A model generated the notes under the pieces. The model was not told the origin of the DNA. It did not search any database and worked only from the letters and a program-made list of their open reading frames with translations. From Cyclobacteriaceae bacterium (GTDB lineage Bacteria; Bacteroidota; Bacteroidia; Cytophagales; Cyclobacteriaceae), in assembly GCA_016787645.1 (NCBI GenBank), contig JAEUUF010000026.1, positions 434,001 through 498,000 of the forward strand: a stretch of DNA of 64,000 bases, in the 5' to 3' direction. Below are positions 1-64,000 of the stretch, piece after piece (position 1 is the stretch's first letter; every line of letters begins with the position of its first letter). Made by a program: the position numbers and the translations under genes.

Positions 1-741
1 TCCCTGACCAAAGTTATTCCCGTTGATCCCACCTACTTCTTCAGCGAACTGAATCGTCGGGCCACAGAACACCAGGTCGCGCATCATGTGTACGCCGATG
101 AGTGGATGCAGCACGAAACCCAGGCGCGCACCTCTATACAGGAATTCTTTACCAAACATCCTCAGGGTGAATTTGCACTCGTCAACCAATTGATCCAATC
201 ACTCCCGGATGGCTGTAACCTTCATCTGGCCAACAGCATGAGTGTGCGGTATGCCAATCACATTGGCCTGTCGTCCCGGCAAAAATCAATAAGCGTATTC
301 TCCAATCGTGGAACGAGCGGCATCGATGGTTGTTCAAGTACCGCAGTCGGGCATGCCTTGGTTTCAAGGGTGCCGAATGTCCTTCTAACCGGGGACCAGG
401 CCTTTTTCTACGACCGGAATGCCTTCTGGCATAATTATCCGCTGAGCAATCTTTTTGTAGTAGTCCTGAATAATCACGGCGGCATTATCTTTAACATGAT
501 CGACGGTCCTTCCGGGTTGCCGGAAGCTGAGGAGTATTTTATAACCCGCCAGGCCCTGCGCGCCCGGTCCCTGGCAAGCGAGTTCGGGTTTACCTACACG
601 GAAGGGATGCGCACCACCTGGACTGACTTCTTCCAGCCTGACGGTAAAGCAAAGATCCACGAGGTGGAGTCGTCACAAACGCTGAACAAGTCCAATTTCG
701 AAGCGTTTAGAAAACAGATAAAACAAAGTTATGAAGCTTAA
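1..741 (+). CDS. menD: MenD, 2-succinyl-5-enolpyruvyl-6-hydroxy-3-cyclohexene-1-carboxylate synthase (3' part only)
   Basis: The reading frame is open from base 1, so the gene starts before the window and only the C-terminal ~246 residues are seen. MenD is a thiamine-diphosphate enzyme that joins 2-oxoglutarate to isochorismate in menaquinone synthesis. The C-terminal ThDP/Mg-binding signature is present: [15 protein letters not shown], then about 14 residues later [11 protein letters not shown], which matches the GD...NN pattern of this enzyme class. The product ends SYEA. Its stop overlaps the menB start by 11 bases, which implies translational coupling. The menD-menB-menE order and the motif make the assignment firm; nothing can be said about the N-terminal substrate domain. 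Confidence 0.93.
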
Positions 742-1555
742 TTATCCCTGGCAGCCCATCAAGGAGTACAAGGAGATTCTCTTCCAAAAGTACCAAGGCA
801 TCGCACGTATCAGCATCAACCGGCCCGACGTACACAATGCCTTCACTCCCCTCACGGTGAAGGAAATGATCAACGCCATGGAGCACTGCCGTGAGGACGC
901 TGAAATTGGTGTCGTAGTGCTCACCGGCGAAGGCGGCAAAGCCTTCTGCAGCGGGGGCGATCAATCCGTGCGTGGACATGGTGGTTATGTCGGCCAGGAT
1001 ACCGTGCCCCGGCTTAACGTGCTTGATCTCCAAAAACTAATTCGGTCGATTCCAAAACCTGTTATCGCCGCAGTTGCGGGATGGGCGATTGGCGGCGGCC
1101 ACGTGCTGCACGTGGTGTGCGACCTCACCATTGCCGCAGAAAATGCCCGATTTGGGCAAACCGGTCCAAAAGTCGGAAGCTTTGATGGTGGGTTTGGCGC
1201 TTCCTATCTCGCCCGTATTGTTGGTCAAAAGAAAGCCCGTGAAATCTGGTACCTGTGTGACCAATATGACGCATCCGAAGCACTGCAGATGGGATTGGTG
1301 AACAAAGTGGTGCCGCTGGATAAACTCGAGGAAACTTATGTCGCGTGGGCAAACAAGATCATGAAGAAAAGCCCGTTGGCCATCCGTATGCTGAAGTCGG
1401 CCTTCAACGCTGAACTAGACGGCCAGGCCGGCATCCAGGAATTGGCGGGCAACGCAACCCTGCTCTACTACCTCAGCGAAGAGGCCAAAGAAGGTAAGAA
1501 CGCTTTCATGGAAAAGCGGGAACCCGATTTTTCTAAATTCCCCAAGTTCCCCTAA
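731..1555 (+). CDS. menB: MenB, 1,4-dihydroxy-2-naphthoyl-CoA synthase
   Basis: A 274-residue crotonase-fold enzyme, the usual length for MenB. It closes the second ring of the naphthoquinone by converting o-succinylbenzoyl-CoA to 1,4-dihydroxy-2-naphthoyl-CoA in the cytoplasm. Visible signatures are the CoA/oxyanion-hole segment [11 protein letters not shown], the second oxyanion segment [16 protein letters not shown], and the MenB-specific segment [15 protein letters not shown], followed by a C-terminal [14 protein letters not shown], which is typical of MenB and not of general enoyl-CoA hydratases. It starts inside the end of menD (11-base overlap) and is followed 22 bases later by menE, so the three genes probably form one transcript. 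Confidence 0.96.
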
Positions 1556-1577
1556 TCGACCCTAAACTCCCACAGGT

Positions 1578-2651
1578 ATGCGCGTCAACATCGGTGGCAC
1601 CTGGACACGCCTGGAGGCACTCGACAAATTACCTGTCCATTCGGAGGAAGAGATGGATCGGGATGCCATTCAATTTATCCGGGAATGGCAGGAAGGCCGA
1701 ACATCTTTTACGTTCCATACCTCAGGTTCTACCGGTGACCCTAAGCCCATCTCCTTCCATCGCGATCAACTGGTGGCCAGCGCACAGTTAACGCTAAAGG
1801 TATTGCCACTGACTCCGGGAATGACCGCGTTGGTTTGTCTTGATCCTCGTTTCGTTGCCGGGGCCATGATGATCGTCCGCTGCCTGGTCGGTTCAATTGA
1901 CATGGTCATACGCCCTGCCTCCTCAAACCCTTTCACTAAGCTGCCAGAGCCAATCGATTTTGCGGCACTGGTACCCTTGCAAGTCACTACCGTACTGAAA
2001 GAAAGTCCTGCTGTGCTCGATGCGTTGAAAGTCCTGATTGTGGGGGGAGCACCCCTCCCGGAAACTGTAGTGTCCAAATTAAAAGACTGTCATGCCCACT
2101 GTTACGCCACCTACGGGATGACTGAAACACTGACCCACATTGCGCTTCGCAAGCTCAATGGGCCCGACAAACAAAGCGCTTTCCACCTCCTTCCCGGCAT
2201 CCATGCGAGCCTTAATGAGTTGGGCTGCCTGGTCATCGAAGCTCCTCACCTGGGACCTCCCATCGTTACGCACGACATTGCCGAGTGGACAGGACATGAT
2301 TCCTTTCGGATCCTTGGTCGATCGGATGAAGTCATTAACTCCGGAGGGGTAAAGGTTCATCCCAAGAAAGTGGAAGCCATTCTGGAACGCGTACTCGATG
2401 AGCTCGGATATACTTTTCGCTTCTTTATCGCGGGGCAACCTGATGAGCGGCTTGGCCAACATGTCTGCCTCTTTATCGAAGGACCGCCATTGAGTGAAGC
2501 CGCAGAGTCTGCTATGCTCAGCCATCTTAACCAATGGTTATCCACGTATGAGCGGCCCAGGCAGGTGGTCTTCTGTCGATCATTTGTTCATACTCCTACA
2601 CAGAAGATTGACCGGTATGCGACCATGTTGAGGAGCATACCAAAAAAATAA
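1578..2651 (+). CDS. menE: MenE, o-succinylbenzoate-CoA ligase
   Basis: A 357-residue member of the ANL (acyl-CoA synthetase) superfamily that adenylates o-succinylbenzoate and loads it on CoA for MenB. It is shorter than typical ANL enzymes (about 500 residues) because the N-terminal lobe is reduced. The P-loop motif TFHTSGSTGDPKPI, the adenylate-binding YATYGMTET, the hinge region GRSDEVINSGGVKVHPKKVE and the catalytic C-terminal lysine in TPTQKIDR are all present, so the enzyme looks functional. It is last in the menD-menB-menE run and faces a convergent repressor gene across a hairpin. The o-succinylbenzoate specificity is inferred from the neighbours. Confidence 0.9.
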   Translation: MRVNIGGTWTRLEALDKLPVHSEEEMDRDAIQFIREWQEGRTSFTFHTSGSTGDPKPISFHRDQLVASAQLTLKVLPLTPGMTALVCLDPRFVAGAMMIVRCLVGSIDMVIRPASSNPFTKLPEPIDFAALVPLQVTTVLKESPAVLDALKVLIVGGAPLPETVVSKLKDCHAHCYATYGMTETLTHIALRKLNGPDKQSAFHLLPGIHASLNELGCLVIEAPHLGPPIVTHDIAEWTGHDSFRILGRSDEVINSGGVKVHPKKVEAILERVLDELGYTFRFFIAGQPDERLGQHVCLFIEGPPLSEAAESAMLSHLNQWLSTYERPRQVVFCRSFVHTPTQKIDRYATMLRSIPKK

Positions 2652-2690
2652 AACCCCCTGCCCCTCCTTTAGGGAGGGACAGAGAGGTTT
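2651..2690. terminator. Bidirectional hairpin terminator between menE and the S24 repressor gene
   Basis: CCCTCC and GGGAGG face each other across a TTTA loop (2662-2677), and the stem extends outward with AAACC (2651-2655) pairing with GGTTT (2686-2690), with small bulges. A-rich sequence on the left and T-rich on the right would give a terminal U-tract in both directions. It lies between the convergent stop codons of menE and the XRE/S24 gene, as expected for a shared terminator. Confidence 0.6.
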
Positions 2691-2694
2691 TCAG

Positions 2695-3495
2695 CTAAGA
2701 AAGTTTCTTGTTGGAAGCCTGGGATTTCAGCGATTGAATTTCCTGCTTCAGGTTCATGACCATACCCGCCAATTGTTCGACGGAGAGATCTCCCTGTGTT
2801 TGTCCTTCCGGGAAATCCACGCTGATGTATGCTTTGGCGCTCCATAGCTCAATCACATCTGCCCCGTCAACCTGGTAGGGTGCATACTGCCGGTTATCTG
2901 ACACGAGGAACAACTTACCACTCTCGTTCAGGTAATTGAAGACGCGCTTGAACACAATGCCTTCACGCCCCGTCACCAGAACATAGGGCTTGCCATTCTT
3001 GACAGAGTTGATGTCTTCGACCAGCTCACCGATGACTATTGTCCCGGGGACGATTGGAAGCATGGAATCTCCAGCGATCTCAAAGGCCCGATAGGTTCCT
3101 TGCTTCAGGATGGGAAGCTTAAACCGTGGAAGCTCCTTGATATATTCAGGATCCGCGTAACCATTCAGGTAACCTGCAGCGGCCCGCATCGGAACCAACT
3201 CAATGTTATTCCTGCTTTGCTCGTCCACCGTAACCACGACAACATCTTTTGACATCATCGCCTTCTTCTCGTACGGTTTCATCTGGCTGATATCTTTTCC
3301 GATGAGCACGTCAACTGTATAACCACCCAGCGAAGCCATCTTCTGCAGCAATTCTAGACGTGGTTCTGCCCTTCCTTCTTCGTAGGCGCCTACCAGTGAA
3401 CGCTTGATCTCCAGGCGTTGGGCAAATTGGTCTTGCGTCAGTCCCAACTGCTTCCGCAGGAACCGGATGTTTTCATTGATCTTGACGATGCTCAT
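2695..3495 (-). CDS. XRE-family repressor with LexA-like S24 autoprotease domain
   Basis: A 266-residue cytoplasmic transcription regulator. Residues ~5-65 form an XRE helix-turn-helix (IRFLRKQLGLTQDQFAQRL...SLVGAYEEGRAEP). Residues ~100-230 form an S24 domain: a possible self-cleavage Ala107-Gly108 in RAAAGY, the nucleophile Ser144 in GDSM, and the general base Lys183 in VFKRV. The 37- and 39-residue spacings resemble LexA (Ala-Gly, then Ser about 35 on, then Lys about 37 on). Residues ~235-262 look like a short coiled coil. The start overlaps the preceding 83-residue gene by four bases (ATGA), so the two are co-translated. It is not LexA itself; no SOS target or phage genes are seen nearby. 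Its trigger is unknown. Two palindromes in front of the unit suggest autoregulation. Confidence 0.88.
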   Translation of the reverse strand: MSIVKINENIRFLRKQLGLTQDQFAQRLEIKRSLVGAYEEGRAEPRLELLQKMASLGGYTVDVLIGKDISQMKPYEKKAMMSKDVVVVTVDEQSRNNIELVPMRAAAGYLNGYADPEYIKELPRFKLPILKQGTYRAFEIAGDSMLPIVPGTIVIGELVEDINSVKNGKPYVLVTGREGIVFKRVFNYLNESGKLFLVSDNRQYAPYQVDGADVIELWSAKAYISVDFPEGQTQGDLSVEQLAGMVMNLKQEIQSLKSQASNKKLS

Positions 3496-3743
3496 TTGGC
3501 AAAAACTAAGATTCTACCGGAGTGAACGTTTCTCGAGTGCAGTGAGAACAGATTCCGCTGAAAGTAGGAATCGCGGTCTTGCATCGCCATCACATGTCGC
3601 TGAATCTTTTCGATTACCTCTGACACCAGGGACTCCTTGTCAGCGAGTAGATAACCGTAGCAGGGCTGCTCAAAACCCTCGGCCAAAAAATTTACCTGGA
3701 AACGGCCTGAGGCCAGCCGCTTGCTTGTAAGCCTTAAGTTCAT
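3492..3743 (-). CDS. Small hypothetical protein co-translated with the S24 repressor
   Basis: An 83-residue protein I do not recognise. It is rich in charged and aromatic residues, with no signal peptide and no membrane segment; the N-terminal part (LRLTSKRLASGRFQVNFLAEGF) could form a small beta sheet and the middle (VSEVIEKIQRHVMAMQ) a helix. It is the first gene of a two-gene unit: its stop overlaps the repressor start by four bases. Its ATG lies immediately downstream of a palindromic operator-like site. The linkage suggests a partner, modulator or sensor for the repressor, but that is inference from position only. Confidence 0.7.
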   Translation of the reverse strand: MNLRLTSKRLASGRFQVNFLAEGFEQPCYGYLLADKESLVSEVIEKIQRHVMAMQDRDSYFQRNLFSLHSRNVHSGRILVFAK

Positions 3744-3744
3744 A

Positions 3745-3759
3745 ACTAAATATTTTAGT
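3745..3759. promoter_or_regulatory. Operator-like palindrome, promoter-proximal
   Basis: ACTAAA and TTTAGT are perfect inverted 6-mers with a 3-base spacer. The site sits one base upstream of the ATG of the 83-residue gene that heads the repressor unit, where a bound dimer would block transcription or translation start. A near-identical palindrome lies 53 bases away, centre to centre. Confidence 0.55.
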
Positions 3760-3796
3760 CAAACTAAGCACTCAAAATCTAAACATGCAAGTATTT

Positions 3797-3813
3797 GACT
3801 AATTATTTTAGTC
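3797..3813. promoter_or_regulatory. Operator-like palindrome, distal, overlapping the menC stop codon
   Basis: GACTAA and TTAGTC are perfect inverted 6-mers with a 5-base spacer, and the core resembles the proximal site. The centre-to-centre distance of about 53 bases is close to five DNA turns, so two dimers would sit on the same face. The right arm overlaps the menC stop codon (3808-3810), so sequence there serves both coding and regulation. The assignment to the S24 repressor is inferred. Confidence 0.5.
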
Positions 3814-4890
3814 TTCTTCTTCTAAATCCCAATTTTCTTGGTTATTCCACCGAAGGGTACCCTTCGTGACTTCCAAAGGCGAAGGGATGTTGTCCCTGAA
3901 AATCATCCCGGTCCCAAGACCTTGAGGGATGGAAATGGGATATTGGCAGACAAACTGTGCCAGGGCGTTAAGCCCGACGTTACTCTCCATGGCCGAGGTG
4001 ATCCACCAGCCGATATTGCGCGTGGTCGCCAGGTCAATCCAATCAGCGCATCCATGAAATCCACCATGGAGTGAAGGTTTCAAGACCAGGAATTGAGGCT
4101 TAACTCGATCCAGTAACTCCTCCCGGTCTTGTCGGGTACCAACCCCGATCAGTTCTTCATCCAAAGCCACGGGAATTGGCGATTTCTGGCACAATTCAGG
4201 TAGGAAAGGTGAGCCCGCTTTCAAGGGTTGTTCAATGGAATGAATGCCATATTGCGCCAGGTCCATCAGCTTTAGCATCACCTGATCCGACTTAAAAGCC
4301 CCATTGGCATCCAGCCGCAGAGTAATCTGGTCACGGAAATACTTCCTCCGGACGAACTGCAGGATGTCCAGTTCCTTTTCGAAGTTCAGCCCGCCAATTT
4401 TCAATTTGATACACGTGAAACCTTCTTCAACCTTGATGCTGACTTGCTGAAGCATGAAATCCAACCCTCCCATCCAGACCAGGCCATTAATGGGAATGGA
4501 CTTCCCGCGCACAAATTCATTGTCAAAAACTAACCGTTTTCCGCCATTTCGAAGGTCCAGCAATGCCGCTTCGAGAGCCAAATAGACAGATGGGCACAGG
4601 CCCATTGACTCAAAGCGCTTATGAATGTCCCCAATAGTGGCGATGGCAGATAGATCGAAACCATTCGATAGATGGGCCACCAGCTGCGTAAGTTGCTCGT
4701 TCACATCCACAGGTTTCTCTGCACTTAGCCCGGGTACTGGTCCTGCTTCTCCAATGCCAAAAACCTCGGGCTGTCCGGAGTCCCAAATTTTAAGAAACCA
4801 GCTATCCCTTTGCTTCATCGCCCCACGCGATGTCCTCGCACTAAAGGAGAAGTGAAAAGTCCGCTTGAAAAAAGTAGCCTGCAGTGCCAT
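3808..4890 (-). CDS. menC: MenC, o-succinylbenzoate synthase (enolase superfamily)
   Basis: A ~360-residue dehydratase that aromatises SHCHC to o-succinylbenzoate, the step between MenD and MenE. Enolase-superfamily active-site elements are complete: the KxK pair in FTCIKLKIGG, Asp in RLDANGAF, Glu in SIEQPLKAG, Asp in ALDEELIG and the final Lys in FLVLKPSLHGG. I chose the ATG at 4890 (MALQATFFKRTFHFSF), because MenC proteins begin close to such a beta strand; a longer frame to 4950 would overlap the queA start. The gene is divergent from queA and separated from menD-menB-menE by the repressor pair. A dipeptide epimerase is the alternative within the superfamily, but the men context favours MenC. 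Confidence 0.87.
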   Translation of the reverse strand: MALQATFFKRTFHFSFSARTSRGAMKQRDSWFLKIWDSGQPEVFGIGEAGPVPGLSAEKPVDVNEQLTQLVAHLSNGFDLSAIATIGDIHKRFESMGLCPSVYLALEAALLDLRNGGKRLVFDNEFVRGKSIPINGLVWMGGLDFMLQQVSIKVEEGFTCIKLKIGGLNFEKELDILQFVRRKYFRDQITLRLDANGAFKSDQVMLKLMDLAQYGIHSIEQPLKAGSPFLPELCQKSPIPVALDEELIGVGTRQDREELLDRVKPQFLVLKPSLHGGFHGCADWIDLATTRNIGWWITSAMESNVGLNALAQFVCQYPISIPQGLGTGMIFRDNIPSPLEVTKGTLRWNNQENWDLEEED

Positions 4891-4948
4891 GAGGTTACTA
4901 ATATGGAGGGGATGCATGGCAAATACAAAGGCGGGACTAATTTTGACC

Positions 4949-6145
4949 ATGATTGAAATGCCCCGGCTTAACCTTGGCGATTACCAATACGACCTGCCCG
5001 ATGAGCGGATCGCCAGGTACCCATTACCTCAGAGAGATCAATCCAGGCTTTTAGTCTACTCGCAAGCCCATATCAATCACTCAAAATTCAGTCAAATCAC
5101 TGATTTTCTGCCTGTTGAATCGGTACTCTTCTTCAATAACACGAAAGTAGTTCCGGCAAGAATCCTCTTTGAAAAACCTACCGGTGGCCGGGTGGAAGTA
5201 TTCTTACTAAATCCCGCCAACCCAAACGAACTCATGTCGGAAGCACTTCAGTCAAAAAGCCCCACCTCCTGGAAATGCGCGGTGGGCAATGCACGTCGCT
5301 GGTCGGGGGAAATAGCATTGACTAAGGATCTGGGTGGTGCTCAATTGTTTGCTTCCTGGAACAATCGGGGCGAGGGAGTAGTGGATTTCAGATGGACTCC
5401 CTCGGAAATTCCGTTCGCTCGAGTGATTGATGCCGCCGGCGCTGTGCCCTTGCCTCCCTATCTAAAGAGAGAAGCTGATGTTGAGGACCGTGAGCGCTAT
5501 CAGACAGTTTATTCCCGGCACGAAGGTGCAGTTGCCGCTCCCACGGCGGGGCTTCATTTCACGGCACAAATCATGGAGGCGCTTCAAACCAAAGGGATAC
5601 GGTCAGACTTTCTTACGCTGCATGTTAGCGCAGGTACCTTCCTGCCGGTGAAAGTCCAGAATCCGGCAGAACACCAGATGCACGAAGAGGAAATAATAGT
5701 CTATAAACATAACATTATCAACCTGTTAGAAGGCAATAGAAAAGTTATCGCGGTTGGTACCACAGCCATGAGAACCCTTGAAAGTCTGTACTGGTTTGGA
5801 GCCGCCTTACACACTAATCCGGAAGCGCCTTTCAGGATTACCCAGGATAGCCCATATGCCGGAATGAGTACCGTTTCAACCCAGCATGCTTTGGAAGCGT
5901 TGCTGAAGCGGATGGAGCAACTTGACACCGAACAACTCGTGGGTCATACGTCCATTTTTATTCGGCCTGGGTATGAATTCAAGGTGACGAAGGGACTGGT
6001 CACAAACTTTCACCAGCCAGGCTCAACCTTACTCCTCCTTATCGCCGCGTTTGTCGGAAATGCCTGGAAGGAAATCTACCGAGAAGCACTGGATCACCCC
6101 TACCGATTCCTGAGCTACGGAGACAGCTCACTCCTGCTCCCGTAA
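4949..6145 (+). CDS. queA: QueA-like S-adenosylmethionine:tRNA ribosyltransferase-isomerase
   Basis: A ~399-residue protein. QueA transfers and rearranges the ribosyl part of SAM onto 7-aminomethyl-7-deazaguanine in tRNA to form epoxyqueuosine. Family motifs are clear: YDLPDERIARYPLPQRDQSR, FFNNTKVVPARI, APTAGLHFT, HVSAGTFLPVK, GTTAMRTLESLYW and LVTNFHQPGSTLLLL. The open frame runs upstream to 4865, but conserved sequence begins at MIEMPRLNLGDYQYDLP, so ATG 4949 (or 4958) is the likely start. It is about 50 residues longer than the classical ~350-residue QueA, with extra sequence around residues 115-150. It may be a QueA paralogue with an altered substrate rather than the canonical enzyme. 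Confidence 0.8.
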   Translation: MIEMPRLNLGDYQYDLPDERIARYPLPQRDQSRLLVYSQAHINHSKFSQITDFLPVESVLFFNNTKVVPARILFEKPTGGRVEVFLLNPANPNELMSEALQSKSPTSWKCAVGNARRWSGEIALTKDLGGAQLFASWNNRGEGVVDFRWTPSEIPFARVIDAAGAVPLPPYLKREADVEDRERYQTVYSRHEGAVAAPTAGLHFTAQIMEALQTKGIRSDFLTLHVSAGTFLPVKVQNPAEHQMHEEEIIVYKHNIINLLEGNRKVIAVGTTAMRTLESLYWFGAALHTNPEAPFRITQDSPYAGMSTVSTQHALEALLKRMEQLDTEQLVGHTSIFIRPGYEFKVTKGLVTNFHQPGSTLLLLIAAFVGNAWKEIYREALDHPYRFLSYGDSSLLLP

Positions 6146-6355
6146 TTCCTTGATATAGTGAAGATTCTGCTAACGGAATTGGAGATATTTCGCTCTTCCA
6201 AACCTTCATCGTCCAACGGTTGGAGTCCGCGTTCCCAAAAAGAGGGTAAGTCTTTATTAGCCAGAGATTAAATGAATGTTGCTGAAAAGCCTCTTTAATA
6301 GGTTTTTTCGACGAATTATCTGATATTGAAATTCGAAAAAACTAAACCTTGCCGA
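6146..6355. other. Intergenic leader before the six-gene TIR/STAND/adhesin unit
   Basis: This 210-base gap is one of the two largest in the window. It contains a perfect inverted repeat TCCAAC-G-GTTGGA at 6212-6224 and a terminator-like hairpin at 6285-6308 (listed separately). No tRNA, small ORF with recognisable product, or TAnnTTTG box was seen. A promoter for the downstream unit presumably lies here but I cannot place it. Confidence 0.5.
6285..6308 (+). terminator. Possible intrinsic terminator or attenuator
   Basis: AAAAGCCT (6285-6292) can pair with AGGTTTTT across a seven-base loop, with one G-U pair, and is followed by a run of six T. It lies 140 bases after the queA stop and 48 bases before the next start codon. 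It may end queA transcription, or attenuate the long downstream unit if transcription starts upstream of it. The stem has only three G-C pairs. Confidence 0.4.
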
Positions 6356-9300
6356 ATGAAAGAGCGGTTGACCAACCTCTTGGGGGTTGAGCCGGAAGAA
6401 ACGGGGCCTGTGGCCCTTTTGCTTGCCCTCAGCTTTTTGATGGGATTATTCCTGGCAACCGTAGCGGTTGCGGCGCAAACCCTCTTTCTTACGTCTGAGG
6501 GTATAAGCGAGCAATATGACCTCCCCAAGGCCCTTTTTATTGGCGGAGGTTTCGGCTTCCTGGCAACGGGCCTTTTTAACCTGCTTCAGGGCAGAATGCC
6601 CTTTAGGTACCTCGCAATGTTCTTTCTGGTCTTGATCATTGGAGGTACGGTGGTACTGGAGTATGGCGACAACTACCCGGAACTGATCAGCCCAAATGCT
6701 CTTCACTATGTTGGTTTTGCCCTTGTGCTCCCCTTTACCTTCGTTATGCAACTGGTCTTCTGGGGTGGCTTCAATCGCCTGTTTACGCTTCGCCAGCAAA
6801 AGCGAGTCGTAGGTAACGTATCCATCGGGATGGATATCGCGCAGATCATCGCGTTTTTCACCATTCCCATCATGCTGCAATTCGGGGTGGAAACCCGTTC
6901 ACTGTTCACGATTGGCTTGTTCAGTATTATCGGATTCCTTGCACTGTTCTTGGTGCTCTCCAACAATTACCTGTCTCCGGCAGAAAAGAACCCTCAGCCG
7001 GGCATGATGAATGAAAAGGAGCATAAGAAGCTAAATATCTTCAGCCTTTTGCGCCTTCGTTACATTCTGCTCCTCGCTGGGTTTATCGTCGTGTCTTTTA
7101 CAGCGCTTCGATTTATTGACTATTCATTTTACAACGCAACCATTCAGCGGTTTGACAGCGAAGGACTTCCGATTTTTCTCAGCTTGTTTGAAGCAACCGT
7201 CGTAATCGTCGGATTCTTGTTTGGCTTATTTGCTGCTGACCGGGTACAAGAGGAATATGGGTTGAGGGTTTCACTGATCATTAACCCGTTGTTGCTTATC
7301 ATCTTCACGGGCGCAGCCCTCGGCCTCGGTCTCCTTTTCGGCTATCAAGGAGAATCCGAAAACGTGGTCTTCTTCTTCATTGCCGTGGCCATGTCGAAGT
7401 TGTTTGTCAACTCGCTCCGCGATTCGCTCGATACCCCCGTATTTAAGTTCTATTATGTGCCGATCGAAAAATCCATCAAGCTTGATGCACAAACCAAGCT
7501 GGAGGGTATTGTCACCGCCTTCGCCACGATGGTGGCCGGGGGATTGATTGTTGCCATTAACACTTTTGAAATATTCAACCTGTTGTCAGTCACGCTGTTT
7601 ACCCTTCCTCTTCTGGGAGCTTGGTACCTGATTACCAACCGCATGTACCAGGGGTATCGCGACACGCTCCAGGCCTCACTCCAACGAAATAAGGAATCCG
7701 TCGCCGGCCACGTGGTTCGTGAGTTCACGCTCAATAGCGTACTGGAAAAGGAAGTGAACAGCACCGCCGAAGAGAAGGTCATTTATGGCCTCAAGCTCAT
7801 GGAGAAACTGGAGCCGGCGTTATTTGAAACTTCACTCATGAAGCTTGCTGAAAGCAGCGAACTCAGGAAGGTAAAAGAGTTTGCCCAGGCAAAAATTGAG
7901 GAATTGGGCCTAAGCCAGCAACCCGAAGGAGAAATTGCAGGTCTGGCCAAACAGGCCGCAGGTGCTTCGGAAGACAGCGACCTCCTTTCAATTTCATCGG
8001 AGAAATTGCTGAAGCTCGGCAAATCAGTGAAGCAAGCTGACCGTATGCTGGCGGCTAAGTTGCTTCGCAAGATGATCAGTCAGAAAACGATCTTCATCCT
8101 CCTTGAATTGCTCCGCGATGCCGATCCCAAAGTGCGCAACGAAGCCATCCTGACGGCCCGCAAAGTGAAGCGCCCGGAGACATGGCCCGTGCTCATCGAC
8201 ATGCTGTCATCACCATTATACAGCAACCAGGCGACGGCAGCATTGAAAGAATCGGGCACTCCTGCCCTACAAGTCCTGGACTCCGCTTTTTACAAGTCAG
8301 GACAAACTGACCAGGTTATGCTCAAGATTGTGCAGATCATCGGTCACATCGGCGGCGAAGAGGCTTGGCAACTCCTGTGGAAGAAATCAGACTACCCGGA
8401 TAAGCGAATTGTAAAGCAAATCTTCTATTCACTTCGGTATACCAACTACACAGCTAAAGGCCGGGAGCGTAACCAGGTCATGGACTTGCTCGACACCGAG
8501 ATCAGCAAGACCTTGTGGAATCTGAATGCCCAGGAAGAACTTCCTGAAGAACCGCATTTCTCTTTTCTCAAACAGGCACTCCGCGAAGAACTGCGCGACA
8601 ACTACGACCAGATCTCCTTGCTGATGTCAATCTTGTATGACCCGGTGTCTGTTCAACTGGTGCGTGAAAACGTGGAGACGGGAACCACTGATGGTATCGC
8701 CTACGCCATGGAACTGTTGGACTTGTTTGTCGACCAGGACCTCAAGCCCCGCTTGCTGCCCATCTTCGATGACATGTCGCCGAAGGACAAAATGAATAAA
8801 CTCCAGGTATACTTCCCACGGGAGTCTTACAACCCCGTCCAGGTGGTTAATTATATCCTGAACCGCGACTTTAACCTGAACAACCGGTGGACAAAGATGT
8901 GCGCCGTTTACGCCGCGGCCTATATTCCTGAATTCCGGGTCAGCAGGGGCTTGATTGGACAAATGTTCAACCCTGACCGCCTCCTGCAGGAAACCGCAGC
9001 GTGGGTCATATATAATAAGGACAAGGCCCAGTACCGTATCGTCGCCGATCGTCTTCCCCTGCGCGACAAGAAGTTCCTCGACTCATCCATTGAGAACAAC
9101 CAACTCCTCGACGGTCTTGACGACGGGTTCTTCCTCGGGATTGAAATGGTCATGTTCATTAAGAGCCTGCACGCCTTTTCAGGCATCCCCGGTTCTATCC
9201 TCAGCGACCTGGCTGACAAGATTATCCCAGTCGACCTCCGTCCCCAGGACAAAATCGTATTCAACAATCCCGATGAAAATCGTCCGATCCTCATCTGTGC

Positions 9301-9550
9301 GACCGGCGAAGTCCGGCTGCGCGAAGGAACGAATGAGGTTGGCTTGATGAACAAAGGTGATGTATTCGGAGATCTGTTCCAGGAAGGCCCATCCATCAAG
9401 ATCACAGAAGTGGAAGCCACCAAGCGTTCAGTCATCTTCCGCATCAACCTTCCGGATTTCTATTTTGTAATGGCCAAGCACCACGAACTGGTACAAGGCC
9501 TTGTTCGAAATGTAACAGCAAGGAGACATAAGACGACCACCAACGCATAA
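6356..9550 (+). CDS. Nucleotide-transporter-like (NTT/MFS) membrane protein with HEAT repeats and cyclic-nucleotide-binding domain
   Basis: A 1064-residue protein in three parts. Residues ~15-425 carry about twelve hydrophobic segments and resemble the ATP/ADP-translocase (NTT/Tlc) branch of the MFS. Residues ~440-930 are alpha-helical with HEAT-like repeats (for example LLRDADPKVRNEAILTARKV). Residues ~945-1050 resemble a cyclic-nucleotide-binding domain (KIIPVDLRPQDKIVFNNPDE, then VGLMNKGDVFGDLFQEG), although the usual phosphate-binding RxA signature is not clear. The open frame begins at a TTG at 6326; ATG 6356 fits better because conserved sequence follows it directly. It heads a six-gene unit; the TIR-like gene starts 17 bases later. 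Transport substrate is unknown, and the helical-repeat tail could equally make it a membrane scaffold or sensor. Confidence 0.8.
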   Translation: MKERLTNLLGVEPEETGPVALLLALSFLMGLFLATVAVAAQTLFLTSEGISEQYDLPKALFIGGGFGFLATGLFNLLQGRMPFRYLAMFFLVLIIGGTVVLEYGDNYPELISPNALHYVGFALVLPFTFVMQLVFWGGFNRLFTLRQQKRVVGNVSIGMDIAQIIAFFTIPIMLQFGVETRSLFTIGLFSIIGFLALFLVLSNNYLSPAEKNPQPGMMNEKEHKKLNIFSLLRLRYILLLAGFIVVSFTALRFIDYSFYNATIQRFDSEGLPIFLSLFEATVVIVGFLFGLFAADRVQEEYGLRVSLIINPLLLIIFTGAALGLGLLFGYQGESENVVFFFIAVAMSKLFVNSLRDSLDTPVFKFYYVPIEKSIKLDAQTKLEGIVTAFATMVAGGLIVAINTFEIFNLLSVTLFTLPLLGAWYLITNRMYQGYRDTLQASLQRNKESVAGHVVREFTLNSVLEKEVNSTAEEKVIYGLKLMEKLEPALFETSLMKLAESSELRKVKEFAQAKIEELGLSQQPEGEIAGLAKQAAGASEDSDLLSISSEKLLKLGKSVKQADRMLAAKLLRKMISQKTIFILLELLRDADPKVRNEAILTARKVKRPETWPVLIDMLSSPLYSNQATAALKESGTPALQVLDSAFYKSGQTDQVMLKIVQIIGHIGGEEAWQLLWKKSDYPDKRIVKQIFYSLRYTNYTAKGRERNQVMDLLDTEISKTLWNLNAQEELPEEPHFSFLKQALREELRDNYDQISLLMSILYDPVSVQLVRENVETGTTDGIAYAMELLDLFVDQDLKPRLLPIFDDMSPKDKMNKLQVYFPRESYNPVQVVNYILNRDFNLNNRWTKMCAVYAAAYIPEFRVSRGLIGQMFNPDRLLQETAAWVIYNKDKAQYRIVADRLPLRDKKFLDSSIENNQLLDGLDDGFFLGIEMVMFIKSLHAFSGIPGSILSDLADKIIPVDLRPQDKIVFNNPDENRPILICATGEVRLREGTNEVGLMNKGDVFGDLFQEGPSIKITEVEATKRSVIFRINLPDFYFVMAKHHELVQGLVRNVTARRHKTTTNA

Positions 9551-9567
9551 AAGCAATCAACCCCACT

Positions 9568-10995
9568 ATGGCTTACGACATCGATGTACTCATCACTTTT
9601 GCCGAGAAGGACAATGAACTCGGCAAGAAGAGCGAAGTTGGCTGGGTAACCCAGTTCAAAAAATTCCTGGAAATGATGCTGTTCCAGGTGATGGGTGAAC
9701 AAACCAAAATTGTGCTCAAGTCTGAATTTGAAGACTTTACCGCGGCAGGAATGAACAATGCCGCTGTGCTGGTCACCATCCTGACAAAGGAGTTTGCCCA
9801 GTCCGGTCGTTGCCTGGATACGGTTGAAGCCTTCTACAAAGCCACAGCCGATTCCAAAGTGCAACGTGTTTTCAAAGTGCTCAAATCGCCGTTGTCAGGT
9901 CCTGAACAACCTCCCCGCCTTCGGGAGTTGCTAAGTTATGACATGTACCAGCTCGATAACGAGACTGGTTTGATGAAAGAGTATACCGACTTCTTCAGCC
10001 AGGATGCTGAAAAGCAATATTGGATGAAAATGGTCGACCTGGTATATGACATTCATGAAGCCCTTATCCTCCTGAGCGGACAGACTAAGGCGGAAGTAAA
10101 AAACATTTACAAGCGCAAGACCATTTACCTCGCTGAAACGGGTCATGATCTTTCCACGCCCAGAAATATTATCCGCCGCGAATTGCAGCGCCATGGATAC
10201 GTGGTGCTTCCCAACCAACTCCTTCCTCCTCGCCAGGATGACCTGGAGCGCGTAGTACGAAGAGACCTCGAAGAATGCAGCCTGTCCGTGCACCTCATCG
10301 GGAGCGCCTATGGAGAAATCCCCGAAGGTTCCGATCGCAGCATTCTCGACATCCAGAATAAGCTCGCCGCTGAACATGCGGTGATCAAGCGTTCGCGCAA
10401 AGAGGAGTTTTCTCGGCTCATCTGGATTGCACCGAACCTCCGCAATGCCAGCGAAAAGCAAAAAGCATTCATTGAGTCACTCCGTCGTGACATCGAAGCA
10501 CAAGAAGGCGCTGAAATCCTTCAAAACCCGTTGGAGGACTTCAAGAACATCATGAGGGAAGAACTGATTTCTTCGCAAACAAAGACGGAAGATCAGCCTT
10601 CATCCGGTAAAACAATTTACCTGGTTCACGACAAAGTCGATCACCAGCAAGTGCTTCCACTTGTCGACGTTATCCAGAAATCCGGATTCAACGTGGTATT
10701 CCCCGCTTTCGAAGGCGACTTGATGGAAGTGAGAAAAAAACACATTGAGAACCTCCGCCAGTTCGATGGAGCCATCATCTTCAAAGGCAAAGTCAACGAC
10801 CAATGGGTGCGCATGAAAGTGCTCGACCTGCTGAAGGCACCGGGCTTTGGCCGTAACAAACCTATCCAGGGCAAAGCGATTGTGAGTGAAGCGCCGCTGG
10901 ATAATTACAAAAACCAGAACGTCACTTTAATCAGTGGCGATAGCAATAAGTCGATCGACTCCATCAAGAACTTCTTACAAGAATTTAAATCCTGA
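9568..10995 (+). CDS. Protein with three TIR-like domains
   Basis: A 475-residue soluble protein with no signal or membrane segment. Residues 1-165 look like a TIR domain: DIDVLITFAEKDN start, WVTQFKKFLE helix, MNNAAVLVTILTKEFAQSGRC strand/loop, and Cys82...Glu87 where NADase-type TIR domains place the catalytic glutamate. Residues ~188-340 form a second domain with the same plan (TIYLAETGHDL, LERVVRRDLEECSLSVHLIG, similar to DUF4062/TIR-like proteins). Residues ~350-475 form a third (TIYLVHDKVDHQQ, RKKHIENLRQFDGAIIFKG). Only the first keeps a possible catalytic Glu; the others may be binding modules. The stop overlaps the STAND gene start (TGATG), so the two are probably made in fixed ratio. 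Enzyme activity is inferred, not shown. Confidence 0.75.
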   Translation: MAYDIDVLITFAEKDNELGKKSEVGWVTQFKKFLEMMLFQVMGEQTKIVLKSEFEDFTAAGMNNAAVLVTILTKEFAQSGRCLDTVEAFYKATADSKVQRVFKVLKSPLSGPEQPPRLRELLSYDMYQLDNETGLMKEYTDFFSQDAEKQYWMKMVDLVYDIHEALILLSGQTKAEVKNIYKRKTIYLAETGHDLSTPRNIIRRELQRHGYVVLPNQLLPPRQDDLERVVRRDLEECSLSVHLIGSAYGEIPEGSDRSILDIQNKLAAEHAVIKRSRKEEFSRLIWIAPNLRNASEKQKAFIESLRRDIEAQEGAEILQNPLEDFKNIMREELISSQTKTEDQPSSGKTIYLVHDKVDHQQVLPLVDVIQKSGFNVVFPAFEGDLMEVRKKHIENLRQFDGAIIFKGKVNDQWVRMKVLDLLKAPGFGRNKPIQGKAIVSEAPLDNYKNQNVTLISGDSNKSIDSIKNFLQEFKS

Positions 10996-13900
10996 TGTCT
11001 ATGGCAAAGCAAGTAGACGAGAAACCCCAGTCTCCGCAGCAACAAGTAGGCGTCGCCAACCCCTTCCCCGGGTTGCGTCCCTTCAAGATTGAGGAAAGCC
11101 ACCTGTTCTTCGGCCGTGAAGGTCAAAGCGACGAGGTGCTCCTTAAAATGTCAAAAAGCCGCTTCGTCGGCGTTATCGGTCCCTCTGGATCCGGTAAATC
11201 ATCCTTCATCTATTGCGGGGTGCTGCCGATCCTCTATGGAGGCTTCCTGACCGACACCAGCCCAAACTGGGAGGTGATCGTAACCCGACCTGGCGCGAAC
11301 CCGGTTGATAACCTGGCCGAATCCCTCCTGGGTTCCAGCAAGGAATACAACCAGGCTGATGCGGAGGACAAGAAGATCAAGCGGACCATTGTTTCGACCC
11401 TCTTGCGAAGCAGCTCACTCGGATTGGTGGAAGCTATCCAGCAATCACGCAAGTCGCAGGACATCAACTACCTCATCCTGGTCGACCAGTTTGAGGAATT
11501 GTTCCGCTTCCGCGACGGCTCTGATCCGAATTCCGTCAACGAGACATTGGGGTTTGTCAATATGTTGATGGAAGCCGTGAACTATGAAGATGCCCCCATC
11601 TATGTAGCCATCACGATGCGTTCTGATTTTATCGGAGACTGTGCACAGTTCCCGGAATTGACACGCAAAATCAACGACAGTCACTACCTCATTCCTCAAA
11701 TGACCCGCGACCAGAAGCGTCGCGCGATCGAAGGACCTGTGGCCGTAGGTGGTGCGAAGATCACCCCGCGCTTGACGCAACAACTGCTCAACGACCTGGG
11801 TGATAACCCTGACCAACTCCCTATTCTTCAGCACGCGTTGATGCGTACATGGAGCTATTGGGCAAGATTCCGCGACTACGAAGATGAACCGCTGGACCTC
11901 AAGCATTACGAGGCCATCGGTACGATGAAGGAAGCGTTGTCGATGCACGCCAACGAAGCCTACGACGAATTGGACGAAGAACAGCAGCGCATCGCCGAGA
12001 TTCTCTTCAAGGCGATCACTGAAAAGCGTGGTGAAAACTTCGGTATCCGCCGTCCGACCCGCTTGGGAGAGATTGCCTCTATCGCCGACGTGGCCGAGAG
12101 CGATGTGATGGCCGTGATCGAGAAGTTCCGGGAACCGGGACGCTCACTCATCACCCCTGCCCATGGCGTTCCGCTCACCGGAAAGTCCATGGTCGACATC
12201 TCGCACGAAAGCTTGATGCGGATTTGGGTTCGTCTGAAGAACTGGGTGGATGACGAGGCGGATGCCGTGCAGATGTACTTGCGTCTCGCTGAAGCCGCCA
12301 CACAGTATCAAATAGGCAAGGCTGGTCTCTGGAGGCCACCGGATTTGCAGTTGGCCCTCAACTGGCAGGCCAAGCACCGTCCTACCCTCGTTTGGGGTCA
12401 GCGGTACAACCCCGCATTCGAGCGGACCATGATCTTCCTCGAGTACTCAAAGAAAGAGTGGGACACCGAACAGCGGATCAAGGAACTTGAACAGAAGCGG
12501 CGCCTGCAACGGGCCCGCACTACAGCCACCGTGTTTGGTGTGCTGGCGATCATTGCCCTCATTGCCTTGGTATATGCCTTCGTGCAGCAGGTGAAGGCCA
12601 CCAAGAATGCTGAATTGGCCGAAGCACAGAGAATCATAGCTGTTGCTGCGCAAAAGGAAGCGGAAACGAGCGCTAAAGAAGCTAAACGACAGGCCGACAT
12701 TGCTGAAGAAGCCCGGCGTGCAGCAGAAAAATCTGCTCAAGAAGCCCGCGAAGCTGAAGCACTCGCCCGGCAACGCGAACAAGAAGCCAATGCTGCCCGA
12801 ATTCGTGCAGAAAAAGCCGAGGCCAACGCCAAAGCCCAGGAAGCCATAGCCGTCGAACAGCGGAAAGCGGCTGAACTTCAGCGTGACCGTGCTGACCAGG
12901 CAACCCGAGAGGCCAACCGACAGCGATACCTCGCCCAGGGCAAACAGATGGCTGTGAAATCCAAAGAATTGGATAACGACCCTGTTCAGCAATCGCTGGT
13001 TGCCCAACAAGCGTACAAGTTTAATACCGCCAATGGCGGCAACCCGTTTGATGATGATATCTTCAATGGGCTGTACCATGCGCTGGATCACAAGCAATGG
13101 AACGATCCCCTCACCCGAAGCCTGGAAGGCCACGAGAAGGGTGCAGCACGGGCATTGGTTACGCGGGTGAAGACGAAGGAAATATACTCAGGCGGAAGTG
13201 ATGGACGGATTCTTCGTTGGACCTCCGACGGCGGAACCTGGAAACATGACTCCATTGTGGGTGGACGGACAGACTACCAGGTATATTCGATTGACGTAAG
13301 TCCTGACGATAATTATCTGGTTGCAGGTGGTGCCACCACCGGTGACATCACTAACAACTACATCGAGTTGTATGATTTGCGCAACCTCTCGCAGGCCCCC
13401 AAGAAAGTCTTTGGGTTTACCGGCGTCGAAACGGTGGAATTTTCGCACACCGAGATGGGTGCCTATGTACGTGACCAATCTGGGTTCAGTATCAAGTTCA
13501 CGGATTTCAATACAGTGCGTGAGGTGATCAAACCGAAAGAGAAGATTTCAATGATCACCATCAGCCCCGATGGAAAACGGATGGCAGGTACTGGAAACGC
13601 GGGTTCCCTTTTTGTCTGGGATCTTACCAACAACTTTGCTGAAAAAGTAGCCTTCAAGAACAATGCGCCATTAACTTCGGTGACCTTTGCCACAGACAAC
13701 AGCCGTCGTATTATTGTCGGAGATAACACGGGCCAGGTCAAGATTATCACGGAGGACACCAATTTCGCTCCCCGGATTCTCTCCGGTCACACGGCACACA
13801 TCGAACAAATCGTGTTCAACAATGCCGGTAAGTTTCTGGCGACCACGAGCCGAGATGGCACAGTGCGCTTGTGGAACTGGGACAAACTTTCGGACAACCC

Positions 13901-14174
13901 GATTGTGCTGAAAGATAACAGCCAGCGTGACTGGATCTGGAGCGCCGCATTTTCACCGGACGACGAGCAACTCATGGTGGGTATTCACAGCAACTCGGTG
14001 AATGCAAAAGAGACGATCCACGTGTACCCAACCAAGATCGTTACTATGGCCAACTCGCTTTGCACCTACATCGACCGCAACATGACCAAGGATGAGTGGG
14101 ACAACTTTGCCGGCGGAAATACGGGTATCAAGTATGAACGCACCTGTGAAAACTATCCTGAGAACAACAAGTAA
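10995..14174 (+). CDS. Membrane-spanning nSTAND NTPase with coiled coil and WD40 propeller
   Basis: A 1059-residue signalling NTPase. Residues ~22-60 carry the nSTAND opening NPFPGLRPFKIEESHLFFGR; Walker A is GPSGSGKS at 62-69; Walker B is YLILVDQFEELF near 157-168; the winged-helix part runs to ~490. A single membrane helix lies at ~510-532 (VFGVLAIIALIALVYAFV), preceded by a basic stretch (EQKRRLQRAR) that predicts the NTPase inside. Then comes an Ala/Glu/Arg-rich coiled coil (~545-660) and a WD40-type beta-propeller (~700-1030, for example GHTAHIEQIVFNNAGKFLATTSRDGTVRLWNW). The propeller would therefore be periplasmic. It is coupled to the TIR gene and followed by outer-membrane and surface proteins. 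STAND NTPases act as ligand-triggered switches; the ligand here is unknown. Confidence 0.85.
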   Translation: MSMAKQVDEKPQSPQQQVGVANPFPGLRPFKIEESHLFFGREGQSDEVLLKMSKSRFVGVIGPSGSGKSSFIYCGVLPILYGGFLTDTSPNWEVIVTRPGANPVDNLAESLLGSSKEYNQADAEDKKIKRTIVSTLLRSSSLGLVEAIQQSRKSQDINYLILVDQFEELFRFRDGSDPNSVNETLGFVNMLMEAVNYEDAPIYVAITMRSDFIGDCAQFPELTRKINDSHYLIPQMTRDQKRRAIEGPVAVGGAKITPRLTQQLLNDLGDNPDQLPILQHALMRTWSYWARFRDYEDEPLDLKHYEAIGTMKEALSMHANEAYDELDEEQQRIAEILFKAITEKRGENFGIRRPTRLGEIASIADVAESDVMAVIEKFREPGRSLITPAHGVPLTGKSMVDISHESLMRIWVRLKNWVDDEADAVQMYLRLAEAATQYQIGKAGLWRPPDLQLALNWQAKHRPTLVWGQRYNPAFERTMIFLEYSKKEWDTEQRIKELEQKRRLQRARTTATVFGVLAIIALIALVYAFVQQVKATKNAELAEAQRIIAVAAQKEAETSAKEAKRQADIAEEARRAAEKSAQEAREAEALARQREQEANAARIRAEKAEANAKAQEAIAVEQRKAAELQRDRADQATREANRQRYLAQGKQMAVKSKELDNDPVQQSLVAQQAYKFNTANGGNPFDDDIFNGLYHALDHKQWNDPLTRSLEGHEKGAARALVTRVKTKEIYSGGSDGRILRWTSDGGTWKHDSIVGGRTDYQVYSIDVSPDDNYLVAGGATTGDITNNYIELYDLRNLSQAPKKVFGFTGVETVEFSHTEMGAYVRDQSGFSIKFTDFNTVREVIKPKEKISMITISPDGKRMAGTGNAGSLFVWDLTNNFAEKVAFKNNAPLTSVTFATDNSRRIIVGDNTGQVKIITEDTNFAPRILSGHTAHIEQIVFNNAGKFLATTSRDGTVRLWNWDKLSDNPIVLKDNSQRDWIWSAAFSPDDEQLMVGIHSNSVNAKETIHVYPTKIVTMANSLCTYIDRNMTKDEWDNFAGGNTGIKYERTCENYPENNK

Positions 14175-14190
14175 TTAAGCGATTGCGACC

Positions 14191-15261
14191 ATGAAGAGAC
14201 TGTATTTATTGGCGGCGTGCTGGGTAGTGGGGATTGCACCTGCTTTCTCCCAGGCTACCAACTGTACCCAGACGCTGCGACTTATCCGGACCACCTATGA
14301 ACAGGGCAGGTTGCATGAACTGCCCAAAATGGCGGAAGGATGTTTAGCCGGTGAAGGTGCAGGTGGATTCAGTAAGGAAGAACGAAAGGAAGCGTATCGC
14401 TACCTGACGCTCGCCTATATCTACCTGGAAGAGCCGGAAAAGGCGGACGAGTCGATGATCAAGCTCATGAATACAGATCACTTCTATCAGCCCAACAAGG
14501 AAGTCGACCCGGCTGAGTTCATTGCTTTGTATAACAAGTTTCGGCATGAACCGGTATACCGGCTTGGTGGAAAGTTCGGCGTAAACCTGACGCAACCTGT
14601 AGTGACCAACTACTATAACGTAGGCAGCACCGGTGCAGGCAACGGAAGCTATTCGATGACGCCAAGCATCCAGGTCTATGGTGTGGTTGAAAAGGACTTC
14701 TTTCGCAAAATACCGTTGGTTTTGGCTGCGGAACTCGGTTACGTGAGCAGGGGGTACAAGTATTCAAATGACCGATTGGCTACCGCGGATGAGGACCCCA
14801 CCAAACCCATAAGCAACCAGGAGTTTCAGTTCACACAGAGCTACCTTGATTTGAACGTGATCGGACAATACAAATTCAAAAACACCATGGATGTTCAGAC
14901 CTACGTGGGGGCTGGACCGGGAATCAGCTACCTCCTCTCTTCCAAAAATCAAGCCACTACACTGCTGGGAAATGGTTTTACGGTCACCGGTGGAGCAGTG
15001 GATGATACCAAGTCCTACAACAAACTGCTTGTTTCGGCTACCCTGGTGGCGGGCATCAAATACCGTTTTGGTGAAGTTTATGTTACCGCAGAAGCGCGGT
15101 ATCAAATGGGCTTTACCAATGTGGTCAATCCTTCTTCCCGTACCAACCCGGAAATTGCTTTTGATTACCAGGGCCGCTATAATGACTATCGGGTAAACAA
15201 TATGATGATCCAGATTGGGGTCATCTACCCGCACTTCAAACCACTGAAACTGATCCGCTAG
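14191..15261 (+). CDS. Outer-membrane beta-barrel protein with N-terminal helical periplasmic domain
   Basis: A 356-residue secreted protein. The signal peptide is MKRLYLLAACWVVGIAPAFS with cleavage near AFSQA. Residues ~25-115 are alpha-helical, resembling one or two TPR-like hairpins (RKEAYRYLTLAYIYLEEPEKADESM). From ~120 the sequence alternates polar and hydrophobic residues in barrel-like strands and ends with short turns and HFKPLKLIR, similar in layout to PorT-type eight-strand barrels. It lies 16 bases after the STAND gene and one base before the lipoprotein gene. I infer that it anchors or relays between the surface and the periplasmic propeller; no specific family member is recognised. 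Confidence 0.72.
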   Translation: MKRLYLLAACWVVGIAPAFSQATNCTQTLRLIRTTYEQGRLHELPKMAEGCLAGEGAGGFSKEERKEAYRYLTLAYIYLEEPEKADESMIKLMNTDHFYQPNKEVDPAEFIALYNKFRHEPVYRLGGKFGVNLTQPVVTNYYNVGSTGAGNGSYSMTPSIQVYGVVEKDFFRKIPLVLAAELGYVSRGYKYSNDRLATADEDPTKPISNQEFQFTQSYLDLNVIGQYKFKNTMDVQTYVGAGPGISYLLSSKNQATTLLGNGFTVTGGAVDDTKSYNKLLVSATLVAGIKYRFGEVYVTAEARYQMGFTNVVNPSSRTNPEIAFDYQGRYNDYRVNNMMIQIGVIYPHFKPLKLIR

Positions 15262-15262
15262 T

Positions 15263-16525
15263 ATGAGAAAATTCTACACGTTTTGCCTTTCCATACTCCT
15301 GCTCTCCTGCCTTAGCGAATCGAATGTCGACCCAGGTTCATCGGCGACCTTCATACGATACTACAACGGGGGAAATAACGATGAATCGAAAGCCCTGGAA
15401 ATAGCATCTGACGGCGGGTTCATCATCGCGGCCACCACCACCATCAAGAAAACAGATGCTGACATAGCACGGACCAAGATCAAACTGATCAAAACGGATA
15501 AATCCGGAAACCCGCTCTGGCAGCAGCTTTATCCCGCTTTTGGCGTGGACAGCCTTGATTATACCGCCTCCTCTATCCAAGTCAACCCCGCAGGCGGTTA
15601 CGTTATCATTGGTGACGTAATAGATAGCAAAAAACAAGGAGCAACTGTGAACACCTTTCCCGGCGTAAGCCGCGGACTTGTGCTTTTGGTAGATGATGCC
15701 GGGCTTAATCCCAAAACACTCAGTCTGCAATTCACTCCTGGTCTTGCTCAAAAAGGAAAAGCTGTCGCTATTGACGCAAATGGAAACATACTGGCGCTAA
15801 GTACCCAAGGTACCCAAACGATGATTTTGACCAGAATCTCTACTGTTGATACTATTTCAAACGCATACACAGGTGGTGCTACAACCCTTGCCAACAAATT
15901 GCTGATTGACAATGCGGGCAAGGCTGTTTGGTCCGGAACCGCTACTGCCTCCGGGCTCACTGGGGTGCGGTTGCTGCGAACCATTCCTACCAGTCCAACA
16001 GTTGACTTCGACTTACTCCTCAATGAACCTGGCTACAGTCTTTCAGGTTTTGATTTTTGTAAATATGGGCTTGGCTATGCCATCGCCGGTGCAACAAACC
16101 AGAAGCCAGGGGGTGGTCCAGCATCAACAGACACGGACATCCTGTTCTACCTCACTACCGCGGATGGTCAAACCTCCCGGGTAACTTCATTTCCGTTTGA
16201 TGACCCCACAACGCCTCAAAATGAAGACAACCAGATCGATGCAGGCAACGCCATTACTTCCACGTTGGATGGTGGCTTGATCTTTCTTTCCTCTGTAAAC
16301 TCAGCCGCTATCGAAGGACGAGGCGATTCAGATTTCTACTTAATTAAGATCGATGCATTCGGGAACAAAATCTGGACCAGTTCATTTGGGAGCAAGTTCA
16401 AGGATGATGCTGTAGCGATCCGACAGTTGTCCGACGGATCCTATGTCGCACTGGGCACTACCACTCAGGGATCCCTCAAGATCCTGACCTTGTTCAAGAC
16501 GAACGGCAATGGAAAGATTGATTAG
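15263..16525 (+). CDS. Lipoprotein with repeated beta-propeller-like motifs
   Basis: A 420-residue protein with a lipoprotein signal (MRKFYTFCLSILLLSC; lipobox LLSC, lipidated Cys16). The mature part holds several copies of a motif common in Bacteroidota surface proteins: a GG-(FY)-I-I strand followed by D-x-Y-L-I-K-I-D-x-x-G-N-x-x-W (for example SDFYLIKIDAFGNKIWTSSFG and SDGGFIIAATT), which suggests a beta-propeller. It starts one base after the barrel gene stop and is followed 47 bases later by the giant gene. Lipoproteins of this class are often exposed at the cell surface. Its ligand and partner are unknown. Confidence 0.75.
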   Translation: MRKFYTFCLSILLLSCLSESNVDPGSSATFIRYYNGGNNDESKALEIASDGGFIIAATTTIKKTDADIARTKIKLIKTDKSGNPLWQQLYPAFGVDSLDYTASSIQVNPAGGYVIIGDVIDSKKQGATVNTFPGVSRGLVLLVDDAGLNPKTLSLQFTPGLAQKGKAVAIDANGNILALSTQGTQTMILTRISTVDTISNAYTGGATTLANKLLIDNAGKAVWSGTATASGLTGVRLLRTIPTSPTVDFDLLLNEPGYSLSGFDFCKYGLGYAIAGATNQKPGGGPASTDTDILFYLTTADGQTSRVTSFPFDDPTTPQNEDNQIDAGNAITSTLDGGLIFLSSVNSAAIEGRGDSDFYLIKIDAFGNKIWTSSFGSKFKDDAVAIRQLSDGSYVALGTTTQGSLKILTLFKTNGNGKID

Positions 16526-16572
16526 GAAAGGATAGGCATTTTAAGTCACGCATTTACCAAGAGAAGATTGTT

Positions 16573-19500
16573 ATGAAGCGATTTTTACAGAACCTCTTTC
16601 TGACTTCCTGTTTCGTGCTCACCGCATTTGCCGCCTTGGCCCAGCCAACGTTCAGCAGCGCGACCACGACCACAACGACCAATATCCGGGTAACGTTTAC
16701 GGCGGCCGCAAACCTGTCCGGAATCCCCGGAGGTTTTGCAGGGTTCACAGTCACCGGCGCCACCATCTCAGCAGCCAGCATTGTGGGCGGGGCAGGAAAT
16801 TCAAAACAGGTTGATCTAACGGTAAGTGCACTAGCACCTAATTTTACGTGTACCAGTTGCGTTGCTGTCGCAGCAGGAACAGTCACTGATGGAACCCCGA
16901 ACGCCGTTATCGCTGCTGCCGGTAATAACGTGACGGATGGGATTCTCCCCGTAATCACTTCTGTCAGTATCCCCAACAGCCCCATGAAAGTGGGAAGCGT
17001 TGTCACCGCCACCATCATTGTCAATAGTGATGCTGATACCTATACACTTGGCTCCTCAAACATTGGAGGATTTTCTCTCGGAAGTCTTAACAAATCCAAC
17101 AATACTACCTACACAGCAACATTCACCGTGACCAACGGTGGAACAGACGTCGCAGCAGGTTCAAATATCCCCATCAGCGTCATACTCCAGGATACTGGAG
17201 GGAACAACAGCGCCGCATTTACAACGGCCATTGCCCAGGGTGGCGACCCTATTGATGCTAATAATCCAGTCATCTCCGCGGTCTCTATTCCCAACGTGGC
17301 CATGAAGGTAGGCGATGTGGTTACAGCGACCATTACCGTTGTCAACGATGGTGGTGACACCTACACCTTGCCGGGCGGTTCCACCATTGGAGGTTTTGCG
17401 CTCGGGAGCCTGAACCGGACAAACAGCACCACCTACACAGCCACCTTTACAATTGCCAATGGAGGCACCGATGTGGCCGCCGGATCAAACATCCCGGTCA
17501 ACATCACGATCCAGGACGGTGCCACCAACTCATCTGCGGCCTTTACTACGGCCATTGCTCAAGGCAGTGACCCGATTGACGCCAATAACCCTGTTATTAC
17601 CGCAGTCACCATTCCCAATGCGGCTATGAAAGTGGGTTCCCTGGTTACAGCTACCATCACCGTCACCAACGATGGCGGGGTAACCTATACCCTGCCCGGT
17701 GGGTCGACTATCGGAGGATTTGCGCTCGGAAGTCTGAACCGCACCAACAGCACTACCTATACCGCCACGTTTACAGTAACCAACGGCGGAACAGATGTGG
17801 CTGCCGGCTCCGACATTCCCGTCAGTGTTGTCCTCAACGACCCCGCAGGAAACTCGAGCAGTGCATTTACAACAGCTATATCGCAGGCGGGAGACCCTAT
17901 TGATGCAAACAATCCCGTGATTACCGCGGTCAGCATCCCTGACGTGGCTATGAAAGTGGGTGATGTGGTCACGGCAACAATCACCGTGAATAGTGATCCG
18001 GACACTTACACACTTCCGGGCGGATCCACCATCAACGGTTTTGCACTTGGAAGTTTAGCTAAGACAAACAATACGACCTATACGGCCACGTTCACCATAA
18101 CCAACGGAGGAACTGACCGGGCTGCCGGTGCAACTATTCCGATTAGCGTACTCTTACAAGATGGCGCTACCAACAACAGCAACACATTCACCACGGCAAT
18201 TAGTCAGGCGAACGACCCCATTGACGCCAACAACCCTTCATTTACTTCCGTTCTCCCCAACCCTAACACCGGTTTTAGAAAGATTGGTGATGCTGTCCAG
18301 GTCAACCTGACCGCGACCGGCTCAGAAGCTACTTTGGTGGCAGGAGCAACTATGACCGTCAACGGAGTGAACGTGGCCGGAACATTTCAGAACCTCGGTG
18401 GTGGCAGCTATCGCGTAACCTATACCGTTGGTTCAGGTGACACTGACCGCGCTTCCGGTACTTTGCCGATCAGCCTTCAGTTCAATGATGCCGCTGGCAA
18501 CACGGGTACTGTGGCTGCTTTCACTGCAGCCAACACCCTTGTTATTGACGCAAACGCGCCCGTAATCACCGCGGTCACAATACCTAACGTTACCATGAAA
18601 GTGGGCGATGTTGTTACGGCGACTATTACTGTAGCCAACGACGGCGGCGTCACGTACACACTCCCCGGCGGTTCAACCATCGGAGGCTTTACTCTGGGAG
18701 GCTTAGCCAGAGTTAACAGCACCACGTACACAGCGACCTTTACTATCGCAAACGGCGGAACAGATGTGCCCGCCGGTAACGATATCCCGGTAAGCATTGT
18801 GATGAATGACCCTGCCGGGAACGCCAGCGCCAGTTTCACAACAGCTATATCCCAAGGTGGCGACCGAATTGACGCAAATCGACCAGTAATCACCGCGGTT
18901 ACAATTCCCAACGTTTCTATGAAAGTCGGTGATGTGGTTACGGCAACCATTACCGTCACGAACGATGGTGGTGACGTCTACACCCTCCCTGGTGGATCAA
19001 CAATTGGGGGTTTTGCACTGGGTGGTTTGATCCGAACAAACGCCACAACCTACACAGCCACGTTTACCATTACCAATGGCGGTACCGATGTGGCGGCAGG
19101 CTCAAATATTCCGATTACCGTGACCCTTCAGGATACTGCAGGCAATAACAACTCCCCTGCTTTCACAACCGCCATTGTACAAGCCGGCGATCCCATTGAC
19201 GCCAACAATCCTGGCCCATTTACTGTGGGTACTGTGGTTACGACAGGCGGAACGGTCCGGGCAGGGTACTGGAACGCAACCAACTCTGGTGTTAACATTA
19301 CAGTTCCTATCGCCAACGATGCCTCCCTGAACAACCCCGGGGCAGTACAATTGCAAGGCAAGGTGAGCACAGACCTTACCTGGACGAACGTAGGTGCTTC
19401 GTCGGTGATTGGTGCGATCAATACAAATAAGGTCATGGCTTTGACCGCGGTTCAGTTTGAAGGTATTCCGAATTTTGGCGAGACCAAAATCGTACAGATC

Positions 19501-22500
19501 AGGGCTATCATCACCGATGCCGCTGGAAATTCAACTACCGGCACACAAAGCGCTACTACACTGACGGTGGACCAAGTGGCTCCTACCATATCTGGTTCAC
19601 CGCGTATTTATTACGATGCAGTCAATACAGATGGTACCACGGGGGGCTCACACGATCGCGAGATTGTCATTTTCGAAATCAACGAACCCATCAGTTTGGC
19701 GGACAATTCCTCAGTGAATGACTTCCGAAATGCTGGAGGATCTTTAAATGCTCCAGGAACGATTTCCGTGGCAAACAATGACAAGACCGTGACGGGTACG
19801 GGTACCACATTCACCACCACATTCGTCCGCGGACAAGGTGTTTATAATACCTCTGGAACTAAATTGGGTGAGGTTGCCTCCATAACGAATGACCTTTCCC
19901 TTGAACTTTTCGATAATGGATCAGCAAATTATAGTGGCAACTATCGAACAGGCGTCGGCGCCGGAATAACCGATGGAAACAATGATGGTCGGATTACTTC
20001 CGATGCCAATGGTTCCAAATATTTTGATTCTTACGCCCCTGCCTTTGCAAGCCCTACAGTGTTTACACGGGCCGTTAGATTAATAAGCAGGGATGGAGGG
20101 AGCAACTGGAGCAGTTCTGCAAGTCCAGTTTCGCAACTTCGCTATGTGTCCGGAGGCAACCTGACCGATTTGGCGGGCAATGAGTTTACCCTGGCACCTA
20201 CAAATTTGGTCAGCGGAAGTTCAACTCCACCCGCACTCAGCCCCAACGTCATGACCTTGTTTCCGAGAAGCTCGAATCCTGAAAAGATTTCATTTAACCT
20301 GAGCGCATCACTCGGACAATCAGGTATCATAGATGGAACCGGCACCATTACTACATCGTTAACCACCGTGACTGGTGTTGGAACGGCTTTCGACACAGAA
20401 CTGGCTGTCGGCCAACACATCTTTGATGCCAACAGCCTTCACTATGTCGGTACAATTTCGGCCATTGGTTCGGCAACTTCGATTACATTGACAGCAAATG
20501 CTGCCTACCCCATCACAGGGGCCGGATTCAGTGCCACAGATTATGCAGGCTTGATTACGGCATCAACGGGCTCTGCAACAGTTACCGGTACTTCGTCGGC
20601 CTTTACGACCGACCTCGCGGTTGGCCAGCAACTCTATGATATTACCGGTACGCTCTACATCGGTGAAATCCAATCCATAACAAACGCCACAACCCTTGTC
20701 CTTACCGCGAATGCCGCCAATAACGTCACTGCGGCGCCATACTTGACTTCGATCACCGGGTTCACTTCGGCGAGTCCGGTCGCGCAGTTTTCGGCGATCT
20801 ATACTAGTAAGGGAAATCTAAACAAGATCACCTTGCTATCCCAAGCCAATGGAACCTTTACTACGAGTACCACCATTAGCTACACGGGCACCTCCGGAAA
20901 TGCCGTAGGCTCCAACGGAGTCGAACTTGCAGACATAGGCGCTCATGCTGTAGTGATGGAAACAGTAGCTCCAGTCATATCAAACGTATCCATACCTAAC
21001 GTTTCCATGAAGGTGGGCGATGTGGTGGTTGCAACAATCACCACAGCGGATGACGATGGGGATGACGTAACATTAACCTCAGGTGCAATCAATGGCTTCG
21101 CCCTGGGTGGACTCGTTAATGTGAACGGAACAACAAAGACGGCCACCTTTACCGTGGTCGAAGGCGGCACAGATGTGCTTGCGGCCAGCAACGTTACGTT
21201 CTCAACTAACCTGGTGCTCACGGATTCATCGGTGCCAACTGCCAGTGCTCCTTATAATACCGCGATCGTACAGGCCAATGACCGCATTGATGCCAACTCA
21301 CCCAAAGTACTGTCGATCAACCGGCAGACCACGGTCAACAACGGCGCTCCAAGCTTCGGTACAAGTTCTTCCACGGCAGTCTTCCGGGTCACGTTCTCAG
21401 AAGACATCGCCCCCGGCTCCATTTCGGCAGCAGACTTCGCTATTCCAGTCAAGGGAATTGGTACGGGTACGATAACCGCGTCCACCGCTTCTGCTTCAGT
21501 GATTGGCGTAGGTACCTCATTCACCACTCAGTTGATTATTGGCGCCCAAATCTGGGACCGTACAGGAACCATACTCATTGGAACGGTCAGCTCCATTACT
21601 GATAACGTAACGCTGACTCTTTCGGCCAACGCGGCGGCCAACCTGGCAGGTACACCTTATACTTCACCAAACATCGCTTCGCTCACCGGAGCAACCATTA
21701 CCAACGTTGCAGCCGTAACGGGTACATCCGTGTATGATGTTACCGTCGGTACCTACACGGGACTTGGTGTTCTTGGCCTCGACTATGTCGACAATAACGA
21801 CGCCAATGCTGTCCTGGATATCGCGGGCAATGGTACAATTACATCCCTAGTCAATCCTGATGGTGATTTCGCTGGCCAGACATACCAGATTGTGCTGCCA
21901 CAACCGAGCACGCATGTTACCGGGCTTACCGTATCAGCCACTGCACTTGACAACTATTCGCTCAAACTGGATTGGACAGGCACATCCACCGGGGCCACCA
22001 ACTACCTCATTATCGCGAGGGGTCTGACTGACCTTGACGCCGCCGGAGCCTATCCAGCCGTTGCGGACAAAACCCCCGTTCCGGATGATACCGATTTTAC
22101 GGACGGGCAGGGAGCTATCAACATTTCTTCGAGCGTCAACACGTATACGTTTACCACGCTCCTTTCCGGTAAGTCATATGATTTCACCGTAATTCCCTAC
22201 GCGTTGTCCCCCAACAATACTTCGGACAATATCGACTTCTTTACTGCTGGTGCGCCGTTCGTTAATACCACATTCACGAATACCGCATTGGCGACCACGC
22301 TGACAGCAGGAACAACGGCGGCTCCGGCCACCATTTCCTCTCTATCCACGGCTTTCGGTGCAAAGAACTTCACGTTCAAAATTTCCGATGATGACGGCGT
22401 ACCTGCCGTAGATAATGCCAGGACCCGCTTCACCCAACTCGTTATCTCCGCAGGGCCCGGAAACACTGTGCCCGACTGGAGCCAGGTAATCCAGGAGGCA

Positions 22501-25500
22501 GAATTGAGGACTGTAACAGAAACGACCACGCTGCTCGTCTCCGGTGCCTCCATCGGTGTCAGCACCATTACGTTTGCCACCAGCACAGCGGATAACGCTG
22601 AAGGTGAAGTAGATGATAACGAAGTAAAAGAATACGAACTGAGAATTCGTCTGAAGAACCCGATGACAGGCACTGCCCCACAAAACGTGGACGGGCAAGT
22701 GTTTGTCTTCCAGGCTACGGCTGCCGGATTTACCCTGCTGAATGCCCCTTCTCGTTCTTCTCAATTCGGAGCGACAGAATCCGAAAACAGCGGCTCCGGG
22801 ACCACCGTGGATGTTTTGGCAACACGGTTCTCGTTTACCGCAGGTGGAAGTGTGCAGCCCCCTGCTACCGCTTTCGTACTTACTAACCTTACCGTTAGTC
22901 CAATCGTCCGCGCGGTAGATATCAACGGGAATACAGACAAAGGCTATAATGGTGCAGTTACAATAACCAATACGGGAGCTTTGCCCATGACGTCGGCGTC
23001 CCTTCCCATCGCCTCCGGTGTCATCTCCTTCCCTGCCGCCTTCCAATACACCGATGACGGAGTTTTTGCAGCCGGCAACGGTACTTTAACGGTAAGCGAC
23101 GGCACTATCATTAACGGTACCAGCACCTCGGTTACTGTATCCTACAGTAACACCAGCACGATCACAGCAGGGGCAACCGGAGAGCCCGTCACGATTTCCT
23201 CACTCACCACCCTGAGTCCTGGAACCCAGGTCTTTGACTTCACCATCAATGAGGATTTTGGCGCAGCCGGTGACGGTTCTCCCACAAGAATATCCGACAT
23301 CGTCATTACTCAGGGAACAGGGAACGATATCGCCACATGGACTCAGGCAATACCTGTCAATGGTGCCGTACTCTCTGATGGAGTCAATACCATCGTAGGT
23401 ACGGTAGGTGCCACATCCATCACCTTCTCCGGGATCAATGTAGCTACGCTGGGATTCATTGCCGATGGCGGAACAAAAACCTATCGACTCAATGTATGGC
23501 TGAACTCGGCCATGGGTGGCACACTGCCCACCACGGTTGACAACCTCAACCTGGTATTTGAAGTGCTTCAGTCAAATGTGACAACCACAAACCTGAGTAG
23601 TACCATTGCGCCGGCTGAAAATGAGAATTCCGGTTCAACGAATAACGCGGTGGCCGTCATCGCCACGAAGATGGATTTCACTACCAACCCGGCAGCGACT
23701 CTTCTTCCGAACAAAGCGATTAGCCTGCAACTCCCGATTCCGATCGTGGAAGCCCGCGATGCCAACAACAACCGCGACCTGGATTACAATTCCACTACGA
23801 TCGTTGTAACCAATGCCGGATCTATCCCGATGTCCAACGCGCCGGCGTCTAACTCGATGTCGGCAGGTCTCCTCACTTTCCCCGGGACCTTCCAGTACAA
23901 CAACGTTGGAAACGGAACATTGACCATTGCCACATCCACGCTCAACGCTGCCGCCGGCATACCCACGAACGCCGTGAGCAGCGCGGTGTCCGTACAAGCC
24001 GGTTCGGCCACCACACTCAGTGCGGGTGGTTCGGGATCTCCGACCATCGCTTCCACTGTAAATACCGTTGGTGCCGCAGTGCCGGTGTTTAACTTCACCG
24101 TAAACGATGACCCAGGTGGAACCCCTCCTGCCCAGGATGACGGTAACCCTACCCTAATCACACAATTGAAGTTTACGCAAATTGCCCCCAACACAATTGC
24201 TGACTGGACCCAGGCGATTGCGGGAGCAGTGCTGACAGATGGAACCTTCTCCACGCCTGCCAGCGGAACCGTAACTATCAATCCTACTGATATTACTGTC
24301 AGTGGTATCTCCCCGGTAATCCTTCAGGCCGGCACCATTACTTCTTCCACTGGATCAACCACGGTAACCGGTGTTGGAACTGCCTTTGCCGCAGGACTTG
24401 TTGGCAAGGTGCTCTATGATGGAGCCGGAACTACACGCATTGGAACCGTTTTATCAGTTGGCAGCGCAACCAGCCTCACCCTTTCGGCCAATGCCGCTGT
24501 CACCCTGGCCGGCAGCACGTTCAGTACCGCTGATCTTGGCTTGGTGACGGATAACGGGACAAAGACTTACACCCTCAGAATTTACCTCAAGAGCGCCCTC
24601 GGTGGAACACTTCCAATTACCATCGACGGACTTGCTTTCGGTTTCGAGATGCTCACCTCGGGTGTTACTACCAGTTTGAACGGAACATCTGTACTTCCCG
24701 CGCAGGCCCAGAACTCCGGTGCCAACGACGTGGTTACCGTCACTGCAACGAAACTGACTTTTGTACAACTCGATGGTAGCGACAATTTTGCCTTCCCTGC
24801 CAATCCATGGCCGGCTAATGCGGATATCAACTCTCCTTTTAGTCCTCGCCTTGGAATGGAAGCTCGCGATGTCAATAATAACCGGGACCTTGGCTTCACT
24901 GGAAGCATCACTGCCTTCACGGTGAACAATAGCCTGGGTACATCCAACAACCCTTCCGGAGCATTTACCGCCGGTACGTTGAAGTTCCCTTCGCTGGTAC
25001 CTGCCACCAGCTTCTTCTATACTTCCGGTGACAACCAGGACGGAGCCCTTACGGTCACGGCCGGTGGTGTTACGAGCACTTCACCTCCGATCAACGTCCG
25101 GTCATCGCAAGATGCGTACGTGTACTTTGATGATACAGGATATACGCCGCTGATCAATTCCGCAACTCAACAAGCTGCCTCGTTGCCGGCCACCGCCGAT
25201 GCCACGGTTGCTACACTTGCCAAACTTATCCTCAGTGACGGAGGTGCGGCCAACTTCGAACTGACTGGCCTGAACAGTGCCATCAGCGATGGTGACGGTG
25301 CGTTCACTCGCATCTCACAAATCTCTTTTGCGGTAACCAACAGCCAGGACCTGAGAACTTTGGCCTTGTATAACAATGCTGGAACCAAGATTAGCTCCGA
25401 TGTGGCCGCAGGTCCAACCGTAAACTTTACGGGCCTGAATATCCAGGCGCCTGATAACGGTTCAATTGACTTTACTGTCCGCACAACGTTTGCCTCCACC

Positions 25501-28500
25501 ATCACGGCAGACCACGACCTGGTTCAGCTTACCATTACGGGTGTAACCCAAAGCGCTGGTTCATTGCTTTACCAGGGCCCTACTCCTCCTAACGCAGCCT
25601 ATAAAGGCGGCGTACTAAACGGAGACAAGACGCTGGCCACCGCCAACAAGATTGACGTGGTAGCGACTAAACTGGTATTCACTCAAAACCCGCCCGCTTT
25701 CGCAGGTATCCTTGAACCAGTTCCTTTTAGTGGGACTCCTGCCACGACAGTTGTGGCCCGTGACGCGAACAACAACCTCGACGTCGACTTCGATTTTGCC
25801 ACGAATTCAACGGTAGGAAGTTTGACCTCTGTGGCAAACCTCACTTCAACCACTTTCCCATTTGCGGCGGGTGTACTGGATTTGGGAACCTATCGCTATT
25901 CGGGTGTGGGCAATGGCACACTCACCGTTAACGTTTCAACGGGGCTTCCTCCGGTGGTAGTTGGCTTCCCGCCGGTTATTGCCGCTCCCACTGCCGCTGT
26001 CTCTACCAATGTTGATGTTATCCACGTGGCCACGAGCATTGCAACCGGCGGTATCATCGGTTCCACCAACCTGGCCGGAGGTGCTGTCAATAAGGTTATT
26101 TTCGGTATAACCTTCAGTGCAGCTTACCAGGCCGGAGGTGAACCCGACCTAAGCAGCTTCCGCATTAACTTTGGAAACCTCGGTAGTGTTCACTTAGACC
26201 AAATATTTGCTAACCCAAGAATCTTTGAGAACACCAGTGCCACCTTTGGCGGGCCGAACATCAGCTCGTTCGGTGGTACCGTGACGTTTGACAATACAAC
26301 CTTCCGAGACCTCATTGTCAATTTCCCCACGCCCCGACCGCTCACAACCGCCAAGTCCTATTTCCTGATGGTGGACATCGTCTCCACCGCCAGTGGATCT
26401 ACTCCTTCAGTTACGCCAAATGTGATCGATGACCCATACCCGGCGGCCACAGGAACAAATATTGTGACCACGAAAGGAAGCGCGACTTCGAACGTTTCGG
26501 GCCAGACTTACAATTTCTCGGCTATCTTCCCTCCTACGCTGACGTCATCGTACCCAGCTCCCGGGCAACTTAATGTGTCCCGTAGCCAGCCCACTATTTC
26601 CCTGACATTCAGTGTTCCCGTTTGGTCGCTGAACTCAGCTGGCATAGGCCTCTACGATGGTGCAACAGATGCCTTCATCCAGAACCTTCCTTTGGCGAGC
26701 GGCGGTCCTGGTAGTGGCGACTATGCCGGAGGTATCGTTGCGAATCTTGGCAATCCGCTGGTCTTCCAGTTGCCTGGAGCCGGTGTGCTCCAGGACAACC
26801 ATGTCTACTATATCAAGATCGATGCAGGTGTCTTCAATGGAGCAGCGGCGGTTAACAACAAGGGCATCATGGACCAGGCCGGTAACTTGTTTGCGGGTAT
26901 ATCCTATTCCGGGACCCTCTACTTCAAGACGGCAAATCCAAATGCACCTAACTTACTTTCCACGCCGGTTTCAGCCAGCAACCCAACGGTACTAAATCCT
27001 TCCACTACCGGTGGGGTAATTTCAGCGATCTTTGACCAGCCCGGCAAGGCCTTTTTCCTTGTCCTTCCGAGCGGAACGGCGACTCCTACACCGGCGCAAA
27101 TCCAGTCAGGAGCTCACCCTTCACAAGTGGCCAGTGGTTCTTTTAACATTGACCAAATCAAGCCAGCTTCACAATTTGGCGTGATTACGCCAAGCAGTGG
27201 AACGCTTACCGCCGGCAACACCTACGATCTGTGGATGTCTGCCGTGGGCTACAGCGAGAACAACGGCGTGCTGACGCAGATACCTGCTGCCGCACCGGCC
27301 CATTATGGTAACATCGGCAACGTGGCCAAAACAGGAACCATCAGTACCACCACTACAAGCAATGTGGTTACAGGGTCTGGTACTTTGTTTACCACCGAAT
27401 TGGTCCCCGGAAGGTCCCTTTTTGACGGAGCAGTCCTGATCGGAACAATTGCGACGATTACGAGCCCAACATCCTTGACACTGGCGGCTAATGCACCGGT
27501 GGATCTTACCAATCAGCCTTACACTGCTTCAGGATTTGAAGTAGGTGCAACGGGACCTACGCTTACGTTTATCGCTGCAGCGACTTCCGCTTCAGTAACA
27601 CTGAACCAGCCATCGTTGGATATCTGTACGGACGCTTACAGCACGCTTAACCTGCCGATTGTAATTACAGAGTCGTCTTCAAAGGCAGATTTCAGCAGCG
27701 GTTCTACACAGAACTTCAACCTGGTATTGCCTGCTGGCTTCTCTTTTGATGCTTCGTTGACCAATGGTAGGCCTACGTATGGTAAACTGACCTTAACCGG
27801 TGCGGACTTTACTATCCCTCCGCTGCAGTCAGGCACCATCACTACTTCCTTGCTGTCGCCCAATGTGGTCGGAGTTGGAACCTTGTTCACAAGCCAGTTT
27901 AACATTGGTGATGTGGTATACAACTCAACGGGTACCACCCTCATCGGAACGGTCGCATCGATCACCAGCAATACCAGCATGACATTGACGTCGAATGCCG
28001 CAGTTGCCGTGGCCGCTGCAACGTACCGTGGTCCTTACCATCCCGGAAATCCTCAATTGGGATTTGTAGGAAGCTCCATCCTGACGGTGAGCTACATTAA
28101 TAATGGCAATACCACGATTGACAAGATCATTATTTCAGATCTTCGTGTTACATCACCGTCCGGTGCCAGTGGACCGATCACCCGCTTTGGCGGAAATGCC
28201 CTGCTCACAGCGATCCCTGACTTGTCCTCTGTCGCCACGATCAGTTCTTCGGACGCACAGGGCATCACCTTCTCCAACAGCTATTCGTTGCTGAAATTTG
28301 GAAACGGTAGTGTTACTACGATTCCTGACGAGTTCCAGGATCCAGTCTTGCTGACACAACCGAACGCTGTTCAATTGTTCCCCGTGGCTCCTTTCGGAGA
28401 TTATGGACCTACGTCGTTCAGCGGGCCTGGTGTTAACATCAACATCCTGAACCTCACCGCGGTGACACTGAATACACCGTTCAATATTTCTGTGGATCAC

Positions 28501-31500
28501 AAGGACAACAACGGATGTCCGTCCACCAGCTTTGAACAGTACACGGTTTATGATCACACCCGAGCCATCGCCGACTTGTCGCCGGAATACTGCAGTACAA
28601 ATACGAATTTCAAGATCACCAACCCGACGGCCTTGGCTACCGTGGGTGTGGCCACCCACCTGGTGACATTTGATCGCCTCCAGTCCTACTACCTGGAGAA
28701 ACTCGTATCCCGTGTTCCGCTGAATGCACAACCTTTCGGGACGCCCCCTGCTCCGGGACTGTTGCCACAAATCATTTATGGACCCGGTTGGGACAATGTG
28801 ATTCAGAATTTCATGATCACGAAGCTTTTCAACCAGGTGTATCCCGGTCCTCCTTCGACACCGTACCCTGTATTCGGACCTACCGGTGGTTTCAACCCGG
28901 CCAACAACCCTATCCCTGGTACAGCGCCGTTTACCGGACCGAATGCGCCAAAGACGTATTTTAACTACACCATCGATGAGGCCACCGTGCTGAACGCCAA
29001 GTCGATTGACGGAACAATTCCACGCAATCCTTACGATTACTTCATCCAACTCAGCCCCCAGGGCAATGCATACTACAAAGGCGGCTCACTCGGGATTGTG
29101 GAATTTGAAGGAACGTATCAGAGCATTGCGAATGCCAACATTCAGATTCCTTTGATCCAGAATGTTGAGTTCTTCGTTCCTGCTGTTCCTATCATAGAAA
29201 CCAGCAGGCCCTCCTTCCTGGATGTAGCCGATGGCAACAACCCTCCCGGTCCTCCCGGCGATAGTAACCAGGGCACACCCGTATTCTGCGAACTTGGAGG
29301 GTCCATTACACTCAATGGATATCCTGCAGCCTCACCCGGCAGTTCAGTGGGTACGTTCCGGCTGTACCAGTACTTGAATCCGACAACCAATGGTCCTACC
29401 ATCTACGATCCATCGCTGCCCGCCAATACAGTGGTGTCTGCGATTGATAACGGTGGATTCACACAATTGACCCTGAGTGCTCCCATTATCATCAATGTGA
29501 ATGACTTCATTGCGTTGACTGGCGCGACACCGGCCGGACTGAATGCATCCCACAAGGTGCTTTCCAAGATTTCCGGATCTCAGTTCACCGTGAACATTCC
29601 CTTCAATGCTGGGAATAACTTCACGGCTGCAACGGTGACGATCGGTGGTTTCAAGGATAATGGTAACGGAGTTGCCAGTATTGACCCGACCATGCTCAAG
29701 AATGGTAACCTGGACATTGTGGTCGAGTACGAGTACCATGATCTTGCTTCGCCCTGTACGAGCAAGACAAAACAGATCATCCGGATCAGCCCGAACCCGG
29801 TGGCCTCATTCACCTTCCAAAGCCTGAGTGGCTCTCCCTACATCGTCTCCCCCGCTGCAAAGTGTGAAGATGAACCGATCACCTTTACCTCTGGAGCTAC
29901 CAGTGCCGATCCTATCAATAGCACAATCAGGACTTACACCTGGGATTTTGGCGATCCTAGTTCGTTGACCAACCAGGTGTCAAACAGCATCCCTGGCCAG
30001 GCGCACACGTATGATAACCCCAGCACGGTACCGTATTTGGTCAAACATAACGCTGTATCTTACTGGGGATGTCCTTCGGTGATACCCACCGCATTGGGCA
30101 CGGTGCAGGACTTCCAGCAAAACCTTGATGTAGGACAAAAACCGGTGGTGAAGTTCAGCCTGTCCGGTCTGGCCAAGAACGATGTATTTAAGTTCACAGC
30201 CCATGACGCGACCGGAAATACGACGGTATCCGCCAATGATGCCATCAAGCAACTGAAGTGGGACTTCGGCCAGGGCGCTCCCGGGACGAACATTAACATC
30301 AGGGATGCCGCCGATGGGCTGACTACGAATGCACAGTTCAACGCAGACATTGTCAACTTCACCTATACTCAGGTTGGACCCCAGTTGGTTGACCTTGAAG
30401 TTCAATCTAACCTCGGCTGCCAAAACCGGCTTAGCCTGGACGGCACCTATCGCAACATTGTCGTACTGGATCGCAAGGTGCTTCTTACCAGCAGCGATGT
30501 ATATGAGGAAAACTTCGATGCCAACGATGGCAACTGGCAGAAGTGGGGCGCAGCGCAGACCATAAATGAGATGGTGGCTGCTATTCCGACGGCGACCTGG
30601 GGACGGGGATTACCGGCTAATCCATTTGACCCTAGTTACAATACAATCTATAGCCAAATCGCCGGTTCGGGCCTCATGAAAACCAACCCTACTGGAAACT
30701 ACAATTCCAACGAAAGGTCGGCGTTGTACAGTCCCAGCTTCGATTTAAGCCCTTTACTGCGACCTATGATCTCCTTCAATAGCATTGTGCAAACGGCGGT
30801 CAGTGATGGTGTCGTTCTCCAATTCTCTACCGACACGCTTAATATTGCTGATCCGGATAAAGTCTGGCAGACACTCGGACAGATTGGTGATGGCGAAGAT
30901 TGGTTTAACATTAATGCCATTGCCGGGAAACCCGGTGACCAGACCCAGGATGACTTCGGCTGGAGCGGAGCAGATGGCACTGCCTGGATATTCCCCAAGC
31001 ACACCCTGGATGTGGTCAATGCGAGCAATCATGTAGTATTCCGCTATGCGATGGGTAGTGTAAGTGGTGGAAGTTCGGGCTTCTGGCTTGATAACGTCCG
31101 CATCGGTGATCGCACCCGGACTATCTTATTGGAAAGCTTTGCCAACACCGCCAATACCTCTAAAACGGGTACCTGGGAATCTGAAAAAGCGCAGGCCGAT
31201 TCGGTAGCTCTCTTCCAGGATGGTGCTGTGGGTACAGAGGTGATTAAACTCAACTACCACCTCAATTTCCCTGGAAAAGACCCTATGAATGAGGACAACC
31301 CAGCGGACCCGAGTTCGCGAGCATTGTTCTACAACATCACAACCACGCCACGTTCAGTGTTGGATGGTGAAAAGGACCCGACGGATCGGTTGTTCAGTGA
31401 ATGGGGACAGTCTCTCTACGATGTGAGATCGTTGCAGCTTGCCAAAGCGAATATCACTATCAATCCCACCGTGGTTGCTGATTCACTGATTATCAATGTG

Positions 31501-32136
31501 GATGTCAAGTCGACGGTCCTCACGGGCATTGGAACCAATACCCTGGTTCATGTCGTAGTCCTCGAGAAGGATATAACGCTTCCCTCGGCTAAACAGAGTA
31601 TGGTGAAGAGCGGGGAAACCTCGTTCGAATATGTGGTCAAGAAAATGTTGCCCTCTGCGGCGGGTACTCCGTTCGGAGCAGTTTTGCCTTACAACTCCAC
31701 GCGATCCTTCGGACCATTTGTTTGGAAACCTGAGTTATCCAGGCTTTATGACAATCCCAATGATCTAGTGGTTGCGGTCTTCCTCCAGGAGTCTGTACCA
31801 CCCTATGAGGTTCACCAGGTAGAATTGTTCGAGCCGATTAACGATCCATCCATCGTTACCGGGCTTGAGCCTCTGGCTTCGGACAAAGTGCTGGTGTACC
31901 CGATTCCTGCGAACCGAGAAATGACGGTTCAGTTACCCGGACAAGTTGCCAAGCGTGCTGATCTTCAGTTGATCGATCAAACAGGACGACCAGCATTGAA
32001 GTCTTCCATCCCTGAAGGAGCCGACCGCGCCACGCTCAATGTGAGCGACCTTTCAGGTGGTGTTTACATCCTGACCATTGATATGGGACAAGGAGTCCTC
32101 ACCCGGAAGAAAGTGATGATTGTACACCAGGACTAA
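16573..32136 (+). CDS. Giant T9SS-secreted multi-repeat surface protein (5187 residues)
   Basis: A single uninterrupted frame of 15.6 kb. The signal peptide is MKRFLQNLFLTSCFVLTAFA. Then: a ~100-residue Ig-like domain; seven tandem ~108-residue Ig-like repeats (residues 127-880); a mixed region with an eighth copy near 1468; four ~280-360-residue units (about 1908-3140); an SbsA/Big_5-like segment near 3320; a PKD-like domain near 4405-4500 (TYTWDFGDPSS); a jelly-roll/MAM-like domain (~4645-4845); an Omp28-like domain (TILLESFANT onward); and a T9SS type A sorting domain (5106-5187). Seven copies of a ~68-residue module are scattered between 1062 and 3821. The likely location is the cell surface, after T9SS export across the outer membrane. 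It ends a six-gene unit. Adhesion is inferred from architecture. Confidence 0.88.
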   Translation: MKRFLQNLFLTSCFVLTAFAALAQPTFSSATTTTTTNIRVTFTAAANLSGIPGGFAGFTVTGATISAASIVGGAGNSKQVDLTVSALAPNFTCTSCVAVAAGTVTDGTPNAVIAAAGNNVTDGILPVITSVSIPNSPMKVGSVVTATIIVNSDADTYTLGSSNIGGFSLGSLNKSNNTTYTATFTVTNGGTDVAAGSNIPISVILQDTGGNNSAAFTTAIAQGGDPIDANNPVISAVSIPNVAMKVGDVVTATITVVNDGGDTYTLPGGSTIGGFALGSLNRTNSTTYTATFTIANGGTDVAAGSNIPVNITIQDGATNSSAAFTTAIAQGSDPIDANNPVITAVTIPNAAMKVGSLVTATITVTNDGGVTYTLPGGSTIGGFALGSLNRTNSTTYTATFTVTNGGTDVAAGSDIPVSVVLNDPAGNSSSAFTTAISQAGDPIDANNPVITAVSIPDVAMKVGDVVTATITVNSDPDTYTLPGGSTINGFALGSLAKTNNTTYTATFTITNGGTDRAAGATIPISVLLQDGATNNSNTFTTAISQANDPIDANNPSFTSVLPNPNTGFRKIGDAVQVNLTATGSEATLVAGATMTVNGVNVAGTFQNLGGGSYRVTYTVGSGDTDRASGTLPISLQFNDAAGNTGTVAAFTAANTLVIDANAPVITAVTIPNVTMKVGDVVTATITVANDGGVTYTLPGGSTIGGFTLGGLARVNSTTYTATFTIANGGTDVPAGNDIPVSIVMNDPAGNASASFTTAISQGGDRIDANRPVITAVTIPNVSMKVGDVVTATITVTNDGGDVYTLPGGSTIGGFALGGLIRTNATTYTATFTITNGGTDVAAGSNIPITVTLQDTAGNNNSPAFTTAIVQAGDPIDANNPGPFTVGTVVTTGGTVRAGYWNATNSGVNITVPIANDASLNNPGAVQLQGKVSTDLTWTNVGASSVIGAINTNKVMALTAVQFEGIPNFGETKIVQIRAIITDAAGNSTTGTQSATTLTVDQVAPTISGSPRIYYDAVNTDGTTGGSHDREIVIFEINEPISLADNSSVNDFRNAGGSLNAPGTISVANNDKTVTGTGTTFTTTFVRGQGVYNTSGTKLGEVASITNDLSLELFDNGSANYSGNYRTGVGAGITDGNNDGRITSDANGSKYFDSYAPAFASPTVFTRAVRLISRDGGSNWSSSASPVSQLRYVSGGNLTDLAGNEFTLAPTNLVSGSSTPPALSPNVMTLFPRSSNPEKISFNLSASLGQSGIIDGTGTITTSLTTVTGVGTAFDTELAVGQHIFDANSLHYVGTISAIGSATSITLTANAAYPITGAGFSATDYAGLITASTGSATVTGTSSAFTTDLAVGQQLYDITGTLYIGEIQSITNATTLVLTANAANNVTAAPYLTSITGFTSASPVAQFSAIYTSKGNLNKITLLSQANGTFTTSTTISYTGTSGNAVGSNGVELADIGAHAVVMETVAPVISNVSIPNVSMKVGDVVVATITTADDDGDDVTLTSGAINGFALGGLVNVNGTTKTATFTVVEGGTDVLAASNVTFSTNLVLTDSSVPTASAPYNTAIVQANDRIDANSPKVLSINRQTTVNNGAPSFGTSSSTAVFRVTFSEDIAPGSISAADFAIPVKGIGTGTITASTASASVIGVGTSFTTQLIIGAQIWDRTGTILIGTVSSITDNVTLTLSANAAANLAGTPYTSPNIASLTGATITNVAAVTGTSVYDVTVGTYTGLGVLGLDYVDNNDANAVLDIAGNGTITSLVNPDGDFAGQTYQIVLPQPSTHVTGLTVSATALDNYSLKLDWTGTSTGATNYLIIARGLTDLDAAGAYPAVADKTPVPDDTDFTDGQGAINISSSVNTYTFTTLLSGKSYDFTVIPYALSPNNTSDNIDFFTAGAPFVNTTFTNTALATTLTAGTTAAPATISSLSTAFGAKNFTFKISDDDGVPAVDNARTRFTQLVISAGPGNTVPDWSQVIQEAELRTVTETTTLLVSGASIGVSTITFATSTADNAEGEVDDNEVKEYELRIRLKNPMTGTAPQNVDGQVFVFQATAAGFTLLNAPSRSSQFGATESENSGSGTTVDVLATRFSFTAGGSVQPPATAFVLTNLTVSPIVRAVDINGNTDKGYNGAVTITNTGALPMTSASLPIASGVISFPAAFQYTDDGVFAAGNGTLTVSDGTIINGTSTSVTVSYSNTSTITAGATGEPVTISSLTTLSPGTQVFDFTINEDFGAAGDGSPTRISDIVITQGTGNDIATWTQAIPVNGAVLSDGVNTIVGTVGATSITFSGINVATLGFIADGGTKTYRLNVWLNSAMGGTLPTTVDNLNLVFEVLQSNVTTTNLSSTIAPAENENSGSTNNAVAVIATKMDFTTNPAATLLPNKAISLQLPIPIVEARDANNNRDLDYNSTTIVVTNAGSIPMSNAPASNSMSAGLLTFPGTFQYNNVGNGTLTIATSTLNAAAGIPTNAVSSAVSVQAGSATTLSAGGSGSPTIASTVNTVGAAVPVFNFTVNDDPGGTPPAQDDGNPTLITQLKFTQIAPNTIADWTQAIAGAVLTDGTFSTPASGTVTINPTDITVSGISPVILQAGTITSSTGSTTVTGVGTAFAAGLVGKVLYDGAGTTRIGTVLSVGSATSLTLSANAAVTLAGSTFSTADLGLVTDNGTKTYTLRIYLKSALGGTLPITIDGLAFGFEMLTSGVTTSLNGTSVLPAQAQNSGANDVVTVTATKLTFVQLDGSDNFAFPANPWPANADINSPFSPRLGMEARDVNNNRDLGFTGSITAFTVNNSLGTSNNPSGAFTAGTLKFPSLVPATSFFYTSGDNQDGALTVTAGGVTSTSPPINVRSSQDAYVYFDDTGYTPLINSATQQAASLPATADATVATLAKLILSDGGAANFELTGLNSAISDGDGAFTRISQISFAVTNSQDLRTLALYNNAGTKISSDVAAGPTVNFTGLNIQAPDNGSIDFTVRTTFASTITADHDLVQLTITGVTQSAGSLLYQGPTPPNAAYKGGVLNGDKTLATANKIDVVATKLVFTQNPPAFAGILEPVPFSGTPATTVVARDANNNLDVDFDFATNSTVGSLTSVANLTSTTFPFAAGVLDLGTYRYSGVGNGTLTVNVSTGLPPVVVGFPPVIAAPTAAVSTNVDVIHVATSIATGGIIGSTNLAGGAVNKVIFGITFSAAYQAGGEPDLSSFRINFGNLGSVHLDQIFANPRIFENTSATFGGPNISSFGGTVTFDNTTFRDLIVNFPTPRPLTTAKSYFLMVDIVSTASGSTPSVTPNVIDDPYPAATGTNIVTTKGSATSNVSGQTYNFSAIFPPTLTSSYPAPGQLNVSRSQPTISLTFSVPVWSLNSAGIGLYDGATDAFIQNLPLASGGPGSGDYAGGIVANLGNPLVFQLPGAGVLQDNHVYYIKIDAGVFNGAAAVNNKGIMDQAGNLFAGISYSGTLYFKTANPNAPNLLSTPVSASNPTVLNPSTTGGVISAIFDQPGKAFFLVLPSGTATPTPAQIQSGAHPSQVASGSFNIDQIKPASQFGVITPSSGTLTAGNTYDLWMSAVGYSENNGVLTQIPAAAPAHYGNIGNVAKTGTISTTTTSNVVTGSGTLFTTELVPGRSLFDGAVLIGTIATITSPTSLTLAANAPVDLTNQPYTASGFEVGATGPTLTFIAAATSASVTLNQPSLDICTDAYSTLNLPIVITESSSKADFSSGSTQNFNLVLPAGFSFDASLTNGRPTYGKLTLTGADFTIPPLQSGTITTSLLSPNVVGVGTLFTSQFNIGDVVYNSTGTTLIGTVASITSNTSMTLTSNAAVAVAAATYRGPYHPGNPQLGFVGSSILTVSYINNGNTTIDKIIISDLRVTSPSGASGPITRFGGNALLTAIPDLSSVATISSSDAQGITFSNSYSLLKFGNGSVTTIPDEFQDPVLLTQPNAVQLFPVAPFGDYGPTSFSGPGVNINILNLTAVTLNTPFNISVDHKDNNGCPSTSFEQYTVYDHTRAIADLSPEYCSTNTNFKITNPTALATVGVATHLVTFDRLQSYYLEKLVSRVPLNAQPFGTPPAPGLLPQIIYGPGWDNVIQNFMITKLFNQVYPGPPSTPYPVFGPTGGFNPANNPIPGTAPFTGPNAPKTYFNYTIDEATVLNAKSIDGTIPRNPYDYFIQLSPQGNAYYKGGSLGIVEFEGTYQSIANANIQIPLIQNVEFFVPAVPIIETSRPSFLDVADGNNPPGPPGDSNQGTPVFCELGGSITLNGYPAASPGSSVGTFRLYQYLNPTTNGPTIYDPSLPANTVVSAIDNGGFTQLTLSAPIIINVNDFIALTGATPAGLNASHKVLSKISGSQFTVNIPFNAGNNFTAATVTIGGFKDNGNGVASIDPTMLKNGNLDIVVEYEYHDLASPCTSKTKQIIRISPNPVASFTFQSLSGSPYIVSPAAKCEDEPITFTSGATSADPINSTIRTYTWDFGDPSSLTNQVSNSIPGQAHTYDNPSTVPYLVKHNAVSYWGCPSVIPTALGTVQDFQQNLDVGQKPVVKFSLSGLAKNDVFKFTAHDATGNTTVSANDAIKQLKWDFGQGAPGTNINIRDAADGLTTNAQFNADIVNFTYTQVGPQLVDLEVQSNLGCQNRLSLDGTYRNIVVLDRKVLLTSSDVYEENFDANDGNWQKWGAAQTINEMVAAIPTATWGRGLPANPFDPSYNTIYSQIAGSGLMKTNPTGNYNSNERSALYSPSFDLSPLLRPMISFNSIVQTAVSDGVVLQFSTDTLNIADPDKVWQTLGQIGDGEDWFNINAIAGKPGDQTQDDFGWSGADGTAWIFPKHTLDVVNASNHVVFRYAMGSVSGGSSGFWLDNVRIGDRTRTILLESFANTANTSKTGTWESEKAQADSVALFQDGAVGTEVIKLNYHLNFPGKDPMNEDNPADPSSRALFYNITTTPRSVLDGEKDPTDRLFSEWGQSLYDVRSLQLAKANITINPTVVADSLIINVDVKSTVLTGIGTNTLVHVVVLEKDITLPSAKQSMVKSGETSFEYVVKKMLPSAAGTPFGAVLPYNSTRSFGPFVWKPELSRLYDNPNDLVVAVFLQESVPPYEVHQVELFEPINDPSIVTGLEPLASDKVLVYPIPANREMTVQLPGQVAKRADLQLIDQTGRPALKSSIPEGADRATLNVSDLSGGVYILTIDMGQGVLTRKKVMIVHQD
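16951..19212 (+). repeat. Seven tandem ~108-codon Ig-like repeats in the giant gene
   Basis: Units begin at 16951, 17269, 17593, 17917, 18238, 18562 and 18886, with periods of 318-327 bases. Each starts VI(S/T)AV(S/T)IP, carries MKVGDVVTATITV and TTYTATFT, and ends near DPIDANNP. The fifth unit (18238) is divergent in sequence but keeps the length. The Asp/Asn-rich joint at each boundary resembles the calcium-binding linkers between cadherin-like domains; calcium binding is inferred. Adjacent units are similar enough at DNA level to recombine. Confidence 0.9.
19756..19950 (+). repeat. 68-residue module, copy A (most divergent)
   Basis: It encodes GTISVANNDKTVTGTGTTF, then GQGVYNTSGTKLGEVASITN. 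It follows the fragment NEPISLADNSSVNDF, which looks like the first half of a domain, and is followed by a different strand-rich stretch. Confidence 0.7.
20341..20544 (+). repeat. 68-residue module, copy B
   Basis: It encodes GTITTSLTTVTGVGTAFDTE, then VGTISAIGSATSITLTANAA. It is directly joined to copy C with a 207-base period, the only tandem pair of this module in the gene. Confidence 0.85.
20548..20751 (+). repeat. 68-residue module, copy C
   Basis: It encodes GLITASTGSATVTGTSSAF, then IGEIQSITNATTLVLTANAA. It is in tandem with copy B. After it the host sequence resumes with ITGFTSASPVAQFSAIYTSK. Confidence 0.85.
20974..21303 (+). repeat. Isolated eighth copy of the ~108-codon Ig-like repeat
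   Basis: It begins VISNVSIPNVSMKVGDVV and ends with DRIDANSP, which clearly matches the 16951-19212 array, but lies 1.8 kb downstream of it. The interval between holds other domains and three copies of the 68-residue module. It suggests that the array was once longer or that a copy was moved. Confidence 0.85.
21466..21672 (+). repeat. 68-residue module, copy D, splitting a cadherin/Big-like domain
   Basis: It encodes GTITASTASASVIGVGTSF, then IGTVSSITDNVTLTLSANAA. It is flanked on the left by FSEDIAPGSISAADFAI and on the right by SLTGATITNVAAVTGTSVY. These two fragments read as the halves of one common adhesin repeat in which the DF strand normally leads straight into the SLTG strand. Confidence 0.85.
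22291..25990 (+). repeat. Four tandem ~280-360-residue composite units in the giant gene
   Basis: Units begin at about 22291, 23155, 24007 and 25110. Each has a TLTAG.../(V)F(D/N)FT(I/V)(N)(D/E)D opening, a T(R/L)I(S/T)(D/Q) segment, a (F/V)SG(I/A) strand followed by a (K)TY(R/T)L or EYEL strand, and in the later part a K(L/M)xF(T/V)... then ARDxNNNxD(L/V) motif. The third unit is longer (about 1100 bases against about 850 for the second), mostly because it contains module copy E. The limits are approximate. Confidence 0.7.
24331..24534 (+). repeat. 68-residue module, copy E, splitting one of four paralogous units
   Basis: It encodes GTITSSTGSTTVTGVGTAF, then IGTVLSVGSATSLTLSANAA. The host unit reads VSGISPVI before it and LGLVTDNGTKTYTL after it. 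The preceding paralogous unit has the same strand uninterrupted (FSGINVATLGFIADGGTKTY, at about 23425-23484), which pins the insertion point to within a few codons. Confidence 0.88.
27334..27537 (+). repeat. 68-residue module, copy F
   Basis: It encodes GTISTTTTSNVVTGSGTLF, then IGTIATITSPTSLTLAANAP. It lies between a fragment ending HYGNIGNVAKT and one starting EVGATGPTLTFIAAATSASV. Confidence 0.85.
27832..28035 (+). repeat. 68-residue module, copy G
   Basis: It encodes GTITTSLLSPNVVGVGTLF, then IGTVASITSNTSMTLTSNAA. It lies after GKLTLTGADFTIPPL and before PGNPQLGFVGSSILTVSY, which again read as two parts of one strand-rich domain. It is 498 bases from copy F. Confidence 0.85.
31888..32133 (+). 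other. T9SS type A C-terminal sorting domain of the giant protein
   Basis: The last 82 residues read VLVYPIPANREMTVQL..., a central LQLIDQTGR strand, then LNVSDLSGGVYILTID and end with the basic KKVMIVHQD. This matches the type A sorting signal of T9SS substrates (YPxPA start, L-x-D-x-x-G, LxxGxY, K-x-x-x-x). It directs outer-membrane export and surface attachment, after which it is normally cleaved. Confidence 0.9.
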
Positions 32137-32152
32137 TTGTCTGTCAACCATG

Positions 32153-32194
32153 AAAAAGCCGCTTTTCTACCTGAAAAGCGGCTTTTTCTTTTCC
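32153..32194 (+). terminator. Strong intrinsic terminator after the giant gene
   Basis: A 15-base perfect stem (AAAAAGCCGCTTTTC at 32153-32167 with its reverse complement at 32173-32187) surrounds a five-base loop and is followed by TCTTTT. It begins 16 bases after the stop of the 5187-residue gene and closes the six-gene unit. The symmetric A/T ends would also work on the other strand. Confidence 0.92.
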
Positions 32195-32267
32195 TGACAG
32201 ACTTTTCAAGTCTTCCCCCGAATCACTAATTTCAGCACTTTAAACACCCTTCTCCCGTTCGTCGCAC

Positions 32268-33089
32268 ATGGAAATTTTCCTCAAAGCGGATACCTGGCTT
32301 GCCCTGCTAACGCTTTGCTTTTTGGAGATTGTCCTGGGCATCGACAACATCATTTTCATTTCCATCGTATCCAACAAACTCCCCGAAGAGCTTCGCCAAA
32401 AGGCTCGCAATACCGGGCTGGCCTTCGCGATGGGCGTCCGGATCATCTTCTTGTTGGGCATTACCTGGGTCATCAGCTTTACTGAAACCCTCTTCACGGT
32501 CCCCCAGACTTTGTGGATGCATGAAGACCTACCGGTGAGCGGGCGCGACCTGATCCTTGGCTTCGGAGGACTTTTCCTCATCGCCAAGAGCACGATGGAA
32601 ATCAACCATGAAATGGAAGGAGAGGAAGAGGATGAAGAAAATCCGTTGATGCGCAAACGACCGGCGGGCCCCACGCTGATGGGAACCATTGTGCAAATCG
32701 TGTTGCTGGACATTATCTTCTCCTTCGACTCGATTCTGACTGCTGTTGGTATCGTTGAGCCGGATAAAGTGATCATCATGATCATCGCTGTGATCATTTC
32801 AATCATCATCATGATGTTCTTCAGCGGGAGCATTAGTCGCTTCATCCAAAAGCACCCTTCCATGGAAGTACTCGCCCTGGGCTTCCTGATTCTTATCGGT
32901 TTCATGTTGTTCCTCGAATCACTTCACTACGTGATTCCCAAAGGTTACATCTACTTTGCGGTTGCCTTTTCCATGCTGATCGAGTTGACCAACATTCGAG
33001 TCCGCAACAAGCGAAAGACCAAGCCCGTAAAACTGAATAAACCATTTACGGAGGCAGAAATGCACGAAGCCACGGATCAGAAGAAATGA
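32268..33089 (+). CDS. TerC-family integral membrane protein
   Basis: A 273-residue protein with about seven hydrophobic segments. The two acidic membrane motifs of the TerC family are present: LEIVLGIDNIIFISIVSNKL near residue 18 and LLDIIFSFDSILTAVGIV near 146. The loop between them is acidic (HEMEGEEEDEENP) and the C-terminus is basic. TerC proteins are linked to metal-ion (notably manganese) efflux or loading of exported metalloproteins, and historically to tellurite resistance; the exact substrate here is unknown. It follows the terminator of the giant gene and is probably transcribed separately. Confidence 0.9.
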   Translation: MEIFLKADTWLALLTLCFLEIVLGIDNIIFISIVSNKLPEELRQKARNTGLAFAMGVRIIFLLGITWVISFTETLFTVPQTLWMHEDLPVSGRDLILGFGGLFLIAKSTMEINHEMEGEEEDEENPLMRKRPAGPTLMGTIVQIVLLDIIFSFDSILTAVGIVEPDKVIIMIIAVIISIIIMMFFSGSISRFIQKHPSMEVLALGFLILIGFMLFLESLHYVIPKGYIYFAVAFSMLIELTNIRVRNKRKTKPVKLNKPFTEAEMHEATDQKK

Positions 33090-33134
33090 TAAGTCTGCCC
33101 TCCCCGTGGCATTAGTTCCTTACTTACAAACATT

Positions 33135-33662
33135 ATGAACTACGACCCCCGTTACCCTATAGGAAAATTCCAGGCCGCCGAATCTTATTCAAGTAATGAC
33201 CGGGTGGGTTTTGTCAGCCGCATCGCCTCACTCCCCGATCGCCTTGAGTCGGCTATCCACGGACTGTCTACGGCCCAGCTGGACACACCCTACCGTGAAG
33301 GTGGATGGACAGTGCGACAGGTGGTGCATCATATAGCCGACAGCCACCTCAATGCCTATATCCGAACCAAATGGACGCTCACGGAGGAAGCACCCACTAT
33401 AAAAGCGTATGACGAAAAGGCCTGGGCGACCACACCCGAGATGGCCGCAGACCCTGCCCTGTCGATAAGACTGCTCAAAGCTCTCCATGCCCGGTGGACA
33501 GTCCTGCTTGGCGGACTAAGCGACAGCGACCTACAAAAGTACTTCATTCACCCGGCGACCAAGAAATCGGTTCGATTGGATCAACTGATGGCCATGTACG
33601 CCTGGCATGGCGACCACCATCTGGCCCATATCACGGAATTGAAGAAAGCGAATAATTGGTAG
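33135..33662 (+). CDS. DinB/YfiT-like metal-dependent transferase or hydrolase
   Basis: A 175-residue four-helix-bundle protein. The three-histidine metal site of the DinB/YfiT family is visible: His in RQVVHHIADSH near residue 63 and the pair in WHGDHHLAHI near 158-162. The opening DPRYPIGKF is typical of the YfiT group, whose members include bacillithiol S-transferases in Bacillus. Whether this organism uses bacillithiol cannot be told from the window. It is followed seven bases later by the YheT-like hydrolase, so the two may be cotranscribed. Confidence 0.82.
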   Translation: MNYDPRYPIGKFQAAESYSSNDRVGFVSRIASLPDRLESAIHGLSTAQLDTPYREGGWTVRQVVHHIADSHLNAYIRTKWTLTEEAPTIKAYDEKAWATTPEMAADPALSIRLLKALHARWTVLLGGLSDSDLQKYFIHPATKKSVRLDQLMAMYAWHGDHHLAHITELKKANNW

Positions 33663-33669
33663 CCGCCTC

Positions 33670-34602
33670 ATGGTTGAGAACGTGTACTCCCCGCCGGCCC
33701 TGCTGTTCAACCGGCACCTTGAAACGATCTACCCCTCCCTTCTCCGGAAAGTGACATTTCGCAAGCCAACCCGTGAACGGATTGAAACACCTGATGATGA
33801 TTTCCTCGACCTGGATTGGTACCGGCAAGGTTCATCCCGATGTGTAATCATCAGTCACGGACTTGAGGGCAACTCACAACGGAGTTACGTGTTGGGGATG
33901 GCCCGGGCGTTTTTCAATGAGGGATTTGATGTGCTTGCCTGGAATTACCGCGGATGCAGCGGTGAGATGAATCGGCAATTGAGGTTCTATCACAGTGGCG
34001 CGACGGACGACCTCCACACGGTGGTGACTCATGCCAGTCGCCACTATCCTGAATTATACCTCGTCGGCTTCAGCCTGGGTGGTAACCTGACCCTGAAATA
34101 CCTGGGTGAAGGTCGTGCGCCGGAAGCCGTAAGGAGGGCGGTAGGAATTTCGGTTCCCTTAAACCTCCATACCAGCTGCCTGGCCATCTCCAAGCCGTCC
34201 AACTGGATCTATTCCCAACGCTTCCTTCGTAGTCTCTCGGCCAAGGTGAGAGCAAAACCCGGCCTCAGCAAGGTGGTAGATGTTGGAAAGTTGAATACCC
34301 TCAGAACATTGTTTGAGTTTGACGATCACTTCACGGGGCCCCTGCATGGGTTCAAAGGGGCAATCGACTATTATAACCGGTGCAGTTCAATTCATTCCTT
34401 ACCGGGGATAACTATTCCCACCTTGATCCTCAATGCGCTCAATGATCCGTTCCTGAGCGAGGATTGCTATCCTGCCACCAGCAACTCAAAGCTTATCCTT
34501 GACTACCCGGCTCGAGGAGGACATGTTGGTTTCGCCCGGTTTGACAGGAATAATATATATTGGTCAGAAATGAAGGCACTGTCCTTCATCAATGCTGTCT
34601 GA
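33670..34602 (+). CDS. YheT-like alpha/beta hydrolase
   Basis: A 310-residue cytoplasmic hydrolase of the AB-hydrolase-4 (YheT/UPF0017) family. It has the oxyanion motif SHGLEGNSQRSYV, the nucleophile elbow GFSLGGNLTLKYLGEG, an acid in LNALNDPFLS and the catalytic His in RGGHVGF. Its natural substrate is unknown; family members act on short or medium acyl esters. The stop overlaps the start of the next gene by one base (TGATG), which implies coupled translation with the SRAP-fold protein. Confidence 0.87.
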   Translation: MVENVYSPPALLFNRHLETIYPSLLRKVTFRKPTRERIETPDDDFLDLDWYRQGSSRCVIISHGLEGNSQRSYVLGMARAFFNEGFDVLAWNYRGCSGEMNRQLRFYHSGATDDLHTVVTHASRHYPELYLVGFSLGGNLTLKYLGEGRAPEAVRRAVGISVPLNLHTSCLAISKPSNWIYSQRFLRSLSAKVRAKPGLSKVVDVGKLNTLRTLFEFDDHFTGPLHGFKGAIDYYNRCSSIHSLPGITIPTLILNALNDPFLSEDCYPATSNSKLILDYPARGGHVGFARFDRNNIYWSEMKALSFINAV

Positions 34603-35294
34603 TGATCCACCGGTACTCCCTTTCTGCTCCACCCGAGGCCGTTGCCAGCCGACTGGGCGTCGACCCAACAGAAGCCTACTCACCTCAATTTAATGCAGCG
34701 CCCACCCATCTGCTTCCTGTGGTCACCCAGGAAAGTCCGACAGGATTGTCCTTCTTCTATTGGGGTGCACCTCCCGCATGGGCCAACCAAAAGCCCTTGG
34801 GCGAACGGCTGATCAATGTATTGGCAGAAGGGATTAGCGAAAAACCAGCCCTGCGCAAGAAACTAAGAACCCATCGCTGCCTTGTTCCGGCCGATGGGTT
34901 CTTCATTTGGAAACGGATTGGCAAGAAGGCGTCTGTTCCATACCGGTTTACACTTCCGGACAAGTCAATATTCGGAATGGCTGGACTGTGGGAGGAATAT
35001 GAAGACGAAAAGGATGTGAATCACCACACGTTCTCGCTGGTAACAACGTCTGCACCCGAATCCATGGTTGAGTTTTCCGATCGTATGCCGGTAATTCTTG
35101 CTCCCGAGCAAGGACAGATTTGGCTAGGCACAACGGATGAGGCGATCTTATTGTCCGTGTTAGGACCGTACCCGGGGGTTCTCGATCACTACTCGGTGTC
35201 GTCGTTGGTGAACAACCCCACGGTGAATGACCGGCGAATCATCCAGGCAGTACCGCCCGCGGATCAGTTTGGTAATCTGACGCTCTTTGATTGA
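34602..35294 (+). CDS. SRAP-fold (YedK/HMCES-like) protein lacking the catalytic residues
   Basis: A 230-residue protein of the SRAP family, whose members crosslink to abasic sites in single-stranded DNA through Cys2. The fold is recognisable: N31 in FNAAPT, W54 in FYWGAPPAW, N72 in LINVLAEG, the PADGFFIWKR segment and the DRMPVILAPE segment. However, the start reads MIHRYS where the family has MCGRY, so Cys2 is Ile2; the usual Glu of FxEWK is Ile102; and the His of HDRMP is Ser159. The upstream frame to 34560 lies inside the hydrolase gene and does not supply the N-terminal Cys. It is likely a non-catalytic DNA- or substrate-binding relative. The start overlaps the hydrolase stop. Confidence 0.82.
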   Translation: MIHRYSLSAPPEAVASRLGVDPTEAYSPQFNAAPTHLLPVVTQESPTGLSFFYWGAPPAWANQKPLGERLINVLAEGISEKPALRKKLRTHRCLVPADGFFIWKRIGKKASVPYRFTLPDKSIFGMAGLWEEYEDEKDVNHHTFSLVTTSAPESMVEFSDRMPVILAPEQGQIWLGTTDEAILLSVLGPYPGVLDHYSVSSLVNNPTVNDRRIIQAVPPADQFGNLTLFD

Positions 35295-35301
35295 ATAGCC
35301 G

Positions 35302-35988
35302 TCAGAACCCGTCGCCTTCTTTCTTGGCAGGTGGGGTTTCTGTCTTCTTGCGGAATAGTCCTCCCTTTTTCTTCTCGGGCTGAGGCGGTGCATTCACATC
35401 GGTCACTGAAGCCGGAGGCGCAACTGCGGTAGAGTCTTTGGGCTTCTTCTTAAACAGGTTCTGGAAGAATCCCTTGATCCCCTTCTTTTCCTTCTTCACC
35501 CCTGCCGCCGGCACATCGGCTGCTTTGGCCTTCTTCTCCATCGCTGCACGTACATCGGGCAGTACAAGGACCTCCCTGAAATACCACATGTACAAATCCT
35601 GGTCGAGGTTGTACTTTTCCTTGGTCTTGGTGATCGCATAAGCGCTGTCTGCGGCGACACGCCCACTGTCCGCATCATCAACTTCGGCCAGCTGAAACTC
35701 CTCTTGCTGCTTCACGGAGTCTGGGATAACTGGGTAAACGGGCGCCATCTCCACGGTCTGCATCTTTTTGTATTTCTTCCGGTAAGATTCCGGAACGGCA
35801 ATCAGGTATTTGTTCTTACTGGCCGTGTAGACCTTAGGTGTCGAATCCTCCTTGAAATAGCTGAACTTTTGTTTGACCGCTGCCTTATCGTAGATGAATG
35901 AGCTCTGGTAGGCAGGGCAAACCACCCGCTGGGTATTACAGGCGGCAAGCAAGACAATGCCAGTAATGAGGAGAAGAGCCCTGAACAT
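35302..35988 (-). CDS. Lipoprotein of unknown function with lysine-rich tail
   Basis: About 228 residues from ATG 35988 (a TTG at 36006 would add six). The signal is MFRALLLITGIVLLAAC with lipobox LAAC. The middle (EDSTPKVYTASKNKYLIAVPESYRKKYKKM) is polar and contains the segment KYNLDQDLYMWYFREVLVLPD. The last 75 residues are rich in Lys and Pro (for example KKEKKGIKGFFQNLFKKKPK and GGLFRKKTETPPAKK), probably disordered and suited to binding an anionic partner. It converges on the SRAP gene with a seven-base gap. I do not recognise a family. Confidence 0.7.
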   Translation of the reverse strand: MFRALLLITGIVLLAACNTQRVVCPAYQSSFIYDKAAVKQKFSYFKEDSTPKVYTASKNKYLIAVPESYRKKYKKMQTVEMAPVYPVIPDSVKQQEEFQLAEVDDADSGRVAADSAYAITKTKEKYNLDQDLYMWYFREVLVLPDVRAAMEKKAKAADVPAAGVKKEKKGIKGFFQNLFKKKPKDSTAVAPPASVTDVNAPPQPEKKKGGLFRKKTETPPAKKEGDGF

Positions 35989-36085
35989 GGGGGGTATAAG
36001 CTGCAATCAACAAAATTAAAGAAATAACCCCAAGTAATGCCAATTTTACCCGATTGGTAACCAGTATAATTCGCTGATTATTAGA

Positions 36086-36439
36086 TTATAAGCTACTAAG
36101 TCTTAATTTTTGACTTTTAGTAAGCCCAGAGACCACCAACTCATAGGACCTATCCGTGAGTTGACGGAGCATCCGATCAGGTACCTGGCCAGCCAATATG
36201 ACCGTAATCCAGTGCTTTTTGTTCATATGATAGGCTGGCTGAACAAAGGAGTACTTCTCCCGAAGGTCCGCCCCCTCCTCGGGATCGGTCTTGAGGCTGA
36301 TGCCCGAAAACTCTTCCAGGTCAGTCAAGGCAAACATCTTACCCATGACCTTGAACACAAGTGTACTTTCATCAAAAGGAAACTCTTCGGTTACCCCTTT
36401 TTTGGACAGGCAGTAGCTTCGGTAGGACTCTATGTTCAA
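36086..36439 (-). CDS. YjbR/MmcQ-family protein
   Basis: A 117-residue protein with the YjbR (MmcQ) fold, related to CyaY in shape. Typical elements are the start MNIESYRSYCLSKKGVTEEF, then PFDESTLVFKVMGKMFAL, SLKTDPEEGADLREKY and AYHMNKKHWITVIL. The family is called DNA-binding from its structure, but no role is established. The start is a TTG that overlaps the previous stop by four bases (TTGA). It is third in an ispG, 69-residue gene, yjbR run. Confidence 0.85.
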   Translation of the reverse strand: MNIESYRSYCLSKKGVTEEFPFDESTLVFKVMGKMFALTDLEEFSGISLKTDPEEGADLREKYSFVQPAYHMNKKHWITVILAGQVPDRMLRQLTDRSYELVVSGLTKSQKLRLSSL

Positions 36440-36645
36440 AACAGAAAGCGCTTGGCCACCAGGTAGATCACGGCGAGCAGAAAAACGGCAATAGAAATCT
36501 TATTGATGCCATGCATCATTCGAATGTTCAGGTTGGAAGGGCGATTGGGGTCCTTCTTTCGGAAGAAATAGCCGCCGACCTCGCCCAGGGAAATGAATTC
36601 CCTCCATCCAGACTTCTTTTCTTTCTCTGTATTGTTCGATTCCAT
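36436..36645 (-). CDS. Small single-span membrane protein
   Basis: A 69-residue protein. The N-terminal half is polar and basic (EKEKKSGWREFISLGEVGGYFFRKKDPNRPSNLN), the C-terminal half a membrane helix (KISIAVFLLAVIYLVAKRF). The segment GxYFFRKKDPNRPxN looks like a conserved Bacteroidota small-protein family (possibly DUF6728; from memory, unverified). It begins six bases after the ispG stop and overlaps yjbR by four bases, so it is in the ispG transcript. Function unknown. Confidence 0.72.
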   Translation of the reverse strand: MESNNTEKEKKSGWREFISLGEVGGYFFRKKDPNRPSNLNIRMMHGINKISIAVFLLAVIYLVAKRFLF

Positions 36646-36651
36646 TTTCGT

Positions 36652-38604
36652 TCAGTTCGAAATTTCTACCCAGGCGCCGTCTTCACGGATAAGGTCAATC
36701 AGTTGATCTACTGCCTGAGCCGCTGGGACATTCCTCTTTACTACTTCCCTGCCGCGATACAGGGTAATACGGCCGGGCCCCGAACCCACATAGCCATAGT
36801 CAGCGTCAGCCATTTCCCCAGGGCCATTCACGATACAACCCATAATGGCAATCTTAACACCCTTCAGGTGATTCGTACGCGACCGGATCTTAGCGGTTGT
36901 TTCCTGGAGGTCAAACAGGGTCCTGCCACATGAAGGACAGGATATGTATTCGGTTTTTGAAATCCGGGTACGCGTGGCTTGAAGGATATTGAACGCCGTA
37001 TCATTCACGATTTTGTCAGGACCACAGTTTTCCGCATCAATGAAAATGCCGTCACCCAACCCATCGATCAGTAATCCACCAATATCAGTAGCCGAGTACA
37101 ATTGCAACTGCTCGGTTGTTAGGTCACGATACGCCCTACCGATGATCACAGGGCATTCTACCGCTTGGTTTATCAGCTCAACAAACAATCGTCGCTGCTC
37201 CGCATAGCCATGTTTGTTATAGGTATCGATCAGCAGCACTGCGGTTGGATCATTCTTTAACGCAGCCATTAAGGCATGAGTCACATCCTTCAGGCATGCA
37301 TACACCAGGTTAAGTTGATCCGATTTCTTAACACCTTGCAGGTAATGGGATGCCTTGATTAGTGGATATACACGATCCTTTCCTTGTTGCGTGAGCCATG
37401 TGCCATGGTTGTAAATCAAACCCAACGTCCCCGGAATTTCAAAGTCGATGACCTGGTCGCCCAGGAAGAGATAATCACAGGCCATGTCCGTGATATTCCA
37501 TTTGTCCAGCGGGACCGAATAATGATACCCCACGGCAAAAAGCGAAGCGGGGGTTATCCTGGGCTTCATCGAAAAGTCGGCCATCACCCGGGGCACCTGG
37601 TGACCTCCCAAATTTGCCACCTCGCGAGTGACCCGACGGGAATACGCAATTGGGTTAATTGGGTACTTCGAAATTTCAGGGATAGTCTCATGAGGCACCC
37701 TGTCCTTATAACGGTTAACCAATTCCCGGCAGACAGGCACTTCGGCTTCAGGCTCTTCGGTCAGGGATACGCGGACGGTATCTCCCAGGCCATCTTCCAA
37801 CAATGTTCCAATACCCACGGACGATTTAATGCGACCATCCTCACCATCGCCTGCTTCGGTGACTCCCAGGTGCAACGGATAAGGCTGGAATCCTTCCTCG
37901 TCCAATTTCTGCACCAGCAACCGGTAAGCCTGGATCATTACCTGCGGGTTGCTTGCTTTCATGGAAAGGACGATGTTGTAATAGTCCAGGTCCTCACAGA
38001 TTCGCAGGAATTCCAATGCGGACTCGACCATACCCATGGGCGTATCGCCATACCGGCTCATGATGCGGTCGGAAAGTGATCCGTGATTGGTGCCGATCCG
38101 CATAGCGGTTCCATACTCCTTGCAGATCTTTACCAACGGGGAGAACTTTGCCCTGATCCGATCCAATTCGGCTTCATAGGAGGCGTCGGAGTAGTCAATT
38201 TCTTCAAAGCGCTTTTTATCGGCGTAGTTGCCCGGGTTGACGCGCACCTTCTCCACGATTCGTGCGGCCAGTTCGGCTGCATTCGGCGTAAAGTGGATAT
38301 CGGCGATCAAGGGCACCGTATAACCGCGTGCCCTGAGTTCCTTTTTGATTTCCGAGAGATTCTGAGCCTCTTTCAGGCTGGGGGCCGTGATGCGGACATA
38401 TTCACAACCCGCATCGACCATGCGGATCGTTTGCTCAACGGTCCCGATGGTATCCATGGTATCCACCGTAGTCATGGATTGGATACGAATGGGGTTGTTT
38501 CCACCCATCAGGACCCCACCAATATTCACTTCACGGGTAAGCCGGCGGGAATACCGGGTCAGGCTATTGCAGTATTGTCGAACTTGGGTTATTTGCGATT
38601 CCAC
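36652..38604 (-). CDS. ispG: IspG, 4-hydroxy-3-methylbut-2-enyl diphosphate synthase, large form
   Basis: A 650-residue [4Fe-4S] enzyme of the MEP isoprenoid pathway, which reduces MEcPP to HMBPP. N-terminal TIM-barrel signatures are VNIGGVLMGGNNPIRIQSMT and IADIHFTPNAAELAA. The C-terminal cluster cysteines lie in SCPSCGRTLFDLQ and AIMGCIVNGPGEMADADYG. The ~250-residue insert between the two halves is the large form seen in Bacteroidota, chlamydiae and plants; the common bacterial form is ~370 residues. The start is a GTG (38604). It heads a unit with the 69-residue and yjbR genes. The product feeds menaquinone side-chain synthesis. Confidence 0.95.
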   Translation of the reverse strand: MESQITQVRQYCNSLTRYSRRLTREVNIGGVLMGGNNPIRIQSMTTVDTMDTIGTVEQTIRMVDAGCEYVRITAPSLKEAQNLSEIKKELRARGYTVPLIADIHFTPNAAELAARIVEKVRVNPGNYADKKRFEEIDYSDASYEAELDRIRAKFSPLVKICKEYGTAMRIGTNHGSLSDRIMSRYGDTPMGMVESALEFLRICEDLDYYNIVLSMKASNPQVMIQAYRLLVQKLDEEGFQPYPLHLGVTEAGDGEDGRIKSSVGIGTLLEDGLGDTVRVSLTEEPEAEVPVCRELVNRYKDRVPHETIPEISKYPINPIAYSRRVTREVANLGGHQVPRVMADFSMKPRITPASLFAVGYHYSVPLDKWNITDMACDYLFLGDQVIDFEIPGTLGLIYNHGTWLTQQGKDRVYPLIKASHYLQGVKKSDQLNLVYACLKDVTHALMAALKNDPTAVLLIDTYNKHGYAEQRRLFVELINQAVECPVIIGRAYRDLTTEQLQLYSATDIGGLLIDGLGDGIFIDAENCGPDKIVNDTAFNILQATRTRISKTEYISCPSCGRTLFDLQETTAKIRSRTNHLKGVKIAIMGCIVNGPGEMADADYGYVGSGPGRITLYRGREVVKRNVPAAQAVDQLIDLIREDGAWVEISN

Positions 38605-38684
38605 GAGGCTGGCAATGAGATTTTAAAATTAACCCTAATTTCCCAGAAATGTTTTGTCCGGGCACGCCCTGCCAAAGCTCCAGC

Positions 38685-39389
38685 TCAGATATCGCCCAAT
38701 TGCGGTCGGATAATAATCTCTTCCACCACACTCCGGGGCGAAAGGGAATAAGCCCCAAAAATAGCTTCCGCGACATCTTCCGGGCGAATGAAACGCTCTT
38801 CAGGAAGCGGTACCGCATCCCAACTGGAAGTTCGCGTGGCACCCGGCAGAACAGCCGTTACGCGAACGCCAAACTCCTTCATCTCCTCGCGGAGCACTTT
38901 GGAAAATCCCAGCAAGGCAAACTTTGAGATCGCATAGGAGCCACCATTGGGATAGGCTTTAATACTCGCAATCGAACACATCGTGAAGATGTGACCCTCT
39001 TTGCGCTCCTTCATACGGGCAGCCAAGCCACGCGTAGTATAATAGGCACTATAGAGGTTGGCACCAATCATACTCTCCAGCACACCTTCCGCTTCCGTAG
39101 TAATTTGTCCCGGGGTAAAGTACCCAGCGTTGTTCACCAGCACATCGACTTCTCGTCCAAGCTGATGGACAAAATCAGTGAACGCACGAGCTTCATCCAA
39201 ATTGGACAGGTCCGCCTGAAATGTATCCACCTGGATCGAATACCGAGTGGTTAAATCCTTCGTAAGCGCAGTGAGATCACCTTGCTTCCTGGAACAGGTG
39301 ACGACATCAAATCCCTCGGCCGCAAACTTCTCAATAATGGCCCGGCCGATTCCTTTGGTGCCCCCTGTAACAACCACCAGTTTACCCAT
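38685..39389 (-). CDS. Short-chain dehydrogenase/reductase
   Basis: A 234-residue classical SDR. The dinucleotide motif is VVVTGGTKGIGRAI, followed by CSRKQGD, which favours NADPH. NNAGYF, the catalytic Ser in FTMCSIASIKAY and the YAISK dyad are present. A proline-glycine segment (VLPGATRTSSWD) precedes the substrate loop. The sequence resembles 3-oxoacyl-ACP reductase-like enzymes, but the substrate is unknown and it need not belong to fatty-acid synthesis. It is divergent from mlaE with only 34 bases between starts. Confidence 0.85.
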   Translation of the reverse strand: MGKLVVVTGGTKGIGRAIIEKFAAEGFDVVTCSRKQGDLTALTKDLTTRYSIQVDTFQADLSNLDEARAFTDFVHQLGREVDVLVNNAGYFTPGQITTEAEGVLESMIGANLYSAYYTTRGLAARMKERKEGHIFTMCSIASIKAYPNGGSYAISKFALLGFSKVLREEMKEFGVRVTAVLPGATRTSSWDAVPLPEERFIRPEDVAEAIFGAYSLSPRSVVEEIIIRPQLGDI

Positions 39390-39423
39390 GAATTGTTATC
39401 TTTAGGGCAAGTTAATTCATTTC

Positions 39424-40158
39424 ATGAAGGGTTTCGGACGGTACATCCTTTTTTTAGGCACCCTGGTTGTCCGCATGGAATCGTTCAAGACCTACTACCG
39501 GTTGACGCTGGAGGAATGCCTCCAGATTGGACTCAAGTCGGTGGCCCTGGTGGCACTGGTCTCTTCGTTCATGGGTGCCGTTACTACGGTGCAGACGGCT
39601 TATAACATGGTAAGCCCTTTGATTCCCAGGTATGTGATCTCCCAGGTTGTGCGGGAGATGACCATCCTCGAACTGGCACCCACCATCATTGCAGTGATTT
39701 TCGCCGGAAAAGTAGGTTCAAGCATGGCGGGCGGCCTCGGTACGATGCGAATCACCGAACAAATTGATGCCCTCGAAGTGATGGGTATAAATTCCACCTC
39801 CTACCTGGTACTCCCGAAGATTGTGGCCTCCCTCCTCATGTATCCTCTCCTGGTGATAGTAGCCGGTGTCTGTTCCATGGTGGCCGGGTACCTCGTAGGT
39901 GGTATCACAGGCATCATTACTCCCACCGATTATATTTATGGTATTCGCTTCTACTTTGACGATTACTCGGTCACTTTTGCGATGATTAAGTCGTTTGTTT
40001 TCGCTTTTCTCATATCTTCCATTTCCTCGTTCAAAGGCTATCACACCCAAGGTGGTGCCCTGGAGGTGGGGATAGCCACCACTGCGGCGGTGACTACCAG
40101 TGTAATTGCTGTCCTGTCTGCCGATTACCTGTTGGCTCAACTTTTATACGTACGCTGA
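39424..40158 (+). CDS. mlaE: MlaE-family ABC transporter permease
   Basis: A 244-residue inner-membrane permease with about five or six helices. The MlaE signature is clear: LAPTIIAVIFAGKVGSSMAG, then GTMRITEQIDALEVMGIN. The family moves phospholipids between inner and outer membrane to keep outer-membrane lipid asymmetry. It is followed three bases later by the ATPase gene. The MlaD-type MCE partner is not in the window, and would be expected to follow or to lie elsewhere. Confidence 0.9.
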   Translation: MKGFGRYILFLGTLVVRMESFKTYYRLTLEECLQIGLKSVALVALVSSFMGAVTTVQTAYNMVSPLIPRYVISQVVREMTILELAPTIIAVIFAGKVGSSMAGGLGTMRITEQIDALEVMGINSTSYLVLPKIVASLLMYPLLVIVAGVCSMVAGYLVGGITGIITPTDYIYGIRFYFDDYSVTFAMIKSFVFAFLISSISSFKGYHTQGGALEVGIATTAAVTTSVIAVLSADYLLAQLLYVR

Positions 40159-40161
40159 TCC

Positions 40162-40914
40162 ATGCTCAAGATCAACCACATCAGCAAGTCGTTCGCGGGC
40201 CGTATCGTCATTGAAGACATTTCCGGAGAATTCAAGAAAGGTCACACTAATCTCATTATTGGATCAAGCGGCACCGGTAAAAGTGTGCTGCTCAAATGTA
40301 TCGTCGGGCTAATTAATCCGGATACAGGGAGTGTGTTCTATGACCTCAGAAACTTTACTGATGCCGATAAAGAGATGAAGGCCGAAATTCGCCGTGAGAT
40401 CGGTATGCTTTTCCAGGGAGGCGCCCTCTTCGACTCCAAGTCGGTTGAAGCCAATGTCATGTTTCCCCTGGATGTCCTGACCAAGATGCCGATGGACGAG
40501 AAATTGGATCGTGTCAATTTTTGTTTACAACGCGTCGGCCTGGAAAATGTGAACAAGAAAATGCCATCCGAGATTTCGGGAGGGATGAAGAAACGCGTCG
40601 GCATTGCCCGGGCCATTGTCAACAACCCGAATTACCTGTTTTGTGATGAACCCAACTCAGGCCTGGACCCACAGACGTCAATACTTATAGACGATCTCAT
40701 CGGTGAAATCACCCATGAGTTTGACATTACTACGATTGTAGTAACTCACGACATGAACTCGGTGATGGGCATTGGCGAGCAGATCATGTTCCTGTTCAAG
40801 GGGCGCAAATTATGGGAGGGTTCCAGCAATGACATCACCCATTCAGGGGTTTCAGAATTGGATGACTTTGTATTTTCGAACAAAGTCATGCAGGGGCTGA
40901 AGAAACAGCAGTAG
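40162..40914 (+). CDS. mlaF: MlaF-type ABC transporter ATPase
   Basis: A 250-residue ABC ATPase. Walker A is IIGSSGTGKSVLLK, the Q-loop is MLFQGGALFDS (typical of MlaF), the signature is EISGGMKKRVGIAR and Walker B is YLFCDEPNSGLDP, with the H-switch in TTIVVTHDM. It pairs with the MlaE-like permease three bases upstream. The gene ends two bases before the convergent stop of the histidine kinase, with no terminator visible between them. Confidence 0.92.
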   Translation: MLKINHISKSFAGRIVIEDISGEFKKGHTNLIIGSSGTGKSVLLKCIVGLINPDTGSVFYDLRNFTDADKEMKAEIRREIGMLFQGGALFDSKSVEANVMFPLDVLTKMPMDEKLDRVNFCLQRVGLENVNKKMPSEISGGMKKRVGIARAIVNNPNYLFCDEPNSGLDPQTSILIDDLIGEITHEFDITTIVVTHDMNSVMGIGEQIMFLFKGRKLWEGSSNDITHSGVSELDDFVFSNKVMQGLKKQQ

Positions 40915-40916
40915 CA

Positions 40917-43900
40917 TCACGTAGCTGATCCCTCCTCCAGAAGAGGAAATTCAAGGAAGAAAGCCGTTCCCTGGCCTTTCACCGATTCAAACCAAATTTT
41001 TCCTCCCGCCTGAACCACAAACTGTCTCGCCATATAAAGGCCGAGGCCGGAACCCGATTCCTTGGTCGTGAACTGGGGTTGGAAGATTCGCTCACGAACC
41101 TCATCGGGAATTCCTCGTCCATTATCCCTGATTTCTACTTTCGCCTGGTTGCCTTCACGAGAGGTCGAGAGGGTAACAATCAATTCACGATCCGGTGACT
41201 TCGCCTGGAACGCATTAATCAGGATATTGGAGATTGCCCGGTTGAACGACTTTGGATCAATGGAAATCCAGAGCGGGTCAGCAGCAGGCACATAATTTAA
41301 TTGACCCTGTTCTCCCGAAGCGAACAAGCTCACGGCTTCCGCTACCAATTTACCCACCTCCGCGCGCTCCGGCGATGGTGCCGGCATTCGGGCAAATCCA
41401 CTGAAGGAGGAAGCGATCGCGTTCAGGATCTCCACTTGCTGAAGCAACACATCCAGCGACTTCCGGATTTTTGAAGCGTCGACGGTACCTTCTCTAAGTC
41501 CTTTCTCCAATTGCTGAAGGGTGAGCTTCATCGGAGTAAGCGGATTCTTTATCTCATGGGCCACCTGCTTGGCCATCTCCCGCCAGGCAGACTCTTTCTC
41601 ACTGCGTGCGAGGGCCTGCTTGCTGTCTTCCAGATTGGAGACCATTCGATTGTACTCCCCTACCAGCATACCAATCTCATCGGATGCCTTCCAGGTAAGT
41701 GGCTGATTCTGCCCGGCCAACGTCGTGTGCCGCAGGGTTCGCGCCATCAGGCGGAAAGGGAATGCCAGCCGATCGGCAGCCATAAATGACAGAACAGTAA
41801 ACACAAGGAACGCCAGCAAGAAGACCTGTAAAATTGTTGACACAACGAGAAATTGCTCCCTCTGGACATAGGTTGCTGACTCAAAGAACGGAAGACTGAG
41901 AATCGCCTCCAGTTTACCGGTTTGCGGAGAAAGCACCGCCGCATAAGCACTGTTAAATTGCAGCGATCCAATTTGTTCATTCGTCACAGCTTGCCGTTCA
42001 CCTTGCAAGACAATCTTCCGAAATGCTTCGCGATTCATGTGTTCAGCTAGCAACTGGTTTTCAAATAATGAAGGCTGTGAAGTAGCCACTAACGTACCCG
42101 CCGGTGAATACACCGAGATATCCGTTTCCACATACTGGGAATTCTCAACAGCCCATGTTTCCAATCGGCCCGACCCCGGGTCAGCGGCTTCTGAAAGAAA
42201 AGCTGACAATCGGCTTGCCGCGTGGGTGGACCGATCAAGAAATTCCTTGGTGGTGCCCTCCTCATTGGTACGAGCCATCAGCGTGAGCGTTGTTACCGAA
42301 ACAGCCACCATCGGAAGGACAAAGGCCAGGAATAAATAAAGCTGAATTCGTGCCGTAAAAGCGAATTGCCGACCCGCCGCCAGGGCCCAGGCCCCAAACA
42401 CACCTTGTACAGTAAACAGGAAGGTCAGCCCAAGGACAAACCAGAAACTCACGTTCGTGATAACTGCGGATACACCATAGGAAGGTGCCGAGACCACCGC
42501 AACCATTCCATCCCCGTTATCAATTCCCTGATGCTCGAATGAACCCAGGGTAAGGCCGCCCGCAAATAATGACTGATTGCTCAGTTGAGATTGCTGGAAA
42601 TCGCGTTCATAGTTAAACGCTCCAAAACTATTGGTGAGCTTCCCATCCTGGAAGATCGCATAGCTAAAGTCCCGGTTCCTGTACAGTTGGCTGAACCGGT
42701 TGTCAACCAGCAATTCCGGGAAGACGTTATCGGGGAGCAACCGCTTCAAGACCAGGTCAATCTCGACATAACCCACCAATCGCTGATACACGATCGGAAT
42801 GGAAACGTGATACCTTTTGAGCGCGTCACCCGCCGCATTCGCGGAGTACCAAATTGAGGCATAACCGGTTGGGCGAAACTTACCTGCGTCCGGCGAATCC
42901 GCGAAGTTGCTGTCAGCGGTGCTTCGCGTGGTGATAACGACTTCATACCTGTCAAAATACCGATTGACATGAACACGCCGGACTCTTTCTACCACCGAAT
43001 TCCTTGAAAAGAAGGGGCTGGCCATCCGGGTCTGAACGAAGGGGTCAGCGGCAATTCGCTGCCGCGCCTGGTCAAGCAGATATTCTCCTAACACATCACG
43101 CTCGGTCAGGAAGTCTTTGGCATACCGCAACTGATCGCGCCCAAGGCGTTCCATGTGAAAGCCTCGTACGGCTATGGAATGATGGATACTGAATAGCGTC
43201 AGCGAAAAGACGAGGTAAAGAAAAAGTGGAAATGAAAAGGAGAATTCAAGACGATCAAAGTTAAGTAGTCGAATGAGGGACAGCATCACCAGTCCTGTAA
43301 TCAACGATATCACATTATTGTTACCGGTTAATTCATACTGCCACATAAATAGACCTGCCGCGAGGGCTAACGCCAAAGCAAACACATCCCGTCGGTCAAA
43401 CAAGAGGTGTCGGGCAATGGAAACCGTAATGTGGATAAAAAGAAATGCGCTGATTGTACCAATGAGCACAGAAAGAAAGGCCGTAAGCCGGACGATCGAA
43501 AAACTAATCGACTGGGTGATATCCAGTGATTGACTGGAGTTGTGGTAAATGACTTCAATGAAATTATAGGAAAGCAATAACCCCAGCAGCGCCAGCAGGA
43601 GGAAAAAGGAACCGGAAACAAACCGAATAACCTGATGCTGCTGTAACAACCAACGGATGGACCGCATTCCCGAAAAATGCCTGACAAGATATAGTACCAA
43701 GATGAACACGCACAAGCCATTGAAGAACAAGTCTCCCATGGATGCATTGAGTTCAGAGCTGGCAAACACCCTGGGGTCAAAAATATCTGACTGGAAGAAG
43801 AGGGCTGGAATCCCCGCCTTGACCATCCCCCACCGGACTGCATACAAGGAGGCCAGGAGCCCAACCAACGTTACCTCGGGTCCCAGCCACTCCCGAAGTC

Positions 43901-44540
43901 CACGGCTTATCCTATGGATTGAATACAGTAGCAATCCCAATCCGGCAATAAGAATGGCAAATGACCAACTGCTGTCATGCGCTTCCGCGGGACCTGCTAC
44001 TACGCGGAAGAGGGTAATCCCATTCAATCGCACTTCATCCCCTGCCGACTCATTGGCCGCAACAACATTCAGGTCTCGGACAGGGAAAATGTCCGGGTTC
44101 AGCCTTGGGGTCAGAAATCCATTGGCAATGGGATACCGGCTGCGCAGGGTTAGCACGTTGACAACGTTTCCTGCTGTACACGGCCACTTCCTGATCAGAA
44201 AATCCCCCCGTTGGTTGGACAGAAAAGTTAACGTGTCCGGGCCTTTCCATGTGGACGGTTCAGGGATGTATTGATTTTGGTTCCACGCAATGATGCCTGA
44301 ACTGTCCGTACGAAGGAAGAAATGATCTGCTCTGTCCCAAGCAGATGACCGCATAGTCACTGAGTCCGGCAGCAAGGAAAGAACTTCAGTTTCAATTTTT
44401 CTGTACTCCGCCTCAATGTTGTTGGCTACCTGCCCAGCAAGGGAGGATGGAAACTGGTCACTGTACCGGGACCGAAGGAAAATGCCCGAGGCCAGGATGA
44501 TGTCCGCCAGCAAGAACAGATAAAGGGGCCTAACTCGCAT
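40917..44540 (-). CDS. Very large polytopic sensor histidine kinase (NtrY-like C-terminus)
   Basis: A 1207-residue membrane kinase from ATG 44540 (the frame extends upstream to 44702 without recognisable sequence). It has about twelve membrane helices and three large extracytoplasmic segments: one after the first helix (~residues 20-180), one between helices near ~440-700, and one before the last helix. Then come a HAMP-like linker (ASDEIGMLVGEYNRMVSNLE), the H box VAHEIKNPLTPMKL (His about 995), and the ATPase with DNGRGIPDEVRERIF and GSGLGLYMAR. The kinase half resembles NtrY. No response regulator is adjacent. It starts 35 bases downstream of the DUF983 gene, at the tail of the respiratory region. 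Signal unknown. Confidence 0.85.
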   Translation of the reverse strand: MRVRPLYLFLLADIILASGIFLRSRYSDQFPSSLAGQVANNIEAEYRKIETEVLSLLPDSVTMRSSAWDRADHFFLRTDSSGIIAWNQNQYIPEPSTWKGPDTLTFLSNQRGDFLIRKWPCTAGNVVNVLTLRSRYPIANGFLTPRLNPDIFPVRDLNVVAANESAGDEVRLNGITLFRVVAGPAEAHDSSWSFAILIAGLGLLLYSIHRISRGLREWLGPEVTLVGLLASLYAVRWGMVKAGIPALFFQSDIFDPRVFASSELNASMGDLFFNGLCVFILVLYLVRHFSGMRSIRWLLQQHQVIRFVSGSFFLLLALLGLLLSYNFIEVIYHNSSQSLDITQSISFSIVRLTAFLSVLIGTISAFLFIHITVSIARHLLFDRRDVFALALALAAGLFMWQYELTGNNNVISLITGLVMLSLIRLLNFDRLEFSFSFPLFLYLVFSLTLFSIHHSIAVRGFHMERLGRDQLRYAKDFLTERDVLGEYLLDQARQRIAADPFVQTRMASPFFSRNSVVERVRRVHVNRYFDRYEVVITTRSTADSNFADSPDAGKFRPTGYASIWYSANAAGDALKRYHVSIPIVYQRLVGYVEIDLVLKRLLPDNVFPELLVDNRFSQLYRNRDFSYAIFQDGKLTNSFGAFNYERDFQQSQLSNQSLFAGGLTLGSFEHQGIDNGDGMVAVVSAPSYGVSAVITNVSFWFVLGLTFLFTVQGVFGAWALAAGRQFAFTARIQLYLFLAFVLPMVAVSVTTLTLMARTNEEGTTKEFLDRSTHAASRLSAFLSEAADPGSGRLETWAVENSQYVETDISVYSPAGTLVATSQPSLFENQLLAEHMNREAFRKIVLQGERQAVTNEQIGSLQFNSAYAAVLSPQTGKLEAILSLPFFESATYVQREQFLVVSTILQVFLLAFLVFTVLSFMAADRLAFPFRLMARTLRHTTLAGQNQPLTWKASDEIGMLVGEYNRMVSNLEDSKQALARSEKESAWREMAKQVAHEIKNPLTPMKLTLQQLEKGLREGTVDASKIRKSLDVLLQQVEILNAIASSFSGFARMPAPSPERAEVGKLVAEAVSLFASGEQGQLNYVPAADPLWISIDPKSFNRAISNILINAFQAKSPDRELIVTLSTSREGNQAKVEIRDNGRGIPDEVRERIFQPQFTTKESGSGLGLYMARQFVVQAGGKIWFESVKGQGTAFFLEFPLLEEGSAT

Positions 44541-44575
44541 GGTACCTATGTTGAACGAAGATACCAAAAGGTACT

Positions 44576-44956
44576 CTAGGAATTGCGTTGACCCCGGTAA
44601 GCCAGGCCGCCAAACCAATACAACCAGAGAATGCGCGACAAGCGGAACGAGAAGGGTAATGCGACCACGGTCAAAAGAAATATGAGCACCAGGTAGGCCC
44701 ACTCTGGCAGGTCCCAGAAGTAGTACAGTGAAACTCCACAGAGGATAACCAGGACGACATTGAAGGCATAGGTAATGAACATCGATCCAAAGTAGAAGCC
44801 CGGTTCGGGCTCAAACCCGGCGCCACAGACTGGGCATTCTTTGTTCATATCGGCAAAATGCCTCACTTGAGATAACGGGTGCCTGAAAATCATGCCCTCA
44901 CGGCAAGCCGGGCATTTACCGGAAAGCAGGGCCCTTCGGTAGCTCGGGGTGTCCAT
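44576..44956 (-). CDS. DUF983 membrane protein with zinc-ribbon-like head
   Basis: A 126-residue protein. The N-terminus carries two CPxC pairs (KCPACREG and ECPVCGAGFEPEPG), which likely bind a metal, followed by two membrane helices (FNVVLVILCGVSLYYFW and YLVLIFLLTVVALPFSF). It is commonly found with cytochrome oxidase genes in Bacteroidota, as here. Its start overlaps the end of the 85-residue gene by 41 bases in another frame. The ATG must be near here because the metal-ligand pair begins at residue 15. A role in oxidase maturation is inferred from position only. Confidence 0.8.
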   Translation of the reverse strand: MDTPSYRRALLSGKCPACREGMIFRHPLSQVRHFADMNKECPVCGAGFEPEPGFYFGSMFITYAFNVVLVILCGVSLYYFWDLPEWAYLVLIFLLTVVALPFSFRLSRILWLYWFGGLAYRGQRNS

Positions 44957-45173
44957 GGGATTTGCTGGTGCGGTACCAGAAGTAAGCGATTACAGCGACG
45001 GCCAGGTACGGGGCAAAAAAAAGATAAAGAATTCCCTGGTTGATTCCTGCCGCGATGCCAATGTTGCCGTTGCTGACATTATTCTCAAGCGTTGCCCGGC
45101 ACATGGCACACTGCGCCATCGCAGCCTGCGATGATAAGAGAAACATGAGGGCAAGGGCGAATAGTGGTTTCAC
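44916..45173 (-). CDS. Small exported membrane protein with CxxC motif
   Basis: An 85-residue protein. It has a signal-like start (PLFALALMFLLSSQAAMAQ) directly followed by CAMC, a polar stretch (RATLENNVSNGN), then a membrane helix (YLFFAPYLAVAVIAYFWY). The cysteine pair would face the periplasm and could hold copper or act in thiol exchange, but this is inference. The start is a GTG that overlaps the DUF420 stop by four bases, and its own 3' end overlaps DUF983 by 41 bases. Confidence 0.7.
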   Translation of the reverse strand: MKPLFALALMFLLSSQAAMAQCAMCRATLENNVSNGNIGIAAGINQGILYLFFAPYLAVAVIAYFWYRTSKSHGHPELPKGPAFR

Positions 45174-45688
45174 AGGTAATAAGGTCTGATCATCAGGTAC
45201 ACCAGCACTCCCGTCACGGCGACATATAGCCAGACCGGGAATGCAAACTTAGCCAATCTCTTGTGCCGCTCAAAGTTGCCGGCCAAGGCCCTTGAAAAAG
45301 TAAACAGGATCAATGGCACGACGGCAACCGAAAGCAGGATATGTGTAACCAGGATGAAATAATAAACTCCCTTCAGGAGGCCTTCACCACCATAAGCCGT
45401 GGGCTCGCTGGTCATGTGGTAGAGCACATACATTACCAGGAAGACAGCAGATAGCGCTATGCAGGTCAGGTTAATCCGCTCATGGAGCAACCGGCGCTGG
45501 TGGCGTATAGCCCAGTAGGAGATCATGAGGAGGACCGCAGTAACACCGTTGATCGTTGCATAAATGGGCGGAAGGAACGAAAAGTTATATCCGGGCAACT
45601 TCACCCTGAACAATGCAGCAACTGCCAGGGGAATAACGATGGAGAGAACAAGAATCAGCCTGCGGAATGGTTCCTTTCCTTCAGCCAT
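45170..45688 (-). CDS. DUF420 membrane protein, probable oxidase-assembly factor
   Basis: About 172 residues from ATG 45688 (a TTG at 45694 is possible). There are five membrane helices. Family residues include LPPIYATINGVTAVLLMISYWAIRHQ, HERIN, MYVLYHMT and YFILVTHILLSVAVVPLILFT, with several membrane His residues. DUF420 proteins (YozB/CtaM group) are tied to haem-copper oxidase assembly. It lies two bases after the SCO-like gene and ahead of the CxxC protein, so the four genes after the terminator form a small accessory unit. Confidence 0.85.
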   Translation of the reverse strand: MAEGKEPFRRLILVLSIVIPLAVAALFRVKLPGYNFSFLPPIYATINGVTAVLLMISYWAIRHQRRLLHERINLTCIALSAVFLVMYVLYHMTSEPTAYGGEGLLKGVYYFILVTHILLSVAVVPLILFTFSRALAGNFERHKRLAKFAFPVWLYVAVTGVLVYLMIRPYYL

Positions 45689-45690
45689 AC

Positions 45691-46179
45691 TCAATACTGT
45701 TCCAGGAGAATCTTAAGCTCGACTCGCAAGCGGTCCATCTCATCACGCGATCGCACGTCATAGTACCCACGGATCCTCCCCTTTTCATCAAACAGGACAG
45801 TTTGCCGGGGTTCTTTCAGCAGGAAGATACACGATTTCCAGCGCTGTCGGCTCAGACTGTCTGTCATTACTTCAGATGCATTAATGATTGCGACCCGATC
45901 TCCAATTTCCGCTGAAAGATCGTGGGCAACGATCGTGGGATCAACATCCTTAGCCGGGAATATCACGACATTAGCTGGTCCCTTGCGAGGCGTATACTTC
46001 CAAACAGTGTCGGGTAAGGTGTATGGTGAGTGGATTTGCCAGCCACATTCAGCCGGGATCGATACGTCATCCGTGTGAAGGACCGGGATGTCAAACCGGT
46101 TGGAGCCGGCATACTTCAGAAATACGAAGACGAGCCCAGGAAGCAGCAAGGCAAGGAACAAATAGAGGAGTTTTCTCAC
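45691..46179 (-). CDS. SCO-like protein without the copper-binding CxxxC
   Basis: About 162 residues from GTG 46179 (RKLLYLFLALLLPGLVFVFL, an N-terminal membrane anchor). The frame continues to a TTG at 46197, which lies in the U-tract of the preceding terminator and is unlikely. The C-terminal part, TVLFDEKGRIRGYYDVRSRDEMDRLRVELKILL, is what SCO/thioredoxin-fold proteins of Bacteroidota carry, and the position next to the oxidase fits. But the CxxxC copper motif is absent: only two isolated cysteines occur (AECGW and KSCIF). It is either a degenerate SCO or a relative with another job. Assignment is moderate. Confidence 0.55.
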   Translation of the reverse strand: MRKLLYLFLALLLPGLVFVFLKYAGSNRFDIPVLHTDDVSIPAECGWQIHSPYTLPDTVWKYTPRKGPANVVIFPAKDVDPTIVAHDLSAEIGDRVAIINASEVMTDSLSRQRWKSCIFLLKEPRQTVLFDEKGRIRGYYDVRSRDEMDRLRVELKILLEQY

Positions 46180-46195
46180 GGTGCAATGATAACCC

Positions 46196-46232
46196 AAAAA
46201 AGAAGGCTAATGTTTCTTCAACCTTAGCCTTC
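46196..46232 (-). terminator. Intrinsic terminator closing the act-cta transcript
   Basis: On the - strand a perfect 9-base stem (GAAGGCTAA with TTAGCCTTC) encloses a 13-base loop and is followed by six T. It starts 22 bases after the stop of the subunit IV gene and ends just before the SCO-like start. It separates the respiratory complex genes from the accessory unit, or allows read-through at reduced level. Confidence 0.82.
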
Positions 46233-46254
46233 GTGTTAGGGTCCGATTTTATGA

Positions 46255-46572
46255 TCAGTTCGGTATCATCTTGGTTCCTTCATAAACGAAGGCCACCAGC
46301 ATCCAAACTACAAAGATCATGGGGATGAGTACGGCCCAGAAGAGGACCTTCACTTCGTAACGTAAGTGCATGAACTCACCCACAATGTACCCTGCTTTCA
46401 CAATCGTCAGGATAACGAAGAGGAATGTCTTTGCAGGGCCATGGGGAAGTGTGAACGCGATGACGAATTCAATCCCCGTAACAATACCGAGGATGAGCGC
46501 AACGCGCCAGAGCTGCTTGATTTTCTCTGTGTTTGGAGGAAGGACTACAATTTCAGGTTCTTTATGTGCCAT
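46255..46572 (-). CDS. Cytochrome c oxidase subunit IV
   Basis: About 105 residues from ATG 46572 (MAHKEPEIVVLPPNTEK). It has three membrane helices (VALILGIVTGIEFVIAF, FLFVILTIVKAGYIVGEFMH, VLFWAVLIPMIFVVWMLVAF), the layout of prokaryotic subunit IV proteins of aa3/caa3-type oxidases. These small subunits stabilise the complex. It is the last gene before the terminator at 46196-46232 and follows subunit III by 12 bases. Confidence 0.85.
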   Translation of the reverse strand: MAHKEPEIVVLPPNTEKIKQLWRVALILGIVTGIEFVIAFTLPHGPAKTFLFVILTIVKAGYIVGEFMHLRYEVKVLFWAVLIPMIFVVWMLVAFVYEGTKMIPN

Positions 46573-46584
46573 GATCAACGGAAG

Positions 46585-47358
46585 TTAAACAAGGTAGAAG
46601 AATGTAAATACAAATACCCAAACGAGGTCAACAAAGTGCCAGTACAAGCCCACCTTCTCCACCATCTCGTAATGGCCACGACGGTCATAGAGGCCTGTCA
46701 CCGCGTTGTAATAAATCAGGAAGTTGAGCAACACCCCGCTAAAGACGTGGAACCCGTGGAAACCGGTGATGAAGAAGAAGAAATCGGCGAATGCAGGAGG
46801 GCCATACTGGTTAATATGCAGGTTTGCCCCGAAGACATTGATCTTGTCCCACACCCCTGTCTTCACATTAAAAACCTCCGAAACGGTAGGCGTATCCGTT
46901 CCAACGATGAAGTGCGTCCACTCCCAAGCCTGGCAACTCAAGAAGGTCAATCCACCGATAATGGTCCAGAGCATCCACTTCTCCACAGCCGCGCGGTCCA
47001 TGCGATGACCAGCCTCAACGGCGAGCACCATGGTCACTGAACTCATGATGAGTACGAAGGTCATGAAGCCAACAAAAACGAGTGGCGCCTCAACACCGTG
47101 GAAGAATGGGATGGCATCAAACACCTTTTCAGGGATAGGCCAATGAGCAGTTGAAAAGAAGAATTCGCCCAGGGCTGGATCCCAGGCCGGGTTGGAAGAC
47201 CGAACCAAGCCATACGTGATCAGCAGTCCGGAGAACGTGAAGGCATCAGACATGAGGAAGAACCACATCATGAGCTTCCCGTAGCTTATGCCCATTGGCG
47301 AAGCTCCTCCATCCCATAGTCCTTTCTCGTGTGTAACTGCTGCGGTCGAATGATCCAT
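46585..47358 (-). CDS. ctaE: Cytochrome c oxidase subunit III (long form)
   Basis: A 257-residue membrane protein of the haem-copper oxidase subunit III family. Six or seven helices are predicted. Family segments include KLMMWFFLMSDAFTFSGLLI, QAWEWTHFIVGT, FFFITGFHGFHVFSGVLLNF and YWHFVDLVWVFVFTFFYLV, the last being the usual C-terminal signature. A loop of ~45 residues after the third helix is longer than in classical forms. A second, shorter subunit III gene lies directly upstream (68 bases), so the oxidase has two related subunits of this type. Confidence 0.92.
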   Translation of the reverse strand: MDHSTAAVTHEKGLWDGGASPMGISYGKLMMWFFLMSDAFTFSGLLITYGLVRSSNPAWDPALGEFFFSTAHWPIPEKVFDAIPFFHGVEAPLVFVGFMTFVLIMSSVTMVLAVEAGHRMDRAAVEKWMLWTIIGGLTFLSCQAWEWTHFIVGTDTPTVSEVFNVKTGVWDKINVFGANLHINQYGPPAFADFFFFITGFHGFHVFSGVLLNFLIYYNAVTGLYDRRGHYEMVEKVGLYWHFVDLVWVFVFTFFYLV

Positions 47359-47426
47359 AGAACGCTTTTTTCAGGTATAATTTAGACGCTAATCTACTAT
47401 AGTCGAACGAATTCCCAATCCGGTTT

Positions 47427-48011
47427 TTATCGATTTATGAGCATAAAAATGAACAAATAGACCCAAAGGAAGCCCAGGAAATGCCAGTAGGTGGTACACA
47501 TTTCCATTTGCGCCAAGTTCCCGGAATGAATCCGCTTCTTGGATGCCGAATTAAGCACTACTAACAGGAAGATAATTGCGCTTAGGATATGAAGGCCATG
47601 GACGCCAGTGATGACGTAGACAAAGGAGCCGGAGGGATTGCCCACAAAGTAAATGCTGTTTCCTACCAACTGGGCCCAACCCATCACCTGCCCTGCCAGG
47701 AAGAGAACTCCAAGGATTGTTGTTGCCAGGACAAGCGAGCGAACCTTATCGAACTGGTTCCTTTTGGCTGCCCAATACCCCAATTGCATCGTCACGCTGC
47801 TTATTACAATGATGGCTGTGGAATAATAGAACAGGACGGGAAGTTCAAAGAAGACCCAATTACCTTCTGCCTGCCGGACAATATAGGCTGACGTCCAGGA
47901 AGCGAACAGCATAAGTACACTGGCCATGAAGAGCCACAAGGCAAATTTCTTGGGGTGCATGGTCAGCACCTTTTTCGGCTCTTCCACAATCTTCATCTCT
48001 CCCGTAGCCAT
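47427..48011 (-). CDS. Haem-copper oxidase subunit III (short form)
   Basis: A 194-residue paralogue of subunit III with five helices. Segments FALWLFMASVLMLFASWTSAY, ITGVHGLHILSAIIFLLVV and TYWHFLGFLWVYLFIFMLI correspond to the conserved parts. The tandem short and long copies are common in Bacteroidota oxidase operons. It lies 33 bases after ctaB. Whether both copies are in the same complex is not shown by sequence. Confidence 0.9.
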   Translation of the reverse strand: MATGEMKIVEEPKKVLTMHPKKFALWLFMASVLMLFASWTSAYIVRQAEGNWVFFELPVLFYYSTAIIVISSVTMQLGYWAAKRNQFDKVRSLVLATTILGVLFLAGQVMGWAQLVGNSIYFVGNPSGSFVYVITGVHGLHILSAIIFLLVVLNSASKKRIHSGNLAQMEMCTTYWHFLGFLWVYLFIFMLINR

Positions 48012-48044
48012 GATCTCTTAAAGGTTAAAACTCAACATCCTATA

Positions 48045-48941
48045 CTAACTGACTTTATCCAGCAGGTAGGCAATCTGCACCACCGGCAGGTAAATGAATG
48101 ATCCGAACATTATTCTTAACGCCGATTGGCGGCTTCCTGTTTTCATCAGGGAAAATGTTTGGGCAAAGAACGCCACCCCGCACACCGTTGCCACAATCGC
48201 CGAATCCAGTCCTGTCATTCCAAATTTCGCCGGTAGCAATCCCAGGGGAATCAGGAACATCGTGTAGATCATGATCTGGATTGCAGTGTTGAGATCCTTC
48301 CCTCCACCCGATGGAAGCAGCTTAAATCCAGCCTTCTTATAATCGTCGTCTGCCACCCATGCAATGGCCCAAAAATGAGGGAACTGCCAGATGAACTGAA
48401 TTCCAAAGATGATCAGGGCCTCATGTGAAACGTTTCCCGTGGCGGCAATCCATCCCAGCAAGGGAGGTAACGCGCCAGGAAACGCACCTACAAATACCGC
48501 TATCGGGCCGACACGTTTTAACGGTGTGTAGACGAACGAATACAATAGTAAAGACAGAATAGAAAGTACCACGGTCAGCGGATTGGTGACCTTCCAGAGC
48601 AAAAACAGGCTCATCAATATGCACACTCCGGCGAAGGTCAACGCCTCTGTCACCGCCAATCGGCCGGTCGGCAAAGGGCGGTTCTTGGTGCGTTCCATTA
48701 ACTTATCGAGATCCCGTTCCATCACCTGGTTGATGGTAACAGAAGCTCCTGAAAGGAGGAAGCCCGCAAAGGTGAGGGACGACAAGATCATCCAGTCTAC
48801 CTGGCCGCGGGTGGCAAGGCCATATCCGAACGCACAGGAGAAAGCCACCAGCATAGAAAGCCTGGGTTTCAACAACTCTACGTACGCCGATACCTTAAAG
48901 GGTACGGCCGAGGGCGTTATCGGGTTGAGGTTGGGTGTCAT
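48045..48941 (-). CDS. ctaB: CtaB, protohaem IX farnesyltransferase (haem O synthase)
   Basis: A 298-residue UbiA-family prenyltransferase with about eight or nine helices. It adds a farnesyl group to haem B to give haem O, the precursor of haem A for the oxidase. The first Asp-rich motif is NQVMERDLDKLMERTKNRPLP, the second lies in the loop near AWVADDDYKKAGFKLLPS. Its start overlaps the ctaA stop by four bases (ATGA). Together with CtaA this shows that the oxidase uses haem A. Confidence 0.95.
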   Translation of the reverse strand: MTPNLNPITPSAVPFKVSAYVELLKPRLSMLVAFSCAFGYGLATRGQVDWMILSSLTFAGFLLSGASVTINQVMERDLDKLMERTKNRPLPTGRLAVTEALTFAGVCILMSLFLLWKVTNPLTVVLSILSLLLYSFVYTPLKRVGPIAVFVGAFPGALPPLLGWIAATGNVSHEALIIFGIQFIWQFPHFWAIAWVADDDYKKAGFKLLPSGGGKDLNTAIQIMIYTMFLIPLGLLPAKFGMTGLDSAIVATVCGVAFFAQTFSLMKTGSRQSALRIMFGSFIYLPVVQIAYLLDKVS

Positions 48942-49984
48942 AAGGCAATTTTCTTTTCTTGAGCATCAGCCGACTGGAGGTACACCTGGAACATCCAGCC
49001 CACCGCTACCACGGCCACCAAAAGGTGCACCGGCTGCATGGCGGGGGGTACGCCAAAGTAAGCCATGGCTGAACCTGTCAAGAAAGAGCACAAAATTAAT
49101 AGGATTGGAACTAGGTAGGAAGCCCTCTGTGCATTGCTTTTGTGTAACCGCCAATAAATACCGGCCAAAACAACCATGATTACCCATGAGAAAGACCGGT
49201 GCACGATAAATGCAGTCCCTGCAGCGTTTATCCACAGCAGTCGATCCGGAACAGTTGATGCCAATTGATCCAACACTTCCCGCACTTCTGTACCGAGGAA
49301 GATTTGTACGGTGAGCGCTATAATACCAAAAAGCGCCCAGGGTCGCACACTCGCGGGGGCCATCAATTCACCTGTCCCTGATCGCACCAAGAGCCAAACT
49401 AATAAAGCAATCATTACTACCGCGAGGAACATGTGGACGGTCACTGTCCAAGGGGTCAGGTTGGTAGAAACCACGATGGAACCGAACCACCCCTGGAACA
49501 ACACGAGTATCAGCAATGCCAGTGACCCCGTCATCAGCCTGGGATACTCCTTGCGCAAAGGCCACGACACAACAAACAATGCGATGATCAGCAAGCCGAT
49601 GACTACGCCTACCAACCGATTTACGTACTCCACCCATGTCTTCGATGGGTTGAAATCTTCCTCTACCAGGATGGTCTTGTCCGCGCGAATTTTTTCAGCG
49701 GTGTCATTCATGCCGATCGCGGAAAGGAACTTTATAAACTTCTGATTCTTCTTATCTCTATACGAAGCATATTGCTCCTTGTAATCACTGGGTAGTTGGT
49801 CCACCCGGGTTGGGGGAACCAGCGATCCAAAGCAGGTGGGCCAATCAGGACAACCCATGCCTGAACCCGTGGCCCTCACCACACCTCCGACGAGCACCAA
49901 AAAATAAACGGCGACCAGGGTAGCCAAGCAAAGCTTATGAAACCGTCTGGTCGCCGAGTAGGTCAACGTCTTCCTAACTACCAA
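48938..49984 (-). CDS. ctaA: CtaA, haem A synthase (COX15 type)
   Basis: A 348-residue membrane protein that oxidises haem O to haem A. The opening after the first helix, VGGVVRATGSGMGCPDWPTCFG, is the CtaA signature and holds the conserved Cys pair; haem-ligand His residues lie in TVHMFLAV, VHRSFSWV and QPVHLLVAVVAV. Eight helices are expected. The start is TTG, directly abutting the ctaD stop, because no ATG or GTG occurs before conserved sequence. It overlaps ctaB by four bases. Confidence 0.93.
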   Translation of the reverse strand: MVVRKTLTYSATRRFHKLCLATLVAVYFLVLVGGVVRATGSGMGCPDWPTCFGSLVPPTRVDQLPSDYKEQYASYRDKKNQKFIKFLSAIGMNDTAEKIRADKTILVEEDFNPSKTWVEYVNRLVGVVIGLLIIALFVVSWPLRKEYPRLMTGSLALLILVLFQGWFGSIVVSTNLTPWTVTVHMFLAVVMIALLVWLLVRSGTGELMAPASVRPWALFGIIALTVQIFLGTEVREVLDQLASTVPDRLLWINAAGTAFIVHRSFSWVIMVVLAGIYWRLHKSNAQRASYLVPILLILCSFLTGSAMAYFGVPPAMQPVHLLVAVVAVGWMFQVYLQSADAQEKKIAL

Positions 49985-51865
49985 TCAATGTCTCTTATCA
50001 TCCGGAATGATGGCTCCCGAATTTCCCATTTCGAGCTTTACCAACTCATTCTCATGAGGAAGATTAGATTCAGGAGTTTCCGAGTAAGGAACAGTTTGCG
50101 GGATGTAATCCTCCTTAGCCCCGGGCTTGCTGTAGTCATACGGCCAGCGGTAAACGTGAGGAATTTCGCCCGGCCAGTTGCCGTGACCAGGATGACGAGG
50201 TGTTGTCCACTCCAGGGTGGTTGAACCCCATGGGTTGGCGGGTGCGACACGTCCGCGCCAGATGCTGTAGAAGAAATTAAAGAGGAAAATAAACTGGGCG
50301 CCCAGGGTGACCACAGCAGCAATGCTGACCAGCATATTCAGGTCGGCAAAGGAACTGAACGTTTCAAAGTTAGTCCATGAATAGTACCGGCGAGGGAAAC
50401 CGGCAATTCCAATATAGTGCATGGGGAAGAACACCATGTATACACCCACGAACGTTATCCAAAAGTGAACGGCGCCGAGACGTTCATCCATCATACGGCC
50501 GAAAAACTTCGGGAACCAGTGGTAGATCCCGGCGATCATACCAAAGAAGGAGGCGCTACCCATCACCAGGTGGAAGTGTGCCACCACAAAATAGGTGTCG
50601 TGCAATTGAATGTCGACCGCGGAATTACCGAGGAACAACCCGGTGATTCCACCCGTGAGGAAGAATGAAACGAGGCCGATCGAAAAGAGCATAGCGGAGG
50701 TAAACCGAATATTGCCCTTCCATAGTGTCGTAACATAGTTGAATATTTTCACCGCCGAAGGAACAGCGATAATCAGGGTTAGCAGGGTAAAGATTGATCC
50801 GAGGAATGGGTTCATACCCGTCACAAACATGTGGTGCGCCCAAACAACAAAGGAGAGGATCGCAATGAAGAGCATAGATCCCACCATGGCCTTGTAACCA
50901 AAGATCGGCTTGCGCGAGTTCGTGGCAATAATTTCAGAGGTTATCCCCAGCGCAGGCAAAAGCACGATATACACCTCGGGGTGCCCGAGGAACCAGAACA
51001 AGTGCTGGAAGAGAATTGGGCTTCCGCCTACATTGGGAAGGGCTTCTCCCGCGATGTAGATATCAGAAAGGAAGAAGCTGGTGCCAAAACTGCGGTCAAA
51101 GATGAGCAGCAGCGCGGCGCCGAAAAGCACGGGGAACGATAGCAATCCGATAATGGCCGTAAAGAAGAAGGCCCAAATCGTTAGCGGCATGCGTGTAAAG
51201 GACATGCCTTGCGTTCTCATATTGATGATCGTGGTGATGTAGTTAATGCCGCCTAACAGCGTACTCACGATAAACAAGGCCATAGAAATCAGCCAAAGCG
51301 TCATGCCCAGGCCTGAGCCCTGAATGGCCTGAGGTAACGCGCTTAATGGAGGGTAAATCGTCCAACCACCACCGGCGGGGCCGGTAGAGATAAATAACGA
51401 AGTAAACATGAACGCACTGGAAAGGAAGAAGAACCAGTAGGAAAGCATGTTCATGAAACCAGACGCCATGTCCCTTGCTCCTACCTGCAGCGGGATGAGG
51501 AAGTTGGAGAAAGTTCCGCTCAAGCCGGCCGTCAGCACGAAGAACACCATGATCGTACCGTGCATAGTAACCAGGGCGAGATAAAATTCCGAGTCGATCT
51601 TGCCTTCTGGCGTGATCCATCCCCCCAACACTGGGCGAAGCCACTCGAGGGAGGCATCCGGAAATCCCAGTTGCAGTCGGAAGATTACTGAAAGGATACC
51701 GCCGATGAGTGCCCACGCCATCCCTGTAATCAGGAACTGCTTGGCGATGACTTTGTGATCCTGGCAGAAGATGTAGTTCGTCCAGAAGTTGCCATGATGC
51801 TCATGGTCATGGCCGTGATCGTCGTGGTGAGCCTCGGTGTGTACTTTAATATCTGCTGTTGCCAT
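49985..51865 (-). CDS. ctaD: CtaD, cytochrome c oxidase subunit I
   Basis: A 626-residue catalytic subunit of an aa3-type oxidase with about twelve helices plus terminal extensions. Signature residues are present: His ligand of low-spin haem in LVTMHGTIMVFF; the His-Tyr pair in FWFLGHPEVYIVLLPALG; CuB ligands in WAHHMFVTG; and the haem a3/a ligands in HDTYFVVAHFHLVMG. The N-terminus is His/Asp-rich (HTEAHHDDHGHDHEHHG), which may bind metal or be incidental. It follows ctaC by 18 bases. The enzyme reduces oxygen and pumps protons. Confidence 0.97.
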   Translation of the reverse strand: MATADIKVHTEAHHDDHGHDHEHHGNFWTNYIFCQDHKVIAKQFLITGMAWALIGGILSVIFRLQLGFPDASLEWLRPVLGGWITPEGKIDSEFYLALVTMHGTIMVFFVLTAGLSGTFSNFLIPLQVGARDMASGFMNMLSYWFFFLSSAFMFTSLFISTGPAGGGWTIYPPLSALPQAIQGSGLGMTLWLISMALFIVSTLLGGINYITTIINMRTQGMSFTRMPLTIWAFFFTAIIGLLSFPVLFGAALLLIFDRSFGTSFFLSDIYIAGEALPNVGGSPILFQHLFWFLGHPEVYIVLLPALGITSEIIATNSRKPIFGYKAMVGSMLFIAILSFVVWAHHMFVTGMNPFLGSIFTLLTLIIAVPSAVKIFNYVTTLWKGNIRFTSAMLFSIGLVSFFLTGGITGLFLGNSAVDIQLHDTYFVVAHFHLVMGSASFFGMIAGIYHWFPKFFGRMMDERLGAVHFWITFVGVYMVFFPMHYIGIAGFPRRYYSWTNFETFSSFADLNMLVSIAAVVTLGAQFIFLFNFFYSIWRGRVAPANPWGSTTLEWTTPRHPGHGNWPGEIPHVYRWPYDYSKPGAKEDYIPQTVPYSETPESNLPHENELVKLEMGNSGAIIPDDKRH

Positions 51866-51883
51866 GGTGTTTGTTCGTTCGGA

Positions 51884-52966
51884 TTAGCGGTTGGATACAG
51901 TTTTCAGGATGCCCTGCTCGGCAGCGCCGTTATCAGGCTGCATTCCTGACTTGATCATCGCGAATTCGCGGAGGTTTTCCGGGATGCGATTCAGGTAGTC
52001 CGGATTCTGCTTCAGCCAAGACTCCTGGCTGGCTCTCCACTTCTGATAACTTTCTTCGTCTTCCACGATTACCGGGAAACGCATCGAAAAGTGTCCTTTT
52101 CCACAGATTTCGGTACAAGCCATTTCATAATTAAAATTCGGATTGCCTGTTTCTTCACGCATCTGTTGGGTAGTCTTTGTGGCTACAAACTTGAACGTGG
52201 TCAGCATACCGGGCACCGCATCCATTTTAACACGGAAGTGCGGAAGGAAAACGCTGTGCAAAACGTCTTTGGCTCGAATCTTCAACACAATCTCCTTGTT
52301 GGTCGGCAGGTGCAGTTCGAGCGATTTGAAGTCGTCGAATGAATTCTTGTCAGTAAGATCAAGTCCAAACTCATTGTTGGCATCGATAAGCCTGAAGTCA
52401 GCCTTGCCCAATGCCTCGTCGGTAGAACCCGGATAGCGTGCTGTCCATGCAAACTGTTGGGCTACCAATTCAATGACTACGGCTTCTTTCGAAGATGGGC
52501 CCGTAATATCGTTCCATGCCCGGAGTCCCCGGAAGATCAAGAGGGCCATCACGATGGCTGGGATGAGCGTCCAAAGAATTTCTAGCTTGTGATTGTCAAC
52601 AAAATATTCCGCCTTACGGCCCTCCTTGTACTGGTACTTGTAAGTAAACCAGAACATCACGATGAAGATCAAGGTGAAGGCAATCACGCAGATTGCCATC
52701 GTTATCCAGAACAAATTGTCGGTGATGACTCCGTGCTCGGATGCCACGGGCAGGGTGTATTTGTCAAAATGAGCGTAGGAGTACCAATAAAACCCGATCA
52801 GGGAAAGGATCATGAAAGCCATAAACAGAAAGGCATGAATGCCATTTCCCGAGCCGGCTTTCTCCTTATCTCCCTTGACAAGGCCTACCAGGTTGGTAAT
52901 CCGGAAGATCATGTACACGATCACCAGGATCAACACTACACCAATTCCAATTATCAGATTCATCAT
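51884..52966 (-). CDS. ctaC: CtaC, cytochrome c oxidase subunit II
   Basis: About 360 residues (ATG 52966; a TTG at 52972 is possible). Three membrane helices precede the CuA domain. The CuA site is complete: MACTEICGKGHFSMRF (two Cys, His, Met) with an upstream His in VLHSVFLPHFRV. No CxxCH is present, so the subunit lacks a fused cytochrome c domain; the electron donor must be a cytochrome domain elsewhere, such as that of ActA or ActE. It lies 37 bases after actF, consistent with a complex III-oxidase supercomplex. Confidence 0.95.
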   Translation of the reverse strand: MMNLIIGIGVVLILVIVYMIFRITNLVGLVKGDKEKAGSGNGIHAFLFMAFMILSLIGFYWYSYAHFDKYTLPVASEHGVITDNLFWITMAICVIAFTLIFIVMFWFTYKYQYKEGRKAEYFVDNHKLEILWTLIPAIVMALLIFRGLRAWNDITGPSSKEAVVIELVAQQFAWTARYPGSTDEALGKADFRLIDANNEFGLDLTDKNSFDDFKSLELHLPTNKEIVLKIRAKDVLHSVFLPHFRVKMDAVPGMLTTFKFVATKTTQQMREETGNPNFNYEMACTEICGKGHFSMRFPVIVEDEESYQKWRASQESWLKQNPDYLNRIPENLREFAMIKSGMQPDNGAAEQGILKTVSNR

Positions 52967-53003
52967 ATTCAAGTTCGTTAACGTCTCCTTCTCTCCTTAC
53001 ATG

Positions 53004-54374
53004 CTAAATGTGATGTCCAAGGCTTTCCTGCAGCATCGGGTCATTTTTGGCAACCAGCGGATACTTGGCCAGGCTGCTCAAGGTCACCAGCAGGAACAAC
53101 GCCAAGAATACCAGTGCCATCCCAATTTCAAGGAGGCCAAGGCTACCCTCTCCCTTCATTACCCCGGGAGTTACCATCAGGTAATAGTCGAGCCAGTGTC
53201 CAATGATAATGATGGGGCAAACCACCTTGAGCATTCCAATATGACGCTTCGAGTCACGCATCATTAGCAACAAGAAAGGAAGCACAAAGTTCAGGATGAG
53301 GTTGGCAAAAAAGATCCAGCTATACGGAGAGACGGTTCTACGCTGAACGAAGTAAACCGTTTCCTCCGGGATATTGGCATAGTAGATCAGCATAAACTGG
53401 CTGAACCAGATGTAGGTCCAGAAAATGCTGAACGCAAAGACAAACTTGCCGAGGTCGTGCAGGTGATTGGCATTGACTACTTTGAGGTAGCCAGCTTGCT
53501 TCAATTGGGAAACGATCAGGGTGATCATGGCCAGGCCGGTTACCCACCAGCTTGCAAACACATACCATCCCATCATGGTGCTAAACCAATGGGTATCAAT
53601 GCTCATCACCCAGTCCCAGGCGGCTACTGAAGAGGTGACACCAAAGATGATCAGAAAGATAGCGGAATAGGTGCGGGCACTCATCCAGTGGTTGGTAGAA
53701 CCGTCAAGGTCTTCCGCCAGCATCTCTTTGCGGATCCAGGTGAAGAACATGTACCATAGTCCAAAGAAGACTACGAGTCGGATGACATAAAAGGCCGGGA
53801 AAGATCCATTGGCCAGGGGCCAGAAGAAGTAGGTTCCCTTGGCATTCAGAATGGGGTCATAGGTTTCGGCATTTGCCTGGTCATAGAGCCCGGCATGCGT
53901 CCAGTGGAACACGTCGCCCTTCACTACGAACCAAAGCACCAGCATGAGTATTCCGGCAAAAGGAATCCAGTGACCCATGGCCAGCGGAATCCGCTTCACC
54001 CCTGCCGACCAGCCTGCCTGTGCGGCATATTGAATGGCTACGAAGAAAAGTCCGATAAGGCCAAGGCCGGTGAAGAACACGTTATTCATCCAAAGTGTGG
54101 TGTACACGCGCTTAAGCCAGGAAGGGCTGCCATGATGGCCCTCCGCAGCTGCGGGCTCTGCCGGTGTTGCATCAAGGCTTGCCACCATATCCTTCGAGAT
54201 GGCAGCCGCGGCGTGACCGCCCCCGCCGTGTTCGTCATGACCTCCACCTGACATGGCCATCCATGTACCAATGCCAAACAGGAACAACCCCACCGCCAAG
54301 AGGATGAAAAGCTTGGTGCGGGTCTCCGGTTTGAAGATGTATTTTTCGTCAGAAACTTCGTGTGTAGCGTTCAT
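53004..54374 (-). CDS. actF: ActF, alternative complex III membrane subunit
   Basis: A 456-residue membrane protein with about ten helices, related to ActC and the NrfD/PsrC family. ACIII oxidises menaquinol and reduces cytochrome c without the Q cycle. The sequence includes LAMITLIVSQLKQAGYL and FAFSIFWTYIWFSQFMLIYYANIPEET, conserved in ActF. The loop around residues 45-75 is rich in His, Gly and Ala (GGGHDEHGGGGHAAAA). The gene is 24 bases after actE and the last act gene; ctaC follows. Confidence 0.9.
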   Translation of the reverse strand: MNATHEVSDEKYIFKPETRTKLFILLAVGLFLFGIGTWMAMSGGGHDEHGGGGHAAAAISKDMVASLDATPAEPAAAEGHHGSPSWLKRVYTTLWMNNVFFTGLGLIGLFFVAIQYAAQAGWSAGVKRIPLAMGHWIPFAGILMLVLWFVVKGDVFHWTHAGLYDQANAETYDPILNAKGTYFFWPLANGSFPAFYVIRLVVFFGLWYMFFTWIRKEMLAEDLDGSTNHWMSARTYSAIFLIIFGVTSSVAAWDWVMSIDTHWFSTMMGWYVFASWWVTGLAMITLIVSQLKQAGYLKVVNANHLHDLGKFVFAFSIFWTYIWFSQFMLIYYANIPEETVYFVQRRTVSPYSWIFFANLILNFVLPFLLLMMRDSKRHIGMLKVVCPIIIIGHWLDYYLMVTPGVMKGEGSLGLLEIGMALVFLALFLLVTLSSLAKYPLVAKNDPMLQESLGHHI

Positions 54375-54398
54375 TTCGCGCGATCGTTTATCGTCAGG

Positions 54399-55031
54399 TT
54401 ATTTTTGCTTCTGGAGATCTTTCACATAGCGTGCGATTCTCCACCGGTCTTCGGGACTTACTTGCGATCCATGCGCCCCCATCAGTCCCGCGCCATAGGT
54501 AATGACGTGGAAGATGTGCGCCTCCGACATGGCGAGGTAAGAATCTCCTTTGAGGTTGGCTACGCCGGGATACTTGTCAGACACCTTACCATCGGCCATT
54601 CCCTTTACCCCGTGACAATGCTTGCAGTATACTTCATACAATGCTTTCCCTTCCGTCACATACACCGGGTTTTCCTCCAAGGGGCTGGTCATGCCCTTTA
54701 TTACGATGTCAATGCTGTCCTTCGGCACATTCTTGCTCCGATAAGGGAGCCAACCGTACTTATTGCGCTTCACGGTATTAGGTGCCGGTTCGCGCATGTT
54801 CATGCGGTAAGGGTTGTATTTGTTTGAATTGAAATATTCACCGCGGCCATTGTCGAGTGCATTGGCCCAGGCGCCGGCCTGCTCGTCGGTAATCTGGCTG
54901 AGGGGCTCATAGGCCACGGAATGGTACATGTTCGGCGCATACTCGCGGCCTGGGTTATCCCCTCCGGCGCATCCCACGAGGGAAACTGCGGCGGCTACCA
55001 TCAATGTATTCTTCAGGTTCATCATTCTCAT
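54399..55031 (-). CDS. actE: ActE, monohaem cytochrome c lipoprotein of alternative complex III
   Basis: A 210-residue lipoprotein (lipobox in VSLVGCAGGDN) with one haem site, YCKHCHG, near residue 135, and a probable Met ligand further on (YLAMSEAHIF or GLMGAHG). It is the electron outlet of ACIII in known complexes. The start may be ATG 55031 or the nearby in-frame ATGs at 55025 and 55022 (M3/M4). It begins three bases after the actD stop. Its lipid anchor would sit in the inner membrane on the periplasmic side. Confidence 0.93.
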   Translation of the reverse strand: MRMMNLKNTLMVAAAVSLVGCAGGDNPGREYAPNMYHSVAYEPLSQITDEQAGAWANALDNGRGEYFNSNKYNPYRMNMREPAPNTVKRNKYGWLPYRSKNVPKDSIDIVIKGMTSPLEENPVYVTEGKALYEVYCKHCHGVKGMADGKVSDKYPGVANLKGDSYLAMSEAHIFHVITYGAGLMGAHGSQVSPEDRWRIARYVKDLQKQK

Positions 55032-55034
55032 GGA

Positions 55035-55559
55035 CTAAAAGCTTTTTTCGTTCACTTCCGAGGCACCGTTGCTTTTCAGTATCTGGCGAATCTCTTCTTT
55101 AGAAATCTTGTTGGCACCCAAATCAATAGCCATCACGTGCTTGTCATCCGTGCTGCGATTATCATACATCCGGGGCCACTTGTAAGGTTTCATGTCGCTC
55201 ACCACCAGGAAAGTTCCTGCCATTCCAAACGCGGAAAGCAAGACGGTGAATTCGAATGTCACGGGAATAAAAGGCGGTATCGAAAAGAAGTTCTTCCCAC
55301 CGATGATCATCGGCCAGTCAAATCCCAGCATCCAGATTTGGGTAGACAAGGCCGTGATGGTGCCCGTCATTCCAAAAAGGAAAGCCGCAATGGGAAGTCG
55401 TGTGCGGCGATAGCCGAGTGCCTCATCCAGGCCATGCACGGGGAACGGGCTGTAGACCTCCTTGATTTTCACTCCCTTGTCGCGGATATTTTCCACCGCG
55501 TGGAGCAGGACGTCCTCGTCGTCAAAAATGCCTACCAGATAGTTTTCTTTCGATGCCAT
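55035..55559 (-). CDS. actD: ActD, alternative complex III subunit (DUF3341)
   Basis: A 174-residue protein with two membrane helices (LPIAAFLFGMTGTITALSTQ and FEFTVLLSAFGMAGTFLVV). The N-terminal soluble part (YLVGIFDDEDVLLHAVENIRDKGVKI) is the typical DUF3341 opening, and the PVHGLDEALG segment follows. It is a structural subunit of ACIII. It lies 11 bases after actC. Confidence 0.93.
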   Translation of the reverse strand: MASKENYLVGIFDDEDVLLHAVENIRDKGVKIKEVYSPFPVHGLDEALGYRRTRLPIAAFLFGMTGTITALSTQIWMLGFDWPMIIGGKNFFSIPPFIPVTFEFTVLLSAFGMAGTFLVVSDMKPYKWPRMYDNRSTDDKHVMAIDLGANKISKEEIRQILKSNGASEVNEKSF

Positions 55560-55570
55560 TACATTCGCTA

Positions 55571-56956
55571 TTAATGTGCCGATGAATTCTTTTTCTCAGA
55601 AGTACTCTTAATAATGCTCTTCACTTCTGCCATGTTGATGACCGGGAAGAACTTCGCAAAGAGGAAGAACGCGGTGAAGAAAATCCCGAAGGTGAAGAGG
55701 TACTGACCGATGTCGTACATGGTCGGGTGGAACATCGTCCAGCTCGACGGAACGTAATCGCGGTGCAGGGAAGTCACAATGATCACAAAGCGTTCAAACC
55801 ACATCCCTATGTTCACGATGATGGAGAGCACAAATGTGGCCACGAGGTTGGTGCGGATCTTCTTGATCCAGAACAACTGGGGTGAAATCACGTTGCACGT
55901 CATCATGGATGCATACGCCCACCAATATGGCCCCATCACGCGGTTGTAAAAGGCGTAGCTTTCTGCCGGCACCTGGCCGTACCAGGCGATGAACAACTCT
56001 GTGATGTAGGCGACACCAACGATAGAGCCCGTTACGATGATGATGATGTTCATCAACTCCACGTGGTAGATCGTGATGTAGTCTTCCAGTTTAAATACTT
56101 TGCGTGTTACCAGCAGCAATGTCAATACCATGGCGAAGCCGGAGAAGATAGCACCCGCAACGAAGTAAGGCGGGAAGATCGTGGTGTGCCATCCGGGGAT
56201 CACTGATGTGGCAAAGTCCATGGATACGATGGTGTGAACAGAGAGCACGAGCGGCGTAGAAAGTCCAGCCAGGATGAGGGCTACCGATTCGTAGCGCATC
56301 CAGGTTTTGGCGGCACCGTCCCAGCCGAAGCTGAGGGCGTTGTACACCCTGGCGCGGGTCATGTGGCCCATGCGAACAGCGCGGTCGCGAATGACGGCGA
56401 AGTCAGGGATGAGGCCCATGTACCAGAACAACAGGGATACTGAGAAGTAGGTTGAGATCGCGAACACGTCCCAGAGGAGTGGCGAGTTGAAATTCACCCA
56501 AAGCGATCCAAATGCGTTAGGTAGCGGAAGTGCCCAATAGAAACCGAGCCAGAGGCGGCCCATGTGAAACGCCGGAAAGCTGAGGGCACATATCACCGCG
56601 AAGATGGTCATAGCTTCGGCCGCGCGGTTGATACTCATACGCCAACGCTGGCGGAACAGGAGGAGGATGGCTGAAATCAGGGTTCCGGCGTGACCAATAC
56701 CGACCCACCAAACGAAGTTGGTGATGTCCCATGCCCAGCCGACCGTTTTGTTCAGTCCCCACATCCCGATGCCATGCCACAGCATCATCCAACAACAGTA
56801 TCCACCGTAAATCAGGAGTACCAGGGAAGTGCCAAAGGCCATCCACCACAGGCGAGACGGTTTGTTTTCAACCTGGCAGCTGATATCCTGTGATACGTCG
56901 GCTACGGTCTTGCCACCCGTTACCAGGGATTCTCTAAGAGCTGATGATGCTTGCAT
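55571..56956 (-). CDS. actC: ActC, quinol-binding NrfD-like subunit of alternative complex III
   Basis: A 461-residue membrane protein of the NrfD/PsrC family with about ten helices. Family segments include TNFVWWVGIGHAGTLISAILLL, which carries the conserved His near the quinol site, FPAFHMGRLWLGFYW, and VSMDFATSVIPGWHTTIFPPYFV. It likely holds the menaquinol site and part of a proton path. It lies 36 bases after actB. Confidence 0.95.
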   Translation of the reverse strand: MQASSALRESLVTGGKTVADVSQDISCQVENKPSRLWWMAFGTSLVLLIYGGYCCWMMLWHGIGMWGLNKTVGWAWDITNFVWWVGIGHAGTLISAILLLFRQRWRMSINRAAEAMTIFAVICALSFPAFHMGRLWLGFYWALPLPNAFGSLWVNFNSPLLWDVFAISTYFSVSLLFWYMGLIPDFAVIRDRAVRMGHMTRARVYNALSFGWDGAAKTWMRYESVALILAGLSTPLVLSVHTIVSMDFATSVIPGWHTTIFPPYFVAGAIFSGFAMVLTLLLVTRKVFKLEDYITIYHVELMNIIIIVTGSIVGVAYITELFIAWYGQVPAESYAFYNRVMGPYWWAYASMMTCNVISPQLFWIKKIRTNLVATFVLSIIVNIGMWFERFVIIVTSLHRDYVPSSWTMFHPTMYDIGQYLFTFGIFFTAFFLFAKFFPVINMAEVKSIIKSTSEKKNSSAH

Positions 56957-56992
56957 AACGTATGTTCTCGATTTCTTGCTGTCTATTAATTA

Positions 56993-59900
56993 CTATGCCT
57001 CTCCCTTTGCTTCTTCCTTGTTTCGGATCTTCGTGAGGTAGAAGATGTTCGGCTTCACGCCGATTTCTTCCAATACACGGTAAGCGCGCGGGTTGCCAAT
57101 CTTCTTGTCGATACCATACGGGCGCTTCGGATCCTTCTCGATCTTCAGGAGTTTGGTGATCGCGCTGTTCTCGTCATTCATATCACCAAAGAGAATCGCA
57201 CCAGTCATACACGAGGCCTGGCAAGCGGTGATCACTTCACCATCCTTCATCGGTCTGCGTTCCTTCTTGGCGTTGAGTTTACCGGTCTGAATGCGTTGTA
57301 CGCAGAAGGAGCACTTCTCCATAACTCCACGTGAACGAACGGTTACTTCAGGATTCAGCACCATGCGACCGAGGTCAGTATTCATGGCCGGGTTGGACTG
57401 GTAGAACTGCTGGTTATCGTGATACTTGAACCAGTTGAAGCGACGAACTTTGTAAGGGCAGTTATTCGCACAATAGCGTGTACCGATGCAACGGTTATAC
57501 GTCATCTGGTTTAAACCTTCAGTGCTGTGCGTTGTGGCGGCAACCGGGCAAACCGTTTCGCAAGGTGCGTTATTGCAATGCTGGCAGAGCATCGGCTGGA
57601 ACACCACCTCCGGGTTTTCAGAAGCCTTCTCCATCGCCTCGTAGTCGCCGTGCTTGCCATCGCTGCTGTAGTAGCGGTCGATCCGCATCCAATGCATCTC
57701 ACGGCGGCGGATTACTTCATCCTTGCCCACGATGGCCACGTTGTTTTCAACGTTACAGGCAACGATACATGCGCCGCAACCCGTACACGAGTTGAGGTCG
57801 ATGGCCATGCCCCAATGATGATCCTTATAGTCGTGACCTTTCCAAAGACTGAGGGTGGAAGGATCCACTTTCTCATCCCACTTGGTAATCTTCGGAAACT
57901 CGCGACCAGCGGCAGGGTTCTTTTTGAACTCGCTGAGCACCGACTCCTGGATGACGCTTTCCCGGCCCATATACGTCTGATGCGTCTGGGTTTGCGCCAA
58001 CTGGAATGGTGTTTCTGTTTTTACCAGGGAGACTCCTTCAAATGTTGAAAGCCCGATTGAGCCATCGCTGAACGTAAGGAACGGATAAGCGTTGATACCG
58101 AGGTTCTCAGCCACCTTACCCACCTTTGTTCTTCCATAGCCAAGTGCGATACCAATTGTTCCGGGCATTTGGCCAGGTTGGATAAGCACAGGCACATTCA
58201 TGGTCTTGCCGCCCACGGTCAGGGCTCCATAATGCGTGTTGCTCTCACCATCATTGGTGAAGCCAGCGGCAGCCGCGTCGCGTTGTGAAATCGTAATCGG
58301 GTGATCCCACACTACTTTGGTAATGGGATCCGGGAGTTCTTGCAAGAGCGGGTTGTTGGCCTGCGATCCATTGCCAACACCGCAGCTCTCATATACAACA
58401 AGTTCAAAACCTTTGTTATCCGCTTTGTACCGGGCAGCTACAGCTGATGCGGCTGCGGCTACATCACCAGCGAAGCTCATGGAAGTGCCGTCGGCAACAC
58501 CGGGTTCAAGCACGCCGTCGTAGAGGCACTTGTCCCACCACGACTGAAAATCCATGGTTCCTCCGCTCTTGGCGTAGAACCAATTCTTCCAATTCTCCTT
58601 TACATAATTGAAGTAGTCGACATTCGTTTCTCCAGCCCACACCATAAAGCTTTCCTGGGCTTGCCGGGACTTGAAAATCGGCGTGATGGCCGGCTGGGAT
58701 AGACTGTAGAAGTTTTTCTTCGGCTCCGCATCATTCCATGACTCCAGATAATGATGATCCGGAGCCTTGTAGGTTACGGCAGAACCGGTTTCATCTTCGG
58801 TATAGTTGGTTGCTACGGATAGCGTCATATTCTTGACTGCGGCGGCAATCTTTTCACCCATCGGGTGATCGTAGACCGGGTTGCAGTTGTAGAAAATGAC
58901 CCCATCAATCTTACCACCTTCGGCATCACTGACAAAGCTGGACATAGCCTCGTCGTTGCCTTTGCGATAGTTCACGGGCATGTTGGGCAGGATGGTAGAG
59001 CCATAGTTGCCGAGCATGTCGTTAATACCATTAATCAGTATTTGAACTGATTTGTTGTTGGAGCGGGAAACTACGAGTGAATTTCCGCGGTTTGCCCAGA
59101 GGTCTTCCGCTGCCTTGTCCAGGTTGGCAACGCCTTCCAGTCCACCGCTGACCATTCCTTTGCCAGCTTTCGCCGCGATAAGGTTGTACAATTGAGCCAC
59201 TGCCAATCCACTCTGAGAGGGACGCACCGGCGTACGGTAGTCGGCGTTGGCGCCGGTGAGACTGAGGTTCGCTTCGAACTGATAATGGCGTGACATCTCA
59301 CGGTGATCCTCGTCGAGGTGGCGCGTTGCCGCATATTGGCGGGCAAATTCTATTGGAGAAAGCCATGTGCCCAGGAAATCGGCGCCGAAGCTGACAATCA
59401 CGTTGGCTTTGCTGAAGTCGTACGAAGGGATGAAAGCTGTCCCGAAGGATGCTTCATTCGCTTTCATCATTCCATAATAAGATACCTGGTCGTACTGAAC
59501 ATGCTGTGCGGTCGGGTACTTGGCTTTAAATTTCTCAATCACCGCGAGCGTGCTGGGGCTGAGAATCGTATTGCTGACGATCCTGATCTGACCTCCTTTG
59601 GCAGCGATCTCTCCGAGTTTGGCGATTACTTCCTTGTCAAGGGTTTCCCACGACTCCGATTTGTCGCCGATGCGAACGCCACGAAGGCGGTAGTTATCGT
59701 ACAGGGAGAGTACGGATGCCTCCACGGGCACGCTGGTCCCTCCTTTTGAAACACTCGACAGCGAATTGCCTTCGATCTTGATCGGGCGCCCCTCGCGAGT
59801 CTTCACAACGATGCTGCAATAATCCCCTCCATTAATATAGGTGGAGGCATAATAGTTGGGAATGCCCGGATCCACGTCAACGGGTTTGTTGACATACGGG

Positions 59901-60106
59901 ATGGCCTTGCGGATGGGAGTCTCGCAGGCAGCCAGTGAAACGGCGGCCACGCTGAAGCCCATCATCTTGAGGAAATCTCTACGGGAGTGACCGGGATCCT
60001 CCTCTGCACCAAGGTTGACAAATTCCTTGTCGGCATTCTTGATGTAGGCCGGATCGTTCTTGAGTTGCTCCAGTCCCTTCCAGTATGTCTTTTTCGTAGT
60101 ACCCAT
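56993..60106 (-). CDS. actB: ActB, iron-sulfur subunit of alternative complex III
   Basis: A 1037-residue protein that fuses a molybdopterin-oxidoreductase-like part with a ferredoxin-like part. A Tat-type signal with a lipobox is visible (SRRDFLKMMGFS...LAACE), so it is exported folded and probably lipid-anchored. Four cysteine clusters lie in the last third: CTGCGACIVACNVEN, CQHCNNAPCETVCPVAA, CIGTRYCANNCPYKVRRFNW and CSFCVQRI...CQASC, consistent with three [4Fe-4S] and one [3Fe-4S] centre as in known ACIII. The molybdopterin-like half has no obvious Mo ligand, as is normal for ActB. It follows actA after a 71-base gap with a hairpin. Confidence 0.95.
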   Translation of the reverse strand: MGTTKKTYWKGLEQLKNDPAYIKNADKEFVNLGAEEDPGHSRRDFLKMMGFSVAAVSLAACETPIRKAIPYVNKPVDVDPGIPNYYASTYINGGDYCSIVVKTREGRPIKIEGNSLSSVSKGGTSVPVEASVLSLYDNYRLRGVRIGDKSESWETLDKEVIAKLGEIAAKGGQIRIVSNTILSPSTLAVIEKFKAKYPTAQHVQYDQVSYYGMMKANEASFGTAFIPSYDFSKANVIVSFGADFLGTWLSPIEFARQYAATRHLDEDHREMSRHYQFEANLSLTGANADYRTPVRPSQSGLAVAQLYNLIAAKAGKGMVSGGLEGVANLDKAAEDLWANRGNSLVVSRSNNKSVQILINGINDMLGNYGSTILPNMPVNYRKGNDEAMSSFVSDAEGGKIDGVIFYNCNPVYDHPMGEKIAAAVKNMTLSVATNYTEDETGSAVTYKAPDHHYLESWNDAEPKKNFYSLSQPAITPIFKSRQAQESFMVWAGETNVDYFNYVKENWKNWFYAKSGGTMDFQSWWDKCLYDGVLEPGVADGTSMSFAGDVAAAASAVAARYKADNKGFELVVYESCGVGNGSQANNPLLQELPDPITKVVWDHPITISQRDAAAAGFTNDGESNTHYGALTVGGKTMNVPVLIQPGQMPGTIGIALGYGRTKVGKVAENLGINAYPFLTFSDGSIGLSTFEGVSLVKTETPFQLAQTQTHQTYMGRESVIQESVLSEFKKNPAAGREFPKITKWDEKVDPSTLSLWKGHDYKDHHWGMAIDLNSCTGCGACIVACNVENNVAIVGKDEVIRRREMHWMRIDRYYSSDGKHGDYEAMEKASENPEVVFQPMLCQHCNNAPCETVCPVAATTHSTEGLNQMTYNRCIGTRYCANNCPYKVRRFNWFKYHDNQQFYQSNPAMNTDLGRMVLNPEVTVRSRGVMEKCSFCVQRIQTGKLNAKKERRPMKDGEVITACQASCMTGAILFGDMNDENSAITKLLKIEKDPKRPYGIDKKIGNPRAYRVLEEIGVKPNIFYLTKIRNKEEAKGEA

Positions 60107-60157
60107 AGGTGGTCGTTCCTTATTTATCCGTGTATTCGTGAAAAATCAAAAATCAAG

Positions 60158-60179
60158 AAGCATCAATCCTTCGATGCTT
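60158..60179 (-). other. Hairpin overlapping the actA stop codon
   Basis: AAGCATC and GATGCTT pair perfectly across an eight-base loop; on the - strand the stem is followed by CTTGATTTTTGATTTTT. It lies at the actA stop and before actB. The T tract is interrupted, so it could be a partial terminator or an mRNA-processing or stability element that sets different levels of ActA and the rest. Confidence 0.4.
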
Positions 60180-61440
60180 AGTAGTGGCATTTTGCACATT
60201 CCAGGCCGCCGATATCCTCTACTTTCATGGCCTTCTTACTATTGTGCAGTTCTACCAACTTATCGTAGTAGGCATTTCCCTTGGTGTTGACATCCGTTTT
60301 GCGGTGGCAATCGATACACCAGCCCATTGTCAGCAGTGAGTACTGCTTTACCACATCCATTTGTTCGACAGGGCCGTGACAGGTTTGGCAAGTCACTCCG
60401 GCTACGTTCACGTGTTGAGAGTGGTTGAAATATGCCAGATCAGGGAGGTTATGGATCCGCACCCATTCGATCGGCTTGGTTACGCCACTATATAATTGAG
60501 TATCGGGGTCAAAACCGACTGCCGCATAGATCTTGGCAATTTCACCTGTGCCGGTCGTTGTCCCCTGCTTGATCTGTGTATGGCAGTTCATACAGATATT
60601 GGGCGAAGGGATATTGGCCTGCTTGCCCTTCATGGCACCGGTATGACAGTACTTACATTCAATTTCGTACTGGCCAGCGTGAATCTTGTGCGAAAAGGCG
60701 ATGGGCTGCTTGGGCTGGTATTCCTTTTGAACGCCAATCGAGTAGAGTCCATCGATCACACTTTTGAAGGCAACCACACCCACGATGAAAATCACCAGGA
60801 AGGTGAATCCAGGGCTGCGGCTTACACTGCCTATTGTGATCGGTGAGTTGACCACTTCCGCTTCTTCGGAGGACAACTCGCGCTGGTTCAGGAACTTGCG
60901 AAGGGCATTAACGATCAGGGCCAGGATGATCACCAGCAGGATGAGGATGATCACCATACCTATTAATATAGTGTCGAGGTAGGTCGAGGGTACCGACGAG
61001 CCTCCGCCTGCAGCAGCGCCTGCCACGGGGGCCGGGGCCGCCTCCACTTTAGAGGCCTCGGCATTGATATAGGCCAGGATGCTCAGAATCTGCTCGTCCT
61101 TGTAGTTGGAGAAAGCCGTCATCTGGCTCTTGTTGTACTCCGTGTAGATCTTATTGGCATACTCATCACCACTGGCAATGACTTTGGCGGGGTTTCTGAC
61201 CCAGTCAAAGATCCACTTGACGGAAGGAACCCGGGTTTCCACCCCTGCCAGGGCGGGACCCACCAGTTTCTGCTTCACCCGGTGGCAGGTTTTACAGTTA
61301 CCGTTAAAAAGTGCCTCTCCCGCGCTGATGACCGCCGGATCCGTAGGGATATCCTGGGCCTGAAGTGAAAATGAAGAGAAGAGAACGATTAGAGCGGGTA
61401 CAACACGAGTAAAGAAACGAGAGATAGAGCGCTTCATCAT
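60178..61440 (-). CDS. actA: ActA, multihaem cytochrome c of alternative complex III (six CxxCH)
   Basis: About 420 residues from ATG 61440. The frame continues to 61476, but a consensus promoter box overlaps 61476-61483, so the shorter start is better. A signal peptide (RFFTRVVPALIVLFSSFSLQAQ) is followed by a class I cytochrome c domain with NCKTCH and a Met ligand in SQMTAF. Two membrane helices come next (~160-190 and ~220-240), then five haem sites: ECKYCH, CMNCH, CQTCH, CIDCH and CAKCH. The five C-terminal sites are the normal ActA set; the N-terminal one is extra relative to the pentahaem description of the family. ActA transfers electrons from ActB toward the oxidase. Confidence 0.92.
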   Translation of the reverse strand: MMKRSISRFFTRVVPALIVLFSSFSLQAQDIPTDPAVISAGEALFNGNCKTCHRVKQKLVGPALAGVETRVPSVKWIFDWVRNPAKVIASGDEYANKIYTEYNKSQMTAFSNYKDEQILSILAYINAEASKVEAAPAPVAGAAAGGGSSVPSTYLDTILIGMVIILILLVIILALIVNALRKFLNQRELSSEEAEVVNSPITIGSVSRSPGFTFLVIFIVGVVAFKSVIDGLYSIGVQKEYQPKQPIAFSHKIHAGQYEIECKYCHTGAMKGKQANIPSPNICMNCHTQIKQGTTTGTGEIAKIYAAVGFDPDTQLYSGVTKPIEWVRIHNLPDLAYFNHSQHVNVAGVTCQTCHGPVEQMDVVKQYSLLTMGWCIDCHRKTDVNTKGNAYYDKLVELHNSKKAMKVEDIGGLECAKCHY

Positions 61441-61659
61441 GTGGTTTAGGATTCCGCTTATTATGCGGAGAAGCACAAATCTAAGGGCCTATGTCAACTT
61501 TTCAAACTTATTTTTTGGCCCGGGAACTAATGTTTAACGCTCAAAAAATCAGTGATTAACTTACGGTTCACGGGGGTACGGGCGCACTCGGTTTGTGCCC
61601 CCCTCTCGCCTTATTTTGAATGAATTAAAACAGAACACCCCAGCTCAAACCCTCTCATT
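61441..61659. other. Divergent intergenic region between actA and the 190-residue gene
   Basis: A 219-base gap, the largest in the window. On the - strand it holds the act promoter (listed separately). On the + strand, TTTG at 61592-61595 followed by TATTTTG at 61612-61618 is a weak promoter candidate for the 190-residue gene (one base short of the consensus box and closely spaced). No RNA gene or ORF of note was seen. Confidence 0.5.
61476..61506 (-). promoter_or_regulatory. Bacteroidota-type promoter of the act-cta operon
   Basis: On the - strand, TTTG (complement of CAAA at 61503-61506) is followed by exactly 19 bases and TAGATTTG (complement of 61476-61483), a full match to TTTG-N19-TAnnTTTG. 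Transcription would start near 61470, about 30 bases before the chosen actA start. This fixes the start of a transcript of about 15 kb through to the terminator at 46196-46232. Confidence 0.78.
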
Positions 61660-62232
61660 ATGAGCCCATTTGAGTTCGTCACCGTGCTGATCTCCATCAT
61701 CCTGGGCCTGGGTATCACTCAGATCATGTCAGGAATTGCAGACCTCATTCACCAGTGGGGCAAGGTGAAACTCTACTGGCCGCACCTGCTTTGGGTCGCC
61801 CTGGTTTTTATTCTTCACATTCAGGAATGGTGGCTCCTCTACCAACTCAAGGGCATTTTGGTCTGGAAACTTCCGATGTTTCTCTTCCAAGTCCTCTATC
61901 CGATCAACCTTTTCATCCTCGCGCGCATTCTCTTCCCGATGAGCGGCGAGGAAAATGGCACTGACATGAAGATGTACTACCTGGCCAATTACCGGAAGTT
62001 CTTTGTCATGGTCATGATCCTCTCGGTACTCTCGGCGCTGGAAAACATTTTTGTTCATGACCTTGGGCCAGAAGGTTGGATGGTGAATGCCGGAATCTGT
62101 TTGTTACTTGGGGTGATTACCATTCGGTCTACCATCCCGGAGATCTTCCATAAAGCGCTGGCCATCCTGATGCTGGCCATCATGATTGCCGGCATTCTCT
62201 ATAATATTAATGAGTGGCTGATAACTTCCTGA
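61660..62232 (+). CDS. Six-helix membrane protein of unknown function
   Basis: A 190-residue protein with about six membrane helices: VLISIILGLGITQIMSGIADL, HLLWVALVFILHIQEWWLLY, FLFQVLYPINLFILARILF, FVMVMILSVLSALENIFV, and two more near the C-terminus. The segment ILGLGITQIMSG followed by an HIQEWW helix recurs in a family of small bacterial membrane proteins I recognise but cannot name. It starts divergently from actA and ends three bases before the flavoprotein gene. Function unknown. Confidence 0.68.
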   Translation: MSPFEFVTVLISIILGLGITQIMSGIADLIHQWGKVKLYWPHLLWVALVFILHIQEWWLLYQLKGILVWKLPMFLFQVLYPINLFILARILFPMSGEENGTDMKMYYLANYRKFFVMVMILSVLSALENIFVHDLGPEGWMVNAGICLLLGVITIRSTIPEIFHKALAILMLAIMIAGILYNINEWLITS

Positions 62233-62235
62233 TAC

Positions 62236-63393
62236 ATGGCTGCCAATACCTTTGCTCCTCCGACCACGTTTCTTAGGCCCAATCTTCCCCGGTTGTCCCG
62301 CTCAGCCCATGTAGTAGTTGTGGGCGCTGGTGTATTTGGCGGGTGGACAGCGCTCAGCCTGCTTCGTGCGGGTATGGAAGTCACCATGGTAGATGCGTGG
62401 GGTGCGGGGAATTCACGTTCAAGTTCCGGTGATGAGACTCGGGTGATCCGTTCGACGTACGGGGCCAACCGTTTCTACTTCGACATGAACGTTAGGGCCC
62501 TCGAACTCTGGAAGGAGAACGAAACGAGATGGAACAAGAAACTCTTCCATAACGTGGGTGTACTTTGGCTATGTTATGAAGACAAAACTCCGCTGGTTGA
62601 CGACTCGATCCCCTTCGCGGATGCGCATGGAATGAGCTACCAGTACCTGGAATTAAGCACATTGAAAAAGCGCTTCCCCCAGGTAAACACAGAGGACCTC
62701 CACCACGGCTGGCTGGATCCCTATGGTGGATACTTGAAAGCCCGTGAAAGTTGCCAGGCAGTAGGTGAAGCGTTTGTTCGGGAAGGAGGAAAATTTGTCC
62801 AGGCATCGGCGACCCCTGGAGAAATCAAGTCAGGGAGATTATCCGGTCTCTCGCTCAGCAATAGTGGGTCTCTTCAAGCGGATGCTTATTTGTTTGCTTG
62901 TGGCAGTTGGATGGGACAGTTATTTCCTGAAGTTCTTGGCAACGTAATTACGTGCACAAAGCAGGAAGCCTATTATTTTGGAGTTCCCCGCCAGGACAGC
63001 CATGCCTATGACACATTGCCTGCCTGGGTGGATGTAGACGGTGATGACTTTTATTATGGTATACCCGGCAATGCCAGCCGTGGTTTCAAGATTGGTGTGG
63101 ACCGAAGAGGGGAAGCGTTTGATCCTACCCATGGTGACCGTGTCTCCAATCCGGATGTGCTGGCGCGCGCCAGGAAGTTCATCGGCCATCGGTTCCCCGG
63201 TCTGAAAAATGCGCCCTTGGTGGAAAGCCGGGTATGCCCCTATGAAAATTCACCCGACGGGAATTTTATCTTCGACAAACATCCGGAAGCTGAGAATGTG
63301 ATCTTTCTTGGCGGAGGTTCAGGTCATGGCTTTAAGCATGGACCGGCCTTGGGGGAATGGGTCGCTTCCCAATTAGTTGAACTCAAAGCGTAA
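62236..63393 (+). CDS. Sarcosine-oxidase-like FAD-dependent oxidoreductase
   Basis: A 385-residue flavoprotein of the DAO family. The FAD motif is HVVVVGAGVFGGWTALSLL, followed by the sarcosine-oxidase-type segment SRSSSGDETRVIRSTYG. The C-terminal segment VCPYENSPDGNFIFDKHP and LGGGSGHGFKHGPALGEWV also match monomeric sarcosine oxidases, where the Cys of this segment binds FAD covalently; the Cys is present here. The substrate is probably an N-methyl or secondary amino acid, not fixed by sequence. It is cotranscribed at three bases' distance with the small membrane protein, and converges on the TPR gene with a five-base gap. Confidence 0.85.
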   Translation: MAANTFAPPTTFLRPNLPRLSRSAHVVVVGAGVFGGWTALSLLRAGMEVTMVDAWGAGNSRSSSGDETRVIRSTYGANRFYFDMNVRALELWKENETRWNKKLFHNVGVLWLCYEDKTPLVDDSIPFADAHGMSYQYLELSTLKKRFPQVNTEDLHHGWLDPYGGYLKARESCQAVGEAFVREGGKFVQASATPGEIKSGRLSGLSLSNSGSLQADAYLFACGSWMGQLFPEVLGNVITCTKQEAYYFGVPRQDSHAYDTLPAWVDVDGDDFYYGIPGNASRGFKIGVDRRGEAFDPTHGDRVSNPDVLARARKFIGHRFPGLKNAPLVESRVCPYENSPDGNFIFDKHPEAENVIFLGGGSGHGFKHGPALGEWVASQLVELKA

Positions 63394-63398
63394 GTCCT

Positions 63399-64000
63399 CT
63401 ATTTGAATTTGGCAAACATTATTTTACCCTGCTTATCTCCCAATTTAGCTGCTTGTTCGAAGTCATCCGTAGCTTTTCTATTCTCCTTTAGTTTGAGCCA
63501 TAATTTTCCCCGCAGCACATACGCCAAAGAGTTAGTCTGATCAGACTTTATGGCGTCATTCAATACCAGCAAGGCTTCCTGGAGATATCCTTCAATCATC
63601 AAGTGTTCGCCCTTGGCTGCCATCGTATAGGAAGCATAAACCGGATCATTTGGAGGTTCCCCAACAAGGTTCAATAATCCGAATTGGTGATTGATGAAAG
63701 TCCAATCCTGTAAGAAGTGAGCCAACTTTACCTTGGTCGTCTCAAAGTCAACGCCATAGCCGAGACCCAATGCAACGCTTGGAATTTGCATGTAGAGTTC
63801 AGCATATTTCTTCAATACGATTGAATCTTGATCTACCAACAATTGATCAACCAGCGTCCGATACATCTTATAGTCAGGAAAGTCATATCGTTTTGAACGA
63901 ACGAAATCATTAAGCGCCTCCAGGTACTTGGACTGCTGTAACCGGCATTTTCCGCGATAAAAGAAAGTGCCAAGGTTCATACTATCCATCTGAAGGTTTT
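63399..64000 (-). CDS. TPR-like protein (5' part beyond the window edge)
   Basis: At least 196 residues; the frame stays open to base 64000, so the N-terminus is probably outside. The visible part is helical with TPR-like pairs: GTFFYRGKCRLQQSKYLEAL, EALLVLNDAIKSDQTNSLAY, VLRGKLWLKLKENRKATDDF and EQAAKLGDKQGKIMF. Such repeats bind partner proteins. The C-terminal ...DDFEQAAKLGDKQG is typical of a terminal TPR. No other domain is visible and no function is assigned. Confidence 0.65.
   Translation of the reverse strand, partial: NLQMDSMNLGTFFYRGKCRLQQSKYLEALNDFVRSKRYDFPDYKMYRTLVDQLLVDQDSIVLKKYAELYMQIPSVALGLGYGVDFETTKVKLAHFLQDWTFINHQFGLLNLVGEPPNDPVYASYTMAAKGEHLMIEGYLQEALLVLNDAIKSDQTNSLAYVLRGKLWLKLKENRKATDDFEQAAKLGDKQGKIMFAKFK

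Follow-up and report, generated by a model that had tools for sequence, protein, structure and literature searches.

The window analysed here is a 64,000-nucleotide stretch of DNA, and its positions 6356-32136 carry six genes on one strand, separated by intergenic gaps of 17, -1, 16, 1, and 47 bases according to the list of open reading frames (ORFs). An intrinsic terminator, composed of a 16-pair stem and then a T run, lies 3' of the sixth gene (32152..32188, +). The same-strand run, its gaps, and the closing terminator had been described in an earlier note on this DNA, and all were borne out. The ORF list starts gene 1 with a TTG at 6326, whereas the earlier note used the ATG at 6356. A terminator scan of positions 5000-18000 resulted in 19 candidates, which is the chance level (15.2 expected, sd 3.7). 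The neighbouring genes are housekeeping genes (QueA, TerC, GcpE, and cytochrome oxidase), with no defence island among them.

Gene 1 (6356..9550, +) encodes a polytopic NTT/MFS-like membrane protein of 1064 amino acids with HEAT repeats (about 8006-8242, +; HEAT_2, E 6e-9) and a non-canonical C-terminal CNBD (about 9248-9481, +), matched weakly and below the Pfam cut-off by cNMP_binding (E 1e-3). The name "NTT-like", given to it earlier, suits this architecture and is weak by model, as the window protein matches MFS_1 (E 1e-5, below the Pfam cut-off) and not TLC, the ATP/ADP translocase model. Sixteen homologues were scanned, resulting in HEAT_2 matches in fifteen, cNMP_binding in nine, MFS_1 in six, and TLC in one; a PDB sequence search with gene 1 gave no lead. 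The column that we take to hold the Arg of the CNBD phosphate-binding cassette, picked by its motif, contains Arg in three of the 58 units compared, Lys in 17, including the window protein, which thus departs from the cassette motif, and other residues in 38. In a wider set of 31 rows, the same column has Arg once and Lys eight times. The acidic residue of the CNBD is kept in 50 of the 58 units, and either Arg or Lys occupies the Arg column in 20.

Gene 2 (9568..10995, +) encodes a protein of 475 amino acids with three TIR-like domains. Domain 1 matches TIR_2 (about 9640-9954, +; E 5e-9) and domain 2 matches DUF4062 (about 10123-10347, +; E 7e-6), both above the Pfam cut-off, and domain 3 follows at about 10606-10992 (+). 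The AlphaFold model has three alpha/beta domains (pLDDT 80), and Foldseek placed a CoA synthetase on top (E 2e-4), then the TIR structures RPP1 (2e-4) and SNC1 (1.4e-3). For the catalytic columns, we used 112 sequences, a set that includes L092 and L093 and counts some genomes twice. The aligned catalytic-Glu column of domain 1 has Glu in nine of the 112 and Thr in the window; E87, two residues past this column, is conserved in 91, which would allow for a shifted active site in this domain. In the DUF4062 domain, the column that we take as catalytic, placed by a motif, is Gln in 103 of the 112, the window included. PADLOC assigned none of its families to 25 TIR homologues.

Gene 3 (10995..14174, +) encodes a receptor of 1059 amino acids composed of an nSTAND1 NTPase, a TM, a coiled coil, and WD40 repeats. 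The nSTAND1 region (11061..12311, +; PF20703, E 9e-98) is the constant part; residues 1-490 have a mean pairwise identity of 84% over the 58 units, and the Walker A and B positions G62, S64-S70, and D164-E168 are invariant in 16 gene 3 sequences. A single TM helix (residues 512-530; 12528..12584, +), Arg/Lys-rich on its N-terminal side, is followed by an alanine-rich coiled-coil stalk (about residues 535-690; 12597..13064, +) and by the WD40 half (13062..14171, +; PF00400, E 2e-19), which harbors a C-terminal Cys pair (C1023, C1051) in all 58 units. The TM rule applied to the 58 gene 3 members gave one TM in 43 and two or three segments in 15. In all 43 members with one TM by this rule, the positive charge is greater before the TM than after it, and the WD40 half is accordingly predicted to be periplasmic; a cytoplasmic WD40, which had been named as counting against a trans-envelope role, was not indicated. 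PADLOC provided only marginal mad3 and mad8 matches for the STAND protein (E 5e-4 and 2e-3) and no match for genes 1, 2, 4, and 5.

The last three genes appear to build the outer part of the system. Gene 4 (14191..15261, +) encodes an outer-membrane barrel protein of 356 amino acids (OMP_b-brl_2, E 2e-16), with an N-terminal periplasmic TPR-like domain (about 14254-14550, +) preceding the barrel (about 14563-15258, +). Gene 5 (15263..16525, +) encodes a lipoprotein of 420 amino acids (Cys16) without a Pfam match; its lipobox Cys is conserved in 58 of 58 units, and its predicted fold is a beta-propeller (pLDDT 87.6), the closest PDB structure being CylK (E 5e-15). Gene 6 (16573..32136, +) encodes a giant of 5187 amino acids, predicted from its domains to reach the cell surface through the type IX secretion system (T9SS). 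It comprises a PKD (about 29872-30024, +), a weak Omp28 match below the cut-off (about 31330-31683, +), and the type IX secretion C-terminal domain Por_Secre_tail (about 31894-32121, +; E 5e-9), which was also found in four of four other giant C-termini scanned. The 26 closed giant ORFs of other complete named units have 541-2478 amino acids, a range biased low because longer ORFs run past the ends of the 23-kb loci, and the lower limit of 541 comes from the last piece of an ORF that is split.

The gene order is kept in relatives. Eighty named loci were compared. All 77 that could be tested have the TIR gene immediately 5' of the STAND gene, and the NTT-like gene is upstream of TIR/STAND in all 69 with 6 kb of sequence there. 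Downstream of STAND, the barrel was found in 67 of 72 named loci and the lipoprotein in 70 of 72, and slot 6 holds a giant or otherwise large ORF in 53 of 56. In 242 genomes, 47 of 53 TIR matches sit directly upstream of a STAND match, and the order is also kept in other families of Cytophagales (G039, G041, G046, G050, and G054). The earlier note would have been undermined by unlinked genes in relatives; both sets show linkage, and a chance gene order was rejected on the same data.

Three observations go beyond that note: a second unit, outgroup units that have TonB-receptor-type barrels and partner-switching genes, and an outer half exchanged in blocks. The second copy (unit 2) is without a TIR gene in all 25 loci fetched for it, so this gene is not obligatory; gene 1 is kept in all 25. 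The outgroup units harbor TonB-receptor-type barrels and the partner-switching genes SpoIIE, STAS, and HATPase_c_2. TonB_dep_Rec and Plug were found in six of six TonB-receptor-type barrels, and a TPR-like domain of about 100 amino acids is common to these six and the OmpA-type barrels (E 5e-24 to 1e-13). The outgroup units L201, L217, and L218 contain STAND, TPR-barrel, and NTT-HEAT, but the stretch covered at these loci gave no match to the lipoprotein or the giant.

For the comparison of gene histories, the 80 named loci and the window provided 64 units with complete genes 1-5, of which 58 remained after removal at a STAND identity of at least 93%. Single-linkage clustering of the barrels at 40% identity set the barrel types; 44 of the 58 units fall into two main types (27 and 17), and the other 14 are outside the switch counts. 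The NTT, the TIR, and the STAND NTPase share one history, with a quartet agreement of 0.86-0.95. The barrel and the lipoprotein, whose trees are weakened by fast evolution, share another (0.85), against 0.51-0.56 with the inner genes. The minimum number of barrel-type switches was six for NTT, six for TIR, seven for the NTPase, and six for the coiled coil, versus two for WD40, three for TPR, one for the lipoprotein, and one for the barrel, the last by construction because the types are defined on barrel identity. A single inner clade for barrel type 1 was rejected (p-AU 2e-38).

The partial Mantel correlation given the inner genes was 0.76 for barrel-lipoprotein, 0.45 for WD40-TPR, and 0.40 for WD40-barrel. 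The outer parts, as the earlier note had them coupled, thus correlate with each other and with the WD40 half beyond the inner genes. By quartets, the WD40 half lies in between, agreeing at 0.62 with the barrel versus 0.65-0.68 with the inner genes in 44 rows, and at 0.69 versus 0.74-0.80 in 16 matched genomes; it is placed with the outer block in part, and only on the counts of switches and on individual clear-cut cases. The same 16 genomes provided an internal control, in which agreement with the unit-1 NTT tree was 0.91 for the unit-2 barrel and 0.59 for the unit-1 barrel. Only the barrel control is clean, because the unit-2 lipoprotein tree agrees poorly with all other trees (0.53-0.70). 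In this comparison, gene 1 of G014 is truncated in the 20-kb locus, and its sequence came instead from the named locus on that contig.

Discordance is also seen in single cases. Between L108 and L125, the inner identities are 96% (NTT), 97% (TIR), and 99% (NTPase), versus 48% (WD40), 60% (TPR), 26% (barrel), and 32% (lipoprotein) in the outer part. In L111, the NTT, the TIR, and the downstream TerC-like protein have 87-96% identity to L113/L155/L174, whereas the barrel and lipoprotein are closer to L137/L129/L159 (62-71% vs 36-44%). Its giant fits the block less well, being 47% like L129/L159 but 38% like both L113 and L137. The surface protein probably belongs to the exchangeable block. The breakpoints examined in these two cases fall in the gene 3 stalk, outside the membrane. 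L156/L157 speak against a uniform block, as the WD40 half has 80% identity, yet the barrel and lipoprotein have only 33% and 26%. A variable sensing part exchanged on a constant core, the mark of a polymorphic locus, was thus found for the barrel and lipoprotein, and in part for WD40. Taken together, the inner signalling half looks faithfully inherited, whereas the outer sensing half seems to have moved from lineage to lineage many times, for the most part in one piece.

Artefacts were considered for these cases. L108 and L111 are metagenome assemblies; chimaeric metagenome contigs as the sole cause were rejected, as L121 and L141, which have no metagenome label, are also discordant, although less sharply (NTPase 92%, barrel 27%). 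A chimaeric L111 contig as the sole cause was rejected since two boundaries lie in one 611-kb contig and the match to the sister group resumes downstream. Fast evolution alone was rejected as well, given NTPase/barrel identities of 99/26% in L108/L125 versus 94/76% in the window and L146.

We consider it somewhat more probable than an even chance (about 0.57) that the operon encodes a trans-envelope recognition receptor with a constant core and an exchangeable sensing cassette. The order of the genes, the evidence on topology, the discordance of the histories, the breakpoints, and the internal control come from computation, and complex formation, the signalling direction, the roles of the TIR and NTT proteins, and the nature of the ligand are inferred. 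The giant T9SS protein, the lipoprotein propeller, and the outer-membrane barrel would form the surface sensor, and the periplasmic TPR-like domain of the barrel would touch the WD40 half of gene 3 in the periplasm. Through the coiled-coil stalk and the single TM helix, such contact may control whether the nSTAND1 NTPase in the cytoplasm oligomerises or undergoes a nucleotide-dependent switch; the NTPase would then act on the TIR-fold protein and, as output, on the NTT-HEAT-CNBD membrane protein. The TIR-fold protein is more likely a scaffold than an enzyme. Specificity would reside in the exchangeable block recombining into the vertically inherited inner core; the barrel and lipoprotein moved together in the cases examined, and the WD40 half and TPR in most. 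Block exchange onto a constant core is as expected of a recognition locus, whether for contact with kin or neighbours or for a phage or predator.

A narrower version of this receptor is tentative, and we would bet against it at modest odds: a bacterial allorecognition-like receptor for cell-surface contact. Its set of specificity determinants, to which the sensing half of an NLR-like STAND ATPase would belong, would be swapped several genes at a time, with recombination concentrated in the periplasmic stalk and the STAND-TIR-NTT machinery of the cytoplasm left constant. NLR/STAND receptors are mostly regarded as sensors of the cytoplasm. If true, an NLR-type receptor would here face outward across two membranes, and the operon suggests a lineage in which the STAND sensor was moved to the periplasm, tied to the outer membrane and the surface, and given specificity exchanged in blocks. 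It also offers testable partners (WD40 and the TPR domain), chimaeras made by evolution, and a TIR-less copy as an internal control.

An envelope-stage defence against phages or competitors, in which surface binding would trigger the STAND NTPase and the TIR and NTT proteins would stop the cell (abortive infection), is rather unlikely. The nSTAND1, TIR, and DUF4062 domains do occur in known defence, DUF4062 being described in PMC13174449 as a NADase family used in defence, and cytoplasmic STAND and TIR systems offer a parallel; in addition, L091, a related unit, has a TIR protein whose catalytic column is Glu, paired with a TrkA_N protein (weak RyR match). The housekeeping neighbours, the congruently inherited core, the mostly non-Glu TIR catalytic columns, and the PADLOC results for the TIR homologues and STAND speak against it. 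A mobile defence island was rejected on the neighbours, the congruent core, and the collections: the phage collection contained three records with partial matches (23-26% identity), and the plasmid collection 219 records, all below 60% identity, nine of them covering at least 80% of the query.

Less probable again is adhesin biogenesis or quality control, in which the operon would display the giant T9SS adhesin, the STAND arm would sense its assembly or tension and adjust energy or gene expression, and the outer diversity would come from phage or predator pressure on a surface antigen rather than from partner recognition. It fits the frequent large ORF in slot 6, the partner-switching genes of the outgroup, which are typical of stress regulation, and a locus lying between QueA-like and TerC-like genes, as in L071, L098, L099, and L101. 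However, not every unit includes the adhesin, because the three outgroup units above have no lipoprotein or giant match in the stretch covered, and a WD40 half at the inner membrane is not expected to switch with antigens unless fitted to them. Against the receptor reading, a surface locus targeted by phages could also yield similar patterns without signalling if it is a hotspot of recombination. The relay proposed earlier, a TIR-made nucleotide product read by the CNBD of gene 1, would suit the adjacency of the two genes in one operon, the kept E87, and the CNBD acidic and Arg/Lys residues, but is improbable given the scarcity of Glu in TIR domain 1, the Gln of domain 2, the 55 of 58 CNBDs without Arg at the Arg column, and the retention of gene 1 in the TIR-less unit 2. 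Of the earlier trans-envelope proposal, the linkage, the predicted periplasmic WD40, and the correlated outer parts are supported, and TIR enzymology feeding the CNBD is not.

The component families are known; what we claim as new is their assembly and exchange pattern. A full-text search of the open-licence PMC literature resulted in no published description of the six-gene set. TonB-dependent transducers of the Fec/Fpv type have an outer-membrane barrel with an N-terminal periplasmic domain and an anti-sigma factor as the receiver. The present operon shares such a barrel and an inner-membrane signalling protein, and six outgroup or paralogous units have TonB-receptor-type barrels; here, however, a STAND NTPase bearing WD40 repeats takes the place of the anti-sigma factor, and the window lineage adds the lipoprotein and the giant T9SS protein. 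The conserved P-loop nSTAND1 and C-terminal WD40 resemble STAND NTPases that sense through WD40 repeats (APAF-1-like, bacterial nSTAND1, and fungal hnwd), and in Podospora hnwd, a family involved in recognition, the WD repeats are reported to diversify (PMC2873952). In contrast to these proteins, the inner membrane here parts the NTPase from a sensor predicted to be periplasmic, and the inheritance of this sensor tends to follow that of the genes for the outer membrane and the surface.

Gene 1 appears to share the architecture of the NTT-HEAT-cNBD fusions of Major et al. 2017 (PMC5381601), the available part of which reports 43 Bacteroidetes NTT sequences, calls the interplay of the fused domains unknown, and does not mention a STAND/TIR/barrel operon; the window protein differs from these in its non-canonical CNBD and a transporter half scoring MFS, not TLC. 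Domain 2 of gene 2 resembles the DUF4062 TIR-like NADases (Swarozyc and TEP1), and the PMC13174449 preprint describes DUF4062 adjoining NACHT and WD40 domains in human proteins; here, the presumed catalytic column is mostly Gln, and the protein is separate from STAND and in an envelope operon. TraA-type polymorphic kin-recognition receptors also combine variable surface specificity with constant machinery, a likeness of pattern, whereas the exchange here spans several genes and, in cases, half an inner-membrane receptor. The DGR-diversified STAND antigen sensors (PMC10907252) likewise have a diversified sensor, with one target predicted to be periplasmic; here, diversity comes via block exchange. 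The six-gene set is kept among environmental Cytophagales bacteria, and the named strains carrying the operon are Ohtaekwangia koreensis, Chryseotalea sanaruensis, and Chryseolinea lacunae.

The ORF check of the window returned the six plus-strand ORFs of the unit (6356-32136) with the coordinates and gaps (17, -1, 16, 1 and 47 bases) claimed in the earlier note, and an intrinsic terminator with a 16-pair stem lies 3' of them (32152-32188, plus strand). The product of gene 1 is polytopic, with HEAT repeats and a CNBD that scores weakly, and the TLC model matched just 1 of the 16 homologues scanned. In gene 2, TIR_2 and DUF4062 are followed by another alpha/beta domain, and gene 3 comprises nSTAND1, one TM, a coiled coil (the stalk), and WD40. 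The remaining genes encode a TPR-like domain plus barrel (gene 4), a lipoprotein with a propeller fold (gene 5), and a giant protein of type IX secretion (gene 6). The gene 1 architecture resembles that of the NTT-HEAT-cNBD proteins of Major et al. 2017 (PMC5381601).

In the 4.0-Mb genome containing the window, the unit has housekeeping genes as neighbors (QueA and TerC, with GcpE and cytochrome oxidase farther right) rather than a defence island. On the minus strand, cytochrome oxidase subunits accompany NrfD, 4Fe-4S, and multihaem cytochrome genes (46585-61476), a set reminiscent of a cluster for alternative complex III and an oxidase, and a 1261-aa histidine kinase (40917-44702) has a long N-terminal part without a Pfam match at 1e-5.

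The linkage check proposed earlier showed that the gene order is retained in relatives. Among 80 named loci, which favor near relatives because they were picked by STAND similarity as the best 80 of at least 505 confirmed, the TIR gene adjoins STAND upstream in 77/77 with an ORF available, and the NTT-like gene lies at most three ORFs upstream in 69/69 with 6 kb of sequence. Downstream, the barrel gene is present in 67 and the lipoprotein gene in 70 of the 72 loci with 3 kb of sequence, and slot 6 holds a giant or an ORF of at least 500 aa in 53 of the 56 with 6.5 kb. In one locus of a single-contig genome (L097, G024; 9904-18264), the barrel and giant genes are broken into separate ORFs, through either genuine decay or frameshift errors in sequencing. 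An even draw of 242 genomes of the order (completeness at least 90%) contained STAND in 67 (E 1e-200) and the TIR protein in 48 (E 1e-30), all 48 among the 67; 47 of 53 TIR matches were directly upstream of a STAND match and six were not. At phylum level, an even draw gave STAND at E 1e-100 in 14 of 392 genomes. A second, TIR-less unit 2 consists of genes 1-3-4-5, usually followed by a large ORF (25/25 loci fetched for it). Two loci of the same genus (L092, L093) show another arrangement, in which the STAND proteins measure about 1350 aa and have DUF4062/TIR-like genes close by.

Across 58 units, near-duplicates removed, mean pairwise identity is 84% for the NTPase, 62% for TIR, and 56% for NTT among the inner parts, and 56% for TPR, 46% for WD40, 34% for the coiled coil, 30% for the barrel, and 27% for the lipoprotein. 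Barrel and lipoprotein distances correlate at 0.81 (partial Mantel 0.76), and either correlates with genes 1-2 at 0.41-0.48. The two main barrel types comprise 27 and 17 units; lipoprotein group 0 accompanies 27/27 type-0 and 0/17 type-1 barrels. Barrel types switch at least six times along the inner tree (12-16 in the first ten label shuffles), and type 1 as one inner clade was rejected (p-AU 2e-38), the groups having been defined from the barrel. By that tree, the nearest named relatives of the window are L107, L146, L178, and L104, all of them uncultured assemblies bearing the title Cyclobacteriaceae or Bacteroidetes. The minimum number of switches was 6 for NTT, TIR, and the coiled coil and 7 for the NTPase, versus 2 for WD40, 3 for TPR, and 1 for the lipoprotein; therefore, the two halves of gene 3 differ in history, and by switch count its outer half mostly tracks the outer membrane. 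Quartets count against this outer grouping, as WD40 lies between both blocks, agreeing at 0.65-0.68 with the inner genes and at 0.62-0.70 with the outer parts.

Within the same 16 genomes, quartet agreement with the unit-1 NTT was 0.91 for the unit-2 barrel versus 0.59 for the unit-1 barrel, which agreed with its lipoprotein at 0.83; the unit-1 WD40 was nearer the inner genes (0.74-0.80) than the barrel (0.69). This unit-2 control rests on the barrel because the unit-2 lipoprotein tree is noisy there (0.53-0.70). Over the 23 of 25 unit-2 loci complete enough for distances, NTT and barrel agreed at 0.95.

Individual exchanges could be followed. L108 and L125 share 96-99% identity in NTT, TIR, and NTPase and 26-60% in the outer parts; protein identity holds across the TM and breaks just past it. 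In L111, NTT, TIR, and the downstream TerC-like protein are 87-96% like those of L113, L155, and L174 (other flanking proteins 67-92%). Its WD40 is 88% identical to L137 versus 51-54% to those three, and its barrel and lipoprotein are 62-71% identical to L137/L129/L159 versus 36-44%. The switch point is the gene 3 stalk, and toward the 3' end of the giant gene the DNA again resembles that of the sister group. Stalk alanines favor one heptad phase (16/39 in the window), and such repeats could serve as recombination joints. The L156/L157 exchange lacks WD40, so WD40 is not part of every exchange. Most likely, the unit would be a receptor across both membranes with an exchangeable sensing block. 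The exchange pattern favors recognition of something variable; defence, kin or neighbor recognition, and adhesin control are possible roles.

A periplasmic WD40, as the earlier note proposed, is predicted by charge. Of 58 gene 3 members, 15 gave two or three segments under a simple hydropathy rule and were left uncounted; the 43 single-TM members all carry more positive charge before the TM than after it (mean +3.7 and -0.2). C1023 and C1051 are kept in 58/58 sequences, consistent with a periplasmic disulphide.

The proposed relay from a TIR product to the CNBD fared poorly. The aligned catalytic column of TIR domain 1 holds Glu in 9/112 proteins, the nine including no unit-1 protein from the window's genus, although E87, two residues past it, is kept in 91/112; that of domain 2 holds Gln in 103/112. 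The CNBD Arg column has Arg in 3/58 and Lys in 17/58, and the acidic column Asp or Glu in 50/58. Because of these counts, we lean toward the TIR protein being a scaffold and the NTT-HEAT protein being the more constant partner for output. TIR enzymatic activity or nucleotide binding by the CNBD is possible, and the third domain of gene 2 may bind something (R389, H392, W413, K417, D420, and K423 each kept in at least 100/112). Elsewhere, DUF4062 is an NADase family (PMC13174449).

In other lineages, the genes next to STAND encode an NTT-HEAT protein and signalling proteins: SpoIIE phosphatase (L200), STAS (L200, L217), HATPase_c_2 (L086, L200, L218), and Reg_prop with Y_Y_Y (L086, L200, L201, L218) or alone (L217). 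In L081 and L077, genes 1 and 2 are separated by a HAMP-SpoIIE gene. Slot 4 encodes a TonB-receptor-type barrel in L086, L091, L201, L202, L217, and L218 (TonB_dep_Rec plus Plug, 6/6); a slot-4 gene was looked for in L200 and none was recognised. These six barrels and the window's OmpA-type barrel have in common an N-terminal TPR-like domain of about 100 residues (E 5e-24 to 1e-13, profile positions 2-112 of 349), which is therefore the part of the outer-membrane partner that stays constant and would be the natural contact for WD40.

L091 (G034, same genus; 2247-15037) represents another unit type, made up of a TrkA_N protein (weak RyR match), a TIR protein whose aligned catalytic column holds Glu, STAND, a TonB-receptor-type barrel that shares the TPR domain, and an NTT-HEAT protein. 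In L200 (G247; 2031-3374), an outgroup from another class, STAS and STAND are immediately preceded by a T6SS_VasE gene. Isoamylase-like genes occur in L086 (13930-16047) and L218 (13614-15962), close to STAND units with HATPase_c_2 genes of their own.
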